The notes beneath the pieces are model-generated. The model did not search any database and was not told where the DNA came from. It saw only the letters and a list, made by a program, of their open reading frames with translations. Positions 1 to 64,000 of a stretch of 64,000 nt of DNA are shown one piece after another (positions within the stretch are counted from its first letter, which is position 1; every line of letters starts with the position of its first letter). The stretch spans positions 62,001 through 126,000 of the forward strand of contig JAGOMP010000004.1 of NCBI GenBank assembly GCA_017993505.1. The letters run 5' to 3'. Position numbers and translations under genes: made by a program. This DNA is from Planctomycetota bacterium. GTDB lineage: Bacteria; Planctomycetota; Uabimicrobiia; Uabimicrobiales; JABWCH01.

Positions 1-1846
1 GAATGGCTTCCATGTCAATTTGGTGGCGTACGAGGAATTTTTGTAGTAAAGAGCGTAGTGTAATGGGAATAACTCGGCTTGCTTTGGCTTTTTCTGAAGC
101 TGGATAAATGGAACTAAGACGAATAAGACGTTCCCAAATTCCCCAGTTTTTGCTCCATTCATCTAAGTATCTTGTTTCGATTTCTTCTACGGGAAAGCCA
201 TGTCCCAAATCGTTGAGTCCTTGTGTAAAAATACCTAATTCACGTTGAAATTCTTCAAGAAGCATTCGTAAAAATGTGGTGAAGGAGAATGTTTTTTCAC
301 GAAAGTCTTGTTCTACAGGGGAGAGCATGAGGTAACCACCTTCGCCCATATTTTGTGTGAGTTCAATGATTTGTTCGCCAAAGCTACAAACATTGTCTTC
401 ATCTCTTTTACTAGGTATATCTTCAAATTGGACACCATAGATACGAATAGAATGTTTAGCTAAGTTTTCTTGGAGTTCTTTTTGTTGTAAATTGGTAATG
501 TCGGGATTATCTTCAGGGTAGTTGCCTGTAGCACTAATGACGATAACGCAACGTGTGCTACCTTCTCGCCAGTTGATTTTTGAATGGGTCATCATGTCTA
601 GAGCATAGTATAGGGATTTTGGTTCGTGTCTGTAGCCTTGGTATGGTTCATTATCCAAGTCGCGGAGGAGTTTATCTATATTTGTAGTGAAGTCATTGAG
701 TCGAACTGCCCTTGGTTCTATGAGACGACCGCGACGATAGGGATATTTTTTATCTTTTTCAAATGTGTGGAAAAAACTTAAACCCCAATTTATGTCGAGT
801 TCAAAGGATTGGTGAGTATAGGAAAGTCCAGAAAGCCATATTTTTGTTTTTTGGAGGGCTTCTTGTAGGCGTAAACGTGCAGCAGGGCTTAGAGAAGTGT
901 CTAAAAGAAACATGAGATCTAGTTTTTTGACTTGTTCTTTTTGCTCTTTAATTTTAGCAATATGTTTTTGAGCAATTTCTCCGTTACCACCACTTAAAAA
1001 TGCAATTTGAAATAATCGTTTTTGTTTTTCTGTGGTGTTTTGGAGAAGGGGATAGCGAATCATATTGTATTCCCATTTGACACGAGGTGTTTCTTTGGAA
1101 ATAATTTTTTCTGTGTTCTCTTGAACAGCGTCATTGAGTGTCTCATAAATAGCAACAAGTCCATCTTGGCTGATTTTTTCTTGTTGGATGCGTTGCTCTT
1201 GTGTTTCTTCTTTGTAATGAACAGCAAGGCGTGTGTTCCATTCTCTTGAACTTTGTTTGTGAATCCATCCTAGTACGTCTTGTCCACTGTCTTCAAGATC
1301 GATTTTAGCGGCTACACCAATAAGATAGTAATCTTCTGTTTCTTTGTATACGTAAAAAAAGGAGAATAAAGGTGTTTTGTAGAGTTCTTCGGCTGTGTGC
1401 TGGGGAGCTGAAAAAATGGGGATTCTATTTTCGTGTTTGTTATCAAATACAATGATTCTGCGGTAGATTTTATTGGGTGTACGCAGTGCTTCAGTTTCGT
1501 CTAGTAAATATTCTTTGTCAACCCAGCCAATGGGACGGGCAAGTTTTAGATCGTTGCTATCAAAATCAGGATAGCCAATGTAGTAGTAGGTAGGTGTTTC
1601 TGCGTATACGTAGAAGGATGACCAGATATCTATAGCACCTTCGCGGCTATATTGAACAGAACCTCGAACTTTGATGTCACTTCGAGCTACGGATACGATG
1701 CAGGGTGCTTCGTTTTTGTAAATTGGGAGACTTCCTCGTCTTGGAACTCGTAAGCTATGGCTTTGAGCGAGAATTTGTGCAGAGCTAGAAAATAGGGATA
1801 TGAGTAAAAGGAAGTAGATTGCTCCTTTGATTGGTAGCAGTTTCAT
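1..1846 (-). CDS. exported von Willebrand factor A domain protein (3' end outside window)
   Basis: I translated this open frame myself. It has no stop before the left edge, so the C-terminus is missing. The start at 1846 gives a hydrophobic signal peptide of about 28 residues ending in an Ala-Gln site. Two SH3-like repeats follow at roughly residues 75-110 and 150-180, each with a YY-I-G core and a later GW. A vWA domain comes next, with the metal-binding DxSxS motif (DTSLS) at residues 316-320. The protein is therefore probably secreted or periplasmic and binds a partner through a metal-dependent adhesion site. The substrate is unknown. It lies downstream of the ABC ATPase on the same strand, 90 bp away, and could be cotranscribed with it. 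Confidence 0.8.
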   Translation of the reverse strand, partial: MKLLPIKGAIYFLLLISLFSSSAQILAQSHSLRVPRRGSLPIYKNEAPCIVSVARSDIKVRGSVQYSREGAIDIWSSFYVYAETPTYYYIGYPDFDSNDLKLARPIGWVDKEYLLDETEALRTPNKIYRRIIVFDNKHENRIPIFSAPQHTAEELYKTPLFSFFYVYKETEDYYLIGVAAKIDLEDSGQDVLGWIHKQSSREWNTRLAVHYKEETQEQRIQQEKISQDGLVAIYETLNDAVQENTEKIISKETPRVKWEYNMIRYPLLQNTTEKQKRLFQIAFLSGGNGEIAQKHIAKIKEQKEQVKKLDLMFLLDTSLSPAARLRLQEALQKTKIWLSGLSYTHQSFELDINWGLSFFHTFEKDKKYPYRRGRLIEPRAVRLNDFTTNIDKLLRDLDNEPYQGYRHEPKSLYYALDMMTHSKINWREGSTRCVIVISATGNYPEDNPDITNLQQKELQENLAKHSIRIYGVQFEDIPSKRDEDNVCSFGEQIIELTQNMGEGGYLMLSPVEQDFREKTFSFTTFLRMLLEEFQRELGIFTQGLNDLGHGFPVEEIETRYLDEWSKNWGIWERLIRLSSIYPASEKAKASRVIPITLRSLLQKFLVRHQIDMEAI

Positions 1847-1936
1847 ATTGTTTTAGGCGTTGGCAGCGCCCCTCCATTTTATTTTGTTTTTGCTTATTAT
1901 GTTTTTATGAATGTTTTTTTATTTTTTGTGCTTCTA

Positions 1937-2938
1937 TTAGCGCAGTTCTTTTCCACTGAGTTGTTTGACTAGCATCATTGTGTTGGCCATTCCTGTTGCT
2001 AGGTGGTTTTTAAGGTGACCGTTTTCCATCCATACGAATCGATCGCAATATTGACGTGCTTGGCTTGGGTTGTGGGTGACAAGGATGACGGTAGTGTCGT
2101 GTTCTTTGGCTGCTTTTAGGAGTACGTTCATAACCATGATAGCTGTATCAAAGTCTAGGTTGCCTGTGGGTTCATCTGCGAAGATAACTTGCGGTTTGTG
2201 TACAATGGCTCGTGCTGCTGCCACTCTTTGTTTTTGGCCACCAGAAAGTTGAGATGGTTTTTTATTAAAGAACATTTTCCCTTGTTCTTTTTCACCTGTT
2301 GTCATGAAATTGAGTAGTATGTTTTTTGATTTTTCATAACATTCTGCATCGCTGTAATTTTGTAAACGTAGAGGTAGTGCTACGTTTTCAATGGTACTGA
2401 GATGTGCGAGCAGATGAGATTCTTGGAATATGAATCCAAAGTTTTTATTTCGTAGAATGTCTCTTTGTTTATTGCTTAAGTCTTTGTAACGTGTACCTTG
2501 AAAGAATATATCTCCTACAGGATCTGGTGTACTGAGTAAGCCGAGTATGTTAAGTAAGGTAGATTTTCCTGAACCTGAAAATCCAAGTATGCCTAATATT
2601 TCACCTTGGTAGATGTTTAAGTTTATATCTTTTAAAGCTAAAAAATGGGATTCTGGTGTTTTGTATGTTTTACATATTTTTTGAATGAAGAATAGAGATG
2701 GTGTGGCTTCTTGTTTTTGATCATCCCAGTTTTTATCTTCTAAAATGGCATGAAGGTGAGCAACTTGTGATTCTGTTAGAATTTTTTTTGATGTAATTTG
2801 ATCGATAATTTCTGAAGGAGTCTCATTTTTGGCAGATGCTACAATTTTATCGAATTGTGTTTTTGCGTTTGCATTGAGCCAACCTTGAATGCGTGCTTGT
2901 ATTAATAGTTTTTTTGCATAACTACTACTATTTGCCAT
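1937..2938 (-). CDS. ABC transporter ATP-binding protein, LolD/MacB-like, with N-terminal helical extension
   Basis: The ATPase core is complete: Walker A GFSGSGKST near residue 120, signature LSGGQKQRV, Walker B VIFADEPTGNLD and an H-loop in VTHN. The short domain and GNLD Walker B fit the LolD/MacB/FtsE branch, which powers lipoprotein release or peptide and macrolide export. About 75 residues of predicted helix precede the ATPase, which is not usual for LolD or FtsE. The stretch SKKILTESQV resembles a helical motif found in other proteins of this window. A GTG start 12 bp upstream is possible, but AAGGTGG is ideally spaced for the ATG at 2938. No permease gene is adjacent on this side. Confidence 0.88.
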   Translation of the reverse strand: MANSSSYAKKLLIQARIQGWLNANAKTQFDKIVASAKNETPSEIIDQITSKKILTESQVAHLHAILEDKNWDDQKQEATPSLFFIQKICKTYKTPESHFLALKDINLNIYQGEILGILGFSGSGKSTLLNILGLLSTPDPVGDIFFQGTRYKDLSNKQRDILRNKNFGFIFQESHLLAHLSTIENVALPLRLQNYSDAECYEKSKNILLNFMTTGEKEQGKMFFNKKPSQLSGGQKQRVAAARAIVHKPQVIFADEPTGNLDFDTAIMVMNVLLKAAKEHDTTVILVTHNPSQARQYCDRFVWMENGHLKNHLATGMANTMMLVKQLSGKELR

Positions 2939-2967
2939 AATGTATTCCACCTTTTATTCTTTGTTAG

Positions 2968-3032
2968 AATACTTTAACTGTTTTTTTCATTTTCTTTTTA
3001 TTTGTGCTGTTTCTTGTAACAGTTAAAGTATT
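2968..3032 (-). terminator. stem-loop with 15-bp perfect arms after the roadblock gene
   Basis: Arms at 2968-2982 and 3018-3032 are exact reverse complements, separated by 35 bases. The structure lies 33 bp beyond the stop of the roadblock gene at 3065 and before the ABC ATPase. There is no clear U-tract, so it may be a processing or attenuation structure rather than a classical terminator. It could also be a protein-binding inverted repeat. Confidence 0.45.
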
Positions 3033-3064
3033 TGTTTGTTGGTAGAGTTGAAAATGGTTTAGAA

Positions 3065-3589
3065 TCAGTCTTCATCACCAAATAGTTCATCTAATAGTTT
3101 ATTGGCACTGTCACTGAATCCATCTGTCTCAAATTCAGCATCCATAAGAACATGTTCGCCTCGACGATTTTCTGCTTGTTGGAAGATGTTTTCTAATTTT
3201 TTGGCAACTTCACTACTAACTAGGCGGACTAGACCAAGTTGTGTTCTATCATCAAAGATGACTGCTAAGAGTGTTCTATCTCTAATGAGAGTAACTTGTA
3301 TGCTGTCTTTTTTCCCCTGATGAAATAAAACGGAGAATTCTTCTTCTCCAAGAAGTTTTGCCCACTCTCGTGTGGCAGCAAATGTGCTGGCCAAGAGTGT
3401 GCAGATCGTGTCTAAATCGTAACTTTGATTTTCTCCATGCGTAGTGATAAGATGTCCTTCTTTGTCAATCAGTATGGCACATTTAGCTTGGCTTCGTTTT
3501 AAAAAGACTTGTAATACTTTATCGATAAGCTGAATGTCTTCTTTGTAAAAAATCAATCGTTGCAACTTGAGCTTTTCATCATCTTTCAT
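3065..3589 (-). CDS. roadblock/LC7 domain protein (MglB-like)
   Basis: A 174-residue protein whose central 110 residues follow the roadblock/LC7 pattern: an N-terminal helix, then a strand with AILIDKEGHLITTHG, a helix with LASTFAATREWAKLLG, two strands, and a C-terminal helix. Roadblock proteins such as MglB dimerise and act as GTPase-activating or guanine-exchange partners of MglA-type GTPases. It follows the MglA-like GTPase by 52 bp on the same strand. The C-terminal 25 residues are acidic and probably disordered. I infer that it is one of three roadblock partners of this GTPase. Confidence 0.85.
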   Translation of the reverse strand: MKDDEKLKLQRLIFYKEDIQLIDKVLQVFLKRSQAKCAILIDKEGHLITTHGENQSYDLDTICTLLASTFAATREWAKLLGEEEFSVLFHQGKKDSIQVTLIRDRTLLAVIFDDRTQLGLVRLVSSEVAKKLENIFQQAENRRGEHVLMDAEFETDGFSDSANKLLDELFGDED

Positions 3590-3641
3590 ATTTATTGTTA
3601 TCCCTCTGTTTGTTTATTATTAGTTTTATGAACAATTTGTT

Positions 3642-4772
3642 TTACATATTCCCATCTTTATTTTTTTCATCTAAAAATTTTTTGAATTTTCTAAACAAGG
3701 GTGCTTTTGAAGGACTATCATTTAGACTACTTGTTGGTTGAAAAGATTTTGGTTGCATAGGTGTTTGTGGGAATGTGGGTTGTTGCATAGGTTGGTACAT
3801 GGGTTGTTGCATAGGTTGCTGAAACGATTGTGATTGAATGGGAGAACGTTGTATTGTCGGTTGTACTGGTTGCATAAAAGATCGTTGCATACTTGGTATC
3901 TTTGGTGCAATGGGGGGCGTGGGTGCAATCGGAGTTGTGGGTGCAATCGGAGTTGTGGGTGCAATCGGAGTTGTGGGTGCAATCGGAGTTGTGGGTACAA
4001 TAGGTCGTGTTACAGGAGGAGATCCAGCAGATGTTGTCACAGGAGTTACTGTAATAGGGTTTGGGGTCGATAATGCGGGACGAGTGCCTGCGAGGGGGCT
4101 TTGCATTGTAGGAGGCGGAGTTAGTCTTCCTATGCCAGAAGTGCTAGGAGTTGTTCCTCCTAATGTACTACTCGCTTGTCCCATATTAGCTTGCTTTGTA
4201 ACAGATTCTAATACAAGAGCTGCACAACATTTTAAAGTAGGAAATACTCCTTCTCCTGTCATAGCAACACCTTCAAATGTAGGAACTTTCAAATAGTTGA
4301 TTTTTTCTTCAAGTTCTTCCACAGTAAATATGTCGGGCATGTCGCGTTTGTTCCATTGTATGACTAAGGGCATTTCTCGTATGTCCATTTTATGGAGTCG
4401 TAAGTTTTCTTCTAAGTTTTTTAGAGATTCTAAATTTTCTTGTAGTTTTGATCTTTGACTATCTGCAACAAAAATAATGCCGTCAGCACCTTGTAATACA
4501 AGTTTCCTCGTAGAGTTATAAAATACTTGACCAGGAACTGTGAATAAGCGTAATTTTGTTTTCATTCCAGCGACTGTTCCAAGGTCAATGGGCATAAAGT
4601 CGAAAAAAAGCGTTCTATCTTGTTCTGTTGCGATAGATGTGAGTTCTCCTCGATGGCTAGATGGAGTTTTTTTATGCACCATTTCTAAATTTGTCGTTTT
4701 ACCAGAAAGACCTGGTCCGTAATATACTATTTTGCAATTGACTTCACGTCTAAAAAAATTAAACTGGACCAT
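3642..4772 (-). CDS. mglA: MglA-like Ras/Arf-family small GTPase with long proline-rich C-terminal tail
   Basis: Residues 1-195 are an MglA-type GTPase: P-loop GPGLSGKTTN, the MglA-type switch region with TATEQDRT-like sequence, FTVPGQVFYN as G3, and NKRDMP as G4. MglA controls cell polarity and type IV pilus or gliding machinery in Myxococcus and Thermus. Family members are normally near 195 residues. This one adds about 180 residues of Pro/Thr/Gln-rich low-complexity sequence, including a six-residue PTTPIA repeat encoded by an 18-bp DNA repeat, then Gln/Met/Pro-rich sequence and a basic-aromatic end (LFRKFKKF). The tail may tether partners or the membrane. A strong GGGGGA ribosome site precedes the ATG. 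Confidence 0.9.
   Translation of the reverse strand: MVQFNFFRREVNCKIVYYGPGLSGKTTNLEMVHKKTPSSHRGELTSIATEQDRTLFFDFMPIDLGTVAGMKTKLRLFTVPGQVFYNSTRKLVLQGADGIIFVADSQRSKLQENLESLKNLEENLRLHKMDIREMPLVIQWNKRDMPDIFTVEELEEKINYLKVPTFEGVAMTGEGVFPTLKCCAALVLESVTKQANMGQASSTLGGTTPSTSGIGRLTPPPTMQSPLAGTRPALSTPNPITVTPVTTSAGSPPVTRPIVPTTPIAPTTPIAPTTPIAPTTPIAPTPPIAPKIPSMQRSFMQPVQPTIQRSPIQSQSFQQPMQQPMYQPMQQPTFPQTPMQPKSFQPTSSLNDSPSKAPLFRKFKKFLDEKNKDGNM
3901..4008. repeat. 18-bp coding tandem repeat in the MglA-like gene
   Basis: Four identical 18-bp copies (gtgggtgcaatcggagtt) run from 3919 to 3990, flanked by diverged copies at 3901-3918 and 3991-4008. They encode the PTTPIA repeat on the minus strand. Copy number could change by slippage without breaking the frame. 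Confidence 0.93.
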
Positions 4773-4820
4773 ATCCAGTAATCCCCCTTTAATAAATTCT
4801 GTTGTTCATATTTGGGAAAA

Positions 4821-5171
4821 TTAATCAAGTTTCCACAAATTTTTAATGCGATGGGCAGCTCCATCAATTTCTAAAAGTGTAAAGTCTATATTTATGTTTT
4901 TATCGGTTAAAACTAGTAAACACGCTAATTCAATATCAACAAAAACAATGCGACCATGCACAGAATTGAGTATGATTCTATCAAATCTATGACAACCTAG
5001 ATACTCAAGTGCTTTTTTTGTGGCGTTAATTGTACTAGAAGCCATTGCTGCAACAACATTTTCATTAAATCCTTCGCCGAGTTCTGACATGACTACAAGC
5101 CCATCAGGACTTACTACCATACTTCCTTTAACGCCTACTTCTCTATTTAATCTTTTTAATACTTTTAACAT
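4821..5171 (-). CDS. roadblock/LC7 domain protein (MglB-like)
   Basis: A compact 116-residue protein that is entirely a roadblock/LC7 domain: MLKVLKRLNREVGVKGSMVV, DGLVVMSELG, then a helix with VVAAMASSTINATKKALEYLG, and a pair of strands (RIILNSVHGRIVFVDIE). This is the usual MglB size and layout. It lies 48 bp upstream of the MglA-like GTPase and 21 bp downstream of the TPR-roadblock gene, so the genes are probably one operon. As the cognate of MglA it most likely acts as GTPase activator or effector adaptor in the cytoplasm. Confidence 0.88.
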   Translation of the reverse strand: MLKVLKRLNREVGVKGSMVVSPDGLVVMSELGEGFNENVVAAMASSTINATKKALEYLGCHRFDRIILNSVHGRIVFVDIELACLLVLTDKNINIDFTLLEIDGAAHRIKNLWKLD

Positions 5172-5192
5172 AGAAAAACCTTTAATGTGAAT

Positions 5193-6320
5193 CTATACAG
5201 AAGATGCTTGTTTTAATTGTTGAGAAACTTCTTTTATAAGAAACTGAAGATGTTGGCTTAAATGTTCTTTTCTAGCTTCTGGTGTGCTAAATCCTAAATA
5301 TATAATGTTTTCTGAGCACTGTATATGAATACAACCAATGGGACTATCTATTTCTGTTTTTTGTAATCTTCCTAAGTCCATTTGACGTGATGAATTTTGT
5401 ACAGTTTGATAAATATACATACCAACATCATAGTATATCTCAGCATCTACGTCAGGCTTAGCATAGTATCCCATGCAGTTACCATATTCATCACATATAA
5501 ATAAGGCGAGTAAATTATCAATGTTTGTCTTCTGTAATGCTTCTAGAGGTTTTACAAACATCTCTTGTGAAAGTGGATTTTTTTCTTCTTCTTCTTGCGA
5601 TTCTTTTTCTAAGTTATAGTATAGTTTTCTTTCTGTCTCTATATTGTGTAATAGGATATCTAAATCTTCTTGTGGTGCTTTTGGAATGGAACTACTCAAA
5701 TTTAAAAGATGAAGCACTTTTTCATCTTCTGGTGCAAATAATAGAATACTAGATATTCGTTGACGAGCTTTACTTATAAGACCAATTTGTAAGTATAGTT
5801 TAGATAAAGTAAGTAGGGCACGATAATTTTTATTATTGAGCTCAAGAACTCGTTCTAAGTTTTCTATAGCTAATTTTGCATCATTGGCTAAAAAATCTTT
5901 ATAGAATCTTCGTAATCGTAATTCACCTATAGTTAGGTAAGGATTGTCGTTATCGGGGAAAAGTTCTATGGATTGGCGACAATATTTTAAAGCAATTTCT
6001 TCTTCATGTAAGTCTTTATAAATTTCTGCTAATTGGGAAAATGCTATGGAGGTAGGTTCCTGCTGAATAATTTTTAAAAGACTATCTATTTCTGTTTGGC
6101 AGTGCTTTTTTTTTAGATTATAATATATTTGGGAAAGTTCTTCTTCATTTGGAAATTCTTGAATAGCTTGTTTTGCTACTCGTAAAGCACTAAATAAATC
6201 TCCTAGACCTTGGTATTTTTTGATTAATACAAGGAAATTCTCTTGAGTGGGTCTTTCTTTTAACTGTTGCTCCAAGCGTTCTAAATCTCTTTTTTTTTGC
6301 AGCGAGGCAAATAATTCCAT
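5193..6320 (-). CDS. TPR protein with C-terminal roadblock-like domain
   Basis: Residues 1-230 form about five TPR units; for example LAEIYKDLHEEEIALKYCRQ and LSKLYLQIGLISKARQRI are typical helix pairs. After a Glu-rich linker, residues 255-370 (LLALFICDEYGNCMGYY..., then alternating strands and a terminal helix) match the order of a roadblock/LC7 domain. I infer that the protein brings the roadblock/GTPase pair to a TPR-bound partner. It is the first gene of the MglA cluster and is preceded by an approximately 600-bp gene-free stretch that probably carries the promoter. There is no signal peptide, so it should be cytoplasmic. Confidence 0.75.
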   Translation of the reverse strand: MELFASLQKKRDLERLEQQLKERPTQENFLVLIKKYQGLGDLFSALRVAKQAIQEFPNEEELSQIYYNLKKKHCQTEIDSLLKIIQQEPTSIAFSQLAEIYKDLHEEEIALKYCRQSIELFPDNDNPYLTIGELRLRRFYKDFLANDAKLAIENLERVLELNNKNYRALLTLSKLYLQIGLISKARQRISSILLFAPEDEKVLHLLNLSSSIPKAPQEDLDILLHNIETERKLYYNLEKESQEEEEKNPLSQEMFVKPLEALQKTNIDNLLALFICDEYGNCMGYYAKPDVDAEIYYDVGMYIYQTVQNSSRQMDLGRLQKTEIDSPIGCIHIQCSENIIYLGFSTPEARKEHLSQHLQFLIKEVSQQLKQASSV

Positions 6321-6382
6321 GAAAAACCTCTTTAGTCTATCTATATAGTCTACTCTTTTTGTAAAGGTCCAAGTAAGATTTA

Positions 6383-6430
6383 TTTTACAATAAAGAGCAT
6401 TCTTATTAAATTTTTACAATAAAGAGCATT
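6383..6430. repeat. direct repeat, 19 bp, period 29
   Basis: The 19-mer ttttacaataaagagcatt occurs at 6383-6401 and again, identically, at 6412-6430, upstream of the TPR-roadblock operon. It could be a paired regulator site or a simple tandem duplication. Confidence 0.8.
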
Positions 6431-6858
6431 ATTATTACATTCTTATTAATTAATGTTCTATTTATAATGTATTATTTTTTTATTTCTGTATCATGCTATA
6501 TTTTATTTCATGATCTATACAATATTCTAAGTTTTTTATGAAATATGTCAAGTATTTCTTTTAATTCTTGTTTATAAAAGTATATAAACATATGGATTTT
6601 TATTTTTTTGAATGAATATGCTATATGGAATGTTTAAGAGAGCTGGGATAATGGAATATTTTATTCCTAGGTAACTGCAGTTTGAATTATAGGAGTTTAG
6701 TTTTAAATATGATATTTTTTATTGATGCGTTCTAAGTATGGTGAGGATATACTTACTTTAGTTGGAGTGGATAGCAAATTTTTATCATATATATTATTTA
6801 TCTAATAAAAATATTAACAGAAACCTCATATATATATATTCTTTATACATATACAAGA

Positions 6859-6910
6859 TACATTCAAAGAGCACTGCTCTTTTTTTAAAGAGGAGTGCTC
6901 TTTGAATGTA
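6859..6910 (-). terminator. 24-bp stem-loop directly after RNase G
   Basis: Arms 6859-6882 and 6887-6910 are reverse complements with one mismatch and a 4-base loop. The structure starts 8 bp past the RNase G stop. It is very stable, but on the minus strand it is followed by a mixed sequence without a U-run, so it may protect the 3' end rather than end transcription itself. Confidence 0.65.
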
Positions 6911-6917
6911 TTATACG

Positions 6918-8429
6918 TTAAATATTTTGAATAAGCTGGTTATTCTCATCAAAATATTCGACTGTGAATTTTTCAATAAGAAGTAAGTTGGAAGGATTGA
7001 TGATAATTTCTGTACCTGTTTGTTCTTCGATAATATGTAGGACTTTTCGTTTTCGATTAGCAAGGTCTAATGTAACTTCAGGGCTAGTAGTAACAATAAT
7101 TTTTCGAACTTTTCCTGTTAAAGCCCCTAGTTTGATTTTACGCATAATCATTAAAGACATGCTTTCAATGCTTTTAATCCAACCTTGACCATTACAATGA
7201 CTACAAATATTGTGAGTATAGTTTTTAATAGATGGTCCTAAACGTTGACGTGTCATTTCAATGATTCCAAATTGGCTGATTCTGCCAACTCTGCTACGAG
7301 CTCTATCCTTGCGAACAGCATCTCGGAATGTTCGTTCTACAGCCCGTTTATTCTTATTATCTCGCATATCAATGAAATCATTGATGATAAGTCCACCTAA
7401 ATCTCGAAGGCGAAGTTGACGAGCGATTTCTTCTGCTGCTTCCATGTTAATTTTAAAGGCAGTTTCTTCAATATCTACTTCGTCTGTATATTTACCTGAG
7501 TTTACATCTACTGCTACAATCGCTTCTGTTTGTTCAATGACAAGATGACCACCTGAACGTAGAGGGACTTTTTTTTGGTAAATTTTTTCAATTTCGTTTT
7601 CCACGCCATATTTATGAAATAGAGGAATGTTTTCGTCATAGAATTGGACACAACGTTCGTAATCAGGAGAAAGTACACTCATGAAGTCTAGAGCACGTTG
7701 GTATGCGATTTGGCTGTCAATGATGATTTCTTCTATTTCATCTGTAAAAATATCGCGCAATGTTCGAATGACAAGATCGCTTTCTTGGTAAATTAGGGAG
7801 GGACTTTTGGCGTGCTTTGCTCTTTTTGTAATGACTTTCCACAAATTAAGCAAGTAATCTAAGTCGCGAGAAATTTCTTTTTTTGTTCGATTGGCACCTG
7901 CAGTTCTGATGATGTAGCCCATGCCTGGTGGAGGTGCTAGTTCTTCCAATGTATTTTTTAGTTTTCGACGTAAATTTTCGTCTCCAATTTTTTTAGAAAC
8001 GCCAGAACGTTTGATGGAAGGCATAAGAACTACATAGCGTCCTGGAATAGAAAGGTATGTCGTTAAAGTAGGAGCTTTATTTCCAATCCCTTCTTTTGTT
8101 ATTTCAATTAAAACTTCCATTCCATTGACGAGAAGATCTTGTATTTTTTTTTCTTTTTTTCGATTTTTTGGGTTGTCTGTTTCATTCATTTGACCATAGA
8201 TGGGCATAACGTCTGAAACATGTAAAAAACCGTTGCGGCCTTCGCCTATGTCTACAAATGCGGCTTGGATAGATGGTTCGATATTGACCACGATTCCTTT
8301 GTATATATTGCCGATGTGTCCGAGTGAGGAGGATCGCTCAATGTAGATTTCTTCGAGCTTGTCTCCTTCCATAATTGCGATGCGACTCTCTTCAGGTTCT
8401 TTTACATTGATGAGCATCCGTTTTGTCAT
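6918..8429 (-). CDS. rng: ribonuclease G/E family endoribonuclease
   Basis: A 503-residue protein with the RNase E/G core: S1-like RNA-binding domain at about residues 38-125 (GNIYKGIVVNIEPSIQAAFV), then the catalytic region with the two metal-binding aspartates in VDVNSGKYTD and NDFIDM, and a zinc-link-like CSHC near residue 410. It lacks the long disordered degradosome tail of RNase E, so RNase G is the closer match. It should process rRNA and initiate mRNA decay in the cytoplasm. It follows the DUF2344 gene by 34 bp, a pairing seen in many bacteria. Confidence 0.95.
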   Translation of the reverse strand: MTKRMLINVKEPEESRIAIMEGDKLEEIYIERSSSLGHIGNIYKGIVVNIEPSIQAAFVDIGEGRNGFLHVSDVMPIYGQMNETDNPKNRKKEKKIQDLLVNGMEVLIEITKEGIGNKAPTLTTYLSIPGRYVVLMPSIKRSGVSKKIGDENLRRKLKNTLEELAPPPGMGYIIRTAGANRTKKEISRDLDYLLNLWKVITKRAKHAKSPSLIYQESDLVIRTLRDIFTDEIEEIIIDSQIAYQRALDFMSVLSPDYERCVQFYDENIPLFHKYGVENEIEKIYQKKVPLRSGGHLVIEQTEAIVAVDVNSGKYTDEVDIEETAFKINMEAAEEIARQLRLRDLGGLIINDFIDMRDNKNKRAVERTFRDAVRKDRARSRVGRISQFGIIEMTRQRLGPSIKNYTHNICSHCNGQGWIKSIESMSLMIMRKIKLGALTGKVRKIIVTTSPEVTLDLANRKRKVLHIIEEQTGTEIIINPSNLLLIEKFTVEYFDENNQLIQNI

Positions 8430-8463
8430 ATTTTTTTAACCTTCAGTGGATAGTGTCACGATT

Positions 8464-9114
8464 TTATTCGTGGGGTGGTAGTAGTGTTGTTTTTTCTCTG
8501 GTGATTTCTAAATGGGTGAGTTTTTCTACTTGTATGTTGAGTAGTTTTAGTATTTCCCATACAGAGATACTACCTTGAAATGTTAATAATGTGATAATGT
8601 TTATGTTTGTTTGATTGTCTGCTGTATCGTCAATTTCTATATTTTTGAGAAAGGGACGAATATTTATGTTTTTCTTTTGTTTTGTTCTGTAAATTTCTAT
8701 GTTATTTTGTTCTAAAATATCGTTTGGATTTATGCAAATGTTGATTTTGTTTGTAGTTATTTTATATTGAATTTCTAACCAATATTTTGGTTTTCCAATG
8801 AATTTATCTATTTTTGTAATTGTTGTGTCTTGTGGTAATTTTTGGTTGATTCGTTCTTGGAGTTCTTGGCAAGGGATATCTTGGGTAAGTGTAATGTCAA
8901 TGGGTTCGCCTTTTGTGGAAATGCCAACAGGCAAGGATGAGTAAAATGCCATTTTCATTCGAGGATTAAATTGTCCACATAATGCAATAGGCAATTTTGC
9001 TCTTCGCAATGTCTGTTGTAAGATTAACGCAGTGTCGTGTTGTGATAGGTACTTTGCTTTACCCCAACGACTAAACCAAATTCTATACTGTATTTTCTTA
9101 TTTTCTTCTATCAC
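8464..9114 (-). CDS. DUF2344 (TIGR03936) protein, radical-SAM-associated
   Basis: The N-terminal half has the family signature: YRIWFSRWGKAKYLSQHD, then LRRAKLPIALCGQFNPRMKM and SLPVGISTKGEPIDI. DUF2344 proteins are usually encoded beside, or fused to, a B12-binding radical SAM protein and next to RNase E/G. Their exact role is not settled, but a link to tRNA or rRNA modification is suspected. Here the radical SAM partner is not adjacent, but RNase G is. The start is GTG with a weak ribosome site, and no better ATG exists nearby. The C-terminal 90 residues are diverged and strand-rich. Confidence 0.85.
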   Translation of the reverse strand: MIEENKKIQYRIWFSRWGKAKYLSQHDTALILQQTLRRAKLPIALCGQFNPRMKMAFYSSLPVGISTKGEPIDITLTQDIPCQELQERINQKLPQDTTITKIDKFIGKPKYWLEIQYKITTNKINICINPNDILEQNNIEIYRTKQKKNINIRPFLKNIEIDDTADNQTNINIITLLTFQGSISVWEILKLLNIQVEKLTHLEITREKTTLLPPHE

Positions 9115-9144
9115 TTTTTTAGACTCTTTAATCTTTTTATTTTG

Positions 9145-9192
9145 TATAAAACAACACGCTATCTAATAATTGTTCATTATTAATAGCGTGTT
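9145..9192 (-). terminator. terminator after pilQ
   Basis: Outer arms 9153-9162 and 9183-9192 (aacacgctat/atagcgtgtt) enclose a second pairing segment (taataat/attatta). On the minus strand the stem is followed by GTTTTAT, a short U-rich tail. It ends the pil operon 6 bp after the pilQ stop and just before the DUF2344 start. Confidence 0.7.
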
Positions 9193-9197
9193 ATTAT

Positions 9198-11013
9198 TTA
9201 TTTTTCTTCTTCCCAGATGGATTCAAATCTAGAACGTTGTGATTTTACTTTATCAGCAACTGTTGCTTTGAGTTTTTCATCGGCATCTTCAGCAGATTGA
9301 ACTAAACGAGGTGTTACGAAAATAAACATGTCTTCTTTTTCCTTGCTGACATTTTTAGATTTGAATAGATAGCCGAAGAAAGGGATATCTCCTAAGAAAG
9401 GTATTTTTCGCACTGTTTCTTGTTGGCTGACTTTTAAAAGACCGCCCCAGTACTGCTGTCTGACCACTTTCTAGAATCATGTGTGTAACAAGAACTTGTT
9501 GTGTGATTTCTGGCATGTCTAGGTAAACAGAATCTTCTTTCCCACTAATAGAAAATCTATTGAAGCCTGCAAGACCATTGTGGTTTCCTACAGCAGTAGT
9601 TCCAGAAAGTTGATCGTTGCTTGTAATCATAGTGAGTTGAATTTTATTTGTATCTGGAATCACATGAGGTAAAACTAGCATTTGAAAACCTTCTTGTACA
9701 GGAGAATCCTGGGCTTCAGAAAGTTCATATGTAATGGTTCCATTGTCATTTTCGTTCATTTCAATTTCAATGTAAGAAATGGAACGACCTACAAAAATTG
9801 TAGCTTCATGATGGTCTAATGTGATGATTTTAGGTGCTTGCACCACTTTTGTTTTCATGTCTTTTTTAAGAAGTTTTAATGTGAAGTTGGTTTGGCTGAA
9901 ATCCATTTTACCAAATGAAATAGGGACTATATCATCTGTAATTTTTTTCATTAACTCATCATTAGGAAATCCACCTTTTGTATTTTCTGGATATGCTGCA
10001 ACAGCATCTTCCCAACCAGAACTTCCTAGGGAAAAAGGCATGCGTGTGGAAATGCTTCCAAAACTTTGACTGATATTTAAGCCATTGTCATTGGGCCCTA
10101 AACCAAAATCAAATAAGTCAGAATTTGTAGTTCGAATAAATTTTACATCAAGAAATACTTGTTTAGGTTCTCTATCAATTTCTCTGATGATTTCTTCCAT
10201 TTTATCGATTTGTGGTTTTGTATCTGTAATGACAAGAGTATTTGTCATATCATCGTACGTAATTCTGCCTCGTCCAGGTGTACAAACTGTTTGCAATGCA
10301 CTAAGTAAACTAAAGTTGGAAATTTGTACAGTATCATCTTTTCCTAGTGCCATTCCTTTACTTTCTTTGAAGTAATTGGATTTCATGTAAGCAGTGTAAA
10401 CAGATTTGGGTCGGATATAGCGTAATTTAAATATTTTAGTTTCTAGTTGTGTTTGAATTTCTTGAGGTGGAACAACTCGTAGAATTCTACCGCCACTTTC
10501 TTTTACTAAAACGTAGTTTTTTGTTTTGATGATAGATTCTAATGCTTCTTCCCATGGCACATCTTTTAAGCGTAAGGATACAAGACCTTTGACTTGTTCT
10601 GAAATAACAATGTTTCTGTCAGAAATTGTGGCAATTTGATTGATGACTGAACGGATGTCTGCCCCTTCAAATTCCATTGTCACCGTTGGTGGTTTGGAAA
10701 CTTTTAAAACATTGTTTCCAACATCTTCTAAAATGCATTTATATTCTTTTGCAATTACGTCTAAGGCTTGTCGCCAAACTAGACCACTAATTTTTGCTGT
10801 TACAAATACTTCTTTGATCGCATCATCATAAATAATATTTTTTCCTGTTTGTGCAATAATGGCTTCAATGATTTCAGAAAATGGTTTGTCATGTACGTCA
10901 AAAGAAATAAATTCATCTCGAACTGTATGTTTTTCAGGAATTTGTGCCACAATAGGAATGGAAAGGATTAGAACAATGATTCCCACAAGCACACTGGCAT
11001 ATTTAAAATGCAT
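9198..11013 (-). pseudogene. pilQ: type IV pilus secretin PilQ, frameshifted near the C-terminus
   Basis: A signal peptide is followed by two STN/secretin N-domain repeats (about residues 30-100 and 110-185), an N1-like domain and the secretin barrel. The upstream frame reads to ESGQTAVLG and then runs off into a wrong frame that stops at 9355. The conserved secretin ending (GGLLKVSQQETVRKIPFLGD, then VTPRLV) continues in another frame down to 9198. Removing one base from the C4 run at 9445-9448 restores a single reading frame. It is either a real one-base insertion, a sequencing error, or recoding. PilQ forms the outer-membrane pore of the pilus. It follows pilO/P by 115 bp, and the start has a good AAGGAG site. 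Confidence 0.9.
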
Positions 11014-11058
11014 GGATTTGTCTCCTTGGTGACTAATTTTTATCGTATAATTTGAATT

Positions 11059-11090
11059 CCAATTGCTAATTTTTGAAAATTAGCAATTGG
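11059..11090 (-). other. 15-bp perfect stem-loop between pilO/P and pilQ
   Basis: Arms 11059-11073 and 11076-11090 are exact reverse complements with a 2-base centre (effective loop 4). It lies in the leader of pilQ, 38 bp after the pilO/P stop. There is no U-tract, so it looks like an intra-operon processing or stability element that could raise or lower pilQ expression relative to the upstream genes. Confidence 0.6.
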
Positions 11091-11128
11091 ATATTTAAAA
11101 AATCAGCATTTTCAAACATAAAAGATTT

Positions 11129-12718
11129 TTATTCTTTTGTATTTTGAGTATTTTTTACCATAATAATTGGTACTGTTTCTTCTTTATATCTCAATATAAT
11201 TCCATCAGCTTCTATGGATTGTACTACAAAGCCCATGGATATAACATCATTTTTTTTCACAGTATCCTCATTCACAAAAGCAACAGAAAGATCAGGATTA
11301 TGTTTCATGTAAATAATGCCTTTAAGTTGGAGTCGACTTGCTAATTGCAATATTTTAATTTGATTTTCTGTCTTTGTGTATAAGTTTTCCATTTTGTTTC
11401 GTAAAATTTCTAATCCAGAAATTTTACTTTCTAAATCTGCATATTCTTTTAATTGAGGAATGAATTCATTATGTAAAGACTGTACTTGGTAGAGAATTTT
11501 TTGATCGCCTTTTATTTTACCTTCTTCATATAATGCTTCCATATCTCTAAGTTTCTTTAAACCAGCAACAGTTAATTGACGAGCACGTTTTTGTCGATCT
11601 GCTTCTTGAATAGCGAATTTCCAACCTTTGAGTTCTTTTTGCATTTCTGTCACTTTATTCCCAAAGACGCCATCAGGGTCATTGGCTTTTGTAATTTTCA
11701 AGGCCATAAGTTGGGATTCGTATTTTTTTTCAACAAGTGCATTTTGTAATTCAATCCAACTTTCCGCAACTGTTAACATATGAAGATAATTTCTTATGTT
11801 TTGTAAGTTTTCTATTTCTTGTGCTAATTGCTCTTGAACTAAAGGAACTTGGATTTTTGTCTCCATGTCAGAATCATCATGTACTTGAATGATATCCTCA
11901 GGAGGAGCAGCAAGACGAATTACTTTATCTTTGTCAAAAGGATCATAAGGAGGTTTTGTCCATATAAATTTGTCTTTTCTGATCCATTCATTGTTTTTCT
12001 GTTCTTCTAGTTGTTTTTGAATTTTACTAGAGGGTTCATATATGCTAGGATCAATGAATTTAAGAACTTCTTCTTCAGAAGGCATTTTCCCAGTATACCT
12101 GTAACTAGTAAGATGTAGAGCAACTTCCATTTCTGTATCACCGCCTTCTTGCGAAGGTAGAACTTTAGCAATATTTATTCCTTGGACACTATATATTCTT
12201 TCTTGGTTTTCAATTTCTGATAATAGTTGTCCTAATTGATCAAATGTGATGATTGCTGCTGCTTCTACTTTATCTTCTTCATAAGAAGTTTTAATTACTG
12301 GTGTTTTTGTCCTAGCAGATCTCCCTTTTGGTGCCTCTGGAATATTTTGTTGTTTTGCTAAATCTTCTGAAACATCTTGGATTGTGCGAAAATAACTCCA
12401 AGGTTTGATTCCTTTTTGTGCACGAATCGTTTCTAATGTATCATAAAATCTAACAAAATTATCTTCTTTTACTTCTGGTAGAACTTTTTTATGGAAATCG
12501 AACTTTTGATGCATTACCCATAGTTGTTCTGTAAGTTTTGGAATTTCGTTTTTTTTCTTCTTAGCTTCATTTACACTATTTTGAACGCTTGCAATTTGCC
12601 CTTCTAGTTCTTCAATTTGACAAGTATCTGAATAGGTCATATACCCAAATATTAGGACAAAAAACACTCCAATTCCAATGTAGATGAGATTCATCTGTTG
12701 TTCAGTTAATTTACTCAT
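11129..12718 (-). CDS. PilO-PilP fusion-like inner-membrane pilus protein
   Basis: The N-terminus has one membrane segment (residues 8-28, LIYIGIGVFFVLIFGYMTY) and a coiled coil, as in PilO. A long middle region contains further coiled coil. The last 65 residues (LQLKGIIYMKHNPDLSVAFV, then KKNDVISMGFVVQSIEADGI) follow the PilP/GspC homology-region pattern, the part that touches the secretin. PilO is normally about 200 residues and PilP a separate lipoprotein; at about 530 residues this protein would cover both. It sits exactly where pilO and pilP are expected, between pilN and pilQ. A TTG start 6 bp upstream is possible, but the ATG at 12718 is more likely. Confidence 0.75.
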   Translation of the reverse strand: MSKLTEQQMNLIYIGIGVFFVLIFGYMTYSDTCQIEELEGQIASVQNSVNEAKKKKNEIPKLTEQLWVMHQKFDFHKKVLPEVKEDNFVRFYDTLETIRAQKGIKPWSYFRTIQDVSEDLAKQQNIPEAPKGRSARTKTPVIKTSYEEDKVEAAAIITFDQLGQLLSEIENQERIYSVQGINIAKVLPSQEGGDTEMEVALHLTSYRYTGKMPSEEEVLKFIDPSIYEPSSKIQKQLEEQKNNEWIRKDKFIWTKPPYDPFDKDKVIRLAAPPEDIIQVHDDSDMETKIQVPLVQEQLAQEIENLQNIRNYLHMLTVAESWIELQNALVEKKYESQLMALKITKANDPDGVFGNKVTEMQKELKGWKFAIQEADRQKRARQLTVAGLKKLRDMEALYEEGKIKGDQKILYQVQSLHNEFIPQLKEYADLESKISGLEILRNKMENLYTKTENQIKILQLASRLQLKGIIYMKHNPDLSVAFVNEDTVKKNDVISMGFVVQSIEADGIILRYKEETVPIIMVKNTQNTKE

Positions 12719-12781
12719 ATACAACCACTTTCTTACCTCTAAAATAGTTATTTGCTATTTTGTAATTTTTTATTTTATAGG

Positions 12782-12807
12782 AAACAAAGAAATTTATTTC
12801 TTTGTTT
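12782..12807 (-). other. stem-loop spanning the pilN stop codon
   Basis: Arms 12782-12792 and 12797-12807 (aaacaaagaaa/tttctttgttt) are perfect reverse complements with a 4-base loop. The pilN stop codon lies within the structure. It has no U-tract and sits inside the operon. Confidence 0.55.
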
Positions 12808-13462
12808 TACTAGATTCTTCTTGTTGCAAGATCGCCATAATGAATCCCATAGTAAATCTCCAACCTACTTGTTGATCAAACTCTTCTCTTGTAAAACGTG
12901 GAATTTGTATGGCGATAAAATCTTTCATAAAATTTTGATTGTTTTTTATATCTTGGTAAAAAGATGTGGCTTGTCGAACTGTATTGCTTAGACAAACGCT
13001 ATTAAATTGCCAATTAAATTGGCTTAAAATTTGGGGTGTAGCTGCTGCTTGTTTCCCACGTGTAACTGGTTTCTTTTTTGGTTTTACTAACGTAATATTA
13101 AAATCCTCAAACCATACTGGGTGGTTATTGGAATATATAATTTCAGACAATTCAAACAATTTTTTAGAAAAAAATATACGAGAAGATTTGACAGTTTCTA
13201 CAGCTATATCACGTTCTTGATAGATTTTTATAAAATCTGTTAAAGTAGTATGTTTTTTTACATCTGGTTGTAAAGATGCAAGTTCATTTTCTAAATTTGC
13301 CATTTCTTGTTGTTTTCCTAGTAGCTCATGAAAATGAACATACATAAATACTGATAATGAGATAAGGAATAGTGCTGTACCAATGAGAATACCACTTAAG
13401 TTAGCGGGAGAAGTTCGCTCCACAACTCTAAATTCTTCTGGAAGTAAGTTAATTTTTATCAT
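12794..13462 (-). CDS. pilN: type IV pilus assembly protein PilN
   Basis: The protein begins with MIKINLLPEEFR, the conserved PilN INLLP motif that binds the groove of PilM. A single membrane segment follows at about residues 22-44, and then a periplasmic coiled coil. The C-terminal 120 residues (FEDFNITLVKP and beyond) correspond to the PilN periplasmic fold, with a TRGKQAAAT basic insertion. Length is 222 residues, near the family norm. It lies between pilM and pilO/P. AGGAG precedes the ATG. PilN links cytoplasmic PilM to the periplasmic PilO/P and PilQ. Confidence 0.88.
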   Translation of the reverse strand: MIKINLLPEEFRVVERTSPANLSGILIGTALFLISLSVFMYVHFHELLGKQQEMANLENELASLQPDVKKHTTLTDFIKIYQERDIAVETVKSSRIFFSKKLFELSEIIYSNNHPVWFEDFNITLVKPKKKPVTRGKQAAATPQILSQFNWQFNSVCLSNTVRQATSFYQDIKNNQNFMKDFIAIQIPRFTREEFDQQVGWRFTMGFIMAILQQEESSKTKK

Positions 13463-13483
13463 TTTAACTATGACTCCTAAAAT

Positions 13484-13505
13484 AAAGCACAGAATACTAT
13501 GCTTT
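13484..13505 (-). other. stem-loop at the pilM stop codon
   Basis: On the minus-strand RNA, AAAGCAUAG and CUGUGCUUU (plus-strand 13497-13505 and 13484-13492) pair with one G-U wobble around a 4-base loop. It begins at the pilM stop and continues the series of hairpins at the pil junctions. Confidence 0.45.
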
Positions 13506-14543
13506 TAACCACGAATACGAGAGGCAAGACCTATAGCAATAGCAAGTTGTGGACCATGGAGACGTAAGTTTTCTACATCTACTACATTAGTATCAATTTC
13601 AAAATGTTCTGTTGGATCCCAACGATTGATTCGTTTTCCAAAAATTCTTTCAAAATCAGGTTCTAAACAGAAAAGTTGGCTTCCCCCTCCAGAAAGAAAA
13701 ATTTCTTCCACTTCTTTTTCAAATTGCCCCTCAAAGTAATCAAAAGATAGTATAATTTCATTAGCAAGATCATCCACAACAGAAGCCACTGCTTCTTGGA
13801 TTTCCAAAGCAAACACACCAGGTTCTCTTTTTAGTACTTCGGCTTCTTGTGGAAAAATTTCTAATTTTTTTTGCATTTCTTCTGTGAATTCATTACCTGC
13901 AAGGTAAATTTCTCTTGTAAAAAAAAGAAGTATTCCCTACCATAATATTGATATTAGTCTTTGTAGCACCAATATCTACTAAAGCAACCACTCGACCTTC
14001 CACTGCTGCTCGTGGGGAAAGAATATTTTTTAATTCAAATGCATTTCCTAAAGCAAAGGAATCAACATCAATAATTACAGGTTTTAAATTGGCTTCTTTA
14101 AGTAATTGAACTCGTTGCTCAATTAAACTTCGTTTTGTTGCTACTAATAAAACGTTTATATCTGTAGAAGATGCCATTGCTAAAGAAGATTCTTCAAGTT
14201 TTTGAGAAGCAAGAACGACTTCGTCAAGATCATAAGGGATATATTTATCAGCTTCAAATCTAACTGCATTCGGTAAATTGATATCATCTACATGAGGCAT
14301 TGTAATATAACGAACAATGACTTCACGCCCAGAAACTGCAGTAACAACTTGTCGTGTTTTTGGATTCATGGTTTGTAAGAGTTCTTGAAGAGGTACTAAA
14401 TGATCTTCTTCTGTATTTGTGATAGCTATCTGTCCGTAATTTGTGATGCAATAATGACCAACGTCTAAAGACGTCATTTCAATGGCTTTGATGCTGGATG
14501 TGCCAATATCAAGGCCTAGAATTGTGTTTTTTTTCTTAAACAT
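13505..14543 (-). pseudogene. pilM: type IV pilus assembly ATPase PilM, frameshifted in a poly-T run
   Basis: PilM is an actin-like cytoplasmic protein of the pilus alignment complex. The first part has phosphate-1 ILGLDIGTSSIKAIEM and phosphate-2 VALVDIGATKTNINIM motifs. The frame then fails at GNTSFF. The expected continuation (TREIYLAGNEFTEEM) is read in another frame and leads to the C-terminal half with the adenosine motif IFLSGGGSQL and the usual ending GLASRIRG. Removing one base from the run of eight A on the plus strand at 13919-13926 restores one frame. I chose the start at 14543 (MFKKKNT); longer upstream reading would overlap ubiX. The defect may be an error, a true mutation or slippage. 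Confidence 0.9.
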
Positions 14544-14617
14544 ATTTTTAGTTACCCTAATAGCCAGTTCATAAAAAAAACATCTTAATTTATAAAAATT
14601 TTTATTTTTATAAAGCA

Positions 14618-15169
14618 CTAATTTTGCCAAATTGGATAGAGATTATGAGGAATCTCTAATATTTCTAGTATTTTGCCTACAATGTAATTTAAAATATCTT
14701 CCATGGTTTGTGGTTGAAAGTAAAACGCAATCGTAGGCATAACAATACTACAACCAGCCAATTTTGTCGCTCTCATATTTTCAATATGAATTAAAGACAA
14801 AGGTGTTTCTCTAGGGACTAGAATGACTTTGCGCTGTTGTTTTAGATTAACAGCAGCTGCTCTTGTAATGAGATTGTTTTCCAATCCATGAGCAATGGCT
14901 GCTAAAGTATTCATAGAACAAGGGAGAACCACCATTCCGTCTATTGGATATGTTCCTGAACAGACAGAAGCCCATATTTCATTTTCACAATATTGTCTTT
15001 CGCATAACGCATCCCAAGAGATGCTGATTTTTTGTTCATATTTGAGAACTTCCTTAGCATGTTCACTGAGTACAACATAACGTTCGATTTTTTTTTCACC
15101 TAGCACTTCTAAAAAGCGAACTGCTAAAGGAAGTCCACTAGCACCAGTGATGGCAATTAATAATTTCAT
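14618..15169 (-). CDS. ubiX: flavin prenyltransferase UbiX
   Basis: A 183-residue protein matching UbiX end to end: FMN-binding MKLLIAITGASGLPLAVRFL, VLPCSMNTLAAIAHGLENNL, the LVPRETPLS motif and the C-terminal IVMPTIAFY. UbiX prenylates FMN using dimethylallyl phosphate to make the cofactor of UbiD-type decarboxylases in ubiquinone, menaquinone or aromatic-acid metabolism. No ubiD is present in this window. The gene starts 2 bp after the subtilisin stop, so translation is probably coupled, and it precedes pilM on the same strand. Confidence 0.96.
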   Translation of the reverse strand: MKLLIAITGASGLPLAVRFLEVLGEKKIERYVVLSEHAKEVLKYEQKISISWDALCERQYCENEIWASVCSGTYPIDGMVVLPCSMNTLAAIAHGLENNLITRAAAVNLKQQRKVILVPRETPLSLIHIENMRATKLAGCSIVMPTIAFYFQPQTMEDILNYIVGKILEILEIPHNLYPIWQN

Positions 15170-15171
15170 TT

Positions 15172-16113
15172 TTATACTTTAGGATATAAAGACAATAGAT
15201 CGATTTGATCCATCATTTTTTTCGGTGAAATGATACCATATCCATAAAAGTTATCACGTCCAATTTCACCTGCATCATCCGCAGTACGAATTAAGTGTTC
15301 GCGAACACGAGCAGGTGTATCTACAGGTGTTTTCCCACCTAAACTTTTATGTTTTGAGAGCAATAATGCTAAAACACCACTGACAAAAGGAGTTGCCATA
15401 CTAGTCCCTGATAAGATAGCATATTCATTGTTTAAGTATGTAGAATAAATATCTTGTCCAGGAGCCATGATGTCTAGTTCATCGCCATCAGAAGAAAACC
15501 AACTTCGTTTGTAATATTTATTGATAGAACCAACAGCAATGGTTTCATCATACCGAGCAGGATAGCCTATATCATTGTCTGGATCTTCATCACCATCGTT
15601 TCCTGCAGCTGCCACTATCGTAATGTTTTTATCATACGCCTTTTTTATAGCTTTGTGTAGAATGTCAGATCCTACATAACTTCCTAAAGACATGGAAATG
15701 ATATCCATGTTATTTTCAATGGCCCATTCAATTCCTTCAGCAATCATTTGAAAAGATCCAGAACCATCGTCACCTAAGACTTTTACAGCATAAATTTCAG
15801 CTTGAGGAGCTACTCCTATAACGCCGATGTTATTATCTACAGCAGCGATGATGCCAGCAACATGAGTTCCATGTCCTTGTCTATCTGTGAAATCTTTTTC
15901 ATTTCTGCTTGTAAAATTAATTCCACCATGGATATTTATTTTTAAATCAGGATGATCAATAACTCCAGTATCTAGGACTGCAATTTTAATTCCTTTTCCT
16001 CTGGTTTCTTTCCAAATATCATATACATGTAGTGCTTTAATCCCCCAGTCCATGACTTGTTTGTCTATATTTTTTTGCCATTTCACTGGTTTAGAATCTA
16101 ACTTTATGTCCAT
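15172..16113 (-). CDS. subtilisin-like serine protease, probably intracellular
   Basis: The S8 catalytic triad is visible: Asp in AVLDTGVIDHPDL, His in GHGTHVAG, Ser in LSGTSMATPFVSG, plus the oxyanion Asn in AAAGNDGDED. I chose the ATG at 16113 because AAGGAG lies 7 bp upstream; the earlier ATG at 16143 has no site. With this start there is no signal peptide, and the short N-terminal segment directly precedes the protease domain, as in Bacillus intracellular subtilisins. Length is 313 residues. It likely degrades cytoplasmic proteins. It heads the transcription unit that continues into ubiX and the pil genes. Confidence 0.92.
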   Translation of the reverse strand: MDIKLDSKPVKWQKNIDKQVMDWGIKALHVYDIWKETRGKGIKIAVLDTGVIDHPDLKINIHGGINFTSRNEKDFTDRQGHGTHVAGIIAAVDNNIGVIGVAPQAEIYAVKVLGDDGSGSFQMIAEGIEWAIENNMDIISMSLGSYVGSDILHKAIKKAYDKNITIVAAAGNDGDEDPDNDIGYPARYDETIAVGSINKYYKRSWFSSDGDELDIMAPGQDIYSTYLNNEYAILSGTSMATPFVSGVLALLLSKHKSLGGKTPVDTPARVREHLIRTADDAGEIGRDNFYGYGIISPKKMMDQIDLLSLYPKV

Positions 16114-16362
16114 GATTTTCTCCTTAACATCCCAATTATACATTGTTTTATAGCTTATTTAAATTTTTTTTCTTCCTATTTTATTTCGTATAACAAATTT
16201 CATTAAAAATACTGTTTTTTTTGAAAAGATATGTTAAAATAAACAAATTGATATACTACTAAGGAATTATCTAAGCTATTATCTAAGTTTTTATTCTATA
16301 TTAAATTTACGTGATGTGCAAGAAAATTTTACTATGTAACCTAATTTTAGTAGGAATTATTT
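16114..16362. promoter_or_regulatory. divergent intergenic region
   Basis: This 249-bp AT-rich region separates the minus-strand subtilisin-ubiX-pil unit from the plus-strand lipoprotein-lgt unit, so it must hold two divergent promoters. A short repeat attatctaag occurs twice near 16266-16290. No convincing -35/-10 pair is visible. Confidence 0.5.
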
Positions 16363-17418
16363 ATGAAATCTTTTTATTTTTTACTAATTTTCACAATCAT
16401 TCTTAGTGCATGTAGCAATTTAGAAGAAAGGCATTTAGAGTGGACGCAAAAATCTGCTAAAACTGCCATTCGTATAGAACCAGGTATAAAAAATCTAGGA
16501 ACAATTCCTGATACAAAAGTTGTAAATTTCGATTTTGAAATTATAAATGATAGTGAAAAAATTTTAGAAATTTTCCATGTTCGTACATTCTGTGGTTGCA
16601 CAGTAGCAAAACTTACGGACAAACAAGTTTTGCCAGGGAAAAGCACAAAGCTTACTGTTGCTTTTGACCCACGTGGAAAAAGTGGTTTAAATAAATGGGA
16701 AGTTCAAATTGAAAACAATATTACAGGAACTCCAATCCTTGGACTTTTTGAAGCTAATGTTGTTCGAGATCATTATATTTCTCATCCTAGTTTTTCATTT
16801 GGTGAGTTTCGTAAAGGAACTCCTATTGTTCGAAAAATATGGATTTCACCCCGTGAATATCCAGAATATAAGATTGATAAATGGAATTTAGAACTAAATC
16901 AATCTCAAGAATGCTTCCATGTTGATTTCAATGAAGAACAATATGAAGGTTTTTATCCAGAAGCACGTCCAGCAACTTGCATTAGTTTAAAAGCTGATCC
17001 TAATATTCCTTATGGAAAAATCGAAGGAAAATTAATTCTCACCATTCTTGTTCCTAAGCCAAAAGTTCTTGAAATCCCTGTGTATGCTACTGTCACAAAA
17101 ACCCTTGCAACGAATAAAGAAATAATTAATATGAATGATGTTACCGTTCATATGCCCATTGAAAGAAGCATTATTATTTATAGTGTAGAAGAAGAATCAT
17201 TGTTCAATATTAATGATATTAATATTTCTTTACCATTTATCAAAGTAGCAAAAGTAGACTCCATATCTAAACGTCGCTATTATGAAATTTATTTAGAAGC
17301 ACTTGCAGATGCATCTACTCCTATTGGTAATTTTGAGGCGGAACTTACCATTCATACAAATTTACATGATCAACCCACAGTAACTATCCCCATCCAAGGA
17401 CGAGTTATCAATAGATAG
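16363..17418 (+). CDS. DUF1573 lipoprotein
   Basis: The N-terminus is a lipoprotein signal with lipobox LSAC (Cys near residue 17). Residues 30-130 match DUF1573, an Ig-like domain: LGTIPDTKVVNFDFEIIND, then FCGCTVAKL and VAFDPRGKSG. DUF1573 proteins are common in Bacteroidota and Planctomycetota, and their function is unknown. Two more Ig-like regions appear to follow. The next gene is lgt, 12 bp away, which encodes the enzyme that lipidates such proteins. It is likely attached to a membrane on the periplasmic side. Confidence 0.85.
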   Translation: MKSFYFLLIFTIILSACSNLEERHLEWTQKSAKTAIRIEPGIKNLGTIPDTKVVNFDFEIINDSEKILEIFHVRTFCGCTVAKLTDKQVLPGKSTKLTVAFDPRGKSGLNKWEVQIENNITGTPILGLFEANVVRDHYISHPSFSFGEFRKGTPIVRKIWISPREYPEYKIDKWNLELNQSQECFHVDFNEEQYEGFYPEARPATCISLKADPNIPYGKIEGKLILTILVPKPKVLEIPVYATVTKTLATNKEIINMNDVTVHMPIERSIIIYSVEEESLFNINDINISLPFIKVAKVDSISKRRYYEIYLEALADASTPIGNFEAELTIHTNLHDQPTVTIPIQGRVINR

Positions 17419-17430
17419 GAGCATCCGAGA

Positions 17431-18222
17431 ATGATTTGGAATTTTGATCCTATTTTTATAGATTTAGGCTTTTTAAAAATTCATTATTATGGTGTAGTCT
17501 TTGCTATAGGCGTTATGTTGGGATATTTTTTGTGGAGATGGCAAACACAACGCCAAGGATTCACTGAAGCACAAACAGAAGACTTTGTTTTATGGGCATT
17601 TATTGCTACTCTCATAGGGGCTCGATTAGGACATTGTTTTTTCTATGAACCTACATATTATTTAAATCATCCTATAGATATTATTAAAATATGGGAAGGT
17701 GGACTTTCTAGTCATGGAGCAACTATTACAATCATTATAACCCTTTTTATATACCATCGCGTTAAAAAATTGAAACTTGCTGATGTATGTGACTGTTTAA
17801 GCTTTTCTGTGGCTACGGCTTCCATTGCTATCAGAATAGGCAATTTTTTTAATAGCGAAATTGTAGGACGCGTCACTGATGTTCCATGGGCAATTTGTTT
17901 TGTCAGATTTGAAGAAAATCCACAACCACGCCATCCTTCTCAACTCTATGAAGTATTACTGGGAATAATAGTTCTTACAGCTTTATATCTCGTAGATAGG
18001 CATTATAAACAAGATCGTCCCAAAGGTCTATTGGCAGGAATTTTTCTTTCCATATATTTTACAGGGCGATTTATAGTAGAATATTTTAAAGAATATCAAA
18101 CATTGACGCCAGACAATCCCTATACATTGGGATTAACTATGGGACAAATTCTTAGTATTCCTTTTGCTATAGCTGGATTTATAATTATAGGCAAAATCAT
18201 CTTTTGTAAAAAAAATAAATAA
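17431..18222 (+). CDS. lgt: prolipoprotein diacylglyceryl transferase Lgt
   Basis: An integral membrane protein of 263 residues with about seven membrane segments and the Lgt motifs: GARLGHCFFYEP, GGLSSHGA, the signature around IRIGNFFNSEIVGRVTDVPW, and HPSQLYE. Lgt transfers diacylglycerol from phosphatidylglycerol to the lipobox cysteine, the first step of lipoprotein maturation. At least three lipoproteins lie in this window. A GGAG site overlaps the stop of the preceding DUF1573 gene. A stem-loop follows directly. Confidence 0.97.
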   Translation: MIWNFDPIFIDLGFLKIHYYGVVFAIGVMLGYFLWRWQTQRQGFTEAQTEDFVLWAFIATLIGARLGHCFFYEPTYYLNHPIDIIKIWEGGLSSHGATITIIITLFIYHRVKKLKLADVCDCLSFSVATASIAIRIGNFFNSEIVGRVTDVPWAICFVRFEENPQPRHPSQLYEVLLGIIVLTALYLVDRHYKQDRPKGLLAGIFLSIYFTGRFIVEYFKEYQTLTPDNPYTLGLTMGQILSIPFAIAGFIIIGKIIFCKKNK

Positions 18223-18227
18223 CAAAT

Positions 18228-18258
18228 AAAGCCTTTCAGTTTTTTTCTGAAAGGCTTT
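18228..18258 (+). terminator. stem-loop after lgt
   Basis: Arms 18228-18239 and 18247-18258 (aaagcctttcag/ctgaaaggcttt) are perfect with a loop of seven T. It starts 6 bp after the lgt stop. The following bases are ctaaaa, so there is no strong U-tail. Confidence 0.65.
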
Positions 18259-18278
18259 CTAAAAACAAGGCAAAAAAA

Positions 18279-19331
18279 ATGTCAGTACCGATTTCTCAAA
18301 TGATATCTGTTGTTCAATACGTTCTTAAGAATAAAAAACAGAAAAAAGAAAAATATCCTCTTGTACTTATGTTGGAACCTCTTTTTCGATGCAACTTATC
18401 TTGTAGCGGATGCGGGAAAATTCAATATCCTCCTGATGTTCTTCGACAACAACTTAGCGTAGATCAATGTTTAGATGCAGCATTACAATGCGATGCTCCT
18501 GTTGTTAGTATTGCAGGTGGTGAACCTCTTCTTCATCCTGACATGCCTCAGATTATAGAGGGATTGATTCAACAAAAACGACATATTTATATGTGTACCA
18601 ATGCGATACTCTTAGAAGAAAAACTATCTTTATTTAAACCTTCTCAATATTTGTCTATATCTGTTCACTTAGATGGTCTCAAAGAAGAGCATACAAAAAT
18701 TGTGGAACGAGAAGGCGTATACGATAAAGCTATTAGTGCTATTCAAGCAGCTGTAAAAGCAGGATTTCGAGTCACTACAAATACAACTCTCTTTAATACA
18801 GCTAATCCAGAACGAACACGACAATTTTTTGATACAGTTATGGATTTAGGCGTAGAAGGAATGATGATTTCGCCAGGATATAATTATTCCCGTGCCAATG
18901 ACCAAGAGCATTTTCTTCGCAGAAAACAAACTATAAATTTGTTTCGCAAAATTCTTTACAAAGGAAATAAACGTTGGATGTTCAATCAATCACCTTTGTT
19001 TTTAGAATTTCTTGTTGGAAAGCATGAAGATTATGAATGCACACCTTGGGGAACTATAACATACAATCAATTTGGTTGGCAAAGTCCATGTTATTTACTA
19101 GATAAAGAACATTATGCAACGTATCAAGAACTTTTAGAAAAAACAGATTGGTCTAAATATGGAAGAAAAAGCGGCAATCCAGATTGCCAAGATTGTATGA
19201 TGCATTGTGGCTATGAACCTACTACAGTTCACCATACGTTTTACACTAGAAAAGGTTTCTTAGATACTGTCAAAGCCACAATCTTTAAAATCAATATTCC
19301 TGCCCCTGTAGAAGATGTGAATGCATTATAA
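18279..19331 (+). CDS. hpnH: HpnH-type radical SAM protein (adenosyl hopene transferase)
   Basis: The radical SAM cluster motif CxxxCxxC is at C38, C42 and C45 (RCNLSCSGC), followed by AGGEPLLHPDM, a typical SAM-binding segment. A second cysteine group (CQDCMMHC) lies near residue 306, and the region after 260 matches the HpnH C-terminal domain. Size (350 residues) and overall sequence fit HpnH, which joins a 5'-deoxyadenosyl group to diploptene to make adenosylhopane, precursor of extended hopanoids. No other hopanoid gene is in the window, so the assignment is by family. It stands alone between two stem-loops. Confidence 0.88.
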   Translation: MSVPISQMISVVQYVLKNKKQKKEKYPLVLMLEPLFRCNLSCSGCGKIQYPPDVLRQQLSVDQCLDAALQCDAPVVSIAGGEPLLHPDMPQIIEGLIQQKRHIYMCTNAILLEEKLSLFKPSQYLSISVHLDGLKEEHTKIVEREGVYDKAISAIQAAVKAGFRVTTNTTLFNTANPERTRQFFDTVMDLGVEGMMISPGYNYSRANDQEHFLRRKQTINLFRKILYKGNKRWMFNQSPLFLEFLVGKHEDYECTPWGTITYNQFGWQSPCYLLDKEHYATYQELLEKTDWSKYGRKSGNPDCQDCMMHCGYEPTTVHHTFYTRKGFLDTVKATIFKINIPAPVEDVNAL

Positions 19332-19352
19332 AAACATAACGCCTTGGTTTTT

Positions 19353-19386
19353 AAAGTCTTGGTTATAAAATCAAGACTTTCTTTTT
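19353..19386 (+). terminator. rho-independent terminator after hpnH
   Basis: Stem aaagtcttg (19353-19361) pairs with caagacttt (19372-19380), followed by CTTTTTG, a real U-tract. It lies 22 bp after the hpnH stop. Confidence 0.8.
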
Positions 19387-19407
19387 GTAATTTGTGAGTA
19401 GATAATT

Positions 19408-21354
19408 ATGAATAGTGTGAATGATTTAAAAAAATATTGGATCCCTATACTTTCTTGTTGTTTTTTGTCCAGTATATATTTGTCTTGTAGTTTATTTTGT
19501 AAGCTTTGGACATATACAGGTCATTTTATGATCCAATGTTTAGCAGGAGCATTATTTTTATGGGCAATATATGAAAGTGTATTACGAAAAATATGTCCTT
19601 CTTTCTGTATATTGCCTATTTGTTTATTGTGTTGGGGTGTTTTGTCTATTTTTTGGGCAACAAGTTTTTTTTTAGTGCCTTCTGGTTTGATGGAATTATG
19701 TGTTTTTGTATTTTTGTGGATAGGTCTTATATATTTGTTTGCTATTGTGCCTTCCTTGCATGAATATTGTTGGAAAATTGTTTTATATGCTTGCTTAGTA
19801 CCTGTTATTATTTATTGTTTTCGATTGTTGTTATTTTATCAAGATACATTAGATGATCAGTTGCAGAGAATTTTCTTTACGCATGGAGCACGTCAGGGAT
19901 ACCCTTTTGGAAATCCTAATTTAGCAGCTTCTGTTTTTAGTGTTTGCATTATTATTTTAATGGCGAATTTATTTTTTCATTGGAAAGAAAAATCTTGGAA
20001 ATGGAAGGGAATATATAGTTTTTTAATTATCTTTTTTTTATGTATTTTGTTGCTACTTCAAAGAAAAGGAATTTTGATAAATTTATTTTTAGTGTTTTTA
20101 TTTTTATCATTGCTAAGGTGGAAAAGATATCAAAAATATTTTTGTATGGCTAGTATCTTCGGCATAGTTATACTTTGTAGTACGATACCTTTATGGATTC
20201 CAAAGTTTCAATATTCTGGTTCGATTCGTTTATCTGTATGGAATGTTTGTTGGGAAGCTATTACTTTTTCTTGGCAACGATTTTTCTTTGGCTGGGGTTG
20301 TGGAAATTTTTTGAGTGTATTTGAAAAATTTCAAACAATAGAAATATTTTCACATGCATATAGTGCAACAGTTGTTGATTTTGCACATAATTATTTTTTA
20401 GAATTTTGGATGGAATATGGTCTGATTGGAATTCTATGTTTACTTTCTATGTTTACTTTTGTATTTTATAAAGGAATTTTTTTATATAACCATGCTTCCA
20501 ATCATAATATGAAAAAAAATCTTTTTATCTGTTTAGGAATTTTTTTATCTAGTAATCTACAAGCTTGTTATTGTATTTCTATGTCTTATTCTCACACTCA
20601 AATTTTATTTATTCTTGCTTGTGCATGGATTCTTTTTGAATATGTCCAGCAACATCATAAAATAAAAAAAAGACAAAAACAAATCAATCTATTGAGTGTA
20701 TATATTCTCTTATGTTTTTATTTTTTATGGATTTGGCTTATTTTGCCAGAATTTATTTTCCAAATTCAATATAAATTAGCATATTGTGCACCCTATGAAA
20801 AAAAATTAGAAAAAATGGTGGCTGTTCAAGAACCATTGTGGGAGACATTCTATACTTTAGAATGGCGTTGTTTGACAGGAGAAGTTCTTTGTAATAATTC
20901 GTCAAATGATCTAAATAAAATTCAAAGGGCAAAACAAATTTTTTATAAATTAGAAACTCTCTTGCCTACGTATGATTATTTTTATTTATATTATGCTATT
21001 TTAGAAGGAAGAAAAGGGAATCTTCAAAATGCTGATCTTGCTTTCATAACATTTGCAAAATGTAATCCATTTTTCTTGGATTTATGGTATTTTTGGGGAA
21101 TTCAATGTCATTATCAATTTGCTTCTTTATGTCATATGAAAGAAACTGCAGAATATTATAAAAAAGCATATCCAGAGCATGGTATGTTTGATTTGGCATT
21201 AGGCATGGTATATCATTTGGAGGGGAACAAAGAAGATGCATTGCTTTGTATGGAGAAAGCATATAAATGGTCTTTGCAAAAGATAAATCGTTTTTCTCCT
21301 TTAGTAGAAAAATATACATTAGATTATAAAAAACAATGGCAAAAAAAACATTAG
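19408..21354 (+). CDS. O-antigen ligase-like polytopic membrane protein with C-terminal TPR region
   Basis: About the first 430 residues are strongly hydrophobic with ten or more membrane segments. They carry the Wzy/WaaL-like pattern GNPNLAASVFSVC and FAHNYFLEFWMEYGLIGI, which marks the O-antigen ligase/polymerase family (PF04932). The last 200 residues are soluble and helical with TPR-like pairs near the end (MFDLALGMVYHLEGNKEDAL). Such proteins polymerise or transfer surface glycans at the periplasmic face. The codon bias toward T-rich hydrophobic codons reflects the membrane segments. RluA-like follows by 3 bp. Substrate cannot be deduced. Confidence 0.78.
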   Translation: MNSVNDLKKYWIPILSCCFLSSIYLSCSLFCKLWTYTGHFMIQCLAGALFLWAIYESVLRKICPSFCILPICLLCWGVLSIFWATSFFLVPSGLMELCVFVFLWIGLIYLFAIVPSLHEYCWKIVLYACLVPVIIYCFRLLLFYQDTLDDQLQRIFFTHGARQGYPFGNPNLAASVFSVCIIILMANLFFHWKEKSWKWKGIYSFLIIFFLCILLLLQRKGILINLFLVFLFLSLLRWKRYQKYFCMASIFGIVILCSTIPLWIPKFQYSGSIRLSVWNVCWEAITFSWQRFFFGWGCGNFLSVFEKFQTIEIFSHAYSATVVDFAHNYFLEFWMEYGLIGILCLLSMFTFVFYKGIFLYNHASNHNMKKNLFICLGIFLSSNLQACYCISMSYSHTQILFILACAWILFEYVQQHHKIKKRQKQINLLSVYILLCFYFLWIWLILPEFIFQIQYKLAYCAPYEKKLEKMVAVQEPLWETFYTLEWRCLTGEVLCNNSSNDLNKIQRAKQIFYKLETLLPTYDYFYLYYAILEGRKGNLQNADLAFITFAKCNPFFLDLWYFWGIQCHYQFASLCHMKETAEYYKKAYPEHGMFDLALGMVYHLEGNKEDALLCMEKAYKWSLQKINRFSPLVEKYTLDYKKQWQKKH

Positions 21355-21357
21355 CAT

Positions 21358-22041
21358 ATGAAACATATTGAAATTATTTTTGAAGACCAAGATCTTTTTG
21401 TAGTAAATAAGCCAGCTCCTTTAGTTTGCCATGCTACTGGTCATTATCAAGGTGATTCTTTAATGGCACGCATTCGTGCTACATACGGTGAGTACTATTT
21501 TATCCATCGATTAGATAGAGAAACGTCAGGCATTCTTGTTTTTGGGAAAAATGAAAAAGCCATTGCAAATTTAGCCAAGCAATGGGAAAAACGTGTAGTG
21601 AAAAAAACATATCGTGCACTTGTTCATGGCATCTTTACAGAGTCACAAGGTGTATTGGAACATAATATGTCGGAAGACTACCGTCCCACAACGCTTTTGC
21701 ATAATACAATGTATGAATCAAAATATGGGAAAAAAGCACGCACAAAGTATAATGTGCTACAAGTAGGTGAGGATATCAGTTTCATAGAATTGTTTCCTGA
21801 AACAGGTCGTAAACATCAACTTCGTTTTCAATTGTCTATTTCAGGTCATCCTATTGTAGGGGAAACATTGTACCAAGAATCAGGTCTTCCTTTTTTATGG
21901 GAAAAACTTTTATTGCGTCCTTATCCTTGGATAAAAAATAGAACTCTTGCCTTGCATGCTCATTCTCTGACATTGTACCATCCTAGAACTAAAGAAAGAT
22001 TGACGTTTTTTGCACCATCTCCTTTATGGTATTGGGAATAA
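21358..22041 (+). CDS. RluA-family pseudouridine synthase
   Basis: A 227-residue enzyme with the RluA catalytic motif HRLDRETSG (catalytic D53) and typical flanking sequence: VVNKPAPLVCH at the start, KKTYRALVHG, and the GRKHQLRFQLS motif. It isomerises uridine to pseudouridine in rRNA or tRNA. There is no S4 domain, so it is closer to RluA/TruC than to RluC or RluD. The ATG is 3 bp after the preceding stop, which suggests translational coupling. Confidence 0.93.
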   Translation: MKHIEIIFEDQDLFVVNKPAPLVCHATGHYQGDSLMARIRATYGEYYFIHRLDRETSGILVFGKNEKAIANLAKQWEKRVVKKTYRALVHGIFTESQGVLEHNMSEDYRPTTLLHNTMYESKYGKKARTKYNVLQVGEDISFIELFPETGRKHQLRFQLSISGHPIVGETLYQESGLPFLWEKLLLRPYPWIKNRTLALHAHSLTLYHPRTKERLTFFAPSPLWYWE

Positions 22042-22080
22042 AAATTTAGTGGTATTCAGAATAAAATATAATAGGAATAA

Positions 22081-22124
22081 AAAAAGGAATATTGACGAAT
22101 AAGTGTTCATCAATATTCCTTTTT
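22081..22124. terminator. bidirectional terminator between convergent genes
   Basis: Stem 22081-22095 pairs with 22110-22124 (core ggaatattga/tcaatattcc with A/T flanks). The T-run on the plus strand and the A-run (T on minus) give U-tails both ways. It separates the pseudouridine synthase from the convergent 1038-codon gene. Confidence 0.85.
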
Positions 22125-22147
22125 TTATGAGTTATGTCTAGAATTTT

Positions 22148-25100
22148 TTATTTGCGTTTCTTTGTTTTTTGGACTTTTACTGATGTTTTCTTTTTCTCCT
22201 GTTTTTCCTGATTTTCTTTCTTATAATTTTCTTCCCATTCTTTATATTCTTGTAATACTTTTGCATATAATGCTTGCACATCTGAATATGCATCTTTAGA
22301 ATTTTCATATTTTTTATCTATTATATCAGGAAAGTATATTTTTTCTGGTTTCCAATTACGAACAGAAAAATGAAAGGAAGTTTGCATTTCCTGTTCTTGA
22401 TAATTTTTCATCGCTGTCAAAAGACTTTGGATACATTCTTTATACCAACGTCGAATCCACTTAGCAGAAAAATACGAGTCTTCCTTATCTAGATAGATTT
22501 TATATAAGTATAACCTAGCTTGTACATTATAGAAATCGCCACTTGTCAAACATTTGTTTGTTTGATAGTACATTTGTTTTAACCAAGTATTGCATTGTAG
22601 ATGGTTTACTTGTATATAGGAATCTAAATACGAACATATTTGGATCACTAGGCCTTGTGCAGGATCTTGAGGTAATTCTGGTGGTAATACTGGTTCAGGC
22701 AAAGGCTCTGTTATAGCGTAATCATCAGAAGCAACATCCCTTAAAATAAACGTTTGATTCGCATCACTTAAATCTATTCCATACATTAAAATTAAGGTAA
22801 CTAATATTAGAAAGGATACTATACCTGTGCATATATAGAATGTATTTTTTCTATATTTTTTATTGGCTAAATTTTCTTGGGATTGAAAACGTCTTATACG
22901 CAAGGCTTCTTCTAAAGATTTTGGACCATGTTTGGGAGATCTAGTTACAGTTTCATCTTCGTCAAAGCCATATTTTTTATTAAATGAATCAAGAGCTTTA
23001 CCATAGATGGCCTGGAATCGTAGACTTCGTTCATGAGCTTCTTTTGCTTTTTCATCTTCCACTTCTTGTAAGATATTGTCTGCATTCATTTCTTTGAGTT
23101 CAGGCATTTCTTCCAATTGATCATCGCCAGGACGTGGTTTGATGAGAAGTTTGACTTGGCGACCATTTTCTGAAATGTGAAATTTTTCTGCACCTTTTTC
23201 AAATAATGTTTTGGAAGAAGGTGGAATTGTATTAAACTCTCTACTGTCCGAAATAAATACAGCTTTAAGGCTTTCTCCCATAATGGCAAAATCAACTTGG
23301 ATATTTTGAGTCATTGCATTGCTAGTCACTTTAGAAACTGCTTCAAAACATGCAAAACGCCAGTTATTTGCTTCTGATGTAGTTTCTATAAACAAAAGTC
23401 CAATAATCTTTAATAAATGTCGCATGATATTTTGATGGAATGGTACATCTGCTTTAAAAGACACTAATCCCTCAGCAGAAGTTTCTATCATGAGACGGTT
23501 ATTTTCACTTTGATAGACCTTGAGTTTTGTTTCATATGAACTTAAAGAAAGACTAATAACAAATCCTTCCTTATTAACTTGTTGTTGATTGCTATAGTTT
23601 TCCCACATCATGGAAATGATGGCAATGAGAAGTTCTTTATCAGGAAGATCATTAAAAACTTCACTTCCATTTAATAAGGTAAAAAGGCTAAAACAACGTT
23701 TTTCTAAGGATGGATCTGGCTGAGATTTAATAGTAATGCTTGATTTTCCTGGTTGGAATCGTGATTCTAGCCAGAATCCTTGTTCTTTAATGAATACATC
23801 ATTATAATCCTCAGTGATGTGCATCATAGTTTCTGGATATAATTGTGGATCACCTTTGAGGAACAGACGCAGAGGTAGAGCTAAAACAGAAAGATGTTGA
23901 GGGAATAATTCACGATATTTTGCTAAAAATTGCCCTCCGCCTTGATTTGTAAAAGGCAAACTTACATCTAATTGCAATACTTTATCTTGCAGTACAGAAA
24001 TTACATAACTACCTTGCATTTCTGCTTGCGTTTCGCAAGTAGAAATTTCATATAACATGTTCTTGTATTCTTCAGATAAAATTTCTGCAAATTCCATCAT
24101 AAAGAAGGAGGTGACTTTTTTTAAATAATCGGGATGGCTATTTAAATAATAGTAAAATGTGTCATTGGGATTTCCACGATTATTTTTATATCTTGAAATC
24201 ATATATTCAGCAAATAATTTTAAGTCATAGCCTTGTGTGATTAATTGTGGTCCTAATAATCGAACACCTGGGTCTGCAGCAGGGGTAATATGAAACATCT
24301 TCTCCCGAATATCACCATGAACTTGGTCTCGTAGTGCATTGGCATCACTCAATTCATTGACAATAATAATATCAGGATAAAACATACTAAAAGCATGTAA
24401 AGCAGCTTGCACGCCTTGGACTTGCAATGTAATTAATAAGGGTTTTTCTTCTAAAGCTTGGCATGCTTTATGAAGATGAAAAACTTCCTGCTTCATTGCT
24501 CTATCATCAGAAAAATTTTCTGGCAAAACACGAATAATATTGCTTACTGTTTGGACTTCATAGCCTAATCGCTCTTCCAATACAAATGTTTGAAAATGTC
24601 CGTCTGTTACAAAGAAAACACCATCAGAATCAGGCCTTAGATTATGCATACGCAATGTTTCTATGAGTTCATCGCAAAATTCTTTTTCTAAAGGCAATTC
24701 TGCCACATCAAAAATTAAACTATCTGCTAAATAACTCCATACACCAATATTTTGATACTCTTCTAGTTGTGGTTTTACCATTAAATTTTTTTTCACAGGA
24801 AGACTTAATACAACTTTTCCCAAGATTTTATCAATCATAGGAATACAGTAATTAGCATTTCCTAAACATTTGATGTAAATACTTTCACCTAAATTGGCAG
24901 AAGTCACTTGCCCAAGATTAAACCCTTCTTCGACCCATCGAATTGCTTTATTTTTTTCTGCGATCCAAAACGAAGCATGTGCGAGTTTTTTCCAATTTTG
25001 TCCCCAACGAATCCCTTCTTTAGATACAAATAATACGTAATTTTGCAGATGTTTTTGAATAAATCCAAAAAAGTTTTTATAATCTTTTTCTTTAATTTGG

Positions 25101-25264
25101 AAATTGGGGCTTAAACAAACAATGCTTTTTTTACCTGATTTTGCAGCTTCTTGGATATAATCTGTCATGGATTTTAACAAACTAGAATCTAAGACTGTAT
25201 CCTGCTCTACCTCCAGATAGCAATATTTTTTCTGTTCTTCCCAATACAAAGGAGAAGTTGACAT
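22148..25264 (-). CDS. large single-pass membrane protein of unknown function
   Basis: I do not recognise this 1038-residue protein. It has no signal peptide. About 800 cytoplasmic residues are followed by one membrane segment near residues 806-828 (YICTGIVSFLILVTLILMYG), then about 200 residues outside, ending in a Lys-rich tail. Residues 15-100 have a STAS-like strand-helix rhythm. The region around YPDIIIVNELSD looks like a degenerate receiver, and RFACFEAVSKVTSNAM followed by FISDSREFN faintly resembles an RsbW-type ATPase remnant. All three suggestions are weak. It is the last gene of the operon with the GspK-like pseudopilin. A good AGGAG precedes the ATG. Confidence 0.7.
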   Translation of the reverse strand: MSTSPLYWEEQKKYCYLEVEQDTVLDSSLLKSMTDYIQEAAKSGKKSIVCLSPNFQIKEKDYKNFFGFIQKHLQNYVLFVSKEGIRWGQNWKKLAHASFWIAEKNKAIRWVEEGFNLGQVTSANLGESIYIKCLGNANYCIPMIDKILGKVVLSLPVKKNLMVKPQLEEYQNIGVWSYLADSLIFDVAELPLEKEFCDELIETLRMHNLRPDSDGVFFVTDGHFQTFVLEERLGYEVQTVSNIIRVLPENFSDDRAMKQEVFHLHKACQALEEKPLLITLQVQGVQAALHAFSMFYPDIIIVNELSDANALRDQVHGDIREKMFHITPAADPGVRLLGPQLITQGYDLKLFAEYMISRYKNNRGNPNDTFYYYLNSHPDYLKKVTSFFMMEFAEILSEEYKNMLYEISTCETQAEMQGSYVISVLQDKVLQLDVSLPFTNQGGGQFLAKYRELFPQHLSVLALPLRLFLKGDPQLYPETMMHITEDYNDVFIKEQGFWLESRFQPGKSSITIKSQPDPSLEKRCFSLFTLLNGSEVFNDLPDKELLIAIISMMWENYSNQQQVNKEGFVISLSLSSYETKLKVYQSENNRLMIETSAEGLVSFKADVPFHQNIMRHLLKIIGLLFIETTSEANNWRFACFEAVSKVTSNAMTQNIQVDFAIMGESLKAVFISDSREFNTIPPSSKTLFEKGAEKFHISENGRQVKLLIKPRPGDDQLEEMPELKEMNADNILQEVEDEKAKEAHERSLRFQAIYGKALDSFNKKYGFDEDETVTRSPKHGPKSLEEALRIRRFQSQENLANKKYRKNTFYICTGIVSFLILVTLILMYGIDLSDANQTFILRDVASDDYAITEPLPEPVLPPELPQDPAQGLVIQICSYLDSYIQVNHLQCNTWLKQMYYQTNKCLTSGDFYNVQARLYLYKIYLDKEDSYFSAKWIRRWYKECIQSLLTAMKNYQEQEMQTSFHFSVRNWKPEKIYFPDIIDKKYENSKDAYSDVQALYAKVLQEYKEWEENYKKENQEKQEKKKTSVKVQKTKKRK

Positions 25265-25292
25265 AAAATTACTCCTAAATAAAATAATATGA

Positions 25293-26258
25293 CTATCTAA
25301 AATAGTTCATAATAGGACCAGGAGGAAAATATCCTAACCTAGATTCTAAATTTATTAATAGTTCTCGTTCAATTTTTTTATGTATGTTTTCCCAACGTTT
25401 AAAGTTCTCATACATAGATATGTAGCCAAAAGGATCTTGAAAAAATTTCATTTCTGTTTTTCGATAAAATTGATCAATCAATGAACAATACATATCCACC
25501 ATAGATAAAAGCTCTTGGTTATATACAACTAAAGAATGGTGCGTATTGGAAAATAGTAAATGAGTATATCGTATTTCATATTTTTTTAACATTAATTCTT
25601 GTTGGTTCAATGTATCTGTCATTTCTTGGCATATTTTTATCCATTTCATAAAATCAAATCGATTGTTTTTATTATAAGGATTTTTTATGTCTTTTTGCAT
25701 GCCAAATAATAAGGCATGTCTTCGTTGGATCATCAATTCTTGGAGAGTTTCTGCAAAGATACGTATTCTTTCTACATAAAAATTTCTCATTACAGATATT
25801 TGTTGTTGTCGGCTTTTTTTTGTTCCTAGGAAAAAAGGAGGACTACTATAAGATTGAATCATAGATTTTTTTAAAATAGGACGTAATGTGTCTTGCATTA
25901 CTGAAGTTTGTTCTTCTAATTTAAATTCTATTCGGATTGTATATTCCCCAGACAAGACTTCAGATACAGGATTAAAAATACTATCATTAGAAAAGGAAAA
26001 TAGACAAATATTTTCCTTTGCAGCTGGTATTTGTGTATGAAAAAATTCTACTAAAGATTTGTCATAATCTACATAAATAGTAATAGTTCCTAAGGACAAT
26101 TGAGGATGGGCTACTCCTTGGATGTTTAAATTGACTTCTTCGCCCCAAGGAAACTCCTGTTTTTGTAATTGTACATTTTGAATTTTAATCCATTGTTTAG
26201 TTTCTTGAGAATATAATGTAGTAAAAAAGAAAAATACAATCCATATAATATATTTCAT
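25293..26258 (-). CDS. exported protein of unknown function
   Basis: A 321-residue protein with a clear N-terminal signal peptide (IIWIVFFFFTTLYSQ). Residues 20-120 are strand-rich and could be an Ig-like or cohesin-like domain (LGTITIYVDYDKSLVEFF). The rest is helical. I recognise no family. It lies 10 bp downstream of the GspK-like gene and 28 bp upstream of the 1038-codon gene, so it is probably part of the same exported or pilus-associated machine. The ATG has a GGGAGAG site. Confidence 0.7.
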   Translation of the reverse strand: MKYIIWIVFFFFTTLYSQETKQWIKIQNVQLQKQEFPWGEEVNLNIQGVAHPQLSLGTITIYVDYDKSLVEFFHTQIPAAKENICLFSFSNDSIFNPVSEVLSGEYTIRIEFKLEEQTSVMQDTLRPILKKSMIQSYSSPPFFLGTKKSRQQQISVMRNFYVERIRIFAETLQELMIQRRHALLFGMQKDIKNPYNKNNRFDFMKWIKICQEMTDTLNQQELMLKKYEIRYTHLLFSNTHHSLVVYNQELLSMVDMYCSLIDQFYRKTEMKFFQDPFGYISMYENFKRWENIHKKIERELLINLESRLGYFPPGPIMNYFR

Positions 26259-26268
26259 GCGTCTCTCC

Positions 26269-29200
26269 CTAGTCTAAAGTTTCCCAAAAACTGACCCTAG
26301 GCGATAGTAAATGTAAGGTAACAGAATCTAATGAAGGAGAATTTTGTGTACCAGTTGGTGGTGTTATAGTACCAGTTGGAAGTGCTCTCTCTACTTTAAA
26401 CTCTAATTCATACGGAACTACTCCGTTATTTCGTACTATCTGTATATTTTGAGGTCTACCTTCTATATAATGATCATCAGAATAATCTGGAGTTTGAAGA
26501 TTTCGGACTGCAGCACCATTAATTGTATTGATTTTAATTGTAGGTCTACCTATTGCATTGCTATTATCTACTCGTGGATATGAATCCCATGTAATTTTTC
26601 TTAAAATATTATATGCGGGGATAGGCTGACGTAATTGTGATATATCAAACTGATCCTTATAAACAGCCTGTGTTGTCATAAATCGTGTCATTGCATTTAG
26701 TGGTTCTTGTCGATCAATATAAAGCTGTACATCTGAGATTGTAGCTTCACCGAGTCCATACATAGCATTATTATTATATCGCAATAAAATTCCAGCTTGT
26801 GCGGAAGAATGTTGCGATCTAGAAATACCATTAATGATGATTCCATCTAAGTTTGCAGCTGATGTAGCGCGTTCATTGGCAATACAAAAAGTAGGCTCTG
26901 ATGGTGAAGTTTCTGAGAGTAATGCAGTAAAATTAGAATCTATAGATCGCCCATTGATGTAAAGACGCAAACTGCTGTCTCCTGATGCAGTCGTATCATT
27001 CCATGTTACTGCAATATGATACCAGTCACCTTGTTGAAAACGATCTGATACTTTATAACGAATGTCTCTTCGTGCATATTTACGACCTCTATCAGGTGGT
27101 GCTCCATAATCTGGTTGATGATCTGCTGGTCCTGTTCTTTCTAAATTTTGAATTCCTTGATAATTACCATTATTATCAAAATATCCACAAAAATAGAGTC
27201 TACTTACCCATAAATAGCCTAATGAATCTTTAAAGATAAACATTTGTGTTCCTTCATTATAGGATTGTTTCTGTAACGAAGAGTTATAGTATGGTCTTGA
27301 ACCACTAATTTGAGTAGCACTAAAAAGATTAGAAGGCATAGGTGTTCGAGGGTCGTAATTAAATTTTACCCAAAATGACACTGCACCCTCGTAATTTCCT
27401 ATGTATGTGCCAGTGGGTTCATCATCTCTAGTATTGATTATATTCCCCGTTCTATTAGATGGGAATGAATAATATCTAAATTTATTAGAAATATCGTTAG
27501 GATTAGGTTCTGCACCATCTGCTTCAGCATACATCGAAGAAGATGAAAAAAAACCATCTTCTGCAAAACGTGTAGTGTAAATATCGTTCTTATCTTCTTC
27601 ATTTTCAGAATCTGGCATAGCTGTGCTAACTACACCAGGTACTTTAGCAATTTTTTGGGGCTCATCTATTTTTGATTCGCCAGCATTTTTTGGATCGTCC
27701 ATAAACAATTTAAATTGTCTTCTTGGATTCCCTACTATTGTAGGTTTAGGCTTGATTTCGACCCAACCTACATGCCTATTGTTATAGGCAGAATACTTTT
27801 TAAAATTTGGATTTGTATTTGTAAAGTGATTTACTGTTGTTTGTGTGATGATAGAGCTAAAGGAAATACTTTCATACAATGTAGCAGTAGAAGCTTGAAA
27901 TTGAAAATCATTGGCAGTGATTCTTCCTAAAGAAGTAATTCCAACAGATCCTAAACAATCAAAACAAATTTCAGTAGTAGAGCTTATTAAATGGCTTTGC
28001 ACTACATTTCGATGGTAATGCTTACTGGGATTCAATAAATTCATTTGCACATTGGGATTAAAATTAGCCATCAATGCATCTACACAAAAATTTCTCCATT
28101 GATTGGAAACACCAGTCTTTGCAAGATTAGCTGGTGCAGTAGGATAGCAGTTTGTAGGCAAGTTTATGAGAAATTCTTCAAAGTCTTTCCAACCTATAAA
28201 AGGTTTATATTCATTGCTATTAGGATGAATCTCTTGGTGTATTGTTTCTGCTAAAATATTTGCAACAGTATTAAAATTAATAACAACTTCAGTATCTTTT
28301 GGATATCTTAAACCTGTAGTTTGTTTAAAAGATGTTTCTTTTGGAGTATTTTCTAATGTTCCAATTGAACTATAAGGAATTGTACCACTTTCCCCAGCTT
28401 CAATAGAACTAACATGACATACTGCAGTAATCCCTTGGATTAAACCTTGGATGACACTTTTGCTAGCTGTATTAATATTAATAGGACTTCGAGGTCTATT
28501 TACAAAATTCATACCTATTCCTTTTTTCCAGATTCCTTTGGGAGAATGGGTATGTCCTTTTGTAGTATAATCTATACAAGATGCAAAACAAATATTTTCT
28601 TGTAGAAAGTTAAGTATTTGATCTTCTGGGATTGTGATTCTTGTTGCTGGTCTAAGATTCCTAGTTTTGATTATACTGATTACTTCTTGCATACTATTAG
28701 GCTTAGGATCTTGTATCAGAGCATTAACAAATTTTCCTCTATTAATATCCGTCCATCCAAGATTATGTATTGTACTATAACTTGACATTACTTGATCTAG
28801 AAAATTACCTAATCTTGTATTATCATTGCTAAATCCATTTAAATTCACTTTTCCTTGGTTGTCTTCTATTTTTAAAGCATAAAAATTGCCATTTTTTTCA
28901 AAACGACCTTGACGCTGATAAGTTGGTAGTATTGATATCCCCTTAGTGTCACGTCTATCACCTATAATCCCAGAGTAGCTATAAGGGATGATAACTGGAG
29001 TGGGTCTAGTATCACGTAAGGAAATATTTAATTTCTCTTGTGTTGCTTTATTTAAATTTTTTATAATGTCTTTTGGATACCAAAAATTTTTGGGAAGACC
29101 ATCTTTATCTTCATCCTTATGTGTTTTACCCTGGATGAGACTTTTCCATAAATAGGCTTTAGCACGTTCAATGCCAGCTTGGGCAGTGAGTTTTGCATCC

Positions 29201-29349
29201 ACAAAAGCAACTTTATTGCTAGCAGCTACTTGATCTAGTATAGCAAGCCGGACAAATGTAACAGCCATAATAGAGAGTACTAGCATAATAGCAACAGTGA
29301 GTATAAGTGCCATACCTTTTTCTTTTTGTTTTTTTCTGTAAAAAAGCAT
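26269..29349 (-). CDS. giant GspK-like minor pseudopilin with LamG-like domain
   Basis: The N-terminus is a type III prepilin signal: basic MLFYRKKQKEKG, cleavage after Gly12, then MALILTVAIMLVLSIMAVTF. The missing Glu at +5 is typical of GspK, the tip pseudopilin. A GspK helix-hairpin motif (RSPININTASKSVIQGLIQG) lies near residue 290. GspK is usually about 320 residues; this protein has 1026. The extra part contains a LamG/concanavalin-like domain near residues 650-800 (GAVSFWVKFNYD, then GDWYHIAVTWND and LRLYINGRSID). I chose the ATG at 29349 because AGGAG precedes it. It probably caps a secretion or pilus fibre and may bind a ligand. Confidence 0.8.
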   Translation of the reverse strand: MLFYRKKQKEKGMALILTVAIMLVLSIMAVTFVRLAILDQVAASNKVAFVDAKLTAQAGIERAKAYLWKSLIQGKTHKDEDKDGLPKNFWYPKDIIKNLNKATQEKLNISLRDTRPTPVIIPYSYSGIIGDRRDTKGISILPTYQRQGRFEKNGNFYALKIEDNQGKVNLNGFSNDNTRLGNFLDQVMSSYSTIHNLGWTDINRGKFVNALIQDPKPNSMQEVISIIKTRNLRPATRITIPEDQILNFLQENICFASCIDYTTKGHTHSPKGIWKKGIGMNFVNRPRSPININTASKSVIQGLIQGITAVCHVSSIEAGESGTIPYSSIGTLENTPKETSFKQTTGLRYPKDTEVVINFNTVANILAETIHQEIHPNSNEYKPFIGWKDFEEFLINLPTNCYPTAPANLAKTGVSNQWRNFCVDALMANFNPNVQMNLLNPSKHYHRNVVQSHLISSTTEICFDCLGSVGITSLGRITANDFQFQASTATLYESISFSSIITQTTVNHFTNTNPNFKKYSAYNNRHVGWVEIKPKPTIVGNPRRQFKLFMDDPKNAGESKIDEPQKIAKVPGVVSTAMPDSENEEDKNDIYTTRFAEDGFFSSSSMYAEADGAEPNPNDISNKFRYYSFPSNRTGNIINTRDDEPTGTYIGNYEGAVSFWVKFNYDPRTPMPSNLFSATQISGSRPYYNSSLQKQSYNEGTQMFIFKDSLGYLWVSRLYFCGYFDNNGNYQGIQNLERTGPADHQPDYGAPPDRGRKYARRDIRYKVSDRFQQGDWYHIAVTWNDTTASGDSSLRLYINGRSIDSNFTALLSETSPSEPTFCIANERATSAANLDGIIINGISRSQHSSAQAGILLRYNNNAMYGLGEATISDVQLYIDRQEPLNAMTRFMTTQAVYKDQFDISQLRQPIPAYNILRKITWDSYPRVDNSNAIGRPTIKINTINGAAVRNLQTPDYSDDHYIEGRPQNIQIVRNNGVVPYELEFKVERALPTGTITPPTGTQNSPSLDSVTLHLLSPRVSFWETLD

Positions 29350-29480
29350 AGTATTTCTCCTGTACATATTTTGTTTTTTATATATTTTATATTTTTATTT
29401 TTTTCTTTATAATGTACAATATGTAAAAAAAATAGTTTGGTGGCAAACTTATTTTTTGTAATAGTATTTTTTATGACTAG

Positions 29481-30695
29481 TTAATTGGATAAATAAAAAC
29501 TTTTTTTGCATTCCCCACAACGGAATTTACCTCCTTGGTAGTGGACCCGAGCAAGGAATTTAGTGTTACAGTGAGGACATGTGACACGAAGTAATCGTGT
29601 AGTTTCTGTAGTTCCAATATATGTTTCTACTTGTTGTCTGTTATCAGATGTAATGTTTTGTGGTAGTTTATTGTTTAATTTTGCTTTTTTTAATTTTTCA
29701 TATAGCGGTTTTAGTTGAAATTTTGTTATGTAGCCTTGTTCATCTAAAAGTGTTGTTGGATTTTTTTCTGGATTGTTATAGTACATATCTAAGATGTTAT
29801 GAGTTTCTTGAATAGATATATAGTCAGATTCTAATGCATATCGCAATATGGTGATGGATTCTATGAATGATAAGCTTTTTGTGTCTATTTTTGGCATGTT
29901 CTGATCTACAGCTTCTCGTATTTTTTTAAGATCTAATAAAATGGTAGTCATCATTTTTTGATTGATGTCTGGCTGTATTGTAGTATGGTGAAATTGCGTT
30001 GCATCTTCTGGCTCTTGCTCTTGTATATCATGTATTTTTTCTTGCTGCGTGCTGGGAGATTTTTTTTTCTTGTAGGCAAGGGTAAATTTTGTCTTGCATT
30101 TATTGCAAACTAAAATGCTATTTTGTTCTAAGAAACTCGTTTTTATTTTATAGTGCCTTTTGCAATTAGGACAAGGGCTAATAATATAATCTTCATCGTC
30201 TATAGAAGATGGGGGCATCTGTTGTGGTGATTCTGTTTTTTGGTTATCTTCCTCAGCCAACATGTCAAGAATATCCTGCATACTTCTTTGCTCTTGTTCA
30301 TGTTGTTCTTGTGTTTTTTGCTCTTGTTCCTCTTGCTGTACATTCTCTTCTTGTTGAACAGGAATATGAGAAAGATTAAGTTGGTCTACAGGAATATGAG
30401 GAAGATTGAATTCGCCTACAGGAATGTCCAAGAGTTCTGCAATGCTATTATGGTTATTAAGGTCTAATTTTTGGACTTTATTTTTTTCTATATATATGTG
30501 TCGTTCTTCTTGAATAAAATTGAGTTTTGCTTGTGTGACATTGTATTGTTGTTCTAAAAGTGTAGCAATGGGTATATATTCATTAGATAAGATTTTTAGA
30601 TAATAGGAATATAGACATTCTTTAGCTCTGTCTTTGTTGATATATTCCTGTTGTATAGTTGCTTGTAATATATATAGATCTTCCGTATATTTCAT
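29481..30695 (-). CDS. double zinc-ribbon protein with helical repeats
   Basis: Two four-cysteine zinc ribbons are visible: CPNCKRHYKIK with CNKCKTKF near residues 172-205 (MJ0042-type) and CPHCNTKF with CGECKKSF at the C-terminus. Between and before them are helical segments with a repeated pattern (ATLLEQQYNVTQAKL and TTLLDEQGYITKFQL). A Gln/Glu-rich linker lies near residues 115-160, preceded by a short internal repeat (LPHIPVDQLNLSHIPVQ). There is no signal or membrane segment. Function unknown; it may be an adaptor. It lies between the BamE-like lipoprotein and the pseudopilin on the same strand. Confidence 0.75.
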   Translation of the reverse strand: MKYTEDLYILQATIQQEYINKDRAKECLYSYYLKILSNEYIPIATLLEQQYNVTQAKLNFIQEERHIYIEKNKVQKLDLNNHNSIAELLDIPVGEFNLPHIPVDQLNLSHIPVQQEENVQQEEQEQKTQEQHEQEQRSMQDILDMLAEEDNQKTESPQQMPPSSIDDEDYIISPCPNCKRHYKIKTSFLEQNSILVCNKCKTKFTLAYKKKKSPSTQQEKIHDIQEQEPEDATQFHHTTIQPDINQKMMTTILLDLKKIREAVDQNMPKIDTKSLSFIESITILRYALESDYISIQETHNILDMYYNNPEKNPTTLLDEQGYITKFQLKPLYEKLKKAKLNNKLPQNITSDNRQQVETYIGTTETTRLLRVTCPHCNTKFLARVHYQGGKFRCGECKKSFYLSN

Positions 30696-30756
30696 TGTTT
30701 TTCTCTCTATGATTATATATTTACCGCTAAATTTTTTATATATTTTCTATAAGGAT

Positions 30757-31179
30757 CTACTGTAAATCTTCCTCTTCCCAGTTTTTTTCTTTTATTTCTG
30801 GCATTAAGATTCGTTCTACTCTTTGAACAATATTGTCTTTTATGAAAATTCGAAGTTCTTTGGCTTTATATTGCAAGGGTAGAACGTAGCCAATCCCCTG
30901 TGCAAAAGAACTTTCATTCACATATACATTTTCCAATCCTGTATTATGTGAATATTGTAAAATAGTAAATACTTCTTCTGTTTGTATATGGTCAGGTTTA
31001 CCTAAAATTTTTTGGACTTGTTGTTGTGTCATGCCATTTCGAATTTTTGTATCTTTAAATGTAATGTCTTTTGTCGTTTTACTAGGTAAAAGAAATGAAG
31101 GCATACTACAACTTGCAAGAAAAATAGCTAGCCCCATTAATCCAATAAGATGTGGTAGGGACTTTAGAGAATATCTCAT
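30757..31179 (-). CDS. BamE/SmpA-OmlA-like lipoprotein
   Basis: The start at 31179 overlaps the stop of the PilM-PilN gene as ATGA and gives a lipoprotein signal with lipobox LASC. The mature part has the BamE-type motif TKIRNGMTQQQVQKILGKPD followed by a strand-rich half ending in a conserved VERI. BamE assists outer-membrane protein insertion, but this fold also occurs in unrelated lipoproteins. Placement after PilM-PilN suggests a pilotin-like or secretin-assembly role, which is inference. Longer upstream reading to 31242 would lose the signal peptide, so I rejected it. Confidence 0.8.
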   Translation of the reverse strand: MRYSLKSLPHLIGLMGLAIFLASCSMPSFLLPSKTTKDITFKDTKIRNGMTQQQVQKILGKPDHIQTEEVFTILQYSHNTGLENVYVNESSFAQGIGYVLPLQYKAKELRIFIKDNIVQRVERILMPEIKEKNWEEEDLQ

Positions 31180-32783
31180 TTGTTTTCCTTTATATTTTGT
31201 GCATTTTCTTGTTTTGGTTGGTGCGTATGTTGTATTGTCCAAGAAAATTTTAATTTTCGTTCATCTGATAAAAAAGTAGGGTTTGTTTCTTCACTGATAG
31301 AATAATGGGGATAAGCTTGTATTTGATCTCTATATTCTTTTAAAACTTGGTAGACATCTTCTGTTGTTTCTGTTACATATCCTTGGATTTGTATTTCATA
31401 ATTCGTTTCTTTTTGTATCCATTGAAATTTAGTGAGTGTAATGGGTTTTGGTTGATTTTCTTCTATCCATGCCATAGTATGTGCAAACAACTGGTTATTT
31501 TGGAGCTGCATAGAAAGATAGGCCCATTTTTTTTTGAGTATATTGATTGTTTCTTGTAGTGCTTGAATATCTGTAATTCTTTGGGCAAGTATTGTATATT
31601 TTTGTTTGATTTGTTCGTCTTTTTCTTGTAGCGTCTTTGTACTAGAAAGAACACGGGGAATTGTAAATAATAAGCATATAAGCATAATTCCTAAAGCAAT
31701 ATATTCAAATAAACGTTTTCCAAGCAATGTTTGTTTGATTTCTTGTTGGCTACTCAGTATTAACCATTCTTTTTTTGATTGTGTGGCAAGCCAAGATAAT
31801 GCAATGGATGTAATGTATTGTTGTTGGTGTTGGATAAATTGTTCTTTCTCCCAAGACTCCATGTTGTCTACGTTAATTTTTGGATTCCAAATTTCTATAG
31901 ATGCATTGTATGATTTGGCAATGGTAGATAAAATATTAGGGTGATATGTACCGCCACCAGTCAATACAATTTGATGGATTTTTGTAATTTTTAAACCTGT
32001 TTGTACCAAGGCAAATTTTTGAGTGGCATCCATTATCTGTAATAATTTTTGCAATGTCTCTTCTGAACTATGATCTGTATCATCTTGGTATTCTAATTGA
32101 ACATTTTTATCATTTTGTTCTATAACTTGTTTTCTGGTTAGACTATTTTGCATACCAGTATGGATATTTCGGTAAAATTTAAATCCTGATTCTGCACATA
32201 TGACTAACGACGTGTTTTCTTTGCCAATATCTATTAAATATATGTTTTGTCCACTAGGAATATAGCTAAAATGTTCTAGTGCTTGGTAAAGTGCCATGGG
32301 ATTGGGAATAAAGCCGATCACATCAATGGAAATAAAACGAAAAAAATTATAAATTGTATTTAAATAATTATCATGAACCAATGCCATGGCAATTAAAATG
32401 CCTTCTTTTTGCATACAAGGTGCGTTTGCTGGTTGAGTGTAACTATAGCTGAGAGTACTTCCTATTTTTTCTTCTGTTTGCTTAACTTCCATTTGTACCA
32501 CGGCTGGGAGTCTAGATAGCGAAGATGTAGGACTCCAAAAATATCGTATATTGAGATATTTTCCAGTGATACCCACTAGGGTTTTTTTTATTTTCCAACG
32601 ATGTTTTTTTAAAAAGTCTTTAAGTTCTAGTGCGACTTCTTTTGTAAAATTTGTGTCTTCGTTTCCAGGTAAAGGGAAAATTAAAGAACGTTTGATTTGA
32701 TTTCCTTGTTTCGTAATAGTTATGCTAGTCATTTTTAGCGAGGAAGTGCCTATATCAATCCCAACACCAACCTTCTCGAACAT
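31176..32783 (-). CDS. PilM-PilN fusion (GspL-like) assembly platform protein
   Basis: Residues 1-340 are an actin-like PilM fold: VGVGIDIGTSSLKM, IYLIDIGKENTSLVI as phosphate-2, and VLTGGGTYHPNI as the adenosine motif. A membrane segment at about 360-380 (YIALGIMLICLLFTIPRVL) is followed by a coiled coil and a PilN-type periplasmic domain (TKFQWIQKETNYEIQIQGYV). GspL of type II secretion has the same layout. It is the first gene of the minus-strand operon reaching the pseudopilin. It is intact, unlike pilM at 13.5 kb. It should anchor the assembly ATPase to the inner membrane. Confidence 0.85.
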   Translation of the reverse strand: MFEKVGVGIDIGTSSLKMTSITITKQGNQIKRSLIFPLPGNEDTNFTKEVALELKDFLKKHRWKIKKTLVGITGKYLNIRYFWSPTSSLSRLPAVVQMEVKQTEEKIGSTLSYSYTQPANAPCMQKEGILIAMALVHDNYLNTIYNFFRFISIDVIGFIPNPMALYQALEHFSYIPSGQNIYLIDIGKENTSLVICAESGFKFYRNIHTGMQNSLTRKQVIEQNDKNVQLEYQDDTDHSSEETLQKLLQIMDATQKFALVQTGLKITKIHQIVLTGGGTYHPNILSTIAKSYNASIEIWNPKINVDNMESWEKEQFIQHQQQYITSIALSWLATQSKKEWLILSSQQEIKQTLLGKRLFEYIALGIMLICLLFTIPRVLSSTKTLQEKDEQIKQKYTILAQRITDIQALQETINILKKKWAYLSMQLQNNQLFAHTMAWIEENQPKPITLTKFQWIQKETNYEIQIQGYVTETTEDVYQVLKEYRDQIQAYPHYSISEETNPTFLSDERKLKFSWTIQHTHQPKQENAQNIKENK

Positions 32784-33086
32784 TTCCTATACCTTTCTTG
32801 TTTGTGAATTTTCTTACAATGCCGTACTCTTCCCGAATTTATTTTTTAATGCATTCTGCCCAAGCAAGATTATAAAAATATTGTACAAAGTGTTTTTATT
32901 TTTTCAATGTTAAAATTTAATTTATCTATTGATTTTTTTTATTCAAAATTTTATCTTATGTTAAATTGTAATGATTTTATATTTTTTACAATAATTAGGA
33001 AGGTTATTTTCTATGAAGAGAAAAAATATATTTTTCTCCTACGTATTATGTATTATACATCAAAATCTTTTTAAGAATGATACTTT
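32784..33086. promoter_or_regulatory. divergent promoter region
   Basis: This 303-bp, very AT-rich region separates the PilM-PilN operon (minus) from the MFS gene (plus). A perfect -10 tataat on the minus strand lies at 32869-32874, about 85 bp before the operon start, but its -35 is poor. No gene or RNA gene is visible. Confidence 0.45.
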
Positions 33087-34262
33087 ATGAAACAGATGCA
33101 ATATAAAATTTTTATCGCTCTCTCTTATTTTTTCTATTATGCTTTATTGTCTTTAGAATTTACGTATGTTCCCAGTTATTTAATCCATACATTAGGATTT
33201 CAAGGCGTTGATATTTCATTAATTTTTGGTGGAATTCCATTAGTAGGAATTTTAGCACAATTATTTTGGGGTGAAATAGCAGATCGTTCTCGAAAAACAG
33301 GGAGAATCATTCGAATTAACTGTACGTTAGCCATTCTTTTTTCATTGCCACTTATAATATGGCATCCATCAAAAGCATTGATTTGCATTGTTTTTTGGAT
33401 TCTTTCTTTTTTATTGACTTCGATTTCAGCACTTTTAGATACGATTGCTTTATCTCGTTGGGAGATGAAAACTTATGGGATCATTCGTTCTTGGGGCTCT
33501 CTTGGGTATGGAATCGCAGCACTGTTATTCCCTTATCAATATTTAAACTCTATTATTTTGTTTGTTTTTGCTACTATTTGTTTATTATGGGGATGTAATT
33601 TATTTATCGGTGAAGAAGCAAGGAATATTACTATACAAGAAAATTCAACAGAAGATACAAATTTTAAATTTATAAATTTATTAAAAAATCATAAATTTTT
33701 ATTTCTTGTAATTTTTGGTGTTATTCATAGCACTTCAAGTGGAGCTTATAATTTAATTTTAGATGTGCATCGTACAAATATGGGTTTAATGGATTCTTTC
33801 CTATTTTTTGGAAAATCTTTTAACACAACGGGCATGGCCATTGCTATAGGTATTGTTTCAGAATTTATTTTTATGGCAATTGGAGCTTTTTTAGTCAAAC
33901 ATTGGGGAGCTCGTCTCTGTTTATTGTTATGTGCTGGTTTAACAGGCATTCGATGGGCATGTATGAGTTATGATATGGGAGTAATTGGTTTTGTTGGATT
34001 GCAAGCATTTCATGGTCTTAGTTTTGGTCTCTTCTATGTATCTTGTTTATCTTGTCTTGTAATCATTGTTCCTAATTCTATGCGTGCCACAGGACAAACA
34101 TTATTTTCTGGTATTGTCTTTAGCGTATCTAATTTAATAGGTATTGTACTCAGTGGTTTATTATTAGATAGTCCTGGCCGTGGTTTTTGGGCATTTGGTG
34201 TTATGGCATTTATTTCTATGTTGGCTACTATTTTATCCTTATTTCTTGATTGTGAAAAGTAA
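33087..34262 (+). CDS. MFS transporter, 3-phenylpropionate/nucleoside-symporter-like subfamily
   Basis: A 391-residue protein with about twelve membrane segments. The loop GEIADRSRKTGRIIR between segments 2 and 3 is the MFS motif A, in the form seen in the MFS_1-like (HcaT/LacY-type) subgroup. The start FIALSYFFYYALLSLEFTYV PSYL is also typical of that group. The substrate cannot be told. It is a single-gene unit ended by a stem-loop. Confidence 0.85.
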   Translation: MKQMQYKIFIALSYFFYYALLSLEFTYVPSYLIHTLGFQGVDISLIFGGIPLVGILAQLFWGEIADRSRKTGRIIRINCTLAILFSLPLIIWHPSKALICIVFWILSFLLTSISALLDTIALSRWEMKTYGIIRSWGSLGYGIAALLFPYQYLNSIILFVFATICLLWGCNLFIGEEARNITIQENSTEDTNFKFINLLKNHKFLFLVIFGVIHSTSSGAYNLILDVHRTNMGLMDSFLFFGKSFNTTGMAIAIGIVSEFIFMAIGAFLVKHWGARLCLLLCAGLTGIRWACMSYDMGVIGFVGLQAFHGLSFGLFYVSCLSCLVIIVPNSMRATGQTLFSGIVFSVSNLIGIVLSGLLLDSPGRGFWAFGVMAFISMLATILSLFLDCEK

Positions 34263-34266
34263 ATTT

Positions 34267-34312
34267 ATTTTTGATAGGGATGCAAAATAAATTTTTTATC
34301 CCTATCAAAAAT
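34267..34312 (+). terminator. stem-loop after the MFS gene
   Basis: Arms 34267-34281 and 34298-34312 (atttttgatagggat and its complement) are perfect. It begins 5 bp after the stop, with only a weak T-rich tail. Confidence 0.65.
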
Positions 34313-34420
34313 AACAAATTTTATTTTCTATGTAGGAATTAAATCTATTTGTTTTTCATTGCATATCGCATAAAGTTTTGTTACAATTTTTTTATAATTT
34401 TCGCATATAAATCATCCTTA

Positions 34421-34502
34421 TTTTTATATAAAAAAATGAAATACATACGATTTGTTACTATATTTTTATATAAAAAATGAAATACATACGATTTGTTACT
34501 AT
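34421..34502. repeat. tandem 41-bp duplication upstream of yggS
   Basis: Copy 1 at 34421-34461 and copy 2 at 34463-34502 differ only by one A in a poly-A run. The core is aaatgaaatacatacgattt. It lies within the 274-bp spacer before yggS and may duplicate a promoter or regulator site. Confidence 0.85.
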
Positions 34503-34536
34503 TTTATAATATAGGTTTTTACAATGTAGGTTTTTT

Positions 34537-35220
34537 ATGAAATTACAAGAAAATCTTCGAAAAGTACAAGAAAATATTGCAAGAGCAGCAGAAAAAGTAG
34601 GTCGAAAAGCAGAAGAAGTACAACTGATTGCTGTGACAAAAACTATGCCCACAGATATCATTCAACAATTATATTCTTTAGGTGTACGATGTATTGGTGA
34701 AAATCGTGTGTTTGATGCAGGAGATAAAAAAGCGATTCTCACAGAAACAACAGATTTAAAATGGCACTTAATCGGAACTTTACAAAGAAAAAAAGTAACC
34801 AAAGCATTAAAAATTTTTGATTATATTCATTCTGTAGATAGTGTATTATTAGCAGAAGAAATTTCAAAAAAAGCATCCAAAATCATACCAGTATTGCTAG
34901 AAGTGAATGTTAGTGGAGAAAAAACAAAGCATGGATTTAGTATAGAAGAACTGGAACAAAGTATGGAAACTTTACTATCCCTGCCCAAGATAAAAATTCA
35001 TGGTTTCATGACAATGGCTCCCTTTTGCAATGATTCTACTATATGGCGTACATGTTTTTCTTCCTTGCGTTGTCTAATGGAAAAATATAATACACGCTAC
35101 GCAGATATTTTACAAATGTCAGAATTATCCATGGGAATGAGTCAAGATTATGAAGTGGCTATTCAAGAGGGTGCGACCATGGTACGAGTAGGTTCTGCTC
35201 TTTACGAGGGCCTACAATAA
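34537..35220 (+). CDS. yggS: YggS/PROSC-family pyridoxal-phosphate homeostasis protein
   Basis: A 227-residue protein with the family pattern: VQLIAVTKTMPTDIIQQLY with the PLP-binding Lys in VTKT, GENRVFDAGDK, WHLIGTLQRKKV, IHSVDS, LLEVNVSGEKTKHGF, and MGMSQDYEVAIQEGATMVRV at the end. YggS binds PLP without catalysing a reaction and balances vitamin B6 and amino acid pools. It precedes the FHA-kinase gene by 21 bp and may be cotranscribed. Confidence 0.96.
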   Translation: MKLQENLRKVQENIARAAEKVGRKAEEVQLIAVTKTMPTDIIQQLYSLGVRCIGENRVFDAGDKKAILTETTDLKWHLIGTLQRKKVTKALKIFDYIHSVDSVLLAEEISKKASKIIPVLLEVNVSGEKTKHGFSIEELEQSMETLLSLPKIKIHGFMTMAPFCNDSTIWRTCFSSLRCLMEKYNTRYADILQMSELSMGMSQDYEVAIQEGATMVRVGSALYEGLQ

Positions 35221-35241
35221 TCTTTTACGAAAGGAAGTCGC

Positions 35242-38058
35242 ATGCCATTATTGTATGTAGAAAAAGGTATTGATAAAGGTATATCGTTTCCTTGTACATT
35301 TACATCAGAAAAGCCCATTACAATTGGTCGTAGTGTAAAATGTGACATAACATTAAATGATTGTTCTACGTCTAGAAATCATTTAGAAATTTATACTAAA
35401 GAAGGTCAATATTTTCTAGAAGATAAAGGTAGTTTAAATGGAACTATCGTGAATGGGCAAAGTATACAAAATCCCTATTTATTAAAAGATGGTGATCGAA
35501 TTGAAATTGGGGAAACGATTTTTACTTGGCAACTAGAACAAGATATTACTAAAGATCCATTCATTGGAAAAGATATTAATGGACATCAAATTGTAAAAAA
35601 ATTAGGACGAGGTGGTATGGGAGTAGTGTATCTAGCTCGTCAAGTTTTTTTAGAACGAGATGTTGCTTTAAAAATTATAATGCCTAAACATGAAACATCT
35701 CAAAGTGTTGCTGACTTGTTTTTGCAAGAAACACGTGCCTGTGCTACTTTAAACCATCCTAATATTATTCAAATTTATGATGCTGGTAAATGGGATACAT
35801 ATTATTATTTTACCATGGAATATGCAGCCAATGGTGCCATACAAGATAAAATTGTTGGTGGAAATAAAATTCCTTGGGAAGAAGCCATTCCCTATATGTT
35901 AGACACAGCTGCAGGATTGGAATATGCAGAAAAGAAAAAAATTGTTCATAGAGACATTAAGCCTGATAATTTAATGTTATCCAATGATAATCGCGTTAAA
36001 ATTGTAGATTTAGGAATTGCTTGTCGCTTTGATCAAATCAATAAAGACGAGCAAATTTATGGGACACCGCATTATGTGTCTCCTGAACAAATTCAGGGAC
36101 ATCCAGTAGACTTTCGGTCTGATATGTATTCTTTTGGTGCTACATTTTATCGTATTTTATCAGGGAATACACCGTTTCATGGAAGAACACCGCAGGAACT
36201 TTTGATGAAACATTTGCAAGAAAAGCCAGAACCACTCAAAAATTTAGACCTTGATATTCCTGAACGATTGTCCGACATCATTGATAAAATGATGCAAAAG
36301 GACCCTAACCAAAGATATGCTAGCAATTCTGAAATCATCAAAGCTTTACAAAATGTTTCTAAATTTAAAAAAAATCGATCCGTAGCAACAAGATCGAAAA
36401 TGCGAACTGGTAAAATCAGTTCTATGGCAGGCAAAAACAATTATCGTTCCAACATTATTTCTAATAAAGTTACCTCCTCTATTTCTCGACGCGAGCTATT
36501 AATGAGTCGTAGAAGAAAAAATTACACAACTTACTATGTATATGGCGTTATATTTTTTCTCCTTATATTATTTGGTGTTGGATTCTATTTACATGAACAA
36601 TATGAATTACGACAACAAAAGCAAGAAGAATTGCGACAAGAAGAAAAAGCTCTTGAAAAATATCAAAAACTGATAAAACTTCAAGAAAAATTTCCACATG
36701 ATTATGCAAATTTAAAAAAATATTATCAAATATTTTTAGAAGCACATCCTAATTCTTCTGTGAGTAAAGATATTTCAGAACGATTACAAAATATTATAAC
36801 TCTAGAAAAGTCCTCCTCCACATCTAAAACAAAACTTAGCATAGACAACCATGAAAATAAAGACATAGATCAACGTCATCATACTATACAAGATAATGAC
36901 CAGAAAGATACAAAAAACGAATCTGAAATCATAGAAAAATTAGAAACTAACAAGGAACAAAATGCAGAAGCTAACAAGGAACAAAATGCAGAAGCTAACA
37001 AGGAACAAAATGCAGAAGCTAACAAGGAACAAGAAATAAAAATTACTCGAGAAGTAGCATATAATTTACACGATACATTTGAAAAAATTCAAACACAATT
37101 ATCAGAAAAACAATATTATCATTCTTGGAACGAAATACAAAAATTAAAAATAGCATGCAAAAAATTTTCATATTATGAATTAGATAATGCAATCAATCGA
37201 TTACAGCAGAACGTACTACGGAAAATGCAAGAATATATCACGAATTATCAATTCAAAATAGAACAGGGTTTTACCAATAAAAGCGACCTTCAATCTTTTT
37301 TGCAAGAACTAGAACATTATAAAAACATTCCAGAACTACAAGCCCATATTGAACAAATTACGAGTAATATAAAAACTAGTATTCCTACGTTATTAAAAGA
37401 ATTAGAACCATGGAGAGCCCAATATCAATTTTCAAAAGGGAGAGAGTATCTTCAAAAATTATACAACCAATCTCCTATAAATGCACATGAAATTCAAATG
37501 TTAAGTCAAGAATGGCAAGGACTAGAAAGATTGTGGTACAATACAAAAAAAAATATTAGGCAATATAGAGTTTCTCAAGAAGCTTTACAAGGACTTCCCA
37601 AAAGTATACCTAACAATGGTTATCTTGTAACTGTTCTTTTTATAGAAAATACAAAATTAGTCCTACATTTTCAAAAACATTCTACTAAAAACACAGCAAA
37701 AAGAAAAGTAGATATTCACGATATAGATCCTGAATGGTTTTATAAATACTTTGTCAAACCTTTAAATAAAGGAAAAGATTTAGAATTGGCAATATATTGT
37801 TATTGGTTCAAATTATACTCTCATGGATATGAATGCAAAACTGCTCTTTCCAATAAATATTGGAAAAATAAATTTCAACAAAAAGAAGAAGAAAGCCAAA
37901 TATGGTATAGGAATAATATCGCTGTAAAGTATAATAACATAGAACAATTTAGCGATATGTCGGAGGAATGGAAAAGATCCATTCGTGAATTAGAAAAAAA
38001 TATTAAAATTTTTGACCAAGAATATAAGTATACTCAATTTTATAAAACCCTTCGCTAA
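35242..38058 (+). CDS. FHA - Ser/Thr protein kinase - transmembrane protein (catalytically intact)
   Basis: Residues 1-100 are an FHA domain with the phosphothreonine-binding residues (TIGRS, SRNH, GSLNGT). Residues 118-370 are a Hanks-type kinase: GRGGMGVVYLA, Lys144 in VALKI, HRDIKPDN with Asp238, VDLG in place of DFG, and PHYVSPEQ. One membrane segment lies near 431-453. The extracellular part is Glu/Lys-rich, with a 24-bp repeat (NKEQNAEA) and a helical C-terminus. All catalytic residues are present, so it should phosphorylate Ser/Thr and probably signals across the membrane. It heads the FHA/pseudokinase cluster. A good GAAAGGA site precedes the start. Confidence 0.93.
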   Translation: MPLLYVEKGIDKGISFPCTFTSEKPITIGRSVKCDITLNDCSTSRNHLEIYTKEGQYFLEDKGSLNGTIVNGQSIQNPYLLKDGDRIEIGETIFTWQLEQDITKDPFIGKDINGHQIVKKLGRGGMGVVYLARQVFLERDVALKIIMPKHETSQSVADLFLQETRACATLNHPNIIQIYDAGKWDTYYYFTMEYAANGAIQDKIVGGNKIPWEEAIPYMLDTAAGLEYAEKKKIVHRDIKPDNLMLSNDNRVKIVDLGIACRFDQINKDEQIYGTPHYVSPEQIQGHPVDFRSDMYSFGATFYRILSGNTPFHGRTPQELLMKHLQEKPEPLKNLDLDIPERLSDIIDKMMQKDPNQRYASNSEIIKALQNVSKFKKNRSVATRSKMRTGKISSMAGKNNYRSNIISNKVTSSISRRELLMSRRRKNYTTYYVYGVIFFLLILFGVGFYLHEQYELRQQKQEELRQEEKALEKYQKLIKLQEKFPHDYANLKKYYQIFLEAHPNSSVSKDISERLQNIITLEKSSSTSKTKLSIDNHENKDIDQRHHTIQDNDQKDTKNESEIIEKLETNKEQNAEANKEQNAEANKEQNAEANKEQEIKITREVAYNLHDTFEKIQTQLSEKQYYHSWNEIQKLKIACKKFSYYELDNAINRLQQNVLRKMQEYITNYQFKIEQGFTNKSDLQSFLQELEHYKNIPELQAHIEQITSNIKTSIPTLLKELEPWRAQYQFSKGREYLQKLYNQSPINAHEIQMLSQEWQGLERLWYNTKKNIRQYRVSQEALQGLPKSIPNNGYLVTVLFIENTKLVLHFQKHSTKNTAKRKVDIHDIDPEWFYKYFVKPLNKGKDLELAIYCYWFKLYSHGYECKTALSNKYWKNKFQQKEEESQIWYRNNIAVKYNNIEQFSDMSEEWKRSIRELEKNIKIFDQEYKYTQFYKTLR
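36946..37032. repeat. 24-bp coding tandem repeat in the kinase gene
   Basis: The unit gctaacaaggaacaaaatgc plus agaa (24 bp) occurs about 3.6 times and encodes the eight-residue ANKEQNAE repeat in the extracellular stalk. Frame is preserved, so copy number can vary harmlessly. Confidence 0.9.
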
Positions 38059-38078
38059 ACAAAAATGTTCTTTGTTTA
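38056..38078 (+). terminator. short stem-loop overlapping the kinase stop codon
   Basis: taaacaaa (38056-38063, containing the stop codon) pairs with tttgttta (38071-38078). The 8-bp AT stem has no U-tract. It is weak but matches the habit of hairpins at stop codons in this window. Confidence 0.35.
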
Positions 38079-38138
38079 CTTACCTATATAGATAATACAG
38101 AGTTACAAAACACTTTGTTGACATAATGGAGAAAAAAA

Positions 38139-38807
38139 ATGGAAATTTTTGGAGTTTATTTAGTAAATCGTAGCTCAGGGGCGACTATTCCTTTATTTCA
38201 AGATAAAGAAAATTATATTGGACGTGGAATTCCTAACCCACAAGGTGAAAAAGGGAAAGTCTTATTTCCAGATCCTTCCATTTCCAAAATTCATGCTACC
38301 ATTGCCATGGATCCAAACACTTTCAAATGGATACTAACAGACAAAAGCCGCCACGGTATTTATGTAAATGAAAAAAAAGTAAATCAATCTACTGATATAC
38401 ATCATGGTGATAGAATAGACGTAGGTTCTTTTACATTAATGTTTTATGAAAAATTTAATGCAGACGATGAAACTATGGAACAACCTTTACCAGTCATCTT
38501 TCAACAACAAAGAGCTAGCTATAATAGATGGAAATGGGGCTTTTATATTTTATTTCCATTAGTCATTGAACTTCTTCTTGCTCTTATATCTCCCCTAACA
38601 CTGTTAGGAATTTCTTGCGTTGTTCTTGTATTTAGTGTGATTCTCTTGGTGAAAAAAAGTTGGCGTGAAAATATTAAAGTTACACTTACAGCAGTGATCA
38701 TTAGCATTCTTTTTTCTTTGTTAGGGATTCTAATATTTTCTGTATGCAATTACAATCCAGAAGCAAATATTATAACTATTCAAAAACCAATCAAGCAGTC
38801 TAAATAA
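38139..38807 (+). CDS. FHA domain protein with C-terminal membrane helices
   Basis: Residues 10-105 form an FHA domain: YIGRGI, SISKIHATI, DKSRHGIYVN and HGDRIDVGS. After a linker come about three membrane segments (FYILFPLVIELLLALI, LLGISCVVLVFSVILLV, VTLTAVIISILFSLLGILIF). The FHA part would face the cytoplasm and read phosphothreonine, most simply on the adjacent kinase or its targets. It lies 80 bp after the kinase gene on the same strand with its own GGAG site. Function beyond this is unknown. Confidence 0.85.
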   Translation: MEIFGVYLVNRSSGATIPLFQDKENYIGRGIPNPQGEKGKVLFPDPSISKIHATIAMDPNTFKWILTDKSRHGIYVNEKKVNQSTDIHHGDRIDVGSFTLMFYEKFNADDETMEQPLPVIFQQQRASYNRWKWGFYILFPLVIELLLALISPLTLLGISCVVLVFSVILLVKKSWRENIKVTLTAVIISILFSLLGILIFSVCNYNPEANIITIQKPIKQSK

Positions 38808-38913
38808 CACAACATTTCTTGAAGAATACAATATATTTTTAAAAGCAGAATTTTTTCTATAATGGAATAGTCAACAAAATTTTTTTTAAATTTGTAAATG
38901 AAAAGGTAAAAGA

Positions 38914-41625
38914 ATGGAAGTTCAAGAATGGAATCATGTTTTTTTTAATTTATATAGTGGAGAAAGCAAGAAAATTTTGGACGAATCATTACAACATTTG
39001 CATCAAAATAGAGGAAATGTAGTTTTATTTGATACTAGTGAAGAAATTTCCCCCAATGTGTGGATTCGAGAAAGGCTTGCTTCAGAAACATATTCTGTAT
39101 ATTGGCAAAATTGTAGCTATTTACCCAATTGCTCCTATTCTTCTCTTTGGAATCGGTTTTCAGAAATTTTTTCTACCTATAAACAAAAAAAGTTGCATAA
39201 AATTCAAAATTTTTTAATGCCATGGGGTTCATTAAATTTTATACAAAAATTTTGGATCAAATTTACACAATCTACAGATCAATCTGTTTTACCTTTTCAA
39301 GAAAATCAGTTTTTTTCTTATTTTTCTCTTCATCTAAAAAAACCATGCATCATATATTGGGAAAATTTACATCATGCAGATATAGACACGCTAGATGCAC
39401 TGTTTTTTTTAATACATGCATGCAGAGATAAACCTGTGCTTTTTATTTTTACTATTTGCTCTATGTGGGTGGATAGACCTGTTCTTCCTAAAGAATTCCA
39501 AGGAAATGATGTGCCCATTATGGTAAAATTACAAGCCATGAAAGCATTACAAAGCGGAGGTAGTGATCGAAGTAAACTTTCTGTAGTTAAAAAAATACAA
39601 CAACTTGCAAAAAATATTACATGGGACGTAGCAGATGAGGAAGTATTATTTTCTATTTTACAGAAAGTTTTTCATAAGTCAGTATCACACGATGTAATAT
39701 ACCAAATTATAGACTTATCTCATAGAGATCCATACCAACTCAGCCAAGTCCTATTATATTTTTCTGACTTGCTACAACCACAAGGCAAACGATGGAAATT
39801 TCGTTTAGAAGAATCAGAACTTGAAATTCCTCGTAACATGGACGAAATTTACCAAAGTAATATGCAACAATTAACAAATGAAACATACTATATTTTAGAA
39901 TATATGGCAGTTTCTTTATGTCCTTGCACTATTTCTTCCCTAGCAGAAATGTTAGAAATGGATGAAACAAGAGTAGAGGAATGTATGGAAAATAGCGTTC
40001 AATGGGGCATTTTACAAAAAATTCAAAATTTTTATACTTTTTCTACAGAACGTCATAGAGAACTTATAGATGAAGGTATCCACAATCAACAATATGCAAA
40101 AATACATACTATTTGGAGCGAATATTGGAGTAAAAAACAAGCTCCTCATTATTTAATCTATGAACATCTAAAACGAAGTAAAAATCAAGAACTTGCTTTA
40201 AATTATATATTTCAAGTAGCACAAGATTATGAAATACTAGACTCTCCTTTAGAAGCATTTCGAATCTATAAATTTGCACAAGAAAATTTCTCTGAAATCA
40301 TAGATATTTACAACGAAGATATACAATATCTCACACAAATTTTTCAACCTATTGATAAAAATAAAAAAGAAAACACAACAGCTAAGGAAGCAGATAACAT
40401 TCCTGAAGAAAAAAAGAACAATGTAGCAGAAAAGAAATCAAAAATAAAAAAAGATAAAAATATTTTACAAGAAAAAATAAAAAATATTTTACAATTATAC
40501 AAAGTAGCAGGATTAAGTAGCGAAAATCCATTTCCAAAATATATACAAAAAGCTATTTCTCAATATATTGCACCTCAACATTTCTCCATCTTAGTTCAAC
40601 TCGTTTACTATGTACATTACGTCACTACTACAAGACGAAAACCATACCATTTCGAAGATATACAATTTTTTACAAATCTTTTACATCAAATCATTCCATC
40701 GCATTTTCATCAACAAAAAATACAATTATATTCTCTACAACAAAAAATACAGCAGCAACAACATATAGATTTTAAAATATTAAAAATATATAGAATATTG
40801 CAAAAAAAATGTAAAGATTACGAAGAATATTACATGGCTACTATGCATATTTTCTCCCATGCAAAACAAATGCAAGATTATTTTTTAGCTAGTGAAACAT
40901 TGCATAAATTATTAAAAAATACACAAATTCAAAATCCTGACAAAATATATTATTTTTATGAAATTGAAATTTTATATGAACTTGCTAAATTATATGAAGA
41001 ATGGGCAAGAACATTTTTTGAAGAAGCTACAAAAATTCAATATTTAAGGTCTGCTGTCTATGCTTATATTGACATTACACAAATTCTTCTTCGCCAGACC
41101 AATGCAATGAATAGTGCTCGAAAAGTCATACAATATGCTATTGAACTTTGTCAAAAATTTTCTATGGAAGACGATTTAGCTCAAAACTTACTTAAAGAAG
41201 TACAAAATAAACAAGAAACATATACTCAAACAAATCCTAATGAAAATACTGTAACCAACATTATGATTTTGAGCGACATGACTACTTTAGCCACAAAAGC
41301 ATTGCTAGAAGATACATTGCAGACACATAGTACATCTATTGTTTACGAAGAAGCTTATAAAGGCATCTCTATAGCAGAATATCAAAAAGACCAAGACATC
41401 ACTATCTTCATTGTTTCCTATGACACAGAAACATGGCAAGAATACAAACAACAATTTAAAGCACAAATCAACTCCACCATCATAAATAATAAAACAGCAT
41501 GTAGCATACAAGAGTACAATGACCAAACCACCATCATTTTACAATCTGATAGATATATGTATCTTCTGCCCTTAACTGTACAAATTACTAAGAACAAAAC
41601 TATGCAAGCATACTTGCCGTACTAA
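38914..41625 (+). CDS. STAND/AAA-like protein lacking Walker A
   Basis: The stretch CIIYWENLHHADIDTLDALF, near residues 143-165, matches the Walker B segment of AAA_16/STAND ATPases (normally LVIDDLHWAD). The place of the P-loop (NVVLFDTSEEISPNVWIRER) lacks GxxxxGK, so ATP binding is doubtful. A winged-helix-like segment (ISSLAEMLEMDETRVEECME) follows near residue 345, and a long helical, TPR-like C-terminal half. STAND proteins are signal hubs that gather partners. There is no membrane segment. It lies between two FHA/kinase genes. A possible -10 tataat lies at 38858-38863, with a good AAAGG site. Confidence 0.65.
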   Translation: MEVQEWNHVFFNLYSGESKKILDESLQHLHQNRGNVVLFDTSEEISPNVWIRERLASETYSVYWQNCSYLPNCSYSSLWNRFSEIFSTYKQKKLHKIQNFLMPWGSLNFIQKFWIKFTQSTDQSVLPFQENQFFSYFSLHLKKPCIIYWENLHHADIDTLDALFFLIHACRDKPVLFIFTICSMWVDRPVLPKEFQGNDVPIMVKLQAMKALQSGGSDRSKLSVVKKIQQLAKNITWDVADEEVLFSILQKVFHKSVSHDVIYQIIDLSHRDPYQLSQVLLYFSDLLQPQGKRWKFRLEESELEIPRNMDEIYQSNMQQLTNETYYILEYMAVSLCPCTISSLAEMLEMDETRVEECMENSVQWGILQKIQNFYTFSTERHRELIDEGIHNQQYAKIHTIWSEYWSKKQAPHYLIYEHLKRSKNQELALNYIFQVAQDYEILDSPLEAFRIYKFAQENFSEIIDIYNEDIQYLTQIFQPIDKNKKENTTAKEADNIPEEKKNNVAEKKSKIKKDKNILQEKIKNILQLYKVAGLSSENPFPKYIQKAISQYIAPQHFSILVQLVYYVHYVTTTRRKPYHFEDIQFFTNLLHQIIPSHFHQQKIQLYSLQQKIQQQQHIDFKILKIYRILQKKCKDYEEYYMATMHIFSHAKQMQDYFLASETLHKLLKNTQIQNPDKIYYFYEIEILYELAKLYEEWARTFFEEATKIQYLRSAVYAYIDITQILLRQTNAMNSARKVIQYAIELCQKFSMEDDLAQNLLKEVQNKQETYTQTNPNENTVTNIMILSDMTTLATKALLEDTLQTHSTSIVYEEAYKGISIAEYQKDQDITIFIVSYDTETWQEYKQQFKAQINSTIINNKTACSIQEYNDQTTIILQSDRYMYLLPLTVQITKNKTMQAYLPY

Positions 41626-41728
41626 AACTATGAAGATCATAGATGTAAATTATGCAAGCATACTTGCCATATAAAAACTATGAAGATCATAGATGTAAAT
41701 TATGCAAGCATACTTGCCACATTAAAAT
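41601..41728. repeat. 50-bp tandem repeat covering the 3' end of the STAND-like gene
   Basis: Copies start at 41601, 41651 and 41701 (third partial), each with tatgcaagcatacttgcc followed by a spacer with atgaagatcat. The first copy encodes the last residues and stop codon, so the array looks like a tandem duplication of the gene end. Each copy holds small inverted repeats (gcaag/cttgc). Confidence 0.92.
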
Positions 41729-41735
41729 TATACAG

Positions 41736-41818
41736 ACGGTAGATTTTAAGGTCTATGATAGGAAAAGATGGATCTAGAATCCATCCTATTTATTCTTTCC
41801 ATCCTTAAAATCTACCGT
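41736..41818. terminator. compound inverted repeat between convergent genes
   Basis: Outer arms 41736-41751 and 41803-41818 (acggtagattttaagg and complement) are 16-bp perfect. An inner hairpin (atggat/atccat around ctaga) sits between. It lies between the STAND-like gene and the convergent small lipoprotein gene and probably terminates both. Confidence 0.6.
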
Positions 41819-41826
41819 TTGTATAT

Positions 41827-42186
41827 CTACATATTTTCAGAGTAAATAAATTGTTCAGAGAATATGGCTGTACCTACAACAGCTGGCGGGATAGCAATAA
41901 TCTTGACTGGTGCAAGAGCTCCATATCCAATCCAAGGATTTGTATTTTCCCATTGCCAGATTGTAGAAACAACATTAGGTACATTTTTACAACCTCGAAC
42001 AGGATTGACTAGAACAATGTCAGCTACGCAACAAACTGCATATGTAGGCAACAATATAGGAGACATAATAATTTTTGATGTTGTCTCTGTAGGAAAGACA
42101 TTATCTCGCATATAATTACTCATAGGAAGTTGACAGCTTGTACAAAAAATAAGACAAAAAAGGATAAAAAAAATTTTTTTTTGCAT
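41827..42186 (-). CDS. small lipoprotein of unknown family
   Basis: A 119-residue protein with a lipoprotein signal and lipobox CTSC (Cys near residue 18). The mature part has a hydrophobic stretch (ILLPTYAVCCVADIVLVNPV) and aromatic residues near WQWENTNPW. I recognise no family. It is the only minus-strand gene in the 33-64 kb region and sits inside the signalling cluster, transcribed toward the STAND-like gene. Confidence 0.7.
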   Translation of the reverse strand: MQKKIFFILFCLIFCTSCQLPMSNYMRDNVFPTETTSKIIMSPILLPTYAVCCVADIVLVNPVRGCKNVPNVVSTIWQWENTNPWIGYGALAPVKIIAIPPAVVGTAIFSEQFIYSENM

Positions 42187-42228
42187 AGAATGCCTCTTTT
42201 TTTATGATGATTTTCTATGAAAAGTAGT

Positions 42229-42245
42229 ATTTCTTATTAAGAAAT
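42229..42245. promoter_or_regulatory. possible operator next to the -35 box
   Basis: The palindrome atttctt-att-aagaaat (7-bp arms) lies 3 bp upstream of the -35 box of the pseudokinase-phosphatase promoter and within the divergent spacer. It could bind a dimeric regulator. Confidence 0.3.
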
Positions 42246-42248
42246 TTC

Positions 42249-42277
42249 TTGACATAATTTTATAGAATCGATATTAT
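42249..42277 (+). promoter_or_regulatory. sigma-70-type promoter of the pseudokinase-phosphatase gene
   Basis: A perfect -35 ttgaca (42249-42254), 17-bp spacer and -10 tattat (42272-42277) lie about 145 bp upstream of the start codon. This is one of the clearest promoter matches in the window. Confidence 0.65.
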
Positions 42278-42421
42278 ATTTTATCATGTTTTGTGTCATA
42301 GAATATATAGATATAAAGACTTTTTATTCAAAATAGACACATTATGATTGTGATCATAGAAATTTATAGAAATTATATACATTTTTTTTAGATTGACAAG
42401 TTTTTTATTTATGGTGTGACT

Positions 42422-44413
42422 ATGACTGTAAAACTTACCATTACTTCTTTGGATAAAATAAAGGGCGAACAGCGTCATCATTTTAAATATCTCCGTTGGG
42501 GTGAAATACTACAAATTATGTTAAAAGATATATCTGATTCTACCAAAGTGTCAGATCCAGAACTTGTCTGTATCATTAAAAATGATAATGGCACAGTATA
42601 TTTAACAGATCGATCAGAACAGGGAATTTTAATCAATGGGAAACTAGAAACTCATTGTATTTTACATAATGGTGACCAATGTCTCTTGCCTTATTCTATT
42701 CAATTGTCTTTTGGAATCTATTTTTTAACTGGGAAAGATTTATTTCGTGGTGTTCGATCTTCCTGGAATTCGATTGTCTTAGAATACGTTCGTCCAAAAG
42801 CAGAAAAAGAAGAAACAATTGATTATTCGCATCCTGTTGGACATGAAATTAATGGTTATTATTTTGAAGATGTTTTGAGCTATGGCAATATGGGGATTGT
42901 GTATCGTGGCATTCAAAAATCTTTAAATCGAAAAGTGGCGATTAAGACGGTTTCACCTAAAAACTTCAATAACCAAACATTGATTAAACGTTTCATGAAC
43001 ATGGCAAGCTTAGCTTGGCGTTTGAACCATCCTTATATCGTACAAATTTATGATACAGGCATGAGTCGTGAATTTCAAATGCACTATGTTGTTATGGAAT
43101 GCATTGAAGGGGCTACGTTGCGTGATGTTTTGAATGAAAAAAAACGACTAGAGATAGATTACGCATGTAAAATTATGAGTCAATTGGCAAGTGCATTGGC
43201 TTTTGCACATCGTCAACACATTATCCATCGTGACGTAAACCCTACTAATATTATTATTACAAAAAATGATTATATTAAACTCATTGGTTTAGCACTGTCT
43301 AAAGTTTTAGATCCTGATCAAGAAAATATTGCGTTGACAGTCAAAGGTCAAGCCATGGGAACAATGGGATATATTTCACCAGAACAGGCCAAAAGTGCAG
43401 CAGATGTTGATTTTCGTACAGATATATATTCATTGGGTGTTATTTTTTACGAATGTTTGACAGGTAGATCACCCTATGATCCTGAAGCATTAAAAAAACC
43501 ATCATTATACGTTAGAGCATTAAGATCAAGACCCAAAGTGCAACCAAATAAAATTAATACAATGATTCCAGCAAATTTAAATGACATTATTATGAAATGT
43601 TTAGAACCAAATCCTGACAAACGCTATCAAAAAGTAGATCATTTTTTAGAAGATTTAAAACTATACACAGAAGCAGCACAATATTCTACTGCACAAAAAC
43701 GTATTCGTGCAATGTTCCCTAGAACTCCTATTTCTAATGTCTTTGACTTTCATGTTGTATTTGAACCTATGGAAGAAATTGGCGGTGATTTTTATGATTA
43801 TATTCCTTTAGATGAAGAAAAGTGGGGCATTGTCATTGGTGATGTGACAGGACATGGAGTGGAAGCAGCTGTTGTCATGGGGATGGTCAAATCTATCATC
43901 AAAGTGATGGCCAAAAATTTAGACACTGCTGTTGATGTATTAGAATATGCGAATAAAGAAGTTAGCACAGATATGGATAGCACCACATTTACTACAGTCA
44001 ATTATGGTATTTTAGATGGCAATAATATGACGATTCGATTTGCACGTGCAGGTCATCATCCACTGATTGTTTTTAATCTCCATAGAAAAGCTTCTTTAGT
44101 TACTTACGCACCTAAAGGCACAGTATTAGGCGTTCCTTGGTCTTTGAATTTAGAAGAAGTAGAAATACAATTAATTCCTGGCGACATTCTTGTGCAATTT
44201 ACAGATGGAATTACAGAAATACAATCAAAACAAGGAGAGGAATACGGCATTGAGAGATTGTGTAATATTATATCTGAACAAAGCGGAAGAACGGCCGAAG
44301 AAATTTCTAATGCCATTAGAACGGATGTGAGTGAATTTGCAAAAGGTATGCCCGACGCAGATGACATTACTCTTTTGGTTGTAAAAGTTCGCGAAGAAAT
44401 AAAAAACAGCTAA
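42422..44413 (+). CDS. FHA-like - pseudokinase - SpoIIE/PP2C phosphatase
   Basis: Residues 1-115 are a degenerate FHA domain (LTDRSEQGILINGK and LHNGDQ present, GR and SxxH lost). Residues 140-400 have a kinase fold, but key residues are gone: HRDVNPTN at 269-276 has Asn273 for the catalytic Lys, and DFG is replaced by GLA (Gly289). The alpha-C Glu also appears lost. Residues 430-660 are a SpoIIE-type PP2C phosphatase with metal ligands kept (EIGGDFYDY, GDVTGHGVEA, FTDGITE, DADDITLL). It should dephosphorylate Ser/Thr, with the pseudokinase as sensor or scaffold. ATG at 42422 is chosen; GTG at 42416 is possible. Confidence 0.9.
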   Translation: MTVKLTITSLDKIKGEQRHHFKYLRWGEILQIMLKDISDSTKVSDPELVCIIKNDNGTVYLTDRSEQGILINGKLETHCILHNGDQCLLPYSIQLSFGIYFLTGKDLFRGVRSSWNSIVLEYVRPKAEKEETIDYSHPVGHEINGYYFEDVLSYGNMGIVYRGIQKSLNRKVAIKTVSPKNFNNQTLIKRFMNMASLAWRLNHPYIVQIYDTGMSREFQMHYVVMECIEGATLRDVLNEKKRLEIDYACKIMSQLASALAFAHRQHIIHRDVNPTNIIITKNDYIKLIGLALSKVLDPDQENIALTVKGQAMGTMGYISPEQAKSAADVDFRTDIYSLGVIFYECLTGRSPYDPEALKKPSLYVRALRSRPKVQPNKINTMIPANLNDIIMKCLEPNPDKRYQKVDHFLEDLKLYTEAAQYSTAQKRIRAMFPRTPISNVFDFHVVFEPMEEIGGDFYDYIPLDEEKWGIVIGDVTGHGVEAAVVMGMVKSIIKVMAKNLDTAVDVLEYANKEVSTDMDSTTFTTVNYGILDGNNMTIRFARAGHHPLIVFNLHRKASLVTYAPKGTVLGVPWSLNLEEVEIQLIPGDILVQFTDGITEIQSKQGEEYGIERLCNIISEQSGRTAEEISNAIRTDVSEFAKGMPDADDITLLVVKVREEIKNS

Positions 44414-44442
44414 GAAAACGTTTATTATGAGAGGGGTTCGTC

Positions 44443-47400
44443 ATGCAGATTCGAAATAGTGATATTGTTTTCGGACGAATTGCTGCCACATTTAAATTTG
44501 CAGATAAAGAAGCTATTCGATTGGCGATTCAAGAAGTAGGAGCTTTACAAGGATTTGGAATTGATAAGCGAATTCATCAAGTATTGTTTGAAAAACATCA
44601 TTTAAATCCAGAACAAATTTATGCCATCCTAGAAGTACTTTTAGAAACTCAAACAGTGAAACGAATACGTACTTTAGTAACATATTTATTTACAGAAGAA
44701 GATGAAAAAAAATTCTACGAGTACTTAGGATGGCAAGAATCTTGGGAAGAAGGGCAAGATTACTTAGAAAAAGTTCCAGAAATTTGGATAGATAAAATGC
44801 TGCCCATTTTAAAACAAGAATTATTACTATGTGTAAATATTAAACGAAAATTGCAATTGGCAGGTATTTCTCTAAATATTTTAGAAATAATTCGCGACAA
44901 ACAGTTATTAAATACAGGTTTTTTAGAAATTTTCCCTGATTTAAATGAACGCAAACGTGTTGTCATAGATCTCCAAAAATATGATGCAACCTTGAAACGT
45001 AAAAACGCTGCTGTTTTATTTTCACAATTGGCAATATGCAATGGTTACATGAAACAAGAAGATGTAGAACGTTCTATTTTTGTTTGGGAAGGTAGTTGGA
45101 ATCTAGGAATCCGATTAAAATATGCAGAAGTTTTATTTTATATGGGAATTTTAGATGAAACTAATTCTTCGAAAATTGCAGTGATGTTGCAAAATTTGAC
45201 GAAAATAGATCAAGGTCCTCGATTTCCTTTGATGCGTTTGAATGCACAAGAACGACATTACTTAGATAATTTGCATGAAAAAGGCTTATTGGACGAAACT
45301 ATGTGGCAAGAAGGACAAGACTTATTGATTCGATTGCAACATGACGGTTTAGAAAAAATGCATTTAGGTGATCTATTGATTTTACAAAAAAAATTAAGTC
45401 GAAAAAGTATTAGCAAACAATGGGCAGAATATCGTAAAAAAGAAGTGGCTATGCAAGTCAAAGATTTGCAAATGGACAAGACGCAAGAAACTCGCATTAG
45501 CTTTTTACAAATCAAACATGAACTTGACGATGAATTAGCACAAACAGAAGAAGTCATCAGAATAGCAGATGAAGAAGTTAAAAATTACGAAAAAAATGCG
45601 AAACATTGGATTCACCAAAAAAAACAAAAATCAGACGAAGAACAAGATTTTGAATCAAAATTAAAAGAAGATCTATTAGCTAGTCAAGAACATATTAAAG
45701 CGATTGGTGGCGATTTAATCCCTAAATACCATGATATATATAAAATAGCTAAAGTAGCAGGCTTAATTCTTTTTTTGTTTTTTCTTGTTTTTTTATTTTT
45801 ATTATTTCAAAAAATTGTCCATAAACAAGAAGACTTAGTAGTAAAACAAGAATCAGACTCTATTGTGCAATTTATAGATATTCAAGAACAACTCAATATA
45901 GGCCTAGCTCTTGCTAAAGAATTTCAATATGAAAAAGCCATAGACTGGTATAGATCATTAGACACAACCAACGTGAAACAAGAAGATATACAAACTATAC
46001 AGAATCAAATAAAAAAATGGCAAACGCAACAAAAAGTTTGGGATGCTTTTCACAAAGAAGTAGGTTATAGAAAATCGTCTATTGTATTTAATTTTCGTTC
46101 TGAAAAAAATTGCCGATATTTACGAGATTCTGAAGAAGGGATTGTGTTAGAAGTTGAAAATGGGAAAGAATGGAAGCTTCCATGGCATACTTTAAAAACA
46201 ACAGAAATATATTCCTTATTCTTAGCATTTGATTTAGAGCGAGAACATTTATGGGAATTGGCTTGCTTTTGTGCAGATCATGGTCTTCATAACGAAATCC
46301 GCAAAGTTTTAGCAAAATATGTTATGCGCTATCCAGCCAATGAAAAACGAGCATGGAATTTATTATCTAAAACTTTGTCTCATCCTAAAGGAACTAAATA
46401 TGAAATATGGGAAGGTGTTCTGTATACATCCAATGAAATGCATGATAAAGCAGTTCCTATTCTTGACAAACCTACTGTAGTAGAACATACAAAAACTCCT
46501 TTGATTTCTAAAAATATATTCTCCTTCCAAGATTGGCATAAATACCAAAATGATATATTAAGAAAACAAAAAAAAGAATATGAAATAGATTGCAAAAAAC
46601 AAGCACTGATATTTCAAAAAGAACGTTGGACATCAAAAGAAACAGCCCAAGAAGAAAATGAACTCTGCACAAAAATGGCATCTGGATATATTAAAATAGG
46701 GCGTGAATGGCAATCTCGTTCTCAATTAGGTAAATGGATGAGAGCTACATTGAAAAATGGAGAAACTTTTACTGCGTTTTTTTCTTTTATTAACAATGGT
46801 TGTAAAGTAACATATTTATCTGGAAACAATGAGTTTAAACAAAAAAACCAATTTGAAAATTTAGAAGAAATTCCTTTCCCTTGGGATGAATATTTCAAGC
46901 AAGAAGAAAAAATCACTTCTCGATTAGAAAATGAATATTTAGCTCTATGGTCAGAAAAACATGGTGTAGACTTAGGAGCTAAAATTCAATGGGAAAAAAT
47001 TTTAAATTTTGCTCCTAATTATGCTATAGCTCGAGGTTCCCTAGGATATTATTTTTGGAATAATAAATGGCAAACAAAACAAGACGTACAAATAAATGAT
47101 GGTGGAGTTGCATGGGAAAATGTCATGATTCCACAAGAAGATCTATTTCGTATTTTTTCTGTACAAGACGAAAATAATATTTTATTTCAAGAAGAATTTT
47201 CCTATAACCAATGGAAATCTACACAAGTTTCAGATTCTACTATAAAACAGCCACTACAAGGAAATCAAATGGATATATTTGATTCTTTTGATTCTGTTTC
47301 TAATCTATGGCATTTAGGAAAGGGTGGGAAAATTACAGATGGAATACTTCAAATCAATGCAACAGGGGATTATCATTGTTGTGCATACTTAACAATTCCA

Positions 47401-49083
47401 TGGGAACATACATTTACTTTAAAATGTAAAATTAATTTTCCAGAAAAAGACAATAATAAAAATATGCTCATTTTTTTATTCCAAGATCCTAACCTACAAA
47501 AAGACCAAGGTTATATAATTCGACTCAATTGGTTAGATTTTGGTGCATCCAAAAGAGATATGAAACACCAATTGATCGCAGTGGGACAAGAAAATGAATC
47601 TCTTTCTACTATTTTTAAACCTATCATTGCTGCACAAAATTGGTGTAACTTAAATATTATGGTTCAAAACGATTTTATTCGAGTCTCTATACAAGGAAGT
47701 GAAATTTTTAAAGAAAAGTTACCTAGCAATATAACTAAAACTGGCATTATAGGTCTTGGTAGTTTTCGTAGCCTTGTCCAATTTGATGATGTCCAATGCA
47801 AAGGAAATATCGTAGAGCAATTGTGGCAACAACGAGAAGAAAAGGAAGCAAAAAAACAAGAAGCAGAACAAAAAAAAGAACAAGAAAAAAAATTCCTATA
47901 TCCTGCAATCTATCATGCTATGGATCAAATGACGCCAACTCTTTTGGAAACTTGGAAACAAGGGCGCATTGCATTTCTTAAAAAACAATTTCCAACAGCT
48001 AGGGAAAAACTCTATTACGTAGCACAACAAGCACCTAAATTTCCTTGTGTATGGCTTGATTTAGGATTTTGTTCCTTAGAACAAAACTTAGCTGAACAAG
48101 CATATCAATATTTTATAAAAGCCATTGAATTAGAACCAGAATGGGATATGGCGATTTTAGGGCGTGGTCGTGCCTCTCAATTATTAAAAAATTATAATGC
48201 AGCCATTGAAGACTATGCTAAATGTTTACTTTTAAATAAGCAAAATATGTTATGCCATTATGCTTTGATTGGCTACTTTTTAGAAAAAGGTGAAAGAGAA
48301 TCTGCATTGTCTCGAGTTCGTGAAATAAAAAATGTTTTCCAAAATTTTCAAGAGGAGAATAAACTTTTAAACCAAATTTTTGCTATCTACAGCAATAAAA
48401 TTGAAGAACCTATTCATTCTACAGAAAATTATGAATTCCGAGGCAAAGTATCAACAATTGCATGCCAAGCATTGGGATCTTATTTAGAAGATCTTTTTAC
48501 ACATTTTAGGACAATATTTCCACAACACAATCCAAGGAAAAATACAGTAGTTGTGTTTGAAACCTCAGAAGAAATGTATAAATACCTTGCTCTGCAACAC
48601 ATGCAGGTCTTTCCTTATTCTTCAGCTATTTGGTGGAATGTAACAAATGAACTCGTGGTAGCGTTAGATCAACATCGTAATTTTTTCTATCGTGATCTCT
48701 ATCGAGAAGCATTTCGACAATTGCACCATCAGTTAGCTTTTCCTCTTCCCATGAATATATATATTGGTGCAGAAATGTATTTTAGTTCTGCTATCATGGA
48801 AAAAGATACTATTCAATGGGAAAAAATACTACCTTTATATAAAGAAAATATTCAAAAATTATATCCTTACTTTTCTTGGTCTCAATGGTTAGAAACAGAA
48901 CAATATTGCCCTTTTGAATCATATCTTGTTGTTCATTTTCTCATCCACCAAGAACAAGAAAAATGGAATCAACTTCTCCAAGAACTCCCCAAGGGAAAGA
49001 AATGGTCAGACGCTTTTCGTAGCATCTTTCCCCAAGAAAACGATAAAGCATTGACAAAAGCTTGTAACGCTTATTGGAAATAG
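44443..49083 (+). CDS. giant single-pass membrane scaffold protein with LamG-like, TPR and DUF1570-like regions
   Basis: This 1546-residue protein is unfamiliar as a whole. The first 430 residues are helical and cytoplasmic (start IRLAIQEVGALQGFGIDKRI). A membrane segment lies at about 441-458. The outer part has a LamG/concanavalin-like region near 940-1120 (FDSFDSVSNLWHLGKGGKI, ending QFDDVQCKG), TPRs at about 1160-1310, and a C-terminus that resembles DUF1570-type peptidases (LYREAFRQLHHQLAF, then GAEMYFSS) with the zinc-binding HExxH lost. It follows the phosphatase gene by 29 bp with a GAGAGGGG site, so the two are probably cotranscribed. Confidence 0.72.
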   Translation: MQIRNSDIVFGRIAATFKFADKEAIRLAIQEVGALQGFGIDKRIHQVLFEKHHLNPEQIYAILEVLLETQTVKRIRTLVTYLFTEEDEKKFYEYLGWQESWEEGQDYLEKVPEIWIDKMLPILKQELLLCVNIKRKLQLAGISLNILEIIRDKQLLNTGFLEIFPDLNERKRVVIDLQKYDATLKRKNAAVLFSQLAICNGYMKQEDVERSIFVWEGSWNLGIRLKYAEVLFYMGILDETNSSKIAVMLQNLTKIDQGPRFPLMRLNAQERHYLDNLHEKGLLDETMWQEGQDLLIRLQHDGLEKMHLGDLLILQKKLSRKSISKQWAEYRKKEVAMQVKDLQMDKTQETRISFLQIKHELDDELAQTEEVIRIADEEVKNYEKNAKHWIHQKKQKSDEEQDFESKLKEDLLASQEHIKAIGGDLIPKYHDIYKIAKVAGLILFLFFLVFLFLLFQKIVHKQEDLVVKQESDSIVQFIDIQEQLNIGLALAKEFQYEKAIDWYRSLDTTNVKQEDIQTIQNQIKKWQTQQKVWDAFHKEVGYRKSSIVFNFRSEKNCRYLRDSEEGIVLEVENGKEWKLPWHTLKTTEIYSLFLAFDLEREHLWELACFCADHGLHNEIRKVLAKYVMRYPANEKRAWNLLSKTLSHPKGTKYEIWEGVLYTSNEMHDKAVPILDKPTVVEHTKTPLISKNIFSFQDWHKYQNDILRKQKKEYEIDCKKQALIFQKERWTSKETAQEENELCTKMASGYIKIGREWQSRSQLGKWMRATLKNGETFTAFFSFINNGCKVTYLSGNNEFKQKNQFENLEEIPFPWDEYFKQEEKITSRLENEYLALWSEKHGVDLGAKIQWEKILNFAPNYAIARGSLGYYFWNNKWQTKQDVQINDGGVAWENVMIPQEDLFRIFSVQDENNILFQEEFSYNQWKSTQVSDSTIKQPLQGNQMDIFDSFDSVSNLWHLGKGGKITDGILQINATGDYHCCAYLTIPWEHTFTLKCKINFPEKDNNKNMLIFLFQDPNLQKDQGYIIRLNWLDFGASKRDMKHQLIAVGQENESLSTIFKPIIAAQNWCNLNIMVQNDFIRVSIQGSEIFKEKLPSNITKTGIIGLGSFRSLVQFDDVQCKGNIVEQLWQQREEKEAKKQEAEQKKEQEKKFLYPAIYHAMDQMTPTLLETWKQGRIAFLKKQFPTAREKLYYVAQQAPKFPCVWLDLGFCSLEQNLAEQAYQYFIKAIELEPEWDMAILGRGRASQLLKNYNAAIEDYAKCLLLNKQNMLCHYALIGYFLEKGERESALSRVREIKNVFQNFQEENKLLNQIFAIYSNKIEEPIHSTENYEFRGKVSTIACQALGSYLEDLFTHFRTIFPQHNPRKNTVVVFETSEEMYKYLALQHMQVFPYSSAIWWNVTNELVVALDQHRNFFYRDLYREAFRQLHHQLAFPLPMNIYIGAEMYFSSAIMEKDTIQWEKILPLYKENIQKLYPYFSWSQWLETEQYCPFESYLVVHFLIHQEQEKWNQLLQELPKGKKWSDAFRSIFPQENDKALTKACNAYWK

Positions 49084-49111
49084 ATCACTTTACCTACTAT
49101 TTTATGGGATG

Positions 49112-49148
49112 ATATTCACAAAGAAATTAAATTTTTCTTTGTGAATAT
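49112..49148 (+). terminator. stem-loop after the giant scaffold gene
   Basis: Arms 49112-49126 and 49134-49148 (atattcacaaagaaa and its complement) are perfect with a 7-base loop and are followed by TTTTAC. It lies 29 bp after the stop. Confidence 0.6.
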
Positions 49149-49193
49149 TTTACAAAATTTTTCTTTTTAAAAAAATAAGGAGTGAAAAAACGA

Positions 49194-51803
49194 ATGGGAA
49201 AGTTGCCTTTTAGAATAGGAGATAAAATTCACGAATATACAATTCAATCTGAACATATTCGTGGCAGTATGGGCATTATTTATAATGCTATCCATACGAA
49301 TGGAACAAAAGTTTTAATCAAAGCTCCTTTTGTTAATATGGGGAGTAGTGTGTGCGAAACATTTATTGGAGAAGCAAGTCGAATTTTATCTTTACGCCAT
49401 GATTCCTTAATTTGCGTAATAGATAGTGATTTAACTGCTCAAATTCCATGGTATGCTGTATTGATGCCTCCACAAAGAACATTGCGAGACGTGTTACAAA
49501 TTCATCATATGATTTCTCCCTTGCAAGCCACTCGTTGGATGGTGCAATTGGCAGGTGTTCTTTCTTATGCCTATAATCAAAGTAACCCTTTATTCCACGA
49601 TTGCCTTGTGCCAGATAATATTTTCATTCAACAAAATAAACTATATTTAGCTGACTTAGGAATTTCCCATTTTGGTTATTTTTCTAGGTACGTACCAAGT
49701 CCTGTTATACGTACTTTATACTTAGCACCTGAACAATTTGATCGCACAAAAAAAATGGACATAAAGGCAGAAATTTATTCTTTAGGCACTATTTTATATG
49801 AAATGTTATCTGGGCATCCTCCCTTTGGTTCCTTTGAAGTCTCTCTGGATGATGATAAAAGAAATGCATTTTTAGATAAAGTCTTAGACCCTCAAATTCG
49901 CATTCCCCCCATTACAGAATTGCCATCTAAAATGTTCGCTCGCATTTTGCAAAAATCTTTACATAAAGATATAAAAATGCGATACGCAGACTTTGATGAA
50001 ATTGAAAAAGATTTAAAAAAAGTATTGCGAGAAATGTTGACTAAACAAGCAGATATGGCAGAAGCAAAAGGAAACTATGTAGAAGCATTTCGTTTAACAC
50101 AAGAAGCAACTCAACATGGATTAATGTCAGCACAACTAGAACGATTAGAAAAAATTATTAAAGAAAAAAATCTTATAGTACCTGTTGTTGCAGAAGAAAT
50201 ACTCAATAGAGATAATTTCATTGCTTTTTTAACGAAAATTAAAAGCCAAATCCCTGAAGAAAGAAAATCATGGCAAGATTTTTTAGAATTAGAAAATCAT
50301 ATTCAACATTGGGAAGAATGTTATGAATTATTTTCTGAATGTTTGCAATCTATTAAAAACTGTATGCAGGAAAAATTTCCTGCTTGGCATCCGATAGGTG
50401 AAACTCCGGTTGCTACTATAGAAGAAGTAAAAAATGATCAATTTGACCAATTAACTCAATTAATAAATAAAGTGCGAGAAAAGCAAGATGAATTGCAACA
50501 ACAACAAGAACACTTTATCCAACAACAAGAAAAGCAAACAAAACAATATGATACTGAACTATTGCAAGAAAAAATTCAAGAACAAACAAAACAAAAATTA
50601 TTAGAACAAATTGTTGAAGAACAAAAAAATAAAATTGTTGGTCAAGTTGTGGAAGAAAAAATATCATGGGATCCAACAACAGACACCAATATATGGGAGA
50701 CCATAGAAAGTTCTATTACAGAAGATGACTTACCAGAAGTTGTTGAAAAACATTCTTCAAAACCAGTCCTAGAAGCAAGCGATAATGATTCCTATGAAGA
50801 TATGTACGATATGGCAACGATTGTTCTAAATTCCGTTGACTATTCTGAAGAACAAGAAGAGGAAATGGAAGAATACCATGAAGATGATGACGAAATCTAT
50901 GTTTCAGAAGGAAATACACCAGTAGCAAAAGAAGACATTCGCGACCACATTTCTTCAAAAGACTATGAATGGTTAGATGATAATACAATTCGCTCTAAAA
51001 AAGATGGTTCAGAAATGATCTATATTCCACAAGGCGTTTTTATTATGGGATCAGAAGCCATTCATTCATTTGATGTAGAACAACCAGAACATGAAGTGTA
51101 TCTAGATTCTTTTTTCATGGATAAATATCCTATTACATGGAAGCAATATATACATTTTTGCAATGAAACAAAATATCCTAAACCTGTTTCCCCCAAATGG
51201 GGAATCTTAGAAACTCATCCAGTCGTCAATATCACATGGTATGATGTGCTAAAATATTGCGAGTGGGCAGAAAGATCCATCCCCACCGAAGCACAATGGG
51301 AAAAAGCAGCTCGTGGCGGAATTTGGTTAGATGGTGATGTGAAACGAAGTGTAAAAAATCCACGACCAAGACGAAAATATCCATGGGGAGAAGAAGCCCC
51401 CAATTCTAAAAATATTTGGCGTTGTAATTACAACGCTGAGCCAACGTATGGCAAAAATCAAGGTGCTAAACAAACTTCTCCTATAGGATTTTTTGAACAT
51501 GGGATGTCTCCTTATAATATTGCTGATTTATCAGGAAATGTTTGGGAATGGACACGCGACTGGTTTTCGTCAAAATATTATCGCCAATCACCATATTCTA
51601 ATCCTGTTGGTCCCAGCGCGCCAGAAATCATTGCTTCTGGAAATAAAAGCGAAACTTCAGAAGATGCTGGTGGTAAAGTATTGCGTGGTGGTTCTTGGTA
51701 TATTGGCACACGCTTTATCCGAGTGACAACACGTCGAAAACGAAATCCAGAAGCTTGCGGCTCCAGTTGTGGTATGAGAACAATATTAGAGTTGACGCAC
51801 TAA
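49194..51803 (+). CDS. pseudokinase fused to FGE-like (SUMF1-fold) domain
   Basis: Residues 1-285 have a Hanks kinase fold, but the catalytic loop reads HDCLVPDN at 135-142: HRD is lost and Asp becomes Cys137, so it should not be active. VLIK and a DLG are kept. A coiled-coil and acidic linker follow. Residues 606-866 are a formylglycine-generating-enzyme fold (IPQGVFIMGSE, PTEAQWEKAARGG, GNVWEWTRDW, KVLRGGSW). The FGE active-site cysteines are absent in the RGGSWYIGTRF region, so it is probably a ligand-binding domain. I chose the ATG at 49194 because AAGGAG lies 11 bp upstream; GTG at 49182 is the alternative. Confidence 0.9.
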   Translation: MGKLPFRIGDKIHEYTIQSEHIRGSMGIIYNAIHTNGTKVLIKAPFVNMGSSVCETFIGEASRILSLRHDSLICVIDSDLTAQIPWYAVLMPPQRTLRDVLQIHHMISPLQATRWMVQLAGVLSYAYNQSNPLFHDCLVPDNIFIQQNKLYLADLGISHFGYFSRYVPSPVIRTLYLAPEQFDRTKKMDIKAEIYSLGTILYEMLSGHPPFGSFEVSLDDDKRNAFLDKVLDPQIRIPPITELPSKMFARILQKSLHKDIKMRYADFDEIEKDLKKVLREMLTKQADMAEAKGNYVEAFRLTQEATQHGLMSAQLERLEKIIKEKNLIVPVVAEEILNRDNFIAFLTKIKSQIPEERKSWQDFLELENHIQHWEECYELFSECLQSIKNCMQEKFPAWHPIGETPVATIEEVKNDQFDQLTQLINKVREKQDELQQQQEHFIQQQEKQTKQYDTELLQEKIQEQTKQKLLEQIVEEQKNKIVGQVVEEKISWDPTTDTNIWETIESSITEDDLPEVVEKHSSKPVLEASDNDSYEDMYDMATIVLNSVDYSEEQEEEMEEYHEDDDEIYVSEGNTPVAKEDIRDHISSKDYEWLDDNTIRSKKDGSEMIYIPQGVFIMGSEAIHSFDVEQPEHEVYLDSFFMDKYPITWKQYIHFCNETKYPKPVSPKWGILETHPVVNITWYDVLKYCEWAERSIPTEAQWEKAARGGIWLDGDVKRSVKNPRPRRKYPWGEEAPNSKNIWRCNYNAEPTYGKNQGAKQTSPIGFFEHGMSPYNIADLSGNVWEWTRDWFSSKYYRQSPYSNPVGPSAPEIIASGNKSETSEDAGGKVLRGGSWYIGTRFIRVTTRRKRNPEACGSSCGMRTILELTH

Positions 51804-51820
51804 AATAGAAGGAATTCAAT

Positions 51821-53593
51821 ATGAATCGAAATTCAATATTCATCTATATATTATTATGTTTTCTTTGTTCCTTTCTAGTAGCACAAGAAGACACAGAACG
51901 AACACTAGATTGGGTTGTGCGAGTTGTACTACGAAACAATTCCGAAATTAAAGGCATTGTATTAAACAATTGCTTTGTTGAAAATGTTGTTCCTGGAAGT
52001 CGCATCTATTTACCTTCTAAAGATATTAAAGCAGAAGGTGCAGGGATTCGCATTTGGTATGTAAAAAGTTCGCCAGGATTCGTTTTCTTACCATACATTG
52101 ATGTGCTCCGCGTTGTTAAACTAGAAAAACTATCTGCAAAAACAAAAGCAGCCATGGAAGAAGCCATTAAAATGAAATTAGAACGCGTCATGGAAGAAGA
52201 TGAAGAACATCAAAGAAAATGGGAAGAAGAACTAAAAGAACAAGGAATTTCTTTAACTATTGAAGAAGAACTCGAACGCTTAAAATTAGAAGAAGAACGA
52301 CGCAATCAACCTCCTCCAGAAATTGATAAAGAAGCAGTGATGCGAAAACTTCCCCCCAATGCCCAAGAAATTTTGAAAAGATTTCCTCCCGATCAAGGTT
52401 GGTCAGAAGCAAGATATCAACAATATAAACCAAGAGTGGCACGTGCTAGTCAAAAAAAAGGAAATAAAAAATTTGAAGGCATTCCTACTGATATTCGTCA
52501 ATTTATATATAATTATATAGCATGGCGACAAGCGTATGATATGTATAAAATGCTTGCTCAACGCGAACTTCTTCGATTAACAGAAAAGGCTGAAGAAGAA
52601 GCTAAATTACAAGAAATGGAAGATGATGAAAGATGGCTACAACCTTCTTCAGAATCCCAAGAAGATCTTGAAGAACAAAAATTGACTCCAGAAGATGAAC
52701 TAACAGAAGATAGTAAAACGCTCGAAGAATCTCAAGAAGAAAAAATCGATAGATCAAAAAGCAGAGATCAAGTTCAAACTTATATTCACGATTTGATTTA
52801 TACTGATGAAATAGAAGGAAAAATCCAAGCTATGCAAGAATTGGGGAATCTAGGAGAAATTGCTACAAAGGCATTCCCTTCGATTCGACTTTTACTAAAA
52901 CATCAAGATCCAAAAATACAAGTTGTTGCCATCCAAACATTGGCAAAAATCCAAGAACCAAAAGAAGAAATTGCAAAATGTTTAGGGGAAGCCTTAGAAT
53001 TAGGAAGCATGACAATACGTTTGGAAGCTGCCAAAGCTTTACAAACATTAGGGAAACATGCTGCTAGCCAATTTTTTAGATTAACATCTGCTGCTACTTT
53101 AGATGAAGAAGCAGAAATTCGTTTTATTTGTCTCCAAATTTTAGAAACTATTGAAGACCAACGTGCAATTACATATATTCAAACAAGATTGTGGGATTCA
53201 GATCTTTCTGTTCAAATTGCTGCTATTTCTGCACTTTTAACTTTGGTCGACAATGTCGATTCTTTGGATCAATGGACTCGTACACCTTTATTACAAGGTC
53301 TCCGTAAAAAAGATGAAAAAATTAGTATATTGTCTTCAAAATGTTTTATTAAAATGGCAGAAAAATTACAAACTCTTACATTGATAAAACAAATTAAACA
53401 AAGTTTATCTTCTAATGTGGCAAAATATCTCCCAGAAGTCCAAGAAAATATTACAAAAGCAATTGAAATTTTAGATAAAGTTATCCTTGAGAACGAACAG
53501 AAGCAACAAAAGTTACAAGAACAAACACAACAAACGCAACCAAGGGTACAAGAACCAGTGCAAGAAGAACCAGAATACGAAGAATTATATTAA
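51821..53593 (+). CDS. exported coiled-coil/HEAT-repeat protein
   Basis: The signal peptide (FIYILLCFLCSFLVA) ends near residue 21. A short beta domain follows (VVRVVLRNNSEIKGIVL), then a charged coiled coil (120-270) and an acidic linker. Residues 320-530 form about five HEAT repeats (for example AMQELGNLGEIATKAFPSIR and VAIQTLAKIQEPKEEIAKCL). The C-terminus is Gln/Glu-rich. It is probably a periplasmic scaffold. It follows the pseudokinase-FGE gene by 17 bp with an AGAAGGA site, so it is likely in the same operon. Confidence 0.82.
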   Translation: MNRNSIFIYILLCFLCSFLVAQEDTERTLDWVVRVVLRNNSEIKGIVLNNCFVENVVPGSRIYLPSKDIKAEGAGIRIWYVKSSPGFVFLPYIDVLRVVKLEKLSAKTKAAMEEAIKMKLERVMEEDEEHQRKWEEELKEQGISLTIEEELERLKLEEERRNQPPPEIDKEAVMRKLPPNAQEILKRFPPDQGWSEARYQQYKPRVARASQKKGNKKFEGIPTDIRQFIYNYIAWRQAYDMYKMLAQRELLRLTEKAEEEAKLQEMEDDERWLQPSSESQEDLEEQKLTPEDELTEDSKTLEESQEEKIDRSKSRDQVQTYIHDLIYTDEIEGKIQAMQELGNLGEIATKAFPSIRLLLKHQDPKIQVVAIQTLAKIQEPKEEIAKCLGEALELGSMTIRLEAAKALQTLGKHAASQFFRLTSAATLDEEAEIRFICLQILETIEDQRAITYIQTRLWDSDLSVQIAAISALLTLVDNVDSLDQWTRTPLLQGLRKKDEKISILSSKCFIKMAEKLQTLTLIKQIKQSLSSNVAKYLPEVQENITKAIEILDKVILENEQKQQKLQEQTQQTQPRVQEPVQEEPEYEELY

Positions 53594-53653
53594 TACAATC
53601 TAGTAATACAGTAATGTTTTAAAAATAGATTGATAGATTCCATTCATTGAGAT

Positions 53654-53689
53654 ATAATCAACACAATGAGGTATTATTGTGTTGATTAT
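53654..53689 (+). terminator. stem-loop after the HEAT-repeat gene
   Basis: Arms 53654-53667 and 53676-53689 (ataatcaacacaat and complement) are 14-bp perfect with an 8-base loop. It lies 60 bp after the stop and upstream of a promoter, so it may separate two transcription units. No U-tract is seen. Confidence 0.55.
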
Positions 53690-53746
53690 ACTCCTTGTGT
53701 TGAGTGAGAATCTATCCTTTTATATGAGAAAATATTAAAAATAATT

Positions 53747-53774
53747 TTGACATTTTCTTGAATCCCAGTAGAAT
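53747..53774 (+). promoter_or_regulatory. sigma-70-type promoter of the PATAN-TPR gene
   Basis: The -35 ttgaca (53747-53752), 16-bp spacer and -10 tagaat (53769-53774) lie about 110 bp upstream of the start. This suggests a new transcription unit begins here. Confidence 0.6.
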
Positions 53775-53785
53775 ACTTTAACTAC

Positions 53786-53825
53786 AGTCACCGTATAAAA
53801 TTTTTAGTCACTGTATAAAATTTTT
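53786..53825. repeat. 20-bp tandem duplication in the leader
   Basis: agtcaccgtataaaattttt (53786-53805) is followed by the same 20-mer with one C-to-T change (53806-53825). It lies between the promoter and the PATAN-TPR start and may duplicate an operator or a second -10-like tataaa. Confidence 0.85.
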
Positions 53826-53885
53826 CTATGAAATAAAAAATCATTGACTGAACAAGAGTATTTTCATTAGAAATGGTTAAATTAA

Positions 53886-56117
53886 ATGGTTATAAATAGG
53901 GACAAAAAAAAGGACTTAGAAATACTCGGATTGTCTGGAATATTTCAAGGAATTTATAATAATAAAAGAAATGGTATACTTTATGTTCAATCTGGAAACC
54001 GAGAAAAATATATCTACTTTTGGAATGGCAATATTTCCTTAGTAGCTTCCCCAAGGCGTTCCAGTATTTTAGCAGAGGGATTACGAAGATCATTTGGACA
54101 AATTGATGATGAAACATTAAACACTGTATTTCAAATCCAAGGAGAAACTGGGAAATCGCTTTCTACTATTTTATTAGAAATGAATGCTGATGAAGAATTT
54201 ATATCCAATATCTGTCTATTGCAAATGGGAGAAGAAATTTCCGAAATTTTTATCTGGCCAGACATTCAATTTGAATTTTTAGATCAAGAACCATCAGATG
54301 TTTTATTTCCTCCAGAATTGCTTGCATTGAAAATTGAAATCAATCCTGGAGTAGCCATGATGGAGGCTGCACGAAATTTAGATCAATGGAAAAATTTTGT
54401 GGAAGAATTTCCATCTTTGAAAGATATTCCTTATATCTGTGCAGATATTTATGATTTATCGCCAGAAGAATGTCATCTTTTAACATTATGTGATGGTGGA
54501 CACGATATAGAAGAAATTCTTAAGTTATGTCGTTTGCCTATGTTTCAAGCGATGTCCTTGCTATACAATATGTCCAAAAATCTTGGATACTTACGACTTC
54601 GCACTGCAGATGAACTCATACAAATGGCACAATTTGATGAATTTCGAAATAATATTCATAAATCTATCAAACTTTATGAACGAGCCGAAGAATTGGAAGG
54701 TGTTTCCATAGATACGCTTCGTTGGCTTGCAGAAGCATACGAAACTAGCGGATTGATTGGAAAAGCTGTGGCAAAATATCAAAAATTAGGCGATTTATGT
54801 TTAGAAAAAGAAGACTTAGATGGCAGTATTGAAGCATATGAACGTGTAATTGCATATGCACCAGAAAATTTAAGCGTTCATAAACAATATGTAAATGTAC
54901 TTTTTCAAAAAGAAGAATATGAAAAAGGATCTAAAGCATCTATTGTATATGCCCAAAAAATTTCTTTAGAAGATAAATCAAAAGCTATAGAAGTTTTAGA
55001 ATATGCTTATCAAAATAATCCTTTTAGTGCAGAAGTCTTAGAATATATGGCAACATTATATAATGAACTTGGGAAATATGATGATGCTTGTTTTATCTAC
55101 ACTACCCTTGGTAATTTATATAAACGACAAAATGATTTTGACGCCACAATCATAGCGTATAAAAAAATCTTAGACATTAATGCAAAGAACATTGAAGCTC
55201 GCTTTGCTCTAGCCAATACATATTCACAAATTGGTATGAAAGTAGAAGGCTTACAAGAATATAAAATTTTAGCAGATCTTTTACGTAGTAAAGAATTTTT
55301 AGAAAGTTCTTTTGGCTGTCGCTATTTAATCATAGTTTGTGAAAAGATCATTGAATATGAAGCCGATAACTATGCTGCAAGAGAATGGCTTGCAGATGTT
55401 TTTCTATACCAAGAAAACTTTGAAAAAGCCAAAGTGTATCTACTAGAATTATTAGAATTTTTAGAAAAAAGTTCCTTTGAAGAAAACCTTGAAACTTGGG
55501 TTTCTGTTCTACAAAAACTTGTCCAACTAGAACCTCGTAATCGTGATTATCGTCGGATGCTGGCTGAAACTTACCATCACCTAGAATATTATGACGATGC
55601 TACAAATGAACTTATCACACTAGGTTTTATTGCTATTGCAGAAGGGACAGAATTATATTCCCAAGGAAAAGACCAAGATGCCCAAGAATTATTCCAAGAA
55701 AGCTTAGACGCATTAAATTTCGTCCTTATTATTGATCCTTTTCATTTAGAAGTACGTAAAAAACGTGCAGAACTATTAGAACAACTAGGGCATATTGATG
55801 TAGCTGTAGAAGAATATAAATGCATTAGCAATATGACAAAAGCCATCAATGATCAATATGACACTATAGAAGCACTATTACACATTGTAGAACTTGTGCC
55901 AGATGAAATAGGTGCTATCTTAGAACTTGCTAAAATGTATGAAAAGCAAAATCAATTAGATCTTTCTAATAAATTTTACAAACAATATGCTTATCATAGT
56001 TTGATCCAAGGTGATTTCGGTGAAGCTATCCAAACTTGCCGGAAATTATCTACTCTTCTCCCTAACGATGAAGATATTATACAATGGCGTGAAATTGCAA
56101 CGGAGCTTCAACAATGA
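53886..56117 (+). CDS. PATAN (DUF4388)-TPR protein
   Basis: Residues 5-150 match the PATAN/DUF4388 layout found in planctomycete and cyanobacterial signalling proteins (IYNNKRNGILYVQSGNR, IYFWNGNISLVASP). Within it, SLSTILLEMNADEEFI resembles a helical motif seen in other proteins here. Residues 230-740 are about ten TPR units (VAKYQKLGDLCLEKEDLDGS and similar). There is no signal peptide, so it is cytoplasmic and probably a protein-binding hub. The next gene overlaps it by 4 bp (ATGA). No clear ribosome site precedes the ATG at 53886. Confidence 0.82.
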   Translation: MVINRDKKKDLEILGLSGIFQGIYNNKRNGILYVQSGNREKYIYFWNGNISLVASPRRSSILAEGLRRSFGQIDDETLNTVFQIQGETGKSLSTILLEMNADEEFISNICLLQMGEEISEIFIWPDIQFEFLDQEPSDVLFPPELLALKIEINPGVAMMEAARNLDQWKNFVEEFPSLKDIPYICADIYDLSPEECHLLTLCDGGHDIEEILKLCRLPMFQAMSLLYNMSKNLGYLRLRTADELIQMAQFDEFRNNIHKSIKLYERAEELEGVSIDTLRWLAEAYETSGLIGKAVAKYQKLGDLCLEKEDLDGSIEAYERVIAYAPENLSVHKQYVNVLFQKEEYEKGSKASIVYAQKISLEDKSKAIEVLEYAYQNNPFSAEVLEYMATLYNELGKYDDACFIYTTLGNLYKRQNDFDATIIAYKKILDINAKNIEARFALANTYSQIGMKVEGLQEYKILADLLRSKEFLESSFGCRYLIIVCEKIIEYEADNYAAREWLADVFLYQENFEKAKVYLLELLEFLEKSSFEENLETWVSVLQKLVQLEPRNRDYRRMLAETYHHLEYYDDATNELITLGFIAIAEGTELYSQGKDQDAQELFQESLDALNFVLIIDPFHLEVRKKRAELLEQLGHIDVAVEEYKCISNMTKAINDQYDTIEALLHIVELVPDEIGAILELAKMYEKQNQLDLSNKFYKQYAYHSLIQGDFGEAIQTCRKLSTLLPNDEDIIQWREIATELQQ

Positions 56118-56725
56118 CATGGTTTCTATTTTTGATTTGCTTTTGCAATGTAATTTTTTCTCAAACTATAGAATTACCTGGTATAAAAGTTTTTTACCAA
56201 GAAAAAAAAATAGAAATTCAAGGAATTGTGAATCAACAATGTGATTTTATTGAGCTCTTAGCCACCACACCTGGTGGAAAAGAGCATGAAAGTTTACTTG
56301 TACTGTACTGTAATCCTGCTATTTTCCATAGTGCTCTTCTTATGATAGGACTTCAACCAGGACAAGCTGGAAAATACCAAGGCGATACATTTTTACCTAC
56401 AGGAGATAGTGTATACTTATATGTGCGATATAATCAAGTACAGCACAATGTAGAAAAATGGGTTTGGGATAAAAAACACCAAACAGAAATGAAACAAACA
56501 CCTTGGATATTTACAGGAAGTCGATTTATCCAGCTAGACAATGGGAAACATTGCTTTGCAGCTAATTTGCAAGGCGTTCTCATTGCAACATTCCATGATC
56601 CTTATGCCATCTTAAATAATCCACTCCCCGAACGAATAGATGATACGATATATTGTGTCAATTCTACAACAACACCACCCAAAGGTACACCCATTACCTT
56701 AATTATTACTACAAGGAAACAATAA
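56114..56725 (+). CDS. exported YdjY-domain protein
   Basis: After a signal peptide (WFLFLICFCNVIFS) the protein matches the YdjY domain: IEIQGIVNQQCDFIELLA, then TPGGKEHESLLVLYCNPA and the IFHSALLMIGLQPG segment. YdjY domains are frequent in Planctomycetota exported proteins and have no known function. It overlaps the end of the PATAN-TPR gene by 4 bp (ATGA), which implies translational coupling. Confidence 0.85.
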   Translation: MTWFLFLICFCNVIFSQTIELPGIKVFYQEKKIEIQGIVNQQCDFIELLATTPGGKEHESLLVLYCNPAIFHSALLMIGLQPGQAGKYQGDTFLPTGDSVYLYVRYNQVQHNVEKWVWDKKHQTEMKQTPWIFTGSRFIQLDNGKHCFAANLQGVLIATFHDPYAILNNPLPERIDDTIYCVNSTTTPPKGTPITLIITTRKQ

Positions 56726-56851
56726 TATAAAAAACTTTCCCAAAGTAGATCAAATTCATTCAATAACTTAAAATATTACCCCAGAAAAAATACAAAAAAG
56801 AAAAAATACACAATAAAAAAAATAATATCCATGATGTTCAAACTTTTTCAA

Positions 56852-56880
56852 TTGACTTTCTAATTAAAATAATAGATAAT
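56852..56880 (+). promoter_or_regulatory. promoter-like pair upstream of the HEAT/pseudo-receiver gene
   Basis: ttgact (56852-56857), 17-bp spacer and gataat (56875-56880) each match the consensus at five of six positions. The tandem repeat lies downstream, within the predicted leader. Confidence 0.5.
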
Positions 56881-56915
56881 TATTAAACGTATTGTTACTA
56901 AAACTAACAACATAT

Positions 56916-57016
56916 CATGGAAATTTTATTAAATATAATGATCTGAGAACAGATCAAGCTTGTTTCATGGAAATTTTATCAAAATATAATGATCTGAGAA
57001 CAGATCAAGCTTGTTT
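56916..57016. repeat. 50-bp tandem duplication with internal hairpin
   Basis: Copy 1 at 56916-56965 and copy 2 at 56966-57016 are nearly identical. Each contains gatctg-agaa-cagatc, a 6-bp stem with a GNNA-like tetraloop. Two such hairpins would lie in the mRNA leader. Confidence 0.9.
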
Positions 57017-57089
57017 TATTTAAAAAATTCGAATAAACTCCAAATGTACTAAAACAATTTGGAAAGATTGTATGGAAAGGGAGGATAGT

Positions 57090-59594
57090 ATGAGGGGTAT
57101 AGCAACTCTATTGTTCTTATTTATAGTTTTTTACCCCTTGTGTCAACTAGGTGCACAAGAAAATAATTTTAGAGAAGATATTATTCAACAATCCAAAGAA
57201 GCATTTGAACTTTACAGAAATGCTCAATTAGACGAGGCTATTTATAAATTTAACGCCATTCTACTCCAGCATCCATCAGACAAAGAAGCCCTTGAAATGA
57301 GAGAGCAAGCTGGTGTAGAACTTATGATGCAGATGCTTCTTCAAGGTGGCGAAATTTCTCGCATTGCGAGAATTCTTATGCTGTATGCAGAACAAGCCCC
57401 TGTTCGCCAAGAAACCGATCCAGGAATTATTCGCAAATTGGTAGAACAAGCAGCTACAGGCAACTTATATCAAAGAAACAATGCCATTTCTCTTTTAGAC
57501 GCACAAGCAGGCGAATTAGCAGCACCATACATGTTGAATTATCTCACCAATAGAACAAAAGATGAAGAACGAATCAACATTCAACTTGCCATGACAAAAA
57601 TGGGTTCCACTCTTGTTAATCCATTAATCGAAGCTTTAGATTCTGCGGATCTATTTTTACGTCAACAAGTTATTATGATTTTAGGTAATATCAAAGACGT
57701 TCGAGCTTTGGCTGACCTCAAAAAAGTTTTAGAAGATAAAACAGAAGAAGCATCTGTTAAAGAACAAGCAAGTATTGCTATTCAAAAAATTACTGGGAAA
57801 CCAGCTATTGCACTTAAATTAGCCAAATACTTATATTACGAAAAAGCCAATAAATATTATGAAGATGCTATAGAATACAAAATTGGTGCATCTTCTAACC
57901 GTTTACAATGGAAATGGATGAATAACAGTTTAAATTACCAAGAAATTCTTCCTTCCATTTACAATGATGTTATGGCAGAAGATGCATGCTATAGAGCATT
58001 GCAACTCGATCCAGGATTTCAAAGAGCATGGGCTCTTCTCCTTCAAATTTATTACTCTCAAAAAACAAAAATTGAATCTGTAGAAGAAGCAGCAACAGAA
58101 AGAGCAGTTCTTGTCCCAGAAGAAGATCTTAAAAAATTTCAACAAGATAAACCAAGAGCAGTCCAAGCTTGCAACTTAGCATATGCTGCAGGACCTGACC
58201 TTCTTTATCTCGCTCTTCAAGATTCTTTACGAAGAAGAAATAAAAATTCTGAAGTAACTGTGGAAATCCTCGTTGCTCTTGGAAATTTATGCAGAAACCA
58301 ACAAACAATTGTTCGTGACATTATCCATTGTTTAAATCACCAAGATAAACGTGTACGTTATGCTGCAGCACAAACTATTTCTGAAATCAATCCTATTGGA
58401 ACTTTCAAAGAAGCTCCCAAAGTTGTGGAAATTCTAAAAGAAGCATTACAAGAATGGGATACACGAGTTATTTTAATTGTAGATGACAACGACGCATCTC
58501 GCAATGAACTTAGCGAAATCATTCGCAAAGCTGATTTAGTTGCTTTAGCAGTCAACAGTGGAACAGAAGGTATCAAACGAGCCAAAACTTTTCCACCAGA
58601 GGATTTAATTATTGTTGCAGAAAACTTATCTGATATGACTACATCCTACTTTGTCAACAATGTTACAGAAGATCCCTTTGCTAGCAATATTCCTGTATTA
58701 ATTTTAGGTAAAAAAGAAAACAAAGAAAAACTTTTTACACTTTACAGTACCAAAGCTCAAATCAAAGACATTGTTACTCTTCCACTGCAAGAAGATGAAG
58801 TAAAACTTCAAATCAACAAAGTATTAGATGCTCATAAAAAACCATATAAAGTGAATGCAACAGATGTAACCTTACGCTCCCTTCAAGTGATGACACAATT
58901 GGCTCATCAGGGTGCTATTTTTTCTCATATGAATAAATGCATCGATGTACTCACCGGACTTTTAGAATATAAAACAGATGAAAAAATCATCATGCTGACT
59001 CTAGACATTTTAGGAAATATCGGTGATGCACAAGCAATCACTAAAATAGAAGAACTTCTTGTGCAAAAAGATCTTTCTTATAAAATACGTAACAAAACAG
59101 CTTGGGCTTTAGGACAAATTTTTGCAAAATCTAATATAAAACCAACTGAAAAAGAACTGGAAATGTTTGTTGGTATTCTCAATGAAACACCAAAAGCAGA
59201 TACAGACGTCACTTTTTCAGAATTTTCTAGATCTATCTATCAACTTCTAGGACATGCAACAATGGATGTTGGTAATCGACGTGCTCTATTCATGGAAAAT
59301 AGAGTCCAAATTAAACCTGTACCTATTCAACTAGAAGAAGAAGAACCAGAAGAGGAAGAAGAAGTAGAAGAAGAAATTCAAACGGAAGATCCAGATAAAG
59401 AACAACATGTAGACGACGGCACTGATGAAGAATGGGGCGATGAATCTGAGGAATTTGAAGAATTTTTAGAGTATGAATCATCAGACGAAGAAGGCTATGA
59501 AGACGAAGAATTAGAAGATGAAAACTATGAAGATAACAACGAAGAAGATGATGAATACAATGATGATGAATACAACGATGATGAAAATGAATAA
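57090..59594 (+). CDS. exported TPR/HEAT protein with embedded pseudo-receiver domain and acidic tail
   Basis: The ATG at 57090 is chosen because GGGAGG lies at the right distance; it gives a signal peptide (GIATLLFLFIVFYPLCQLGA). TPR-like helices and HEAT repeats follow to about residue 450. Residues 458-580 look like a response-regulator receiver: VILIVDDNDASRNELSEIIR has the acidic pair, but the phosphoacceptor position (DLIIVAENLSDM) has no Asp in place and the Lys motif is lost. More HEAT repeats follow, and then about 95 very acidic residues. A receiver fold outside the cytoplasm is unusual, so it may be a pure binding module. Confidence 0.82.
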   Translation: MRGIATLLFLFIVFYPLCQLGAQENNFREDIIQQSKEAFELYRNAQLDEAIYKFNAILLQHPSDKEALEMREQAGVELMMQMLLQGGEISRIARILMLYAEQAPVRQETDPGIIRKLVEQAATGNLYQRNNAISLLDAQAGELAAPYMLNYLTNRTKDEERINIQLAMTKMGSTLVNPLIEALDSADLFLRQQVIMILGNIKDVRALADLKKVLEDKTEEASVKEQASIAIQKITGKPAIALKLAKYLYYEKANKYYEDAIEYKIGASSNRLQWKWMNNSLNYQEILPSIYNDVMAEDACYRALQLDPGFQRAWALLLQIYYSQKTKIESVEEAATERAVLVPEEDLKKFQQDKPRAVQACNLAYAAGPDLLYLALQDSLRRRNKNSEVTVEILVALGNLCRNQQTIVRDIIHCLNHQDKRVRYAAAQTISEINPIGTFKEAPKVVEILKEALQEWDTRVILIVDDNDASRNELSEIIRKADLVALAVNSGTEGIKRAKTFPPEDLIIVAENLSDMTTSYFVNNVTEDPFASNIPVLILGKKENKEKLFTLYSTKAQIKDIVTLPLQEDEVKLQINKVLDAHKKPYKVNATDVTLRSLQVMTQLAHQGAIFSHMNKCIDVLTGLLEYKTDEKIIMLTLDILGNIGDAQAITKIEELLVQKDLSYKIRNKTAWALGQIFAKSNIKPTEKELEMFVGILNETPKADTDVTFSEFSRSIYQLLGHATMDVGNRRALFMENRVQIKPVPIQLEEEEPEEEEEVEEEIQTEDPDKEQHVDDGTDEEWGDESEEFEEFLEYESSDEEGYEDEELEDENYEDNNEEDDEYNDDEYNDDENE

Positions 59595-59633
59595 TCAAAT
59601 TCCTATGTAAAAAAATCCATTCCATTAAAAATC

Positions 59634-59667
59634 ATTCTAATTGCTAGCAAATGCTAGCAATTAGAAT
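59634..59667 (+). terminator. 34-bp perfect palindrome after the HEAT/pseudo-receiver gene
   Basis: Arms 59634-59649 and 59652-59667 (attctaattgctagca and complement) flank a central AA. It lies 40 bp after the stop and 18 bp before the next start, without a U-tract. Confidence 0.55.
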
Positions 59668-59684
59668 TCATTAGAAAGATTAAA

Positions 59685-60422
59685 ATGCGCTTTGGAATTA
59701 TAGCAGATGTCCATGCTAATTTAGAAGCACTCATGATTGCTTTTCATACATTGAAAGAAGAAAATGTAGACCAAATCATTTCTCTAGGGGACGTTGTGGG
59801 TTACAATGCAAATCCTGCCGAATGTCTCAACTTGATTATGGAACACAATATTCCTTCTATTAAAGGAAATCATGAACGATATGTAATTGGAGAAAAACAA
59901 GAACATGTCAAAGAAGACACTATGAAAATGTTAGAATGGACTCGAAATCAACTTGAACCAGAGCATTATGAATTCATCTCCCAAAAAATGCCCAACAAAA
60001 TGTTACATGAAGAAGGATTTATCATCACTCATGGTTCACTAAGAAACAAAGATGAATACTTGATCCCATTAGACTCTTTTGTAAAAAATCTCAAACTTAT
60101 GGAAGAAAAATATCCAGAAATTCCTGTTTGTTTCCATGCTCATTCCCATTTACCATCTGTGATGGCAAGAGGTCATATGGTACAAAGTATCCATGAAGAT
60201 ATATTTATAAAGCTTCATAGAGACAAGCAATACTTAATTAATCCTGGAAGCGTTGGCCAACCAAGAGATAAATGTCCTTTATGCTCCTTTGGGATATTTA
60301 ATTCTGAAGAATTTACATTCCAATTTTTCCGAAGACCATATGATATTCCAAAAACACAAGAAAAAATCAATAGACTAGGATTTGCTCCTCGTTTTGCTAG
60401 TCGATTGAGCGATGGTAAATAA
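59685..60422 (+). CDS. metallophosphoesterase, calcineurin-like (YfcE/MJ0936 type)
   Basis: A 245-residue enzyme with the metal-binding set: DVHANLEAL (D-x-H), LGDVVGYNA (GD), GNHERY (GNHE), a later HGS, and HAHSHLP (GHTH-type). The ending YLINPGSVGQPRD is typical of the small cytoplasmic phosphodiesterases of this family. It hydrolyses a phosphodiester or nucleotide of unknown identity, and a cyclic-nucleotide or phosphoprotein substrate is possible. It lies between two signalling genes. The 3' end is partly duplicated downstream. Confidence 0.9.
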   Translation: MRFGIIADVHANLEALMIAFHTLKEENVDQIISLGDVVGYNANPAECLNLIMEHNIPSIKGNHERYVIGEKQEHVKEDTMKMLEWTRNQLEPEHYEFISQKMPNKMLHEEGFIITHGSLRNKDEYLIPLDSFVKNLKLMEEKYPEIPVCFHAHSHLPSVMARGHMVQSIHEDIFIKLHRDKQYLINPGSVGQPRDKCPLCSFGIFNSEEFTFQFFRRPYDIPKTQEKINRLGFAPRFASRLSDGK

Positions 60423-60475
60423 AAATTTTCTGAATAATGCTTCGCTAATCGATGGTACGATAGTAAATAAAAATT
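60402..60475. repeat. imperfect duplication of the phosphoesterase 3' end
   Basis: The gene end gctagtcgattgagcgatgg with taaataaaaatttt is followed by a diverged copy (gctaatcgatggtacgatag, then taaataaaaattttt). As at 41.6 kb, a gene end with its stop codon has been tandemly copied. Confidence 0.65.
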
Positions 60476-60550
60476 TTTCCTAACAAAGGAATTTTGTTTT
60501 TTATAATACAACAATTAGCATAAACTAGCAATGAAAGTAGGAAATACAAC

Positions 60551-62794
60551 ATGCCATACATTATTGCAGGTGATAAAGAATATTGTCTACAAAAAAATAA
60601 TGCATTATTTATAGGTCGAGCATGTAAAGATTTTGACTTACAAGATGAACTTCTTTCTAGAACACATTGTGTAATTGATTGGGATTCTCAAGGTTTTTTT
60701 TACATCAAAGACCTAGATTCACATAATGGAACTTTTGTAAATGGAGAAAAAATTGTACAACAAAAACTCCAAGACAACGATAAAATAAAAATAGGAAGCA
60801 CATATTTAACTTTCATGACTCAAAAAAAACATTCCTCTAATCCCTGTCAATATCAATTGTATTTTCCAAAAACAAAACAATATTTCTTATTACAAGATAA
60901 AACTTCCTTCACAATTGGAAGGAAAAAAGACAACGATCTTTTTTTAAAAAGCAGACAAGTTTCGGCAAAACACGCAGAAATTTCCTATAAAGACAATCAA
61001 TGGTGGATCACTGATTTAAATAGTCGAAATGGTGTGATGCTCAATAAACAAAAAATCACTTCCTCACCTTTAACAAACAACGACATACTTCAAATTGGAG
61101 ATGTATTTTGTTTTTTTCAAAAAAAAGAACAAAAACCACATACAAAAAAAGAATCTATCCTCCTATCATTCGCCATATATCCCTTAATTTTTATTATACT
61201 ATTAGCTACTATTTTACTTAATCTTAGCTTATTTAAAACAGATGCCATACCAGAAATTCCCAACAACCTCATAGAAGACTATTCTTTTGAAAGTGAATTT
61301 CAATGGGAATGCACAGGAAATTTACAAATTGCAACTACAGAACATAGTAAAACTGGCAAAAAATGCGTGCAATTTATGCCAATATCTGTAAAACAAAAAA
61401 GCGAATGTATATACTGGTTGCCTTTAAATATACAAGCAACCAAATCATACCGCATCATGATTTGGACTAAAGGAACTTCCCTCCAAGGTTGCGTAGGAAT
61501 ACACATCACTTGGTTTCAAAATGCTAAAAAACTTTGGGATGAATATACTCCCTTACGAACAGAACTCAAAACAGAATGGACTCTCGATGTTGCTACAGTC
61601 ACACCACCACCCTATGCTACAAAAATGCAAATCAGTTGCATGATACATGGGAGTGCCCATGGATTCTATTTAGACGACATACAAATCGAAGAAATAGAGC
61701 AAGTACAACCACGATCCAGCTTCAAACTCAATGTACTAGAAATCATGCCTGATATTCATGGAATATTTCATATATTTTATGCAAAAACATACTTATTTCC
61801 TATTGGTCACATTCAAATTACAAACCCAGACAAAGAAACATTAGAATTTCATCAAACATATAGCACATTTACCGTAGAAAAAAACGATCAACAATGCCTA
61901 TATAAAGGAAACTTGCATCCCTTATTAAGCAAAGAAAACGTCCAAATGGAAATCCAATACATACAACAAGAAGAAATAAGTATCTTGCAATACAAACTTC
62001 AGTGGGAACGAACAAAAAATAATCATACATACAACATGACTATACCTAACAAAATGCTTGATCCAGAAGTAGAAAACTTACAAAGACAATTTCAAACATT
62101 TCCCATTATATGGAAACTTCCTAGCATTGACAAACGAGCAACATTCTTAGTAAAAAATCTTAAATTGCCACAACAAAACAAAGAAAAACAACAACTGCAA
62201 TACTCTATACCTGCTTCACAAAATAGACAAGCTACATTTGAAATTACATTGCAAATATACAATGAACAAGATACACACCGCCACAAAGAACAAATACAAG
62301 AAGCAAAAACAATACAAAAACAAAAACAATATGGAAAAGCTTGGCAAATATATCAAACTATTATACAAGAATGCACTATACCAAGTTTAGTGCAAGAATC
62401 TAACATACAAATACGACAAATTGACAACCAATTTAACCAAGACTTACAAACATTGATCAACATGCAAGAAACAGCAGATTTTTTTCAAAACATAACAATA
62501 TACCAAAGAATAGCAACATTAACACAACAATACGCACAACAATGGAAAGAATACGAAAAATTTTCAGAAATACAAAAAATTCAAGAAAAATATAATCAAG
62601 AAATACAAAAAATTCAACAACAAAACAAAAGTCAATATGCATCTATTCTTCTTAAACAAGCAGCAGACATGCAACAAGCCCAACAAAACTGGCTTGCAAT
62701 CCTACTCTATAAAGAACTCCTACTTCAATATCCTGAGTATCCTGAAAAACAAGACATAGAAACTAAAATTAAAATGCTACAACAAACAAAATAA
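60551..62794 (+). CDS. double-FHA membrane protein with carbohydrate-binding-like outer domain
   Basis: Two complete FHA domains: residues 15-95 (FIGRAC, SRTH, DSHNGTFVNG) and 120-200 (TIGRKKDN, SAKH, NSRNGVMLN). A membrane segment follows at about 215-240. Residues 245-385 look like a CBM4/9-type beta-sandwich (NLIEDYSFESEFQWECTGNL, then HGFYLDDIQIEEIE). The last third is Gln-rich coiled coil with a final TPR-like segment. The cytoplasmic FHA pair can read phosphothreonine from the cluster kinase while the outside may bind glycan. It is the last gene before serS, 12 bp away. Ribosome site GTAGGA. Confidence 0.87.
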   Translation: MPYIIAGDKEYCLQKNNALFIGRACKDFDLQDELLSRTHCVIDWDSQGFFYIKDLDSHNGTFVNGEKIVQQKLQDNDKIKIGSTYLTFMTQKKHSSNPCQYQLYFPKTKQYFLLQDKTSFTIGRKKDNDLFLKSRQVSAKHAEISYKDNQWWITDLNSRNGVMLNKQKITSSPLTNNDILQIGDVFCFFQKKEQKPHTKKESILLSFAIYPLIFIILLATILLNLSLFKTDAIPEIPNNLIEDYSFESEFQWECTGNLQIATTEHSKTGKKCVQFMPISVKQKSECIYWLPLNIQATKSYRIMIWTKGTSLQGCVGIHITWFQNAKKLWDEYTPLRTELKTEWTLDVATVTPPPYATKMQISCMIHGSAHGFYLDDIQIEEIEQVQPRSSFKLNVLEIMPDIHGIFHIFYAKTYLFPIGHIQITNPDKETLEFHQTYSTFTVEKNDQQCLYKGNLHPLLSKENVQMEIQYIQQEEISILQYKLQWERTKNNHTYNMTIPNKMLDPEVENLQRQFQTFPIIWKLPSIDKRATFLVKNLKLPQQNKEKQQLQYSIPASQNRQATFEITLQIYNEQDTHRHKEQIQEAKTIQKQKQYGKAWQIYQTIIQECTIPSLVQESNIQIRQIDNQFNQDLQTLINMQETADFFQNITIYQRIATLTQQYAQQWKEYEKFSEIQKIQEKYNQEIQKIQQQNKSQYASILLKQAADMQQAQQNWLAILLYKELLLQYPEYPEKQDIETKIKMLQQTK

Positions 62795-62806
62795 AAGGAC
62801 AAAATA

Positions 62807-64000
62807 ATGCTAGACATTAAATTACTCCGCAAAGATCCAGAAATGGTACGAAAAGCCATACAAGTCAAATGCGAGAAATCCAACCTAGACTTTATTCTAG
62901 AACTAGATCAAAAAAAACGAGAAAAACTCGTACAAGTAGAAAACTTAAAAAGCCAACAAAACAAAGCCAACAAAGAAATTACAAAACTCAAACTTGCAGG
63001 CGAAGACATCAGTGAAAAAGTTGCTGAAATGAGCGACATTGTCCAACAAATCAAAACACTAGATGCAGAAATTGCAGAAATAGAACCTAAACTTGAACAA
63101 GAACTATTATGGCTTCCTAACATTCCTGCAGAAGACGTACCAGAAGGAACTGAAGAAAACAATAAACAAATTCGAACTTGGGGCGAAATACAACAAAAAA
63201 ACTTCCCTGCTAAACCACATTGGGAACTCGGGAAAGCATTAGGAATCATGGAACTAGAACGTGCCACAAAAATTACAGGCACAAGCTTTACCATGCTCAG
63301 AGGTCAAGGAGCTAGATTAGAACGAGCCCTTATCAACTTCATGCTAGACACACATACAAAAAACGGATACCAAGAAATCAACCCACCTTTTATGGTAAAT
63401 CGCAAAACACTCACAGGCACTGGACAACTCCCGAAACTAGAAGAAGACATGTACCACGCAGTTAAAGATGACTTTTTCCTAATCCCCACAGGTGAAGTAC
63501 CACTCACGAACTTTTTCCAAGACGAAATCATACCTGGCGAAACATTACCTATCCACTTTGTCACTGTCACACCTTGCTTTCGCCGAGAAGCAGGTACATA
63601 TGGAAAAGATACACGTGGTTTATTACGAGTTCATCAATTCCAAAAAGTAGAACTCGTTCACTTTGTACGTCCAGAAAATTCCTATGATTCCCTAAATACC
63701 ATGCTCCATAATGCTGAAAATATCTTACAAAAACTCCAACTTCCCTATAGAATTATACTATTATCCACAGGAGATATGTCTTTCTCTTCTGCTAAAACAT
63801 ATGACATCGAACTCTGGGCTTCAGGAGTTGAAAAATGGCTAGAAGTCTCCAGCTGTAGCAACTGCACAGACTTTCAAGCTAGACGAGCCAACATCAGATT
63901 CAAAGATAAAGGTGGGAAAACACAACATATCCATACCCTCAACGGTTCTGGGGTTGCCTTACCACGCCTTCTTGTTTCTATCATAGAAAACTATCAACAA
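62807..64000 (+). CDS. serS: seryl-tRNA synthetase (3' end outside window)
   Basis: I translated this frame; it is open to the right edge, covering 398 of about 430 expected residues. The N-terminal coiled-coil arm (EKLVQVENLKSQQNKANKE) and class II core are present: motif 2 TPCFRREAGTYGKDTRG, the serine-binding TGEVPL, and the SSCSNCTDFQARRANIRF region. It charges tRNA-Ser with serine in the cytoplasm. AAAAGGAC precedes the ATG. It follows the double-FHA gene closely, so it could share its promoter. Confidence 0.98.
   Translation, partial: MLDIKLLRKDPEMVRKAIQVKCEKSNLDFILELDQKKREKLVQVENLKSQQNKANKEITKLKLAGEDISEKVAEMSDIVQQIKTLDAEIAEIEPKLEQELLWLPNIPAEDVPEGTEENNKQIRTWGEIQQKNFPAKPHWELGKALGIMELERATKITGTSFTMLRGQGARLERALINFMLDTHTKNGYQEINPPFMVNRKTLTGTGQLPKLEEDMYHAVKDDFFLIPTGEVPLTNFFQDEIIPGETLPIHFVTVTPCFRREAGTYGKDTRGLLRVHQFQKVELVHFVRPENSYDSLNTMLHNAENILQKLQLPYRIILLSTGDMSFSSAKTYDIELWASGVEKWLEVSSCSNCTDFQARRANIRFKDKGGKTQHIHTLNGSGVALPRLLVSIIENYQQ

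Follow-up and report, generated by a model that had tools for sequence, protein, structure and literature searches.

The central finding of this analysis is a planctomycete protein, D, in which a degenerate FHA region, a pseudokinase and a SpoIIE/PP2C phosphatase are joined in one chain, and which probably acts as a signal-gated phosphatase with the dead kinase as its regulatory domain and the product of the neighbouring gene, E, as its envelope sensor, D and E together being the functional unit. D lies in a 28-kb run of signalling genes (35242-62794) within the window, that is, the whole stretch of 64,000 nucleotides analysed. A preliminary description had read this run as one phosphorelay across the envelope; the run is a chance-dense patch of several independent signalling modules in an unusually kinase-rich planctomycete of the Uabimicrobium order.

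Conservation and domain anatomy of D

42416-44413, + strand: D, fusion of degenerate FHA, pseudokinase and SpoIIE/PP2C phosphatase (Pfam Pkinase 5e-44, SpoIIE 2e-43)
42833-43651, + strand: pseudokinase domain of D, aa 140-412 (mean pairwise identity 0.75, six orthologues)
43652-43744, + strand: linker of D, aa 413-443, between pseudokinase and phosphatase, with the invariant segment AQKRIRAMFP
43745-44395, + strand: PP2C/SpoIIE domain of D, aa 444-660, metal-site motifs intact (6/6)

Each of the six genomes of the order that were compared (G000-G005) encodes a full-length orthologue of D, with 58-68% identity in the five relatives. The kinase domain keeps its VAIK and HRD motifs, the latter within HRDVNPTN, while DFG has become GLA and the alphaC Glu a Met. 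Replacement of the DFG-Asp by Gly and of the catalytic-loop (HRDxK) Lys by Asn, together with loss of the alphaC-Glu, is common to the six D proteins and four paralogues, these ten being the D and paralogue sequences that cover the kinase domain, and the PP2C motifs are intact in all ten. Taking as a pseudokinase any family in which at least one of the beta3 Lys, HRD-Asp and DFG-Asp is consistently missing, D qualifies through the change of DFG-Asp to Gly. Across the six D proteins, mean pairwise identity is highest in the pseudokinase (0.82 in its N-lobe), followed by the PP2C domain (0.65) and the FHA region (0.44); that conservation peaks in the dead kinase speaks against decay.

The beta3 Lys and HRD-Asp are invariant in D, and residual or unusual nucleotide chemistry is therefore possible. 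This retention, and the precedent of bacterial pseudokinases with new chemistries such as SidJ and SelO (PMC12599244), would fit a bifunctional D, in which the nucleotide-binding kinase fold would carry out an atypical reaction, such as phosphotransfer or AMPylation, that the PP2C domain of the same protein counteracts. We consider this improbable, as the metal-binding DFG-Asp, the catalytic-loop Lys and the alphaC-Glu are jointly lost in every one of the covering sequences and D has also lost the initial Gly of its Gly loop.

The C-terminal half of D is an intact PPM/SpoIIE domain: the Pfam SpoIIE model scores 148.8 bits over positions 2-192 of 192, the GGDFYD, GDVTGHG, TDGITE and DD motifs occur in six of six D proteins, and the NCBIfam models for RssB (aa 425-656), SiaA and SpoIIE match here as well. 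The linker before it occupies the position of the regulatory linker in RsbU/RssB-type phosphatases (PMC12143880). At the other end, aa 1-125 give no FHA match in Pfam, and the GR...SxxH...NG core is kept only in the paralogue, so that the FHA origin of this region rests on the alignment with the paralogue; D and the paralogue form separate groups. Pfam likewise placed no COG3899/AAA_16 domain in D. In a PDB sequence search the best matches to D were PknB-type kinases, and AlphaFold2 models from two-sequence alignments were unusable, with pLDDT values of 37 (D) and 44 (N-terminus of E).

E and F, the neighbours of D

44443-49083, + strand: E, 1546-aa single-pass membrane protein with a cytosolic helical N-terminus and a predicted TM helix at aa 438-456
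49182-51803, + strand: F, pseudokinase, coiled coil and FGE-sulfatase-type domain, no TM helix (Pfam)

In five of the six genomes (G000, G002, G003, G004 and G005), which belong to two families, E is the next gene after D and has the same orientation, and the gap between the two is about 3-30 bp in four of these five, suggesting co-transcription. The linkage is not absolute, since in G001 D lies on contig C170 and E-F on C379, where D and E do not adjoin. This break, and a sample of only six genomes, would be in keeping with an inherited gene order devoid of functional meaning; we regard that as unlikely, given that the adjacency persists across two families in which most other gene order around D-E has been lost, and that the short gaps point to a common transcript.

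All four full-length E proteins examined contain a single TM helix, starting at aa 426-493. Conservation is far lower in E (23-43% identity across genomes) than in D. The extracytoplasmic part comprises lectin-like (weak 3keto-disac_hyd-like/LamG-type), TPR and weak peptidase-MA-like regions, and a PDB sequence search with E returned TPR proteins only. A metallopeptidase at the C-terminus of E was considered and rejected, as the resemblance is weak, the Peptidase_MA_2 and DUF1570 matches are sub-threshold (E-values 0.12 and 0.023) and there is no HExxH. In F, the HRD-Asp is lost (HDCLVPDN) and DLG is kept, the HRD-Asp being absent from three of three sequences compared; F directly follows E in G003 and G001 and is joined to the D-E unit in one family.

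A working model for D-E

In the model that we propose, D works in the cytosol as a Ser/Thr phosphatase of the PP2C/SpoIIE type, and its kinase domain would perform no phosphotransfer and would instead be regulatory. E, held by its one TM helix, may use its lectin-like and TPR regions to sense the periplasm or the outer envelope, and its cytosolic N-terminus might contact the pseudokinase of D. The pseudokinase would then relay its conformation to the PP2C switch by way of the invariant linker and so raise or lower the activity of the phosphatase. Such gating is modelled by analogy on the partner-bound N-terminal domains of RsbU and RssB; control of PPM phosphatases through the linker by varied N-terminal domains has been described (PMC12143880). 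F could be a further non-catalytic scaffold of the kinase fold.

Alternatively, the pseudokinase might serve mainly to dock the phosphatase onto phosphorylated kinases or onto substrates bound by FHA domains, with no allostery and independently of E. The genome offers more than 100 kinases as possible clients and the MviN pseudokinase works by recruitment (PMC12599244), but docking leaves unexplained both the D-E adjacency in five of six genomes and the invariant linker beside the PP2C switch, and we hold it to be rather doubtful.

Somewhat more plausible, though still tentative, is that D is an RsbU-like partner-switching activator that dephosphorylates a STAS anti-anti-sigma factor and thereby acts on transcription. 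As this names the substrate of D, it is compatible with the gated phosphatase that we favour. STAS proteins are the classical targets of SpoIIE-type phosphatases (PMC11418112), and the genome contains 14 STAS and 6 HATPase_c_2 matches; in G005 a STAS protein is encoded about 1.6 kb beyond E, and both G004 and G005 have a STAS-HATPase_c_2 fusion near the paralogue. Against this, the link in G005 stands alone, with no STAS gene near D at the loci examined in G000, G002, G003 and G004. A search of the window contig (C41) found no STAS or HATPase partner linked to D and thus no partner-switching module, and D has no linked substrate gene in this genome.

The 28-kb run as a whole

35242-38058, + strand: A, FHA, intact Ser/Thr kinase, TM helix (aa 432-450) and extracytoplasmic coiled-coil-rich tail (Pfam, motifs, TM prediction)
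38139-38807, + strand: B, FHA domain (Pfam 1e-14) and two TM helices (aa 153-171, 185-203)
38914-41625, + strand: C, degenerate AAA_16 (STAND-like) protein with Walker A lost; orthologues match AAA_16
41827-42186, not on the + strand: 119-aa ORF
51821-53593, + strand: G, exported HEAT-repeat protein (HEAT_2 1e-10; N-terminal hydrophobic segment)
53886-56117, + strand: H, cytosolic protein with DUF4388 and TPR (Pfam), first gene of the block H-I-J-K
56114-56725, + strand: I, exported 203-aa protein with a 4-bp overlap with H, conserved beside H (46-58% identity)
57072-59594, + strand: J, exported HEAT protein with a receiver-like domain (Pfam Response_reg 9e-8, HEAT_2 4e-21)
59685-60422, + strand: K, calcineurin-like metallophosphoesterase, following J in G000 and G002-G005
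60551-62794, + strand: L, two FHA domains (1e-39), TM helix and CBM_4_9 carbohydrate-binding-like domain

The genes of the run are real, as judged by ORF listing, Pfam and motif alignments, and nearly all domain calls of the preliminary description proved correct. Its one kinase with all catalytic residues is A (FHA 1e-20, Pkinase 5e-54; VALK, HRDIKPDN and DLG intact), and its two kinase-fold proteins with lost residues are D and F. The one intact SpoIIE/PP2C phosphatase is the only such domain in the run and forms the C-terminal half of D, so that the supposed separate pseudokinase and phosphatase are a single protein. Four FHA-type proteins had been counted, which holds for A, B and the double L, the D N-terminus being FHA-derived solely by its alignment with the paralogue. 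The STAND-like hub, C, has no Pfam match of its own; its orthologues score with AAA_16, and all five lack the Walker A lysine of an active AAA_16/STAND ATPase. Among the exported TPR/HEAT/LamG-like scaffolds, E (TPR, one TM helix, weak LamG-type), G and J stand, while H is cytosolic. The genes are indeed nearly all on one strand, the 119-aa ORF being the sole exception. A, E and L each cross the membrane once, which supports the idea of phospho-signalling proteins that reach across the envelope to periplasmic sensor-like parts, and the link of readers to a glycan-binding outer domain is borne out at the level of prediction by L, in which a putative CBM_4_9 domain (26.3 bits against a cut-off of 25.9) lies beyond the single TM helix that follows the FHA pair.

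The co-directional genes, the membrane-spanning readers and a joint-highest local count in the genome (three FHA, three kinase and one SpoIIE genes) could suggest that a single system signals by phosphorylation at the envelope, A being the writer, D the eraser and the FHA proteins the readers. We find this very improbable. About 123 kinase loci occur in the genome, together with 40 FHA genes and 11 SpoIIE phosphatases; with some 120 alternative writers and 10 other SpoIIE domains, the proposed pairing of one writer with one eraser fails. A random layout yields an equally dense run somewhere in the genome 66% of the time (permutation P=0.66, with gene positions from the search tables placed on one uniform coordinate line and contig ends ignored), and density was accordingly rejected as evidence for a single system.

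Conservation of the whole cluster was likewise rejected by synteny in the five relatives. The preliminary description had staked its reading on these genes not being scattered in related genomes, and scattered they largely are: on the closed 9.5-Mb chromosome of G005, orthologues of the run's genes lie at 1.86, 3.24, 5.08 and 5.82 Mb, and gene order is kept only in two small blocks, D-E(-F) and H-I-J-K. A, B, C and L adjoin D in no relative, and there is thus no conserved neighbourhood of the PknB-PstP-Fha type. Apart from one weak match of 23%, the relatives contain no clear orthologue of A beyond its kinase and FHA domains, on which ground a role as universal writer was rejected, and A belongs to no conserved block. 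Orthologues of C are located elsewhere, in G001 and G003 beside an intact FHA-containing kinase. G is not conserved beside F, and L follows K only in G003 and is unlinked elsewhere. The order H-I-J-K is conserved in G002, G003 and G004; the domain in J does not qualify as a receiver, as its phospho-acceptor Asp is Ala or Ser in five of five sequences, all with a signal-like N-terminus. The striking 28-kb 'system' is what chance alone yields in so dense a kinome, with two small blocks in it conserved.

It was also observed that housekeeping-type genes adjoin or break up the run, a YggS-like gene at 34537 and the metallophosphoesterase gene at 59685.

Significance and comparison with known systems

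Bacterial pseudokinases are largely unstudied and the output of most is unknown (PMC12599244). In D the output, a PP2C phosphatase, resides in the same polypeptide, so that regulation by the dead kinase should be directly measurable by phosphatase assay. D is moreover a conserved candidate counterweight to the hundreds of kinases of phagocytosis-like planctomycetes. In Ca. Uabimicrobium amorphum, apparently of the same order as the genome of D and likewise expanded in Ser/Thr kinases, 610 putative kinases were reported, 525 of them with K, D, D sites; the study covered only the latter and set aside about 85, among which D-type proteins would fall, and its main text names no SpoIIE or pseudokinase (PMC11032199). 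A rather speculative and on balance unlikely idea is that a kinase fold has here become the gate through which signals from a membrane-borne sensor of the envelope reach a PPM phosphatase, forming an ancient core brake on the giant kinomes of cell-engulfing bacteria; D would then represent a new pseudokinase family whose output enzyme is defined and part of the same polypeptide.

That no described system has this set of proteins was too strong a claim. The actinobacterial cell-wall locus pknA-pknB-pstP-fhaA-fhaB encodes two FHA proteins and one PP2C phosphatase alongside its kinases (PMC6554272), and FhaA is recruited by the MviN pseudokinase via a phosphorylated tail (PMC12599244). However, that locus is conserved phylum-wide, whereas the present run is not, and the MviN pseudokinase sits on a cell-wall protein, whereas that of D is fused to a phosphatase.

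Like D, the pseudokinase families ActPs1-3, GLW, CP1, DYD and DLHK are conserved kinase folds with defined losses. DLHK shares with D a kept HRD-Asp and a lost DFG-Asp, but D retains the beta3 Lys that DLHK lacks and so falls outside it (PMC12599244); nor does D belong to GLW, in which GLW stands instead of HRD and the beta3 Lys is replaced, both HRD and Lys being kept in D. CP1 is tied to a predicted ATPase (COG3899), which recalls the C orthologues beside a kinase in G001 and G003. SpoIIE/PP2C is absent from the main text of the bacterial pseudokinase review (PMC12599244), and no bacterial pseudokinase-PP2C/SpoIIE fusion was found in the non-subscription literature that was searched.

In overall plan, D resembles the PPM phosphatases of RsbU/RssB/SiaA type, with what would be an N-terminal regulatory domain and a helical linker ahead of a C-terminal SpoIIE/PP2C domain. 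The passages of PMC12143880 consulted list as regulatory domains the RsbU N-terminal domain, PAS, GAF, response receiver and HAMP and name no kinase fold, whereas in D this place is taken by a pseudokinase behind a degenerate FHA. The closest parallels are FHA-kinase-SpoIIE fusions of other Planctomycetota (G271:C239 and G083:C132), found among the best three candidates scored per genome, so that rarer fusions may be missed, which have the domain order of D and match it across the whole kinase-PP2C length. Unlike D, they have an intact FHA domain and a zinc-ribbon-like insert and keep the beta3 Lys, HRD-Asp, D-x-G motif and alphaC-Glu; since these homologues from outside the order retain all four, the loss of catalytic residues is specific to the clade of D.

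Genes of the run and their density

The preliminary description had proposed a signalling cluster at 35242-62794, and the genes that it named are all present in the open reading frame listing of the window. They are given here by letter, start and strand, with the Pfam result for each.

A, 35242 (+), FHA and kinase
B, 38139 (+), FHA and transmembrane (TM) segment
C, 38914 (+), no significant match
D, 42416 (+), kinase and SpoIIE
E, 44443 (+), TPR
F, 49182 (+), kinase and FGE-sulfatase
G, 51821 (+), HEAT
H, 53886 (+), DUF4388 and TPR
I, 56114 (+), no match
J, 57072 (+), HEAT and receiver
K, 59685 (+), metallophosphoesterase
L, 60551 (+), two FHA

Smaller Pfam queries added CBM_4_9 in L (26.3 bits against a cut-off of 25.9) and, below threshold, a weak lectin-like match of E to 3-keto-disaccharide-hydrolase. 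By hydropathy, A, E and L have one TM segment each and B has two, while G, I and J begin with export-like segments.

In the source genome, an 86% complete assembly of 3.08 Mb in 103 contigs, 50 FHA domains are spread over about 40 genes; there are also about 123 kinase loci, and SpoIIE domains number 11. One SpoIIE gene and three each of the FHA and kinase genes lie within 27.5 kb of the run, the joint-highest count genome-wide; a window at least as dense arises in 66% of random permuted layouts of the same genes, and co-location is therefore weak evidence. Elsewhere in this genome, a tandem expansion (G000:C35:33826-58248) places seven large kinase genes (~800-1370 aa) within ~25 kb. The relative G005, a single 9.5-Mb contig, has >600 kinase candidates, and 610 putative kinases are reported for the 9.5-Mb genome of Ca. 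Uabimicrobium amorphum (PMC11032199).

Conservation of gene order

Among five relatives of the same order (G001-G005) the orthologues are dispersed, in G005 to 1.86 Mb (L), 3.24 Mb (J-K), 5.08 Mb (D-E) and 5.82 Mb (C), which, together with a density expected by chance, leaves the proposed cluster as a whole unsupported. Smaller blocks are kept. D and E adjoin co-directionally in the window and in G002, G003, G004 and G005, with F directly following as a third member in G003; in G001, E and F adjoin and D lies on a different contig with different neighbours. H-I-J-K is kept in G002, G003 and G004, and J-K alone in G005. The relatives have no clear orthologue of A beyond its kinase part.

Among the relatives, L lies 3' of K in G003 only. 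In G004 and G005 (loci L065 and L066) the gene directly after the orthologue of L (60551-62794) is PilM-like, with a homologue in the window at 31176-32783 (-). The arrangement may connect phosphothreonine reading with a type IV pilus/secretion machine. Left of the run, a type II secretion/type IV pilus locus (9355-12724 and 26269-32783, -) encodes secretin/GspD, PilO-like and PilM-like proteins and a LamG and PilX_N adhesin-like protein.

A predicted dead kinase on an intact phosphatase domain

D orthologues share 58-68% identity over their full length. All six sequences retain the beta3 Lys and HRD-Asp and have lost the alphaC-Glu, the catalytic-loop Lys (HRDVNPxN) and the DFG-Asp (KLxGLALSK). 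A separate FHA-kinase-SpoIIE paralogue (G000:C65, G003:C330, G004:C91 and at 163 kb in G005) shows the same losses (HRDINPSN, xGLGL), and its FHA domain is intact wherever the N-terminus is complete. All ten D and paralogue sequences keep their PP2C motifs intact. Conservation in D is 0.44 for the FHA-like domain, 0.75 for the kinase (0.82 in its N-lobe) and 0.65 for PP2C; the most constrained domain is thus the one predicted to be unable to act as a normal kinase.

Across 392 planctomycete genomes, matches spanning both kinase and SpoIIE occurred only in the Uabimicrobium order and in two genomes outside it (G271 and G083), a lower bound since three candidates were scored per genome. The two outside homologues retain Lys, HRD-Asp, D-x-G and alphaC-Glu. 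They cluster together in the tree, which also sets D and the paralogue apart as two groups; support for the paralogue group is moderate, and the root is unsure owing to a long-branched third G003 copy. On the simplest reading, kinase activity would have been lost once in the order's ancestor, before the D/paralogue split, and the inactive domain then strongly retained. The third FHA-kinase-SpoIIE protein of G003 (L090, G003:C548) is strongly diverged (HRNLAPSH, with an altered PP2C motif, GDTTDHG) and is possibly dead in both halves.

Further conserved pseudo-enzymes

F lacks the HRD-Asp (3/3), C, an AAA_16-like protein at 38914-41625, lacks Walker A (5/5), and the receiver-like domain of J has Ala or Ser for the phospho-acceptor Asp in all five genomes (57072-59594 and loci L058-L061). 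Because each loss is conserved, a working non-catalytic role seems likelier for F, C and J than decay. J, always followed 3' by K in these five genomes, is predicted to be a conserved periplasmic pseudo-receiver on an exported HEAT-repeat protein. In G001 and G003 (loci L062 and L068) an intact kinase is encoded immediately 5' of the C orthologue, and in G003, where it was scanned, this kinase carries an FHA domain; the pairing is reminiscent of a split CP1-type kinase-ATPase.

Just upstream of J, at 56939-57007, a ~51-bp tandem duplication holds two identical palindromes, TGATCTGAGAACAGATCA, with no further copy in the window or the other loci examined from the genomes. The J-K gap contains a perfect hairpin with a 15-bp stem (59634-59667).

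A proposed D-E switch and its relation to known systems

In the RsbU switch, as shown in PMC12143880, a partner binds the N-terminal domain and linker and the PPM domains dimerise; the same device is argued there for varied sensor domains. D has an invariant AQKRIRAMFP segment in a linker matching that of RsbU in position. We propose that the D pseudokinase would stand in place of the sensor or partner-binding domain, and that E, a single-pass membrane protein, would supply the signal. The cytosolic N-terminus of E is its better conserved part (42-43% in G002 and G003), and the outer lectin/TPR part evolves faster. STAS proteins are candidate substrates of D, since their genes lie near the paralogue in G004 and G005 and near E in G005; no such linkage was found in the source genome. 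Near SpoIIE genes, STAS and HATPase_c_2 are also fused in a single protein (L070:13642-14772, L071:6779-7921 and G000:C46:28761-29741), as if an anti-anti-sigma factor were joined to its own kinase.

Comparison with the motif definitions of the GLW and DLHK pseudokinase families ruled out D as a member of either. The main texts of a 2025 review of bacterial pseudokinases (PMC12599244) and of the Uabimicrobium kinome paper (PMC11032199) make no mention of a SpoIIE/PP2C fusion. As a phosphatase, D is an ordinary member of the PPM family; it is the putative regulatory domain that is unusual.
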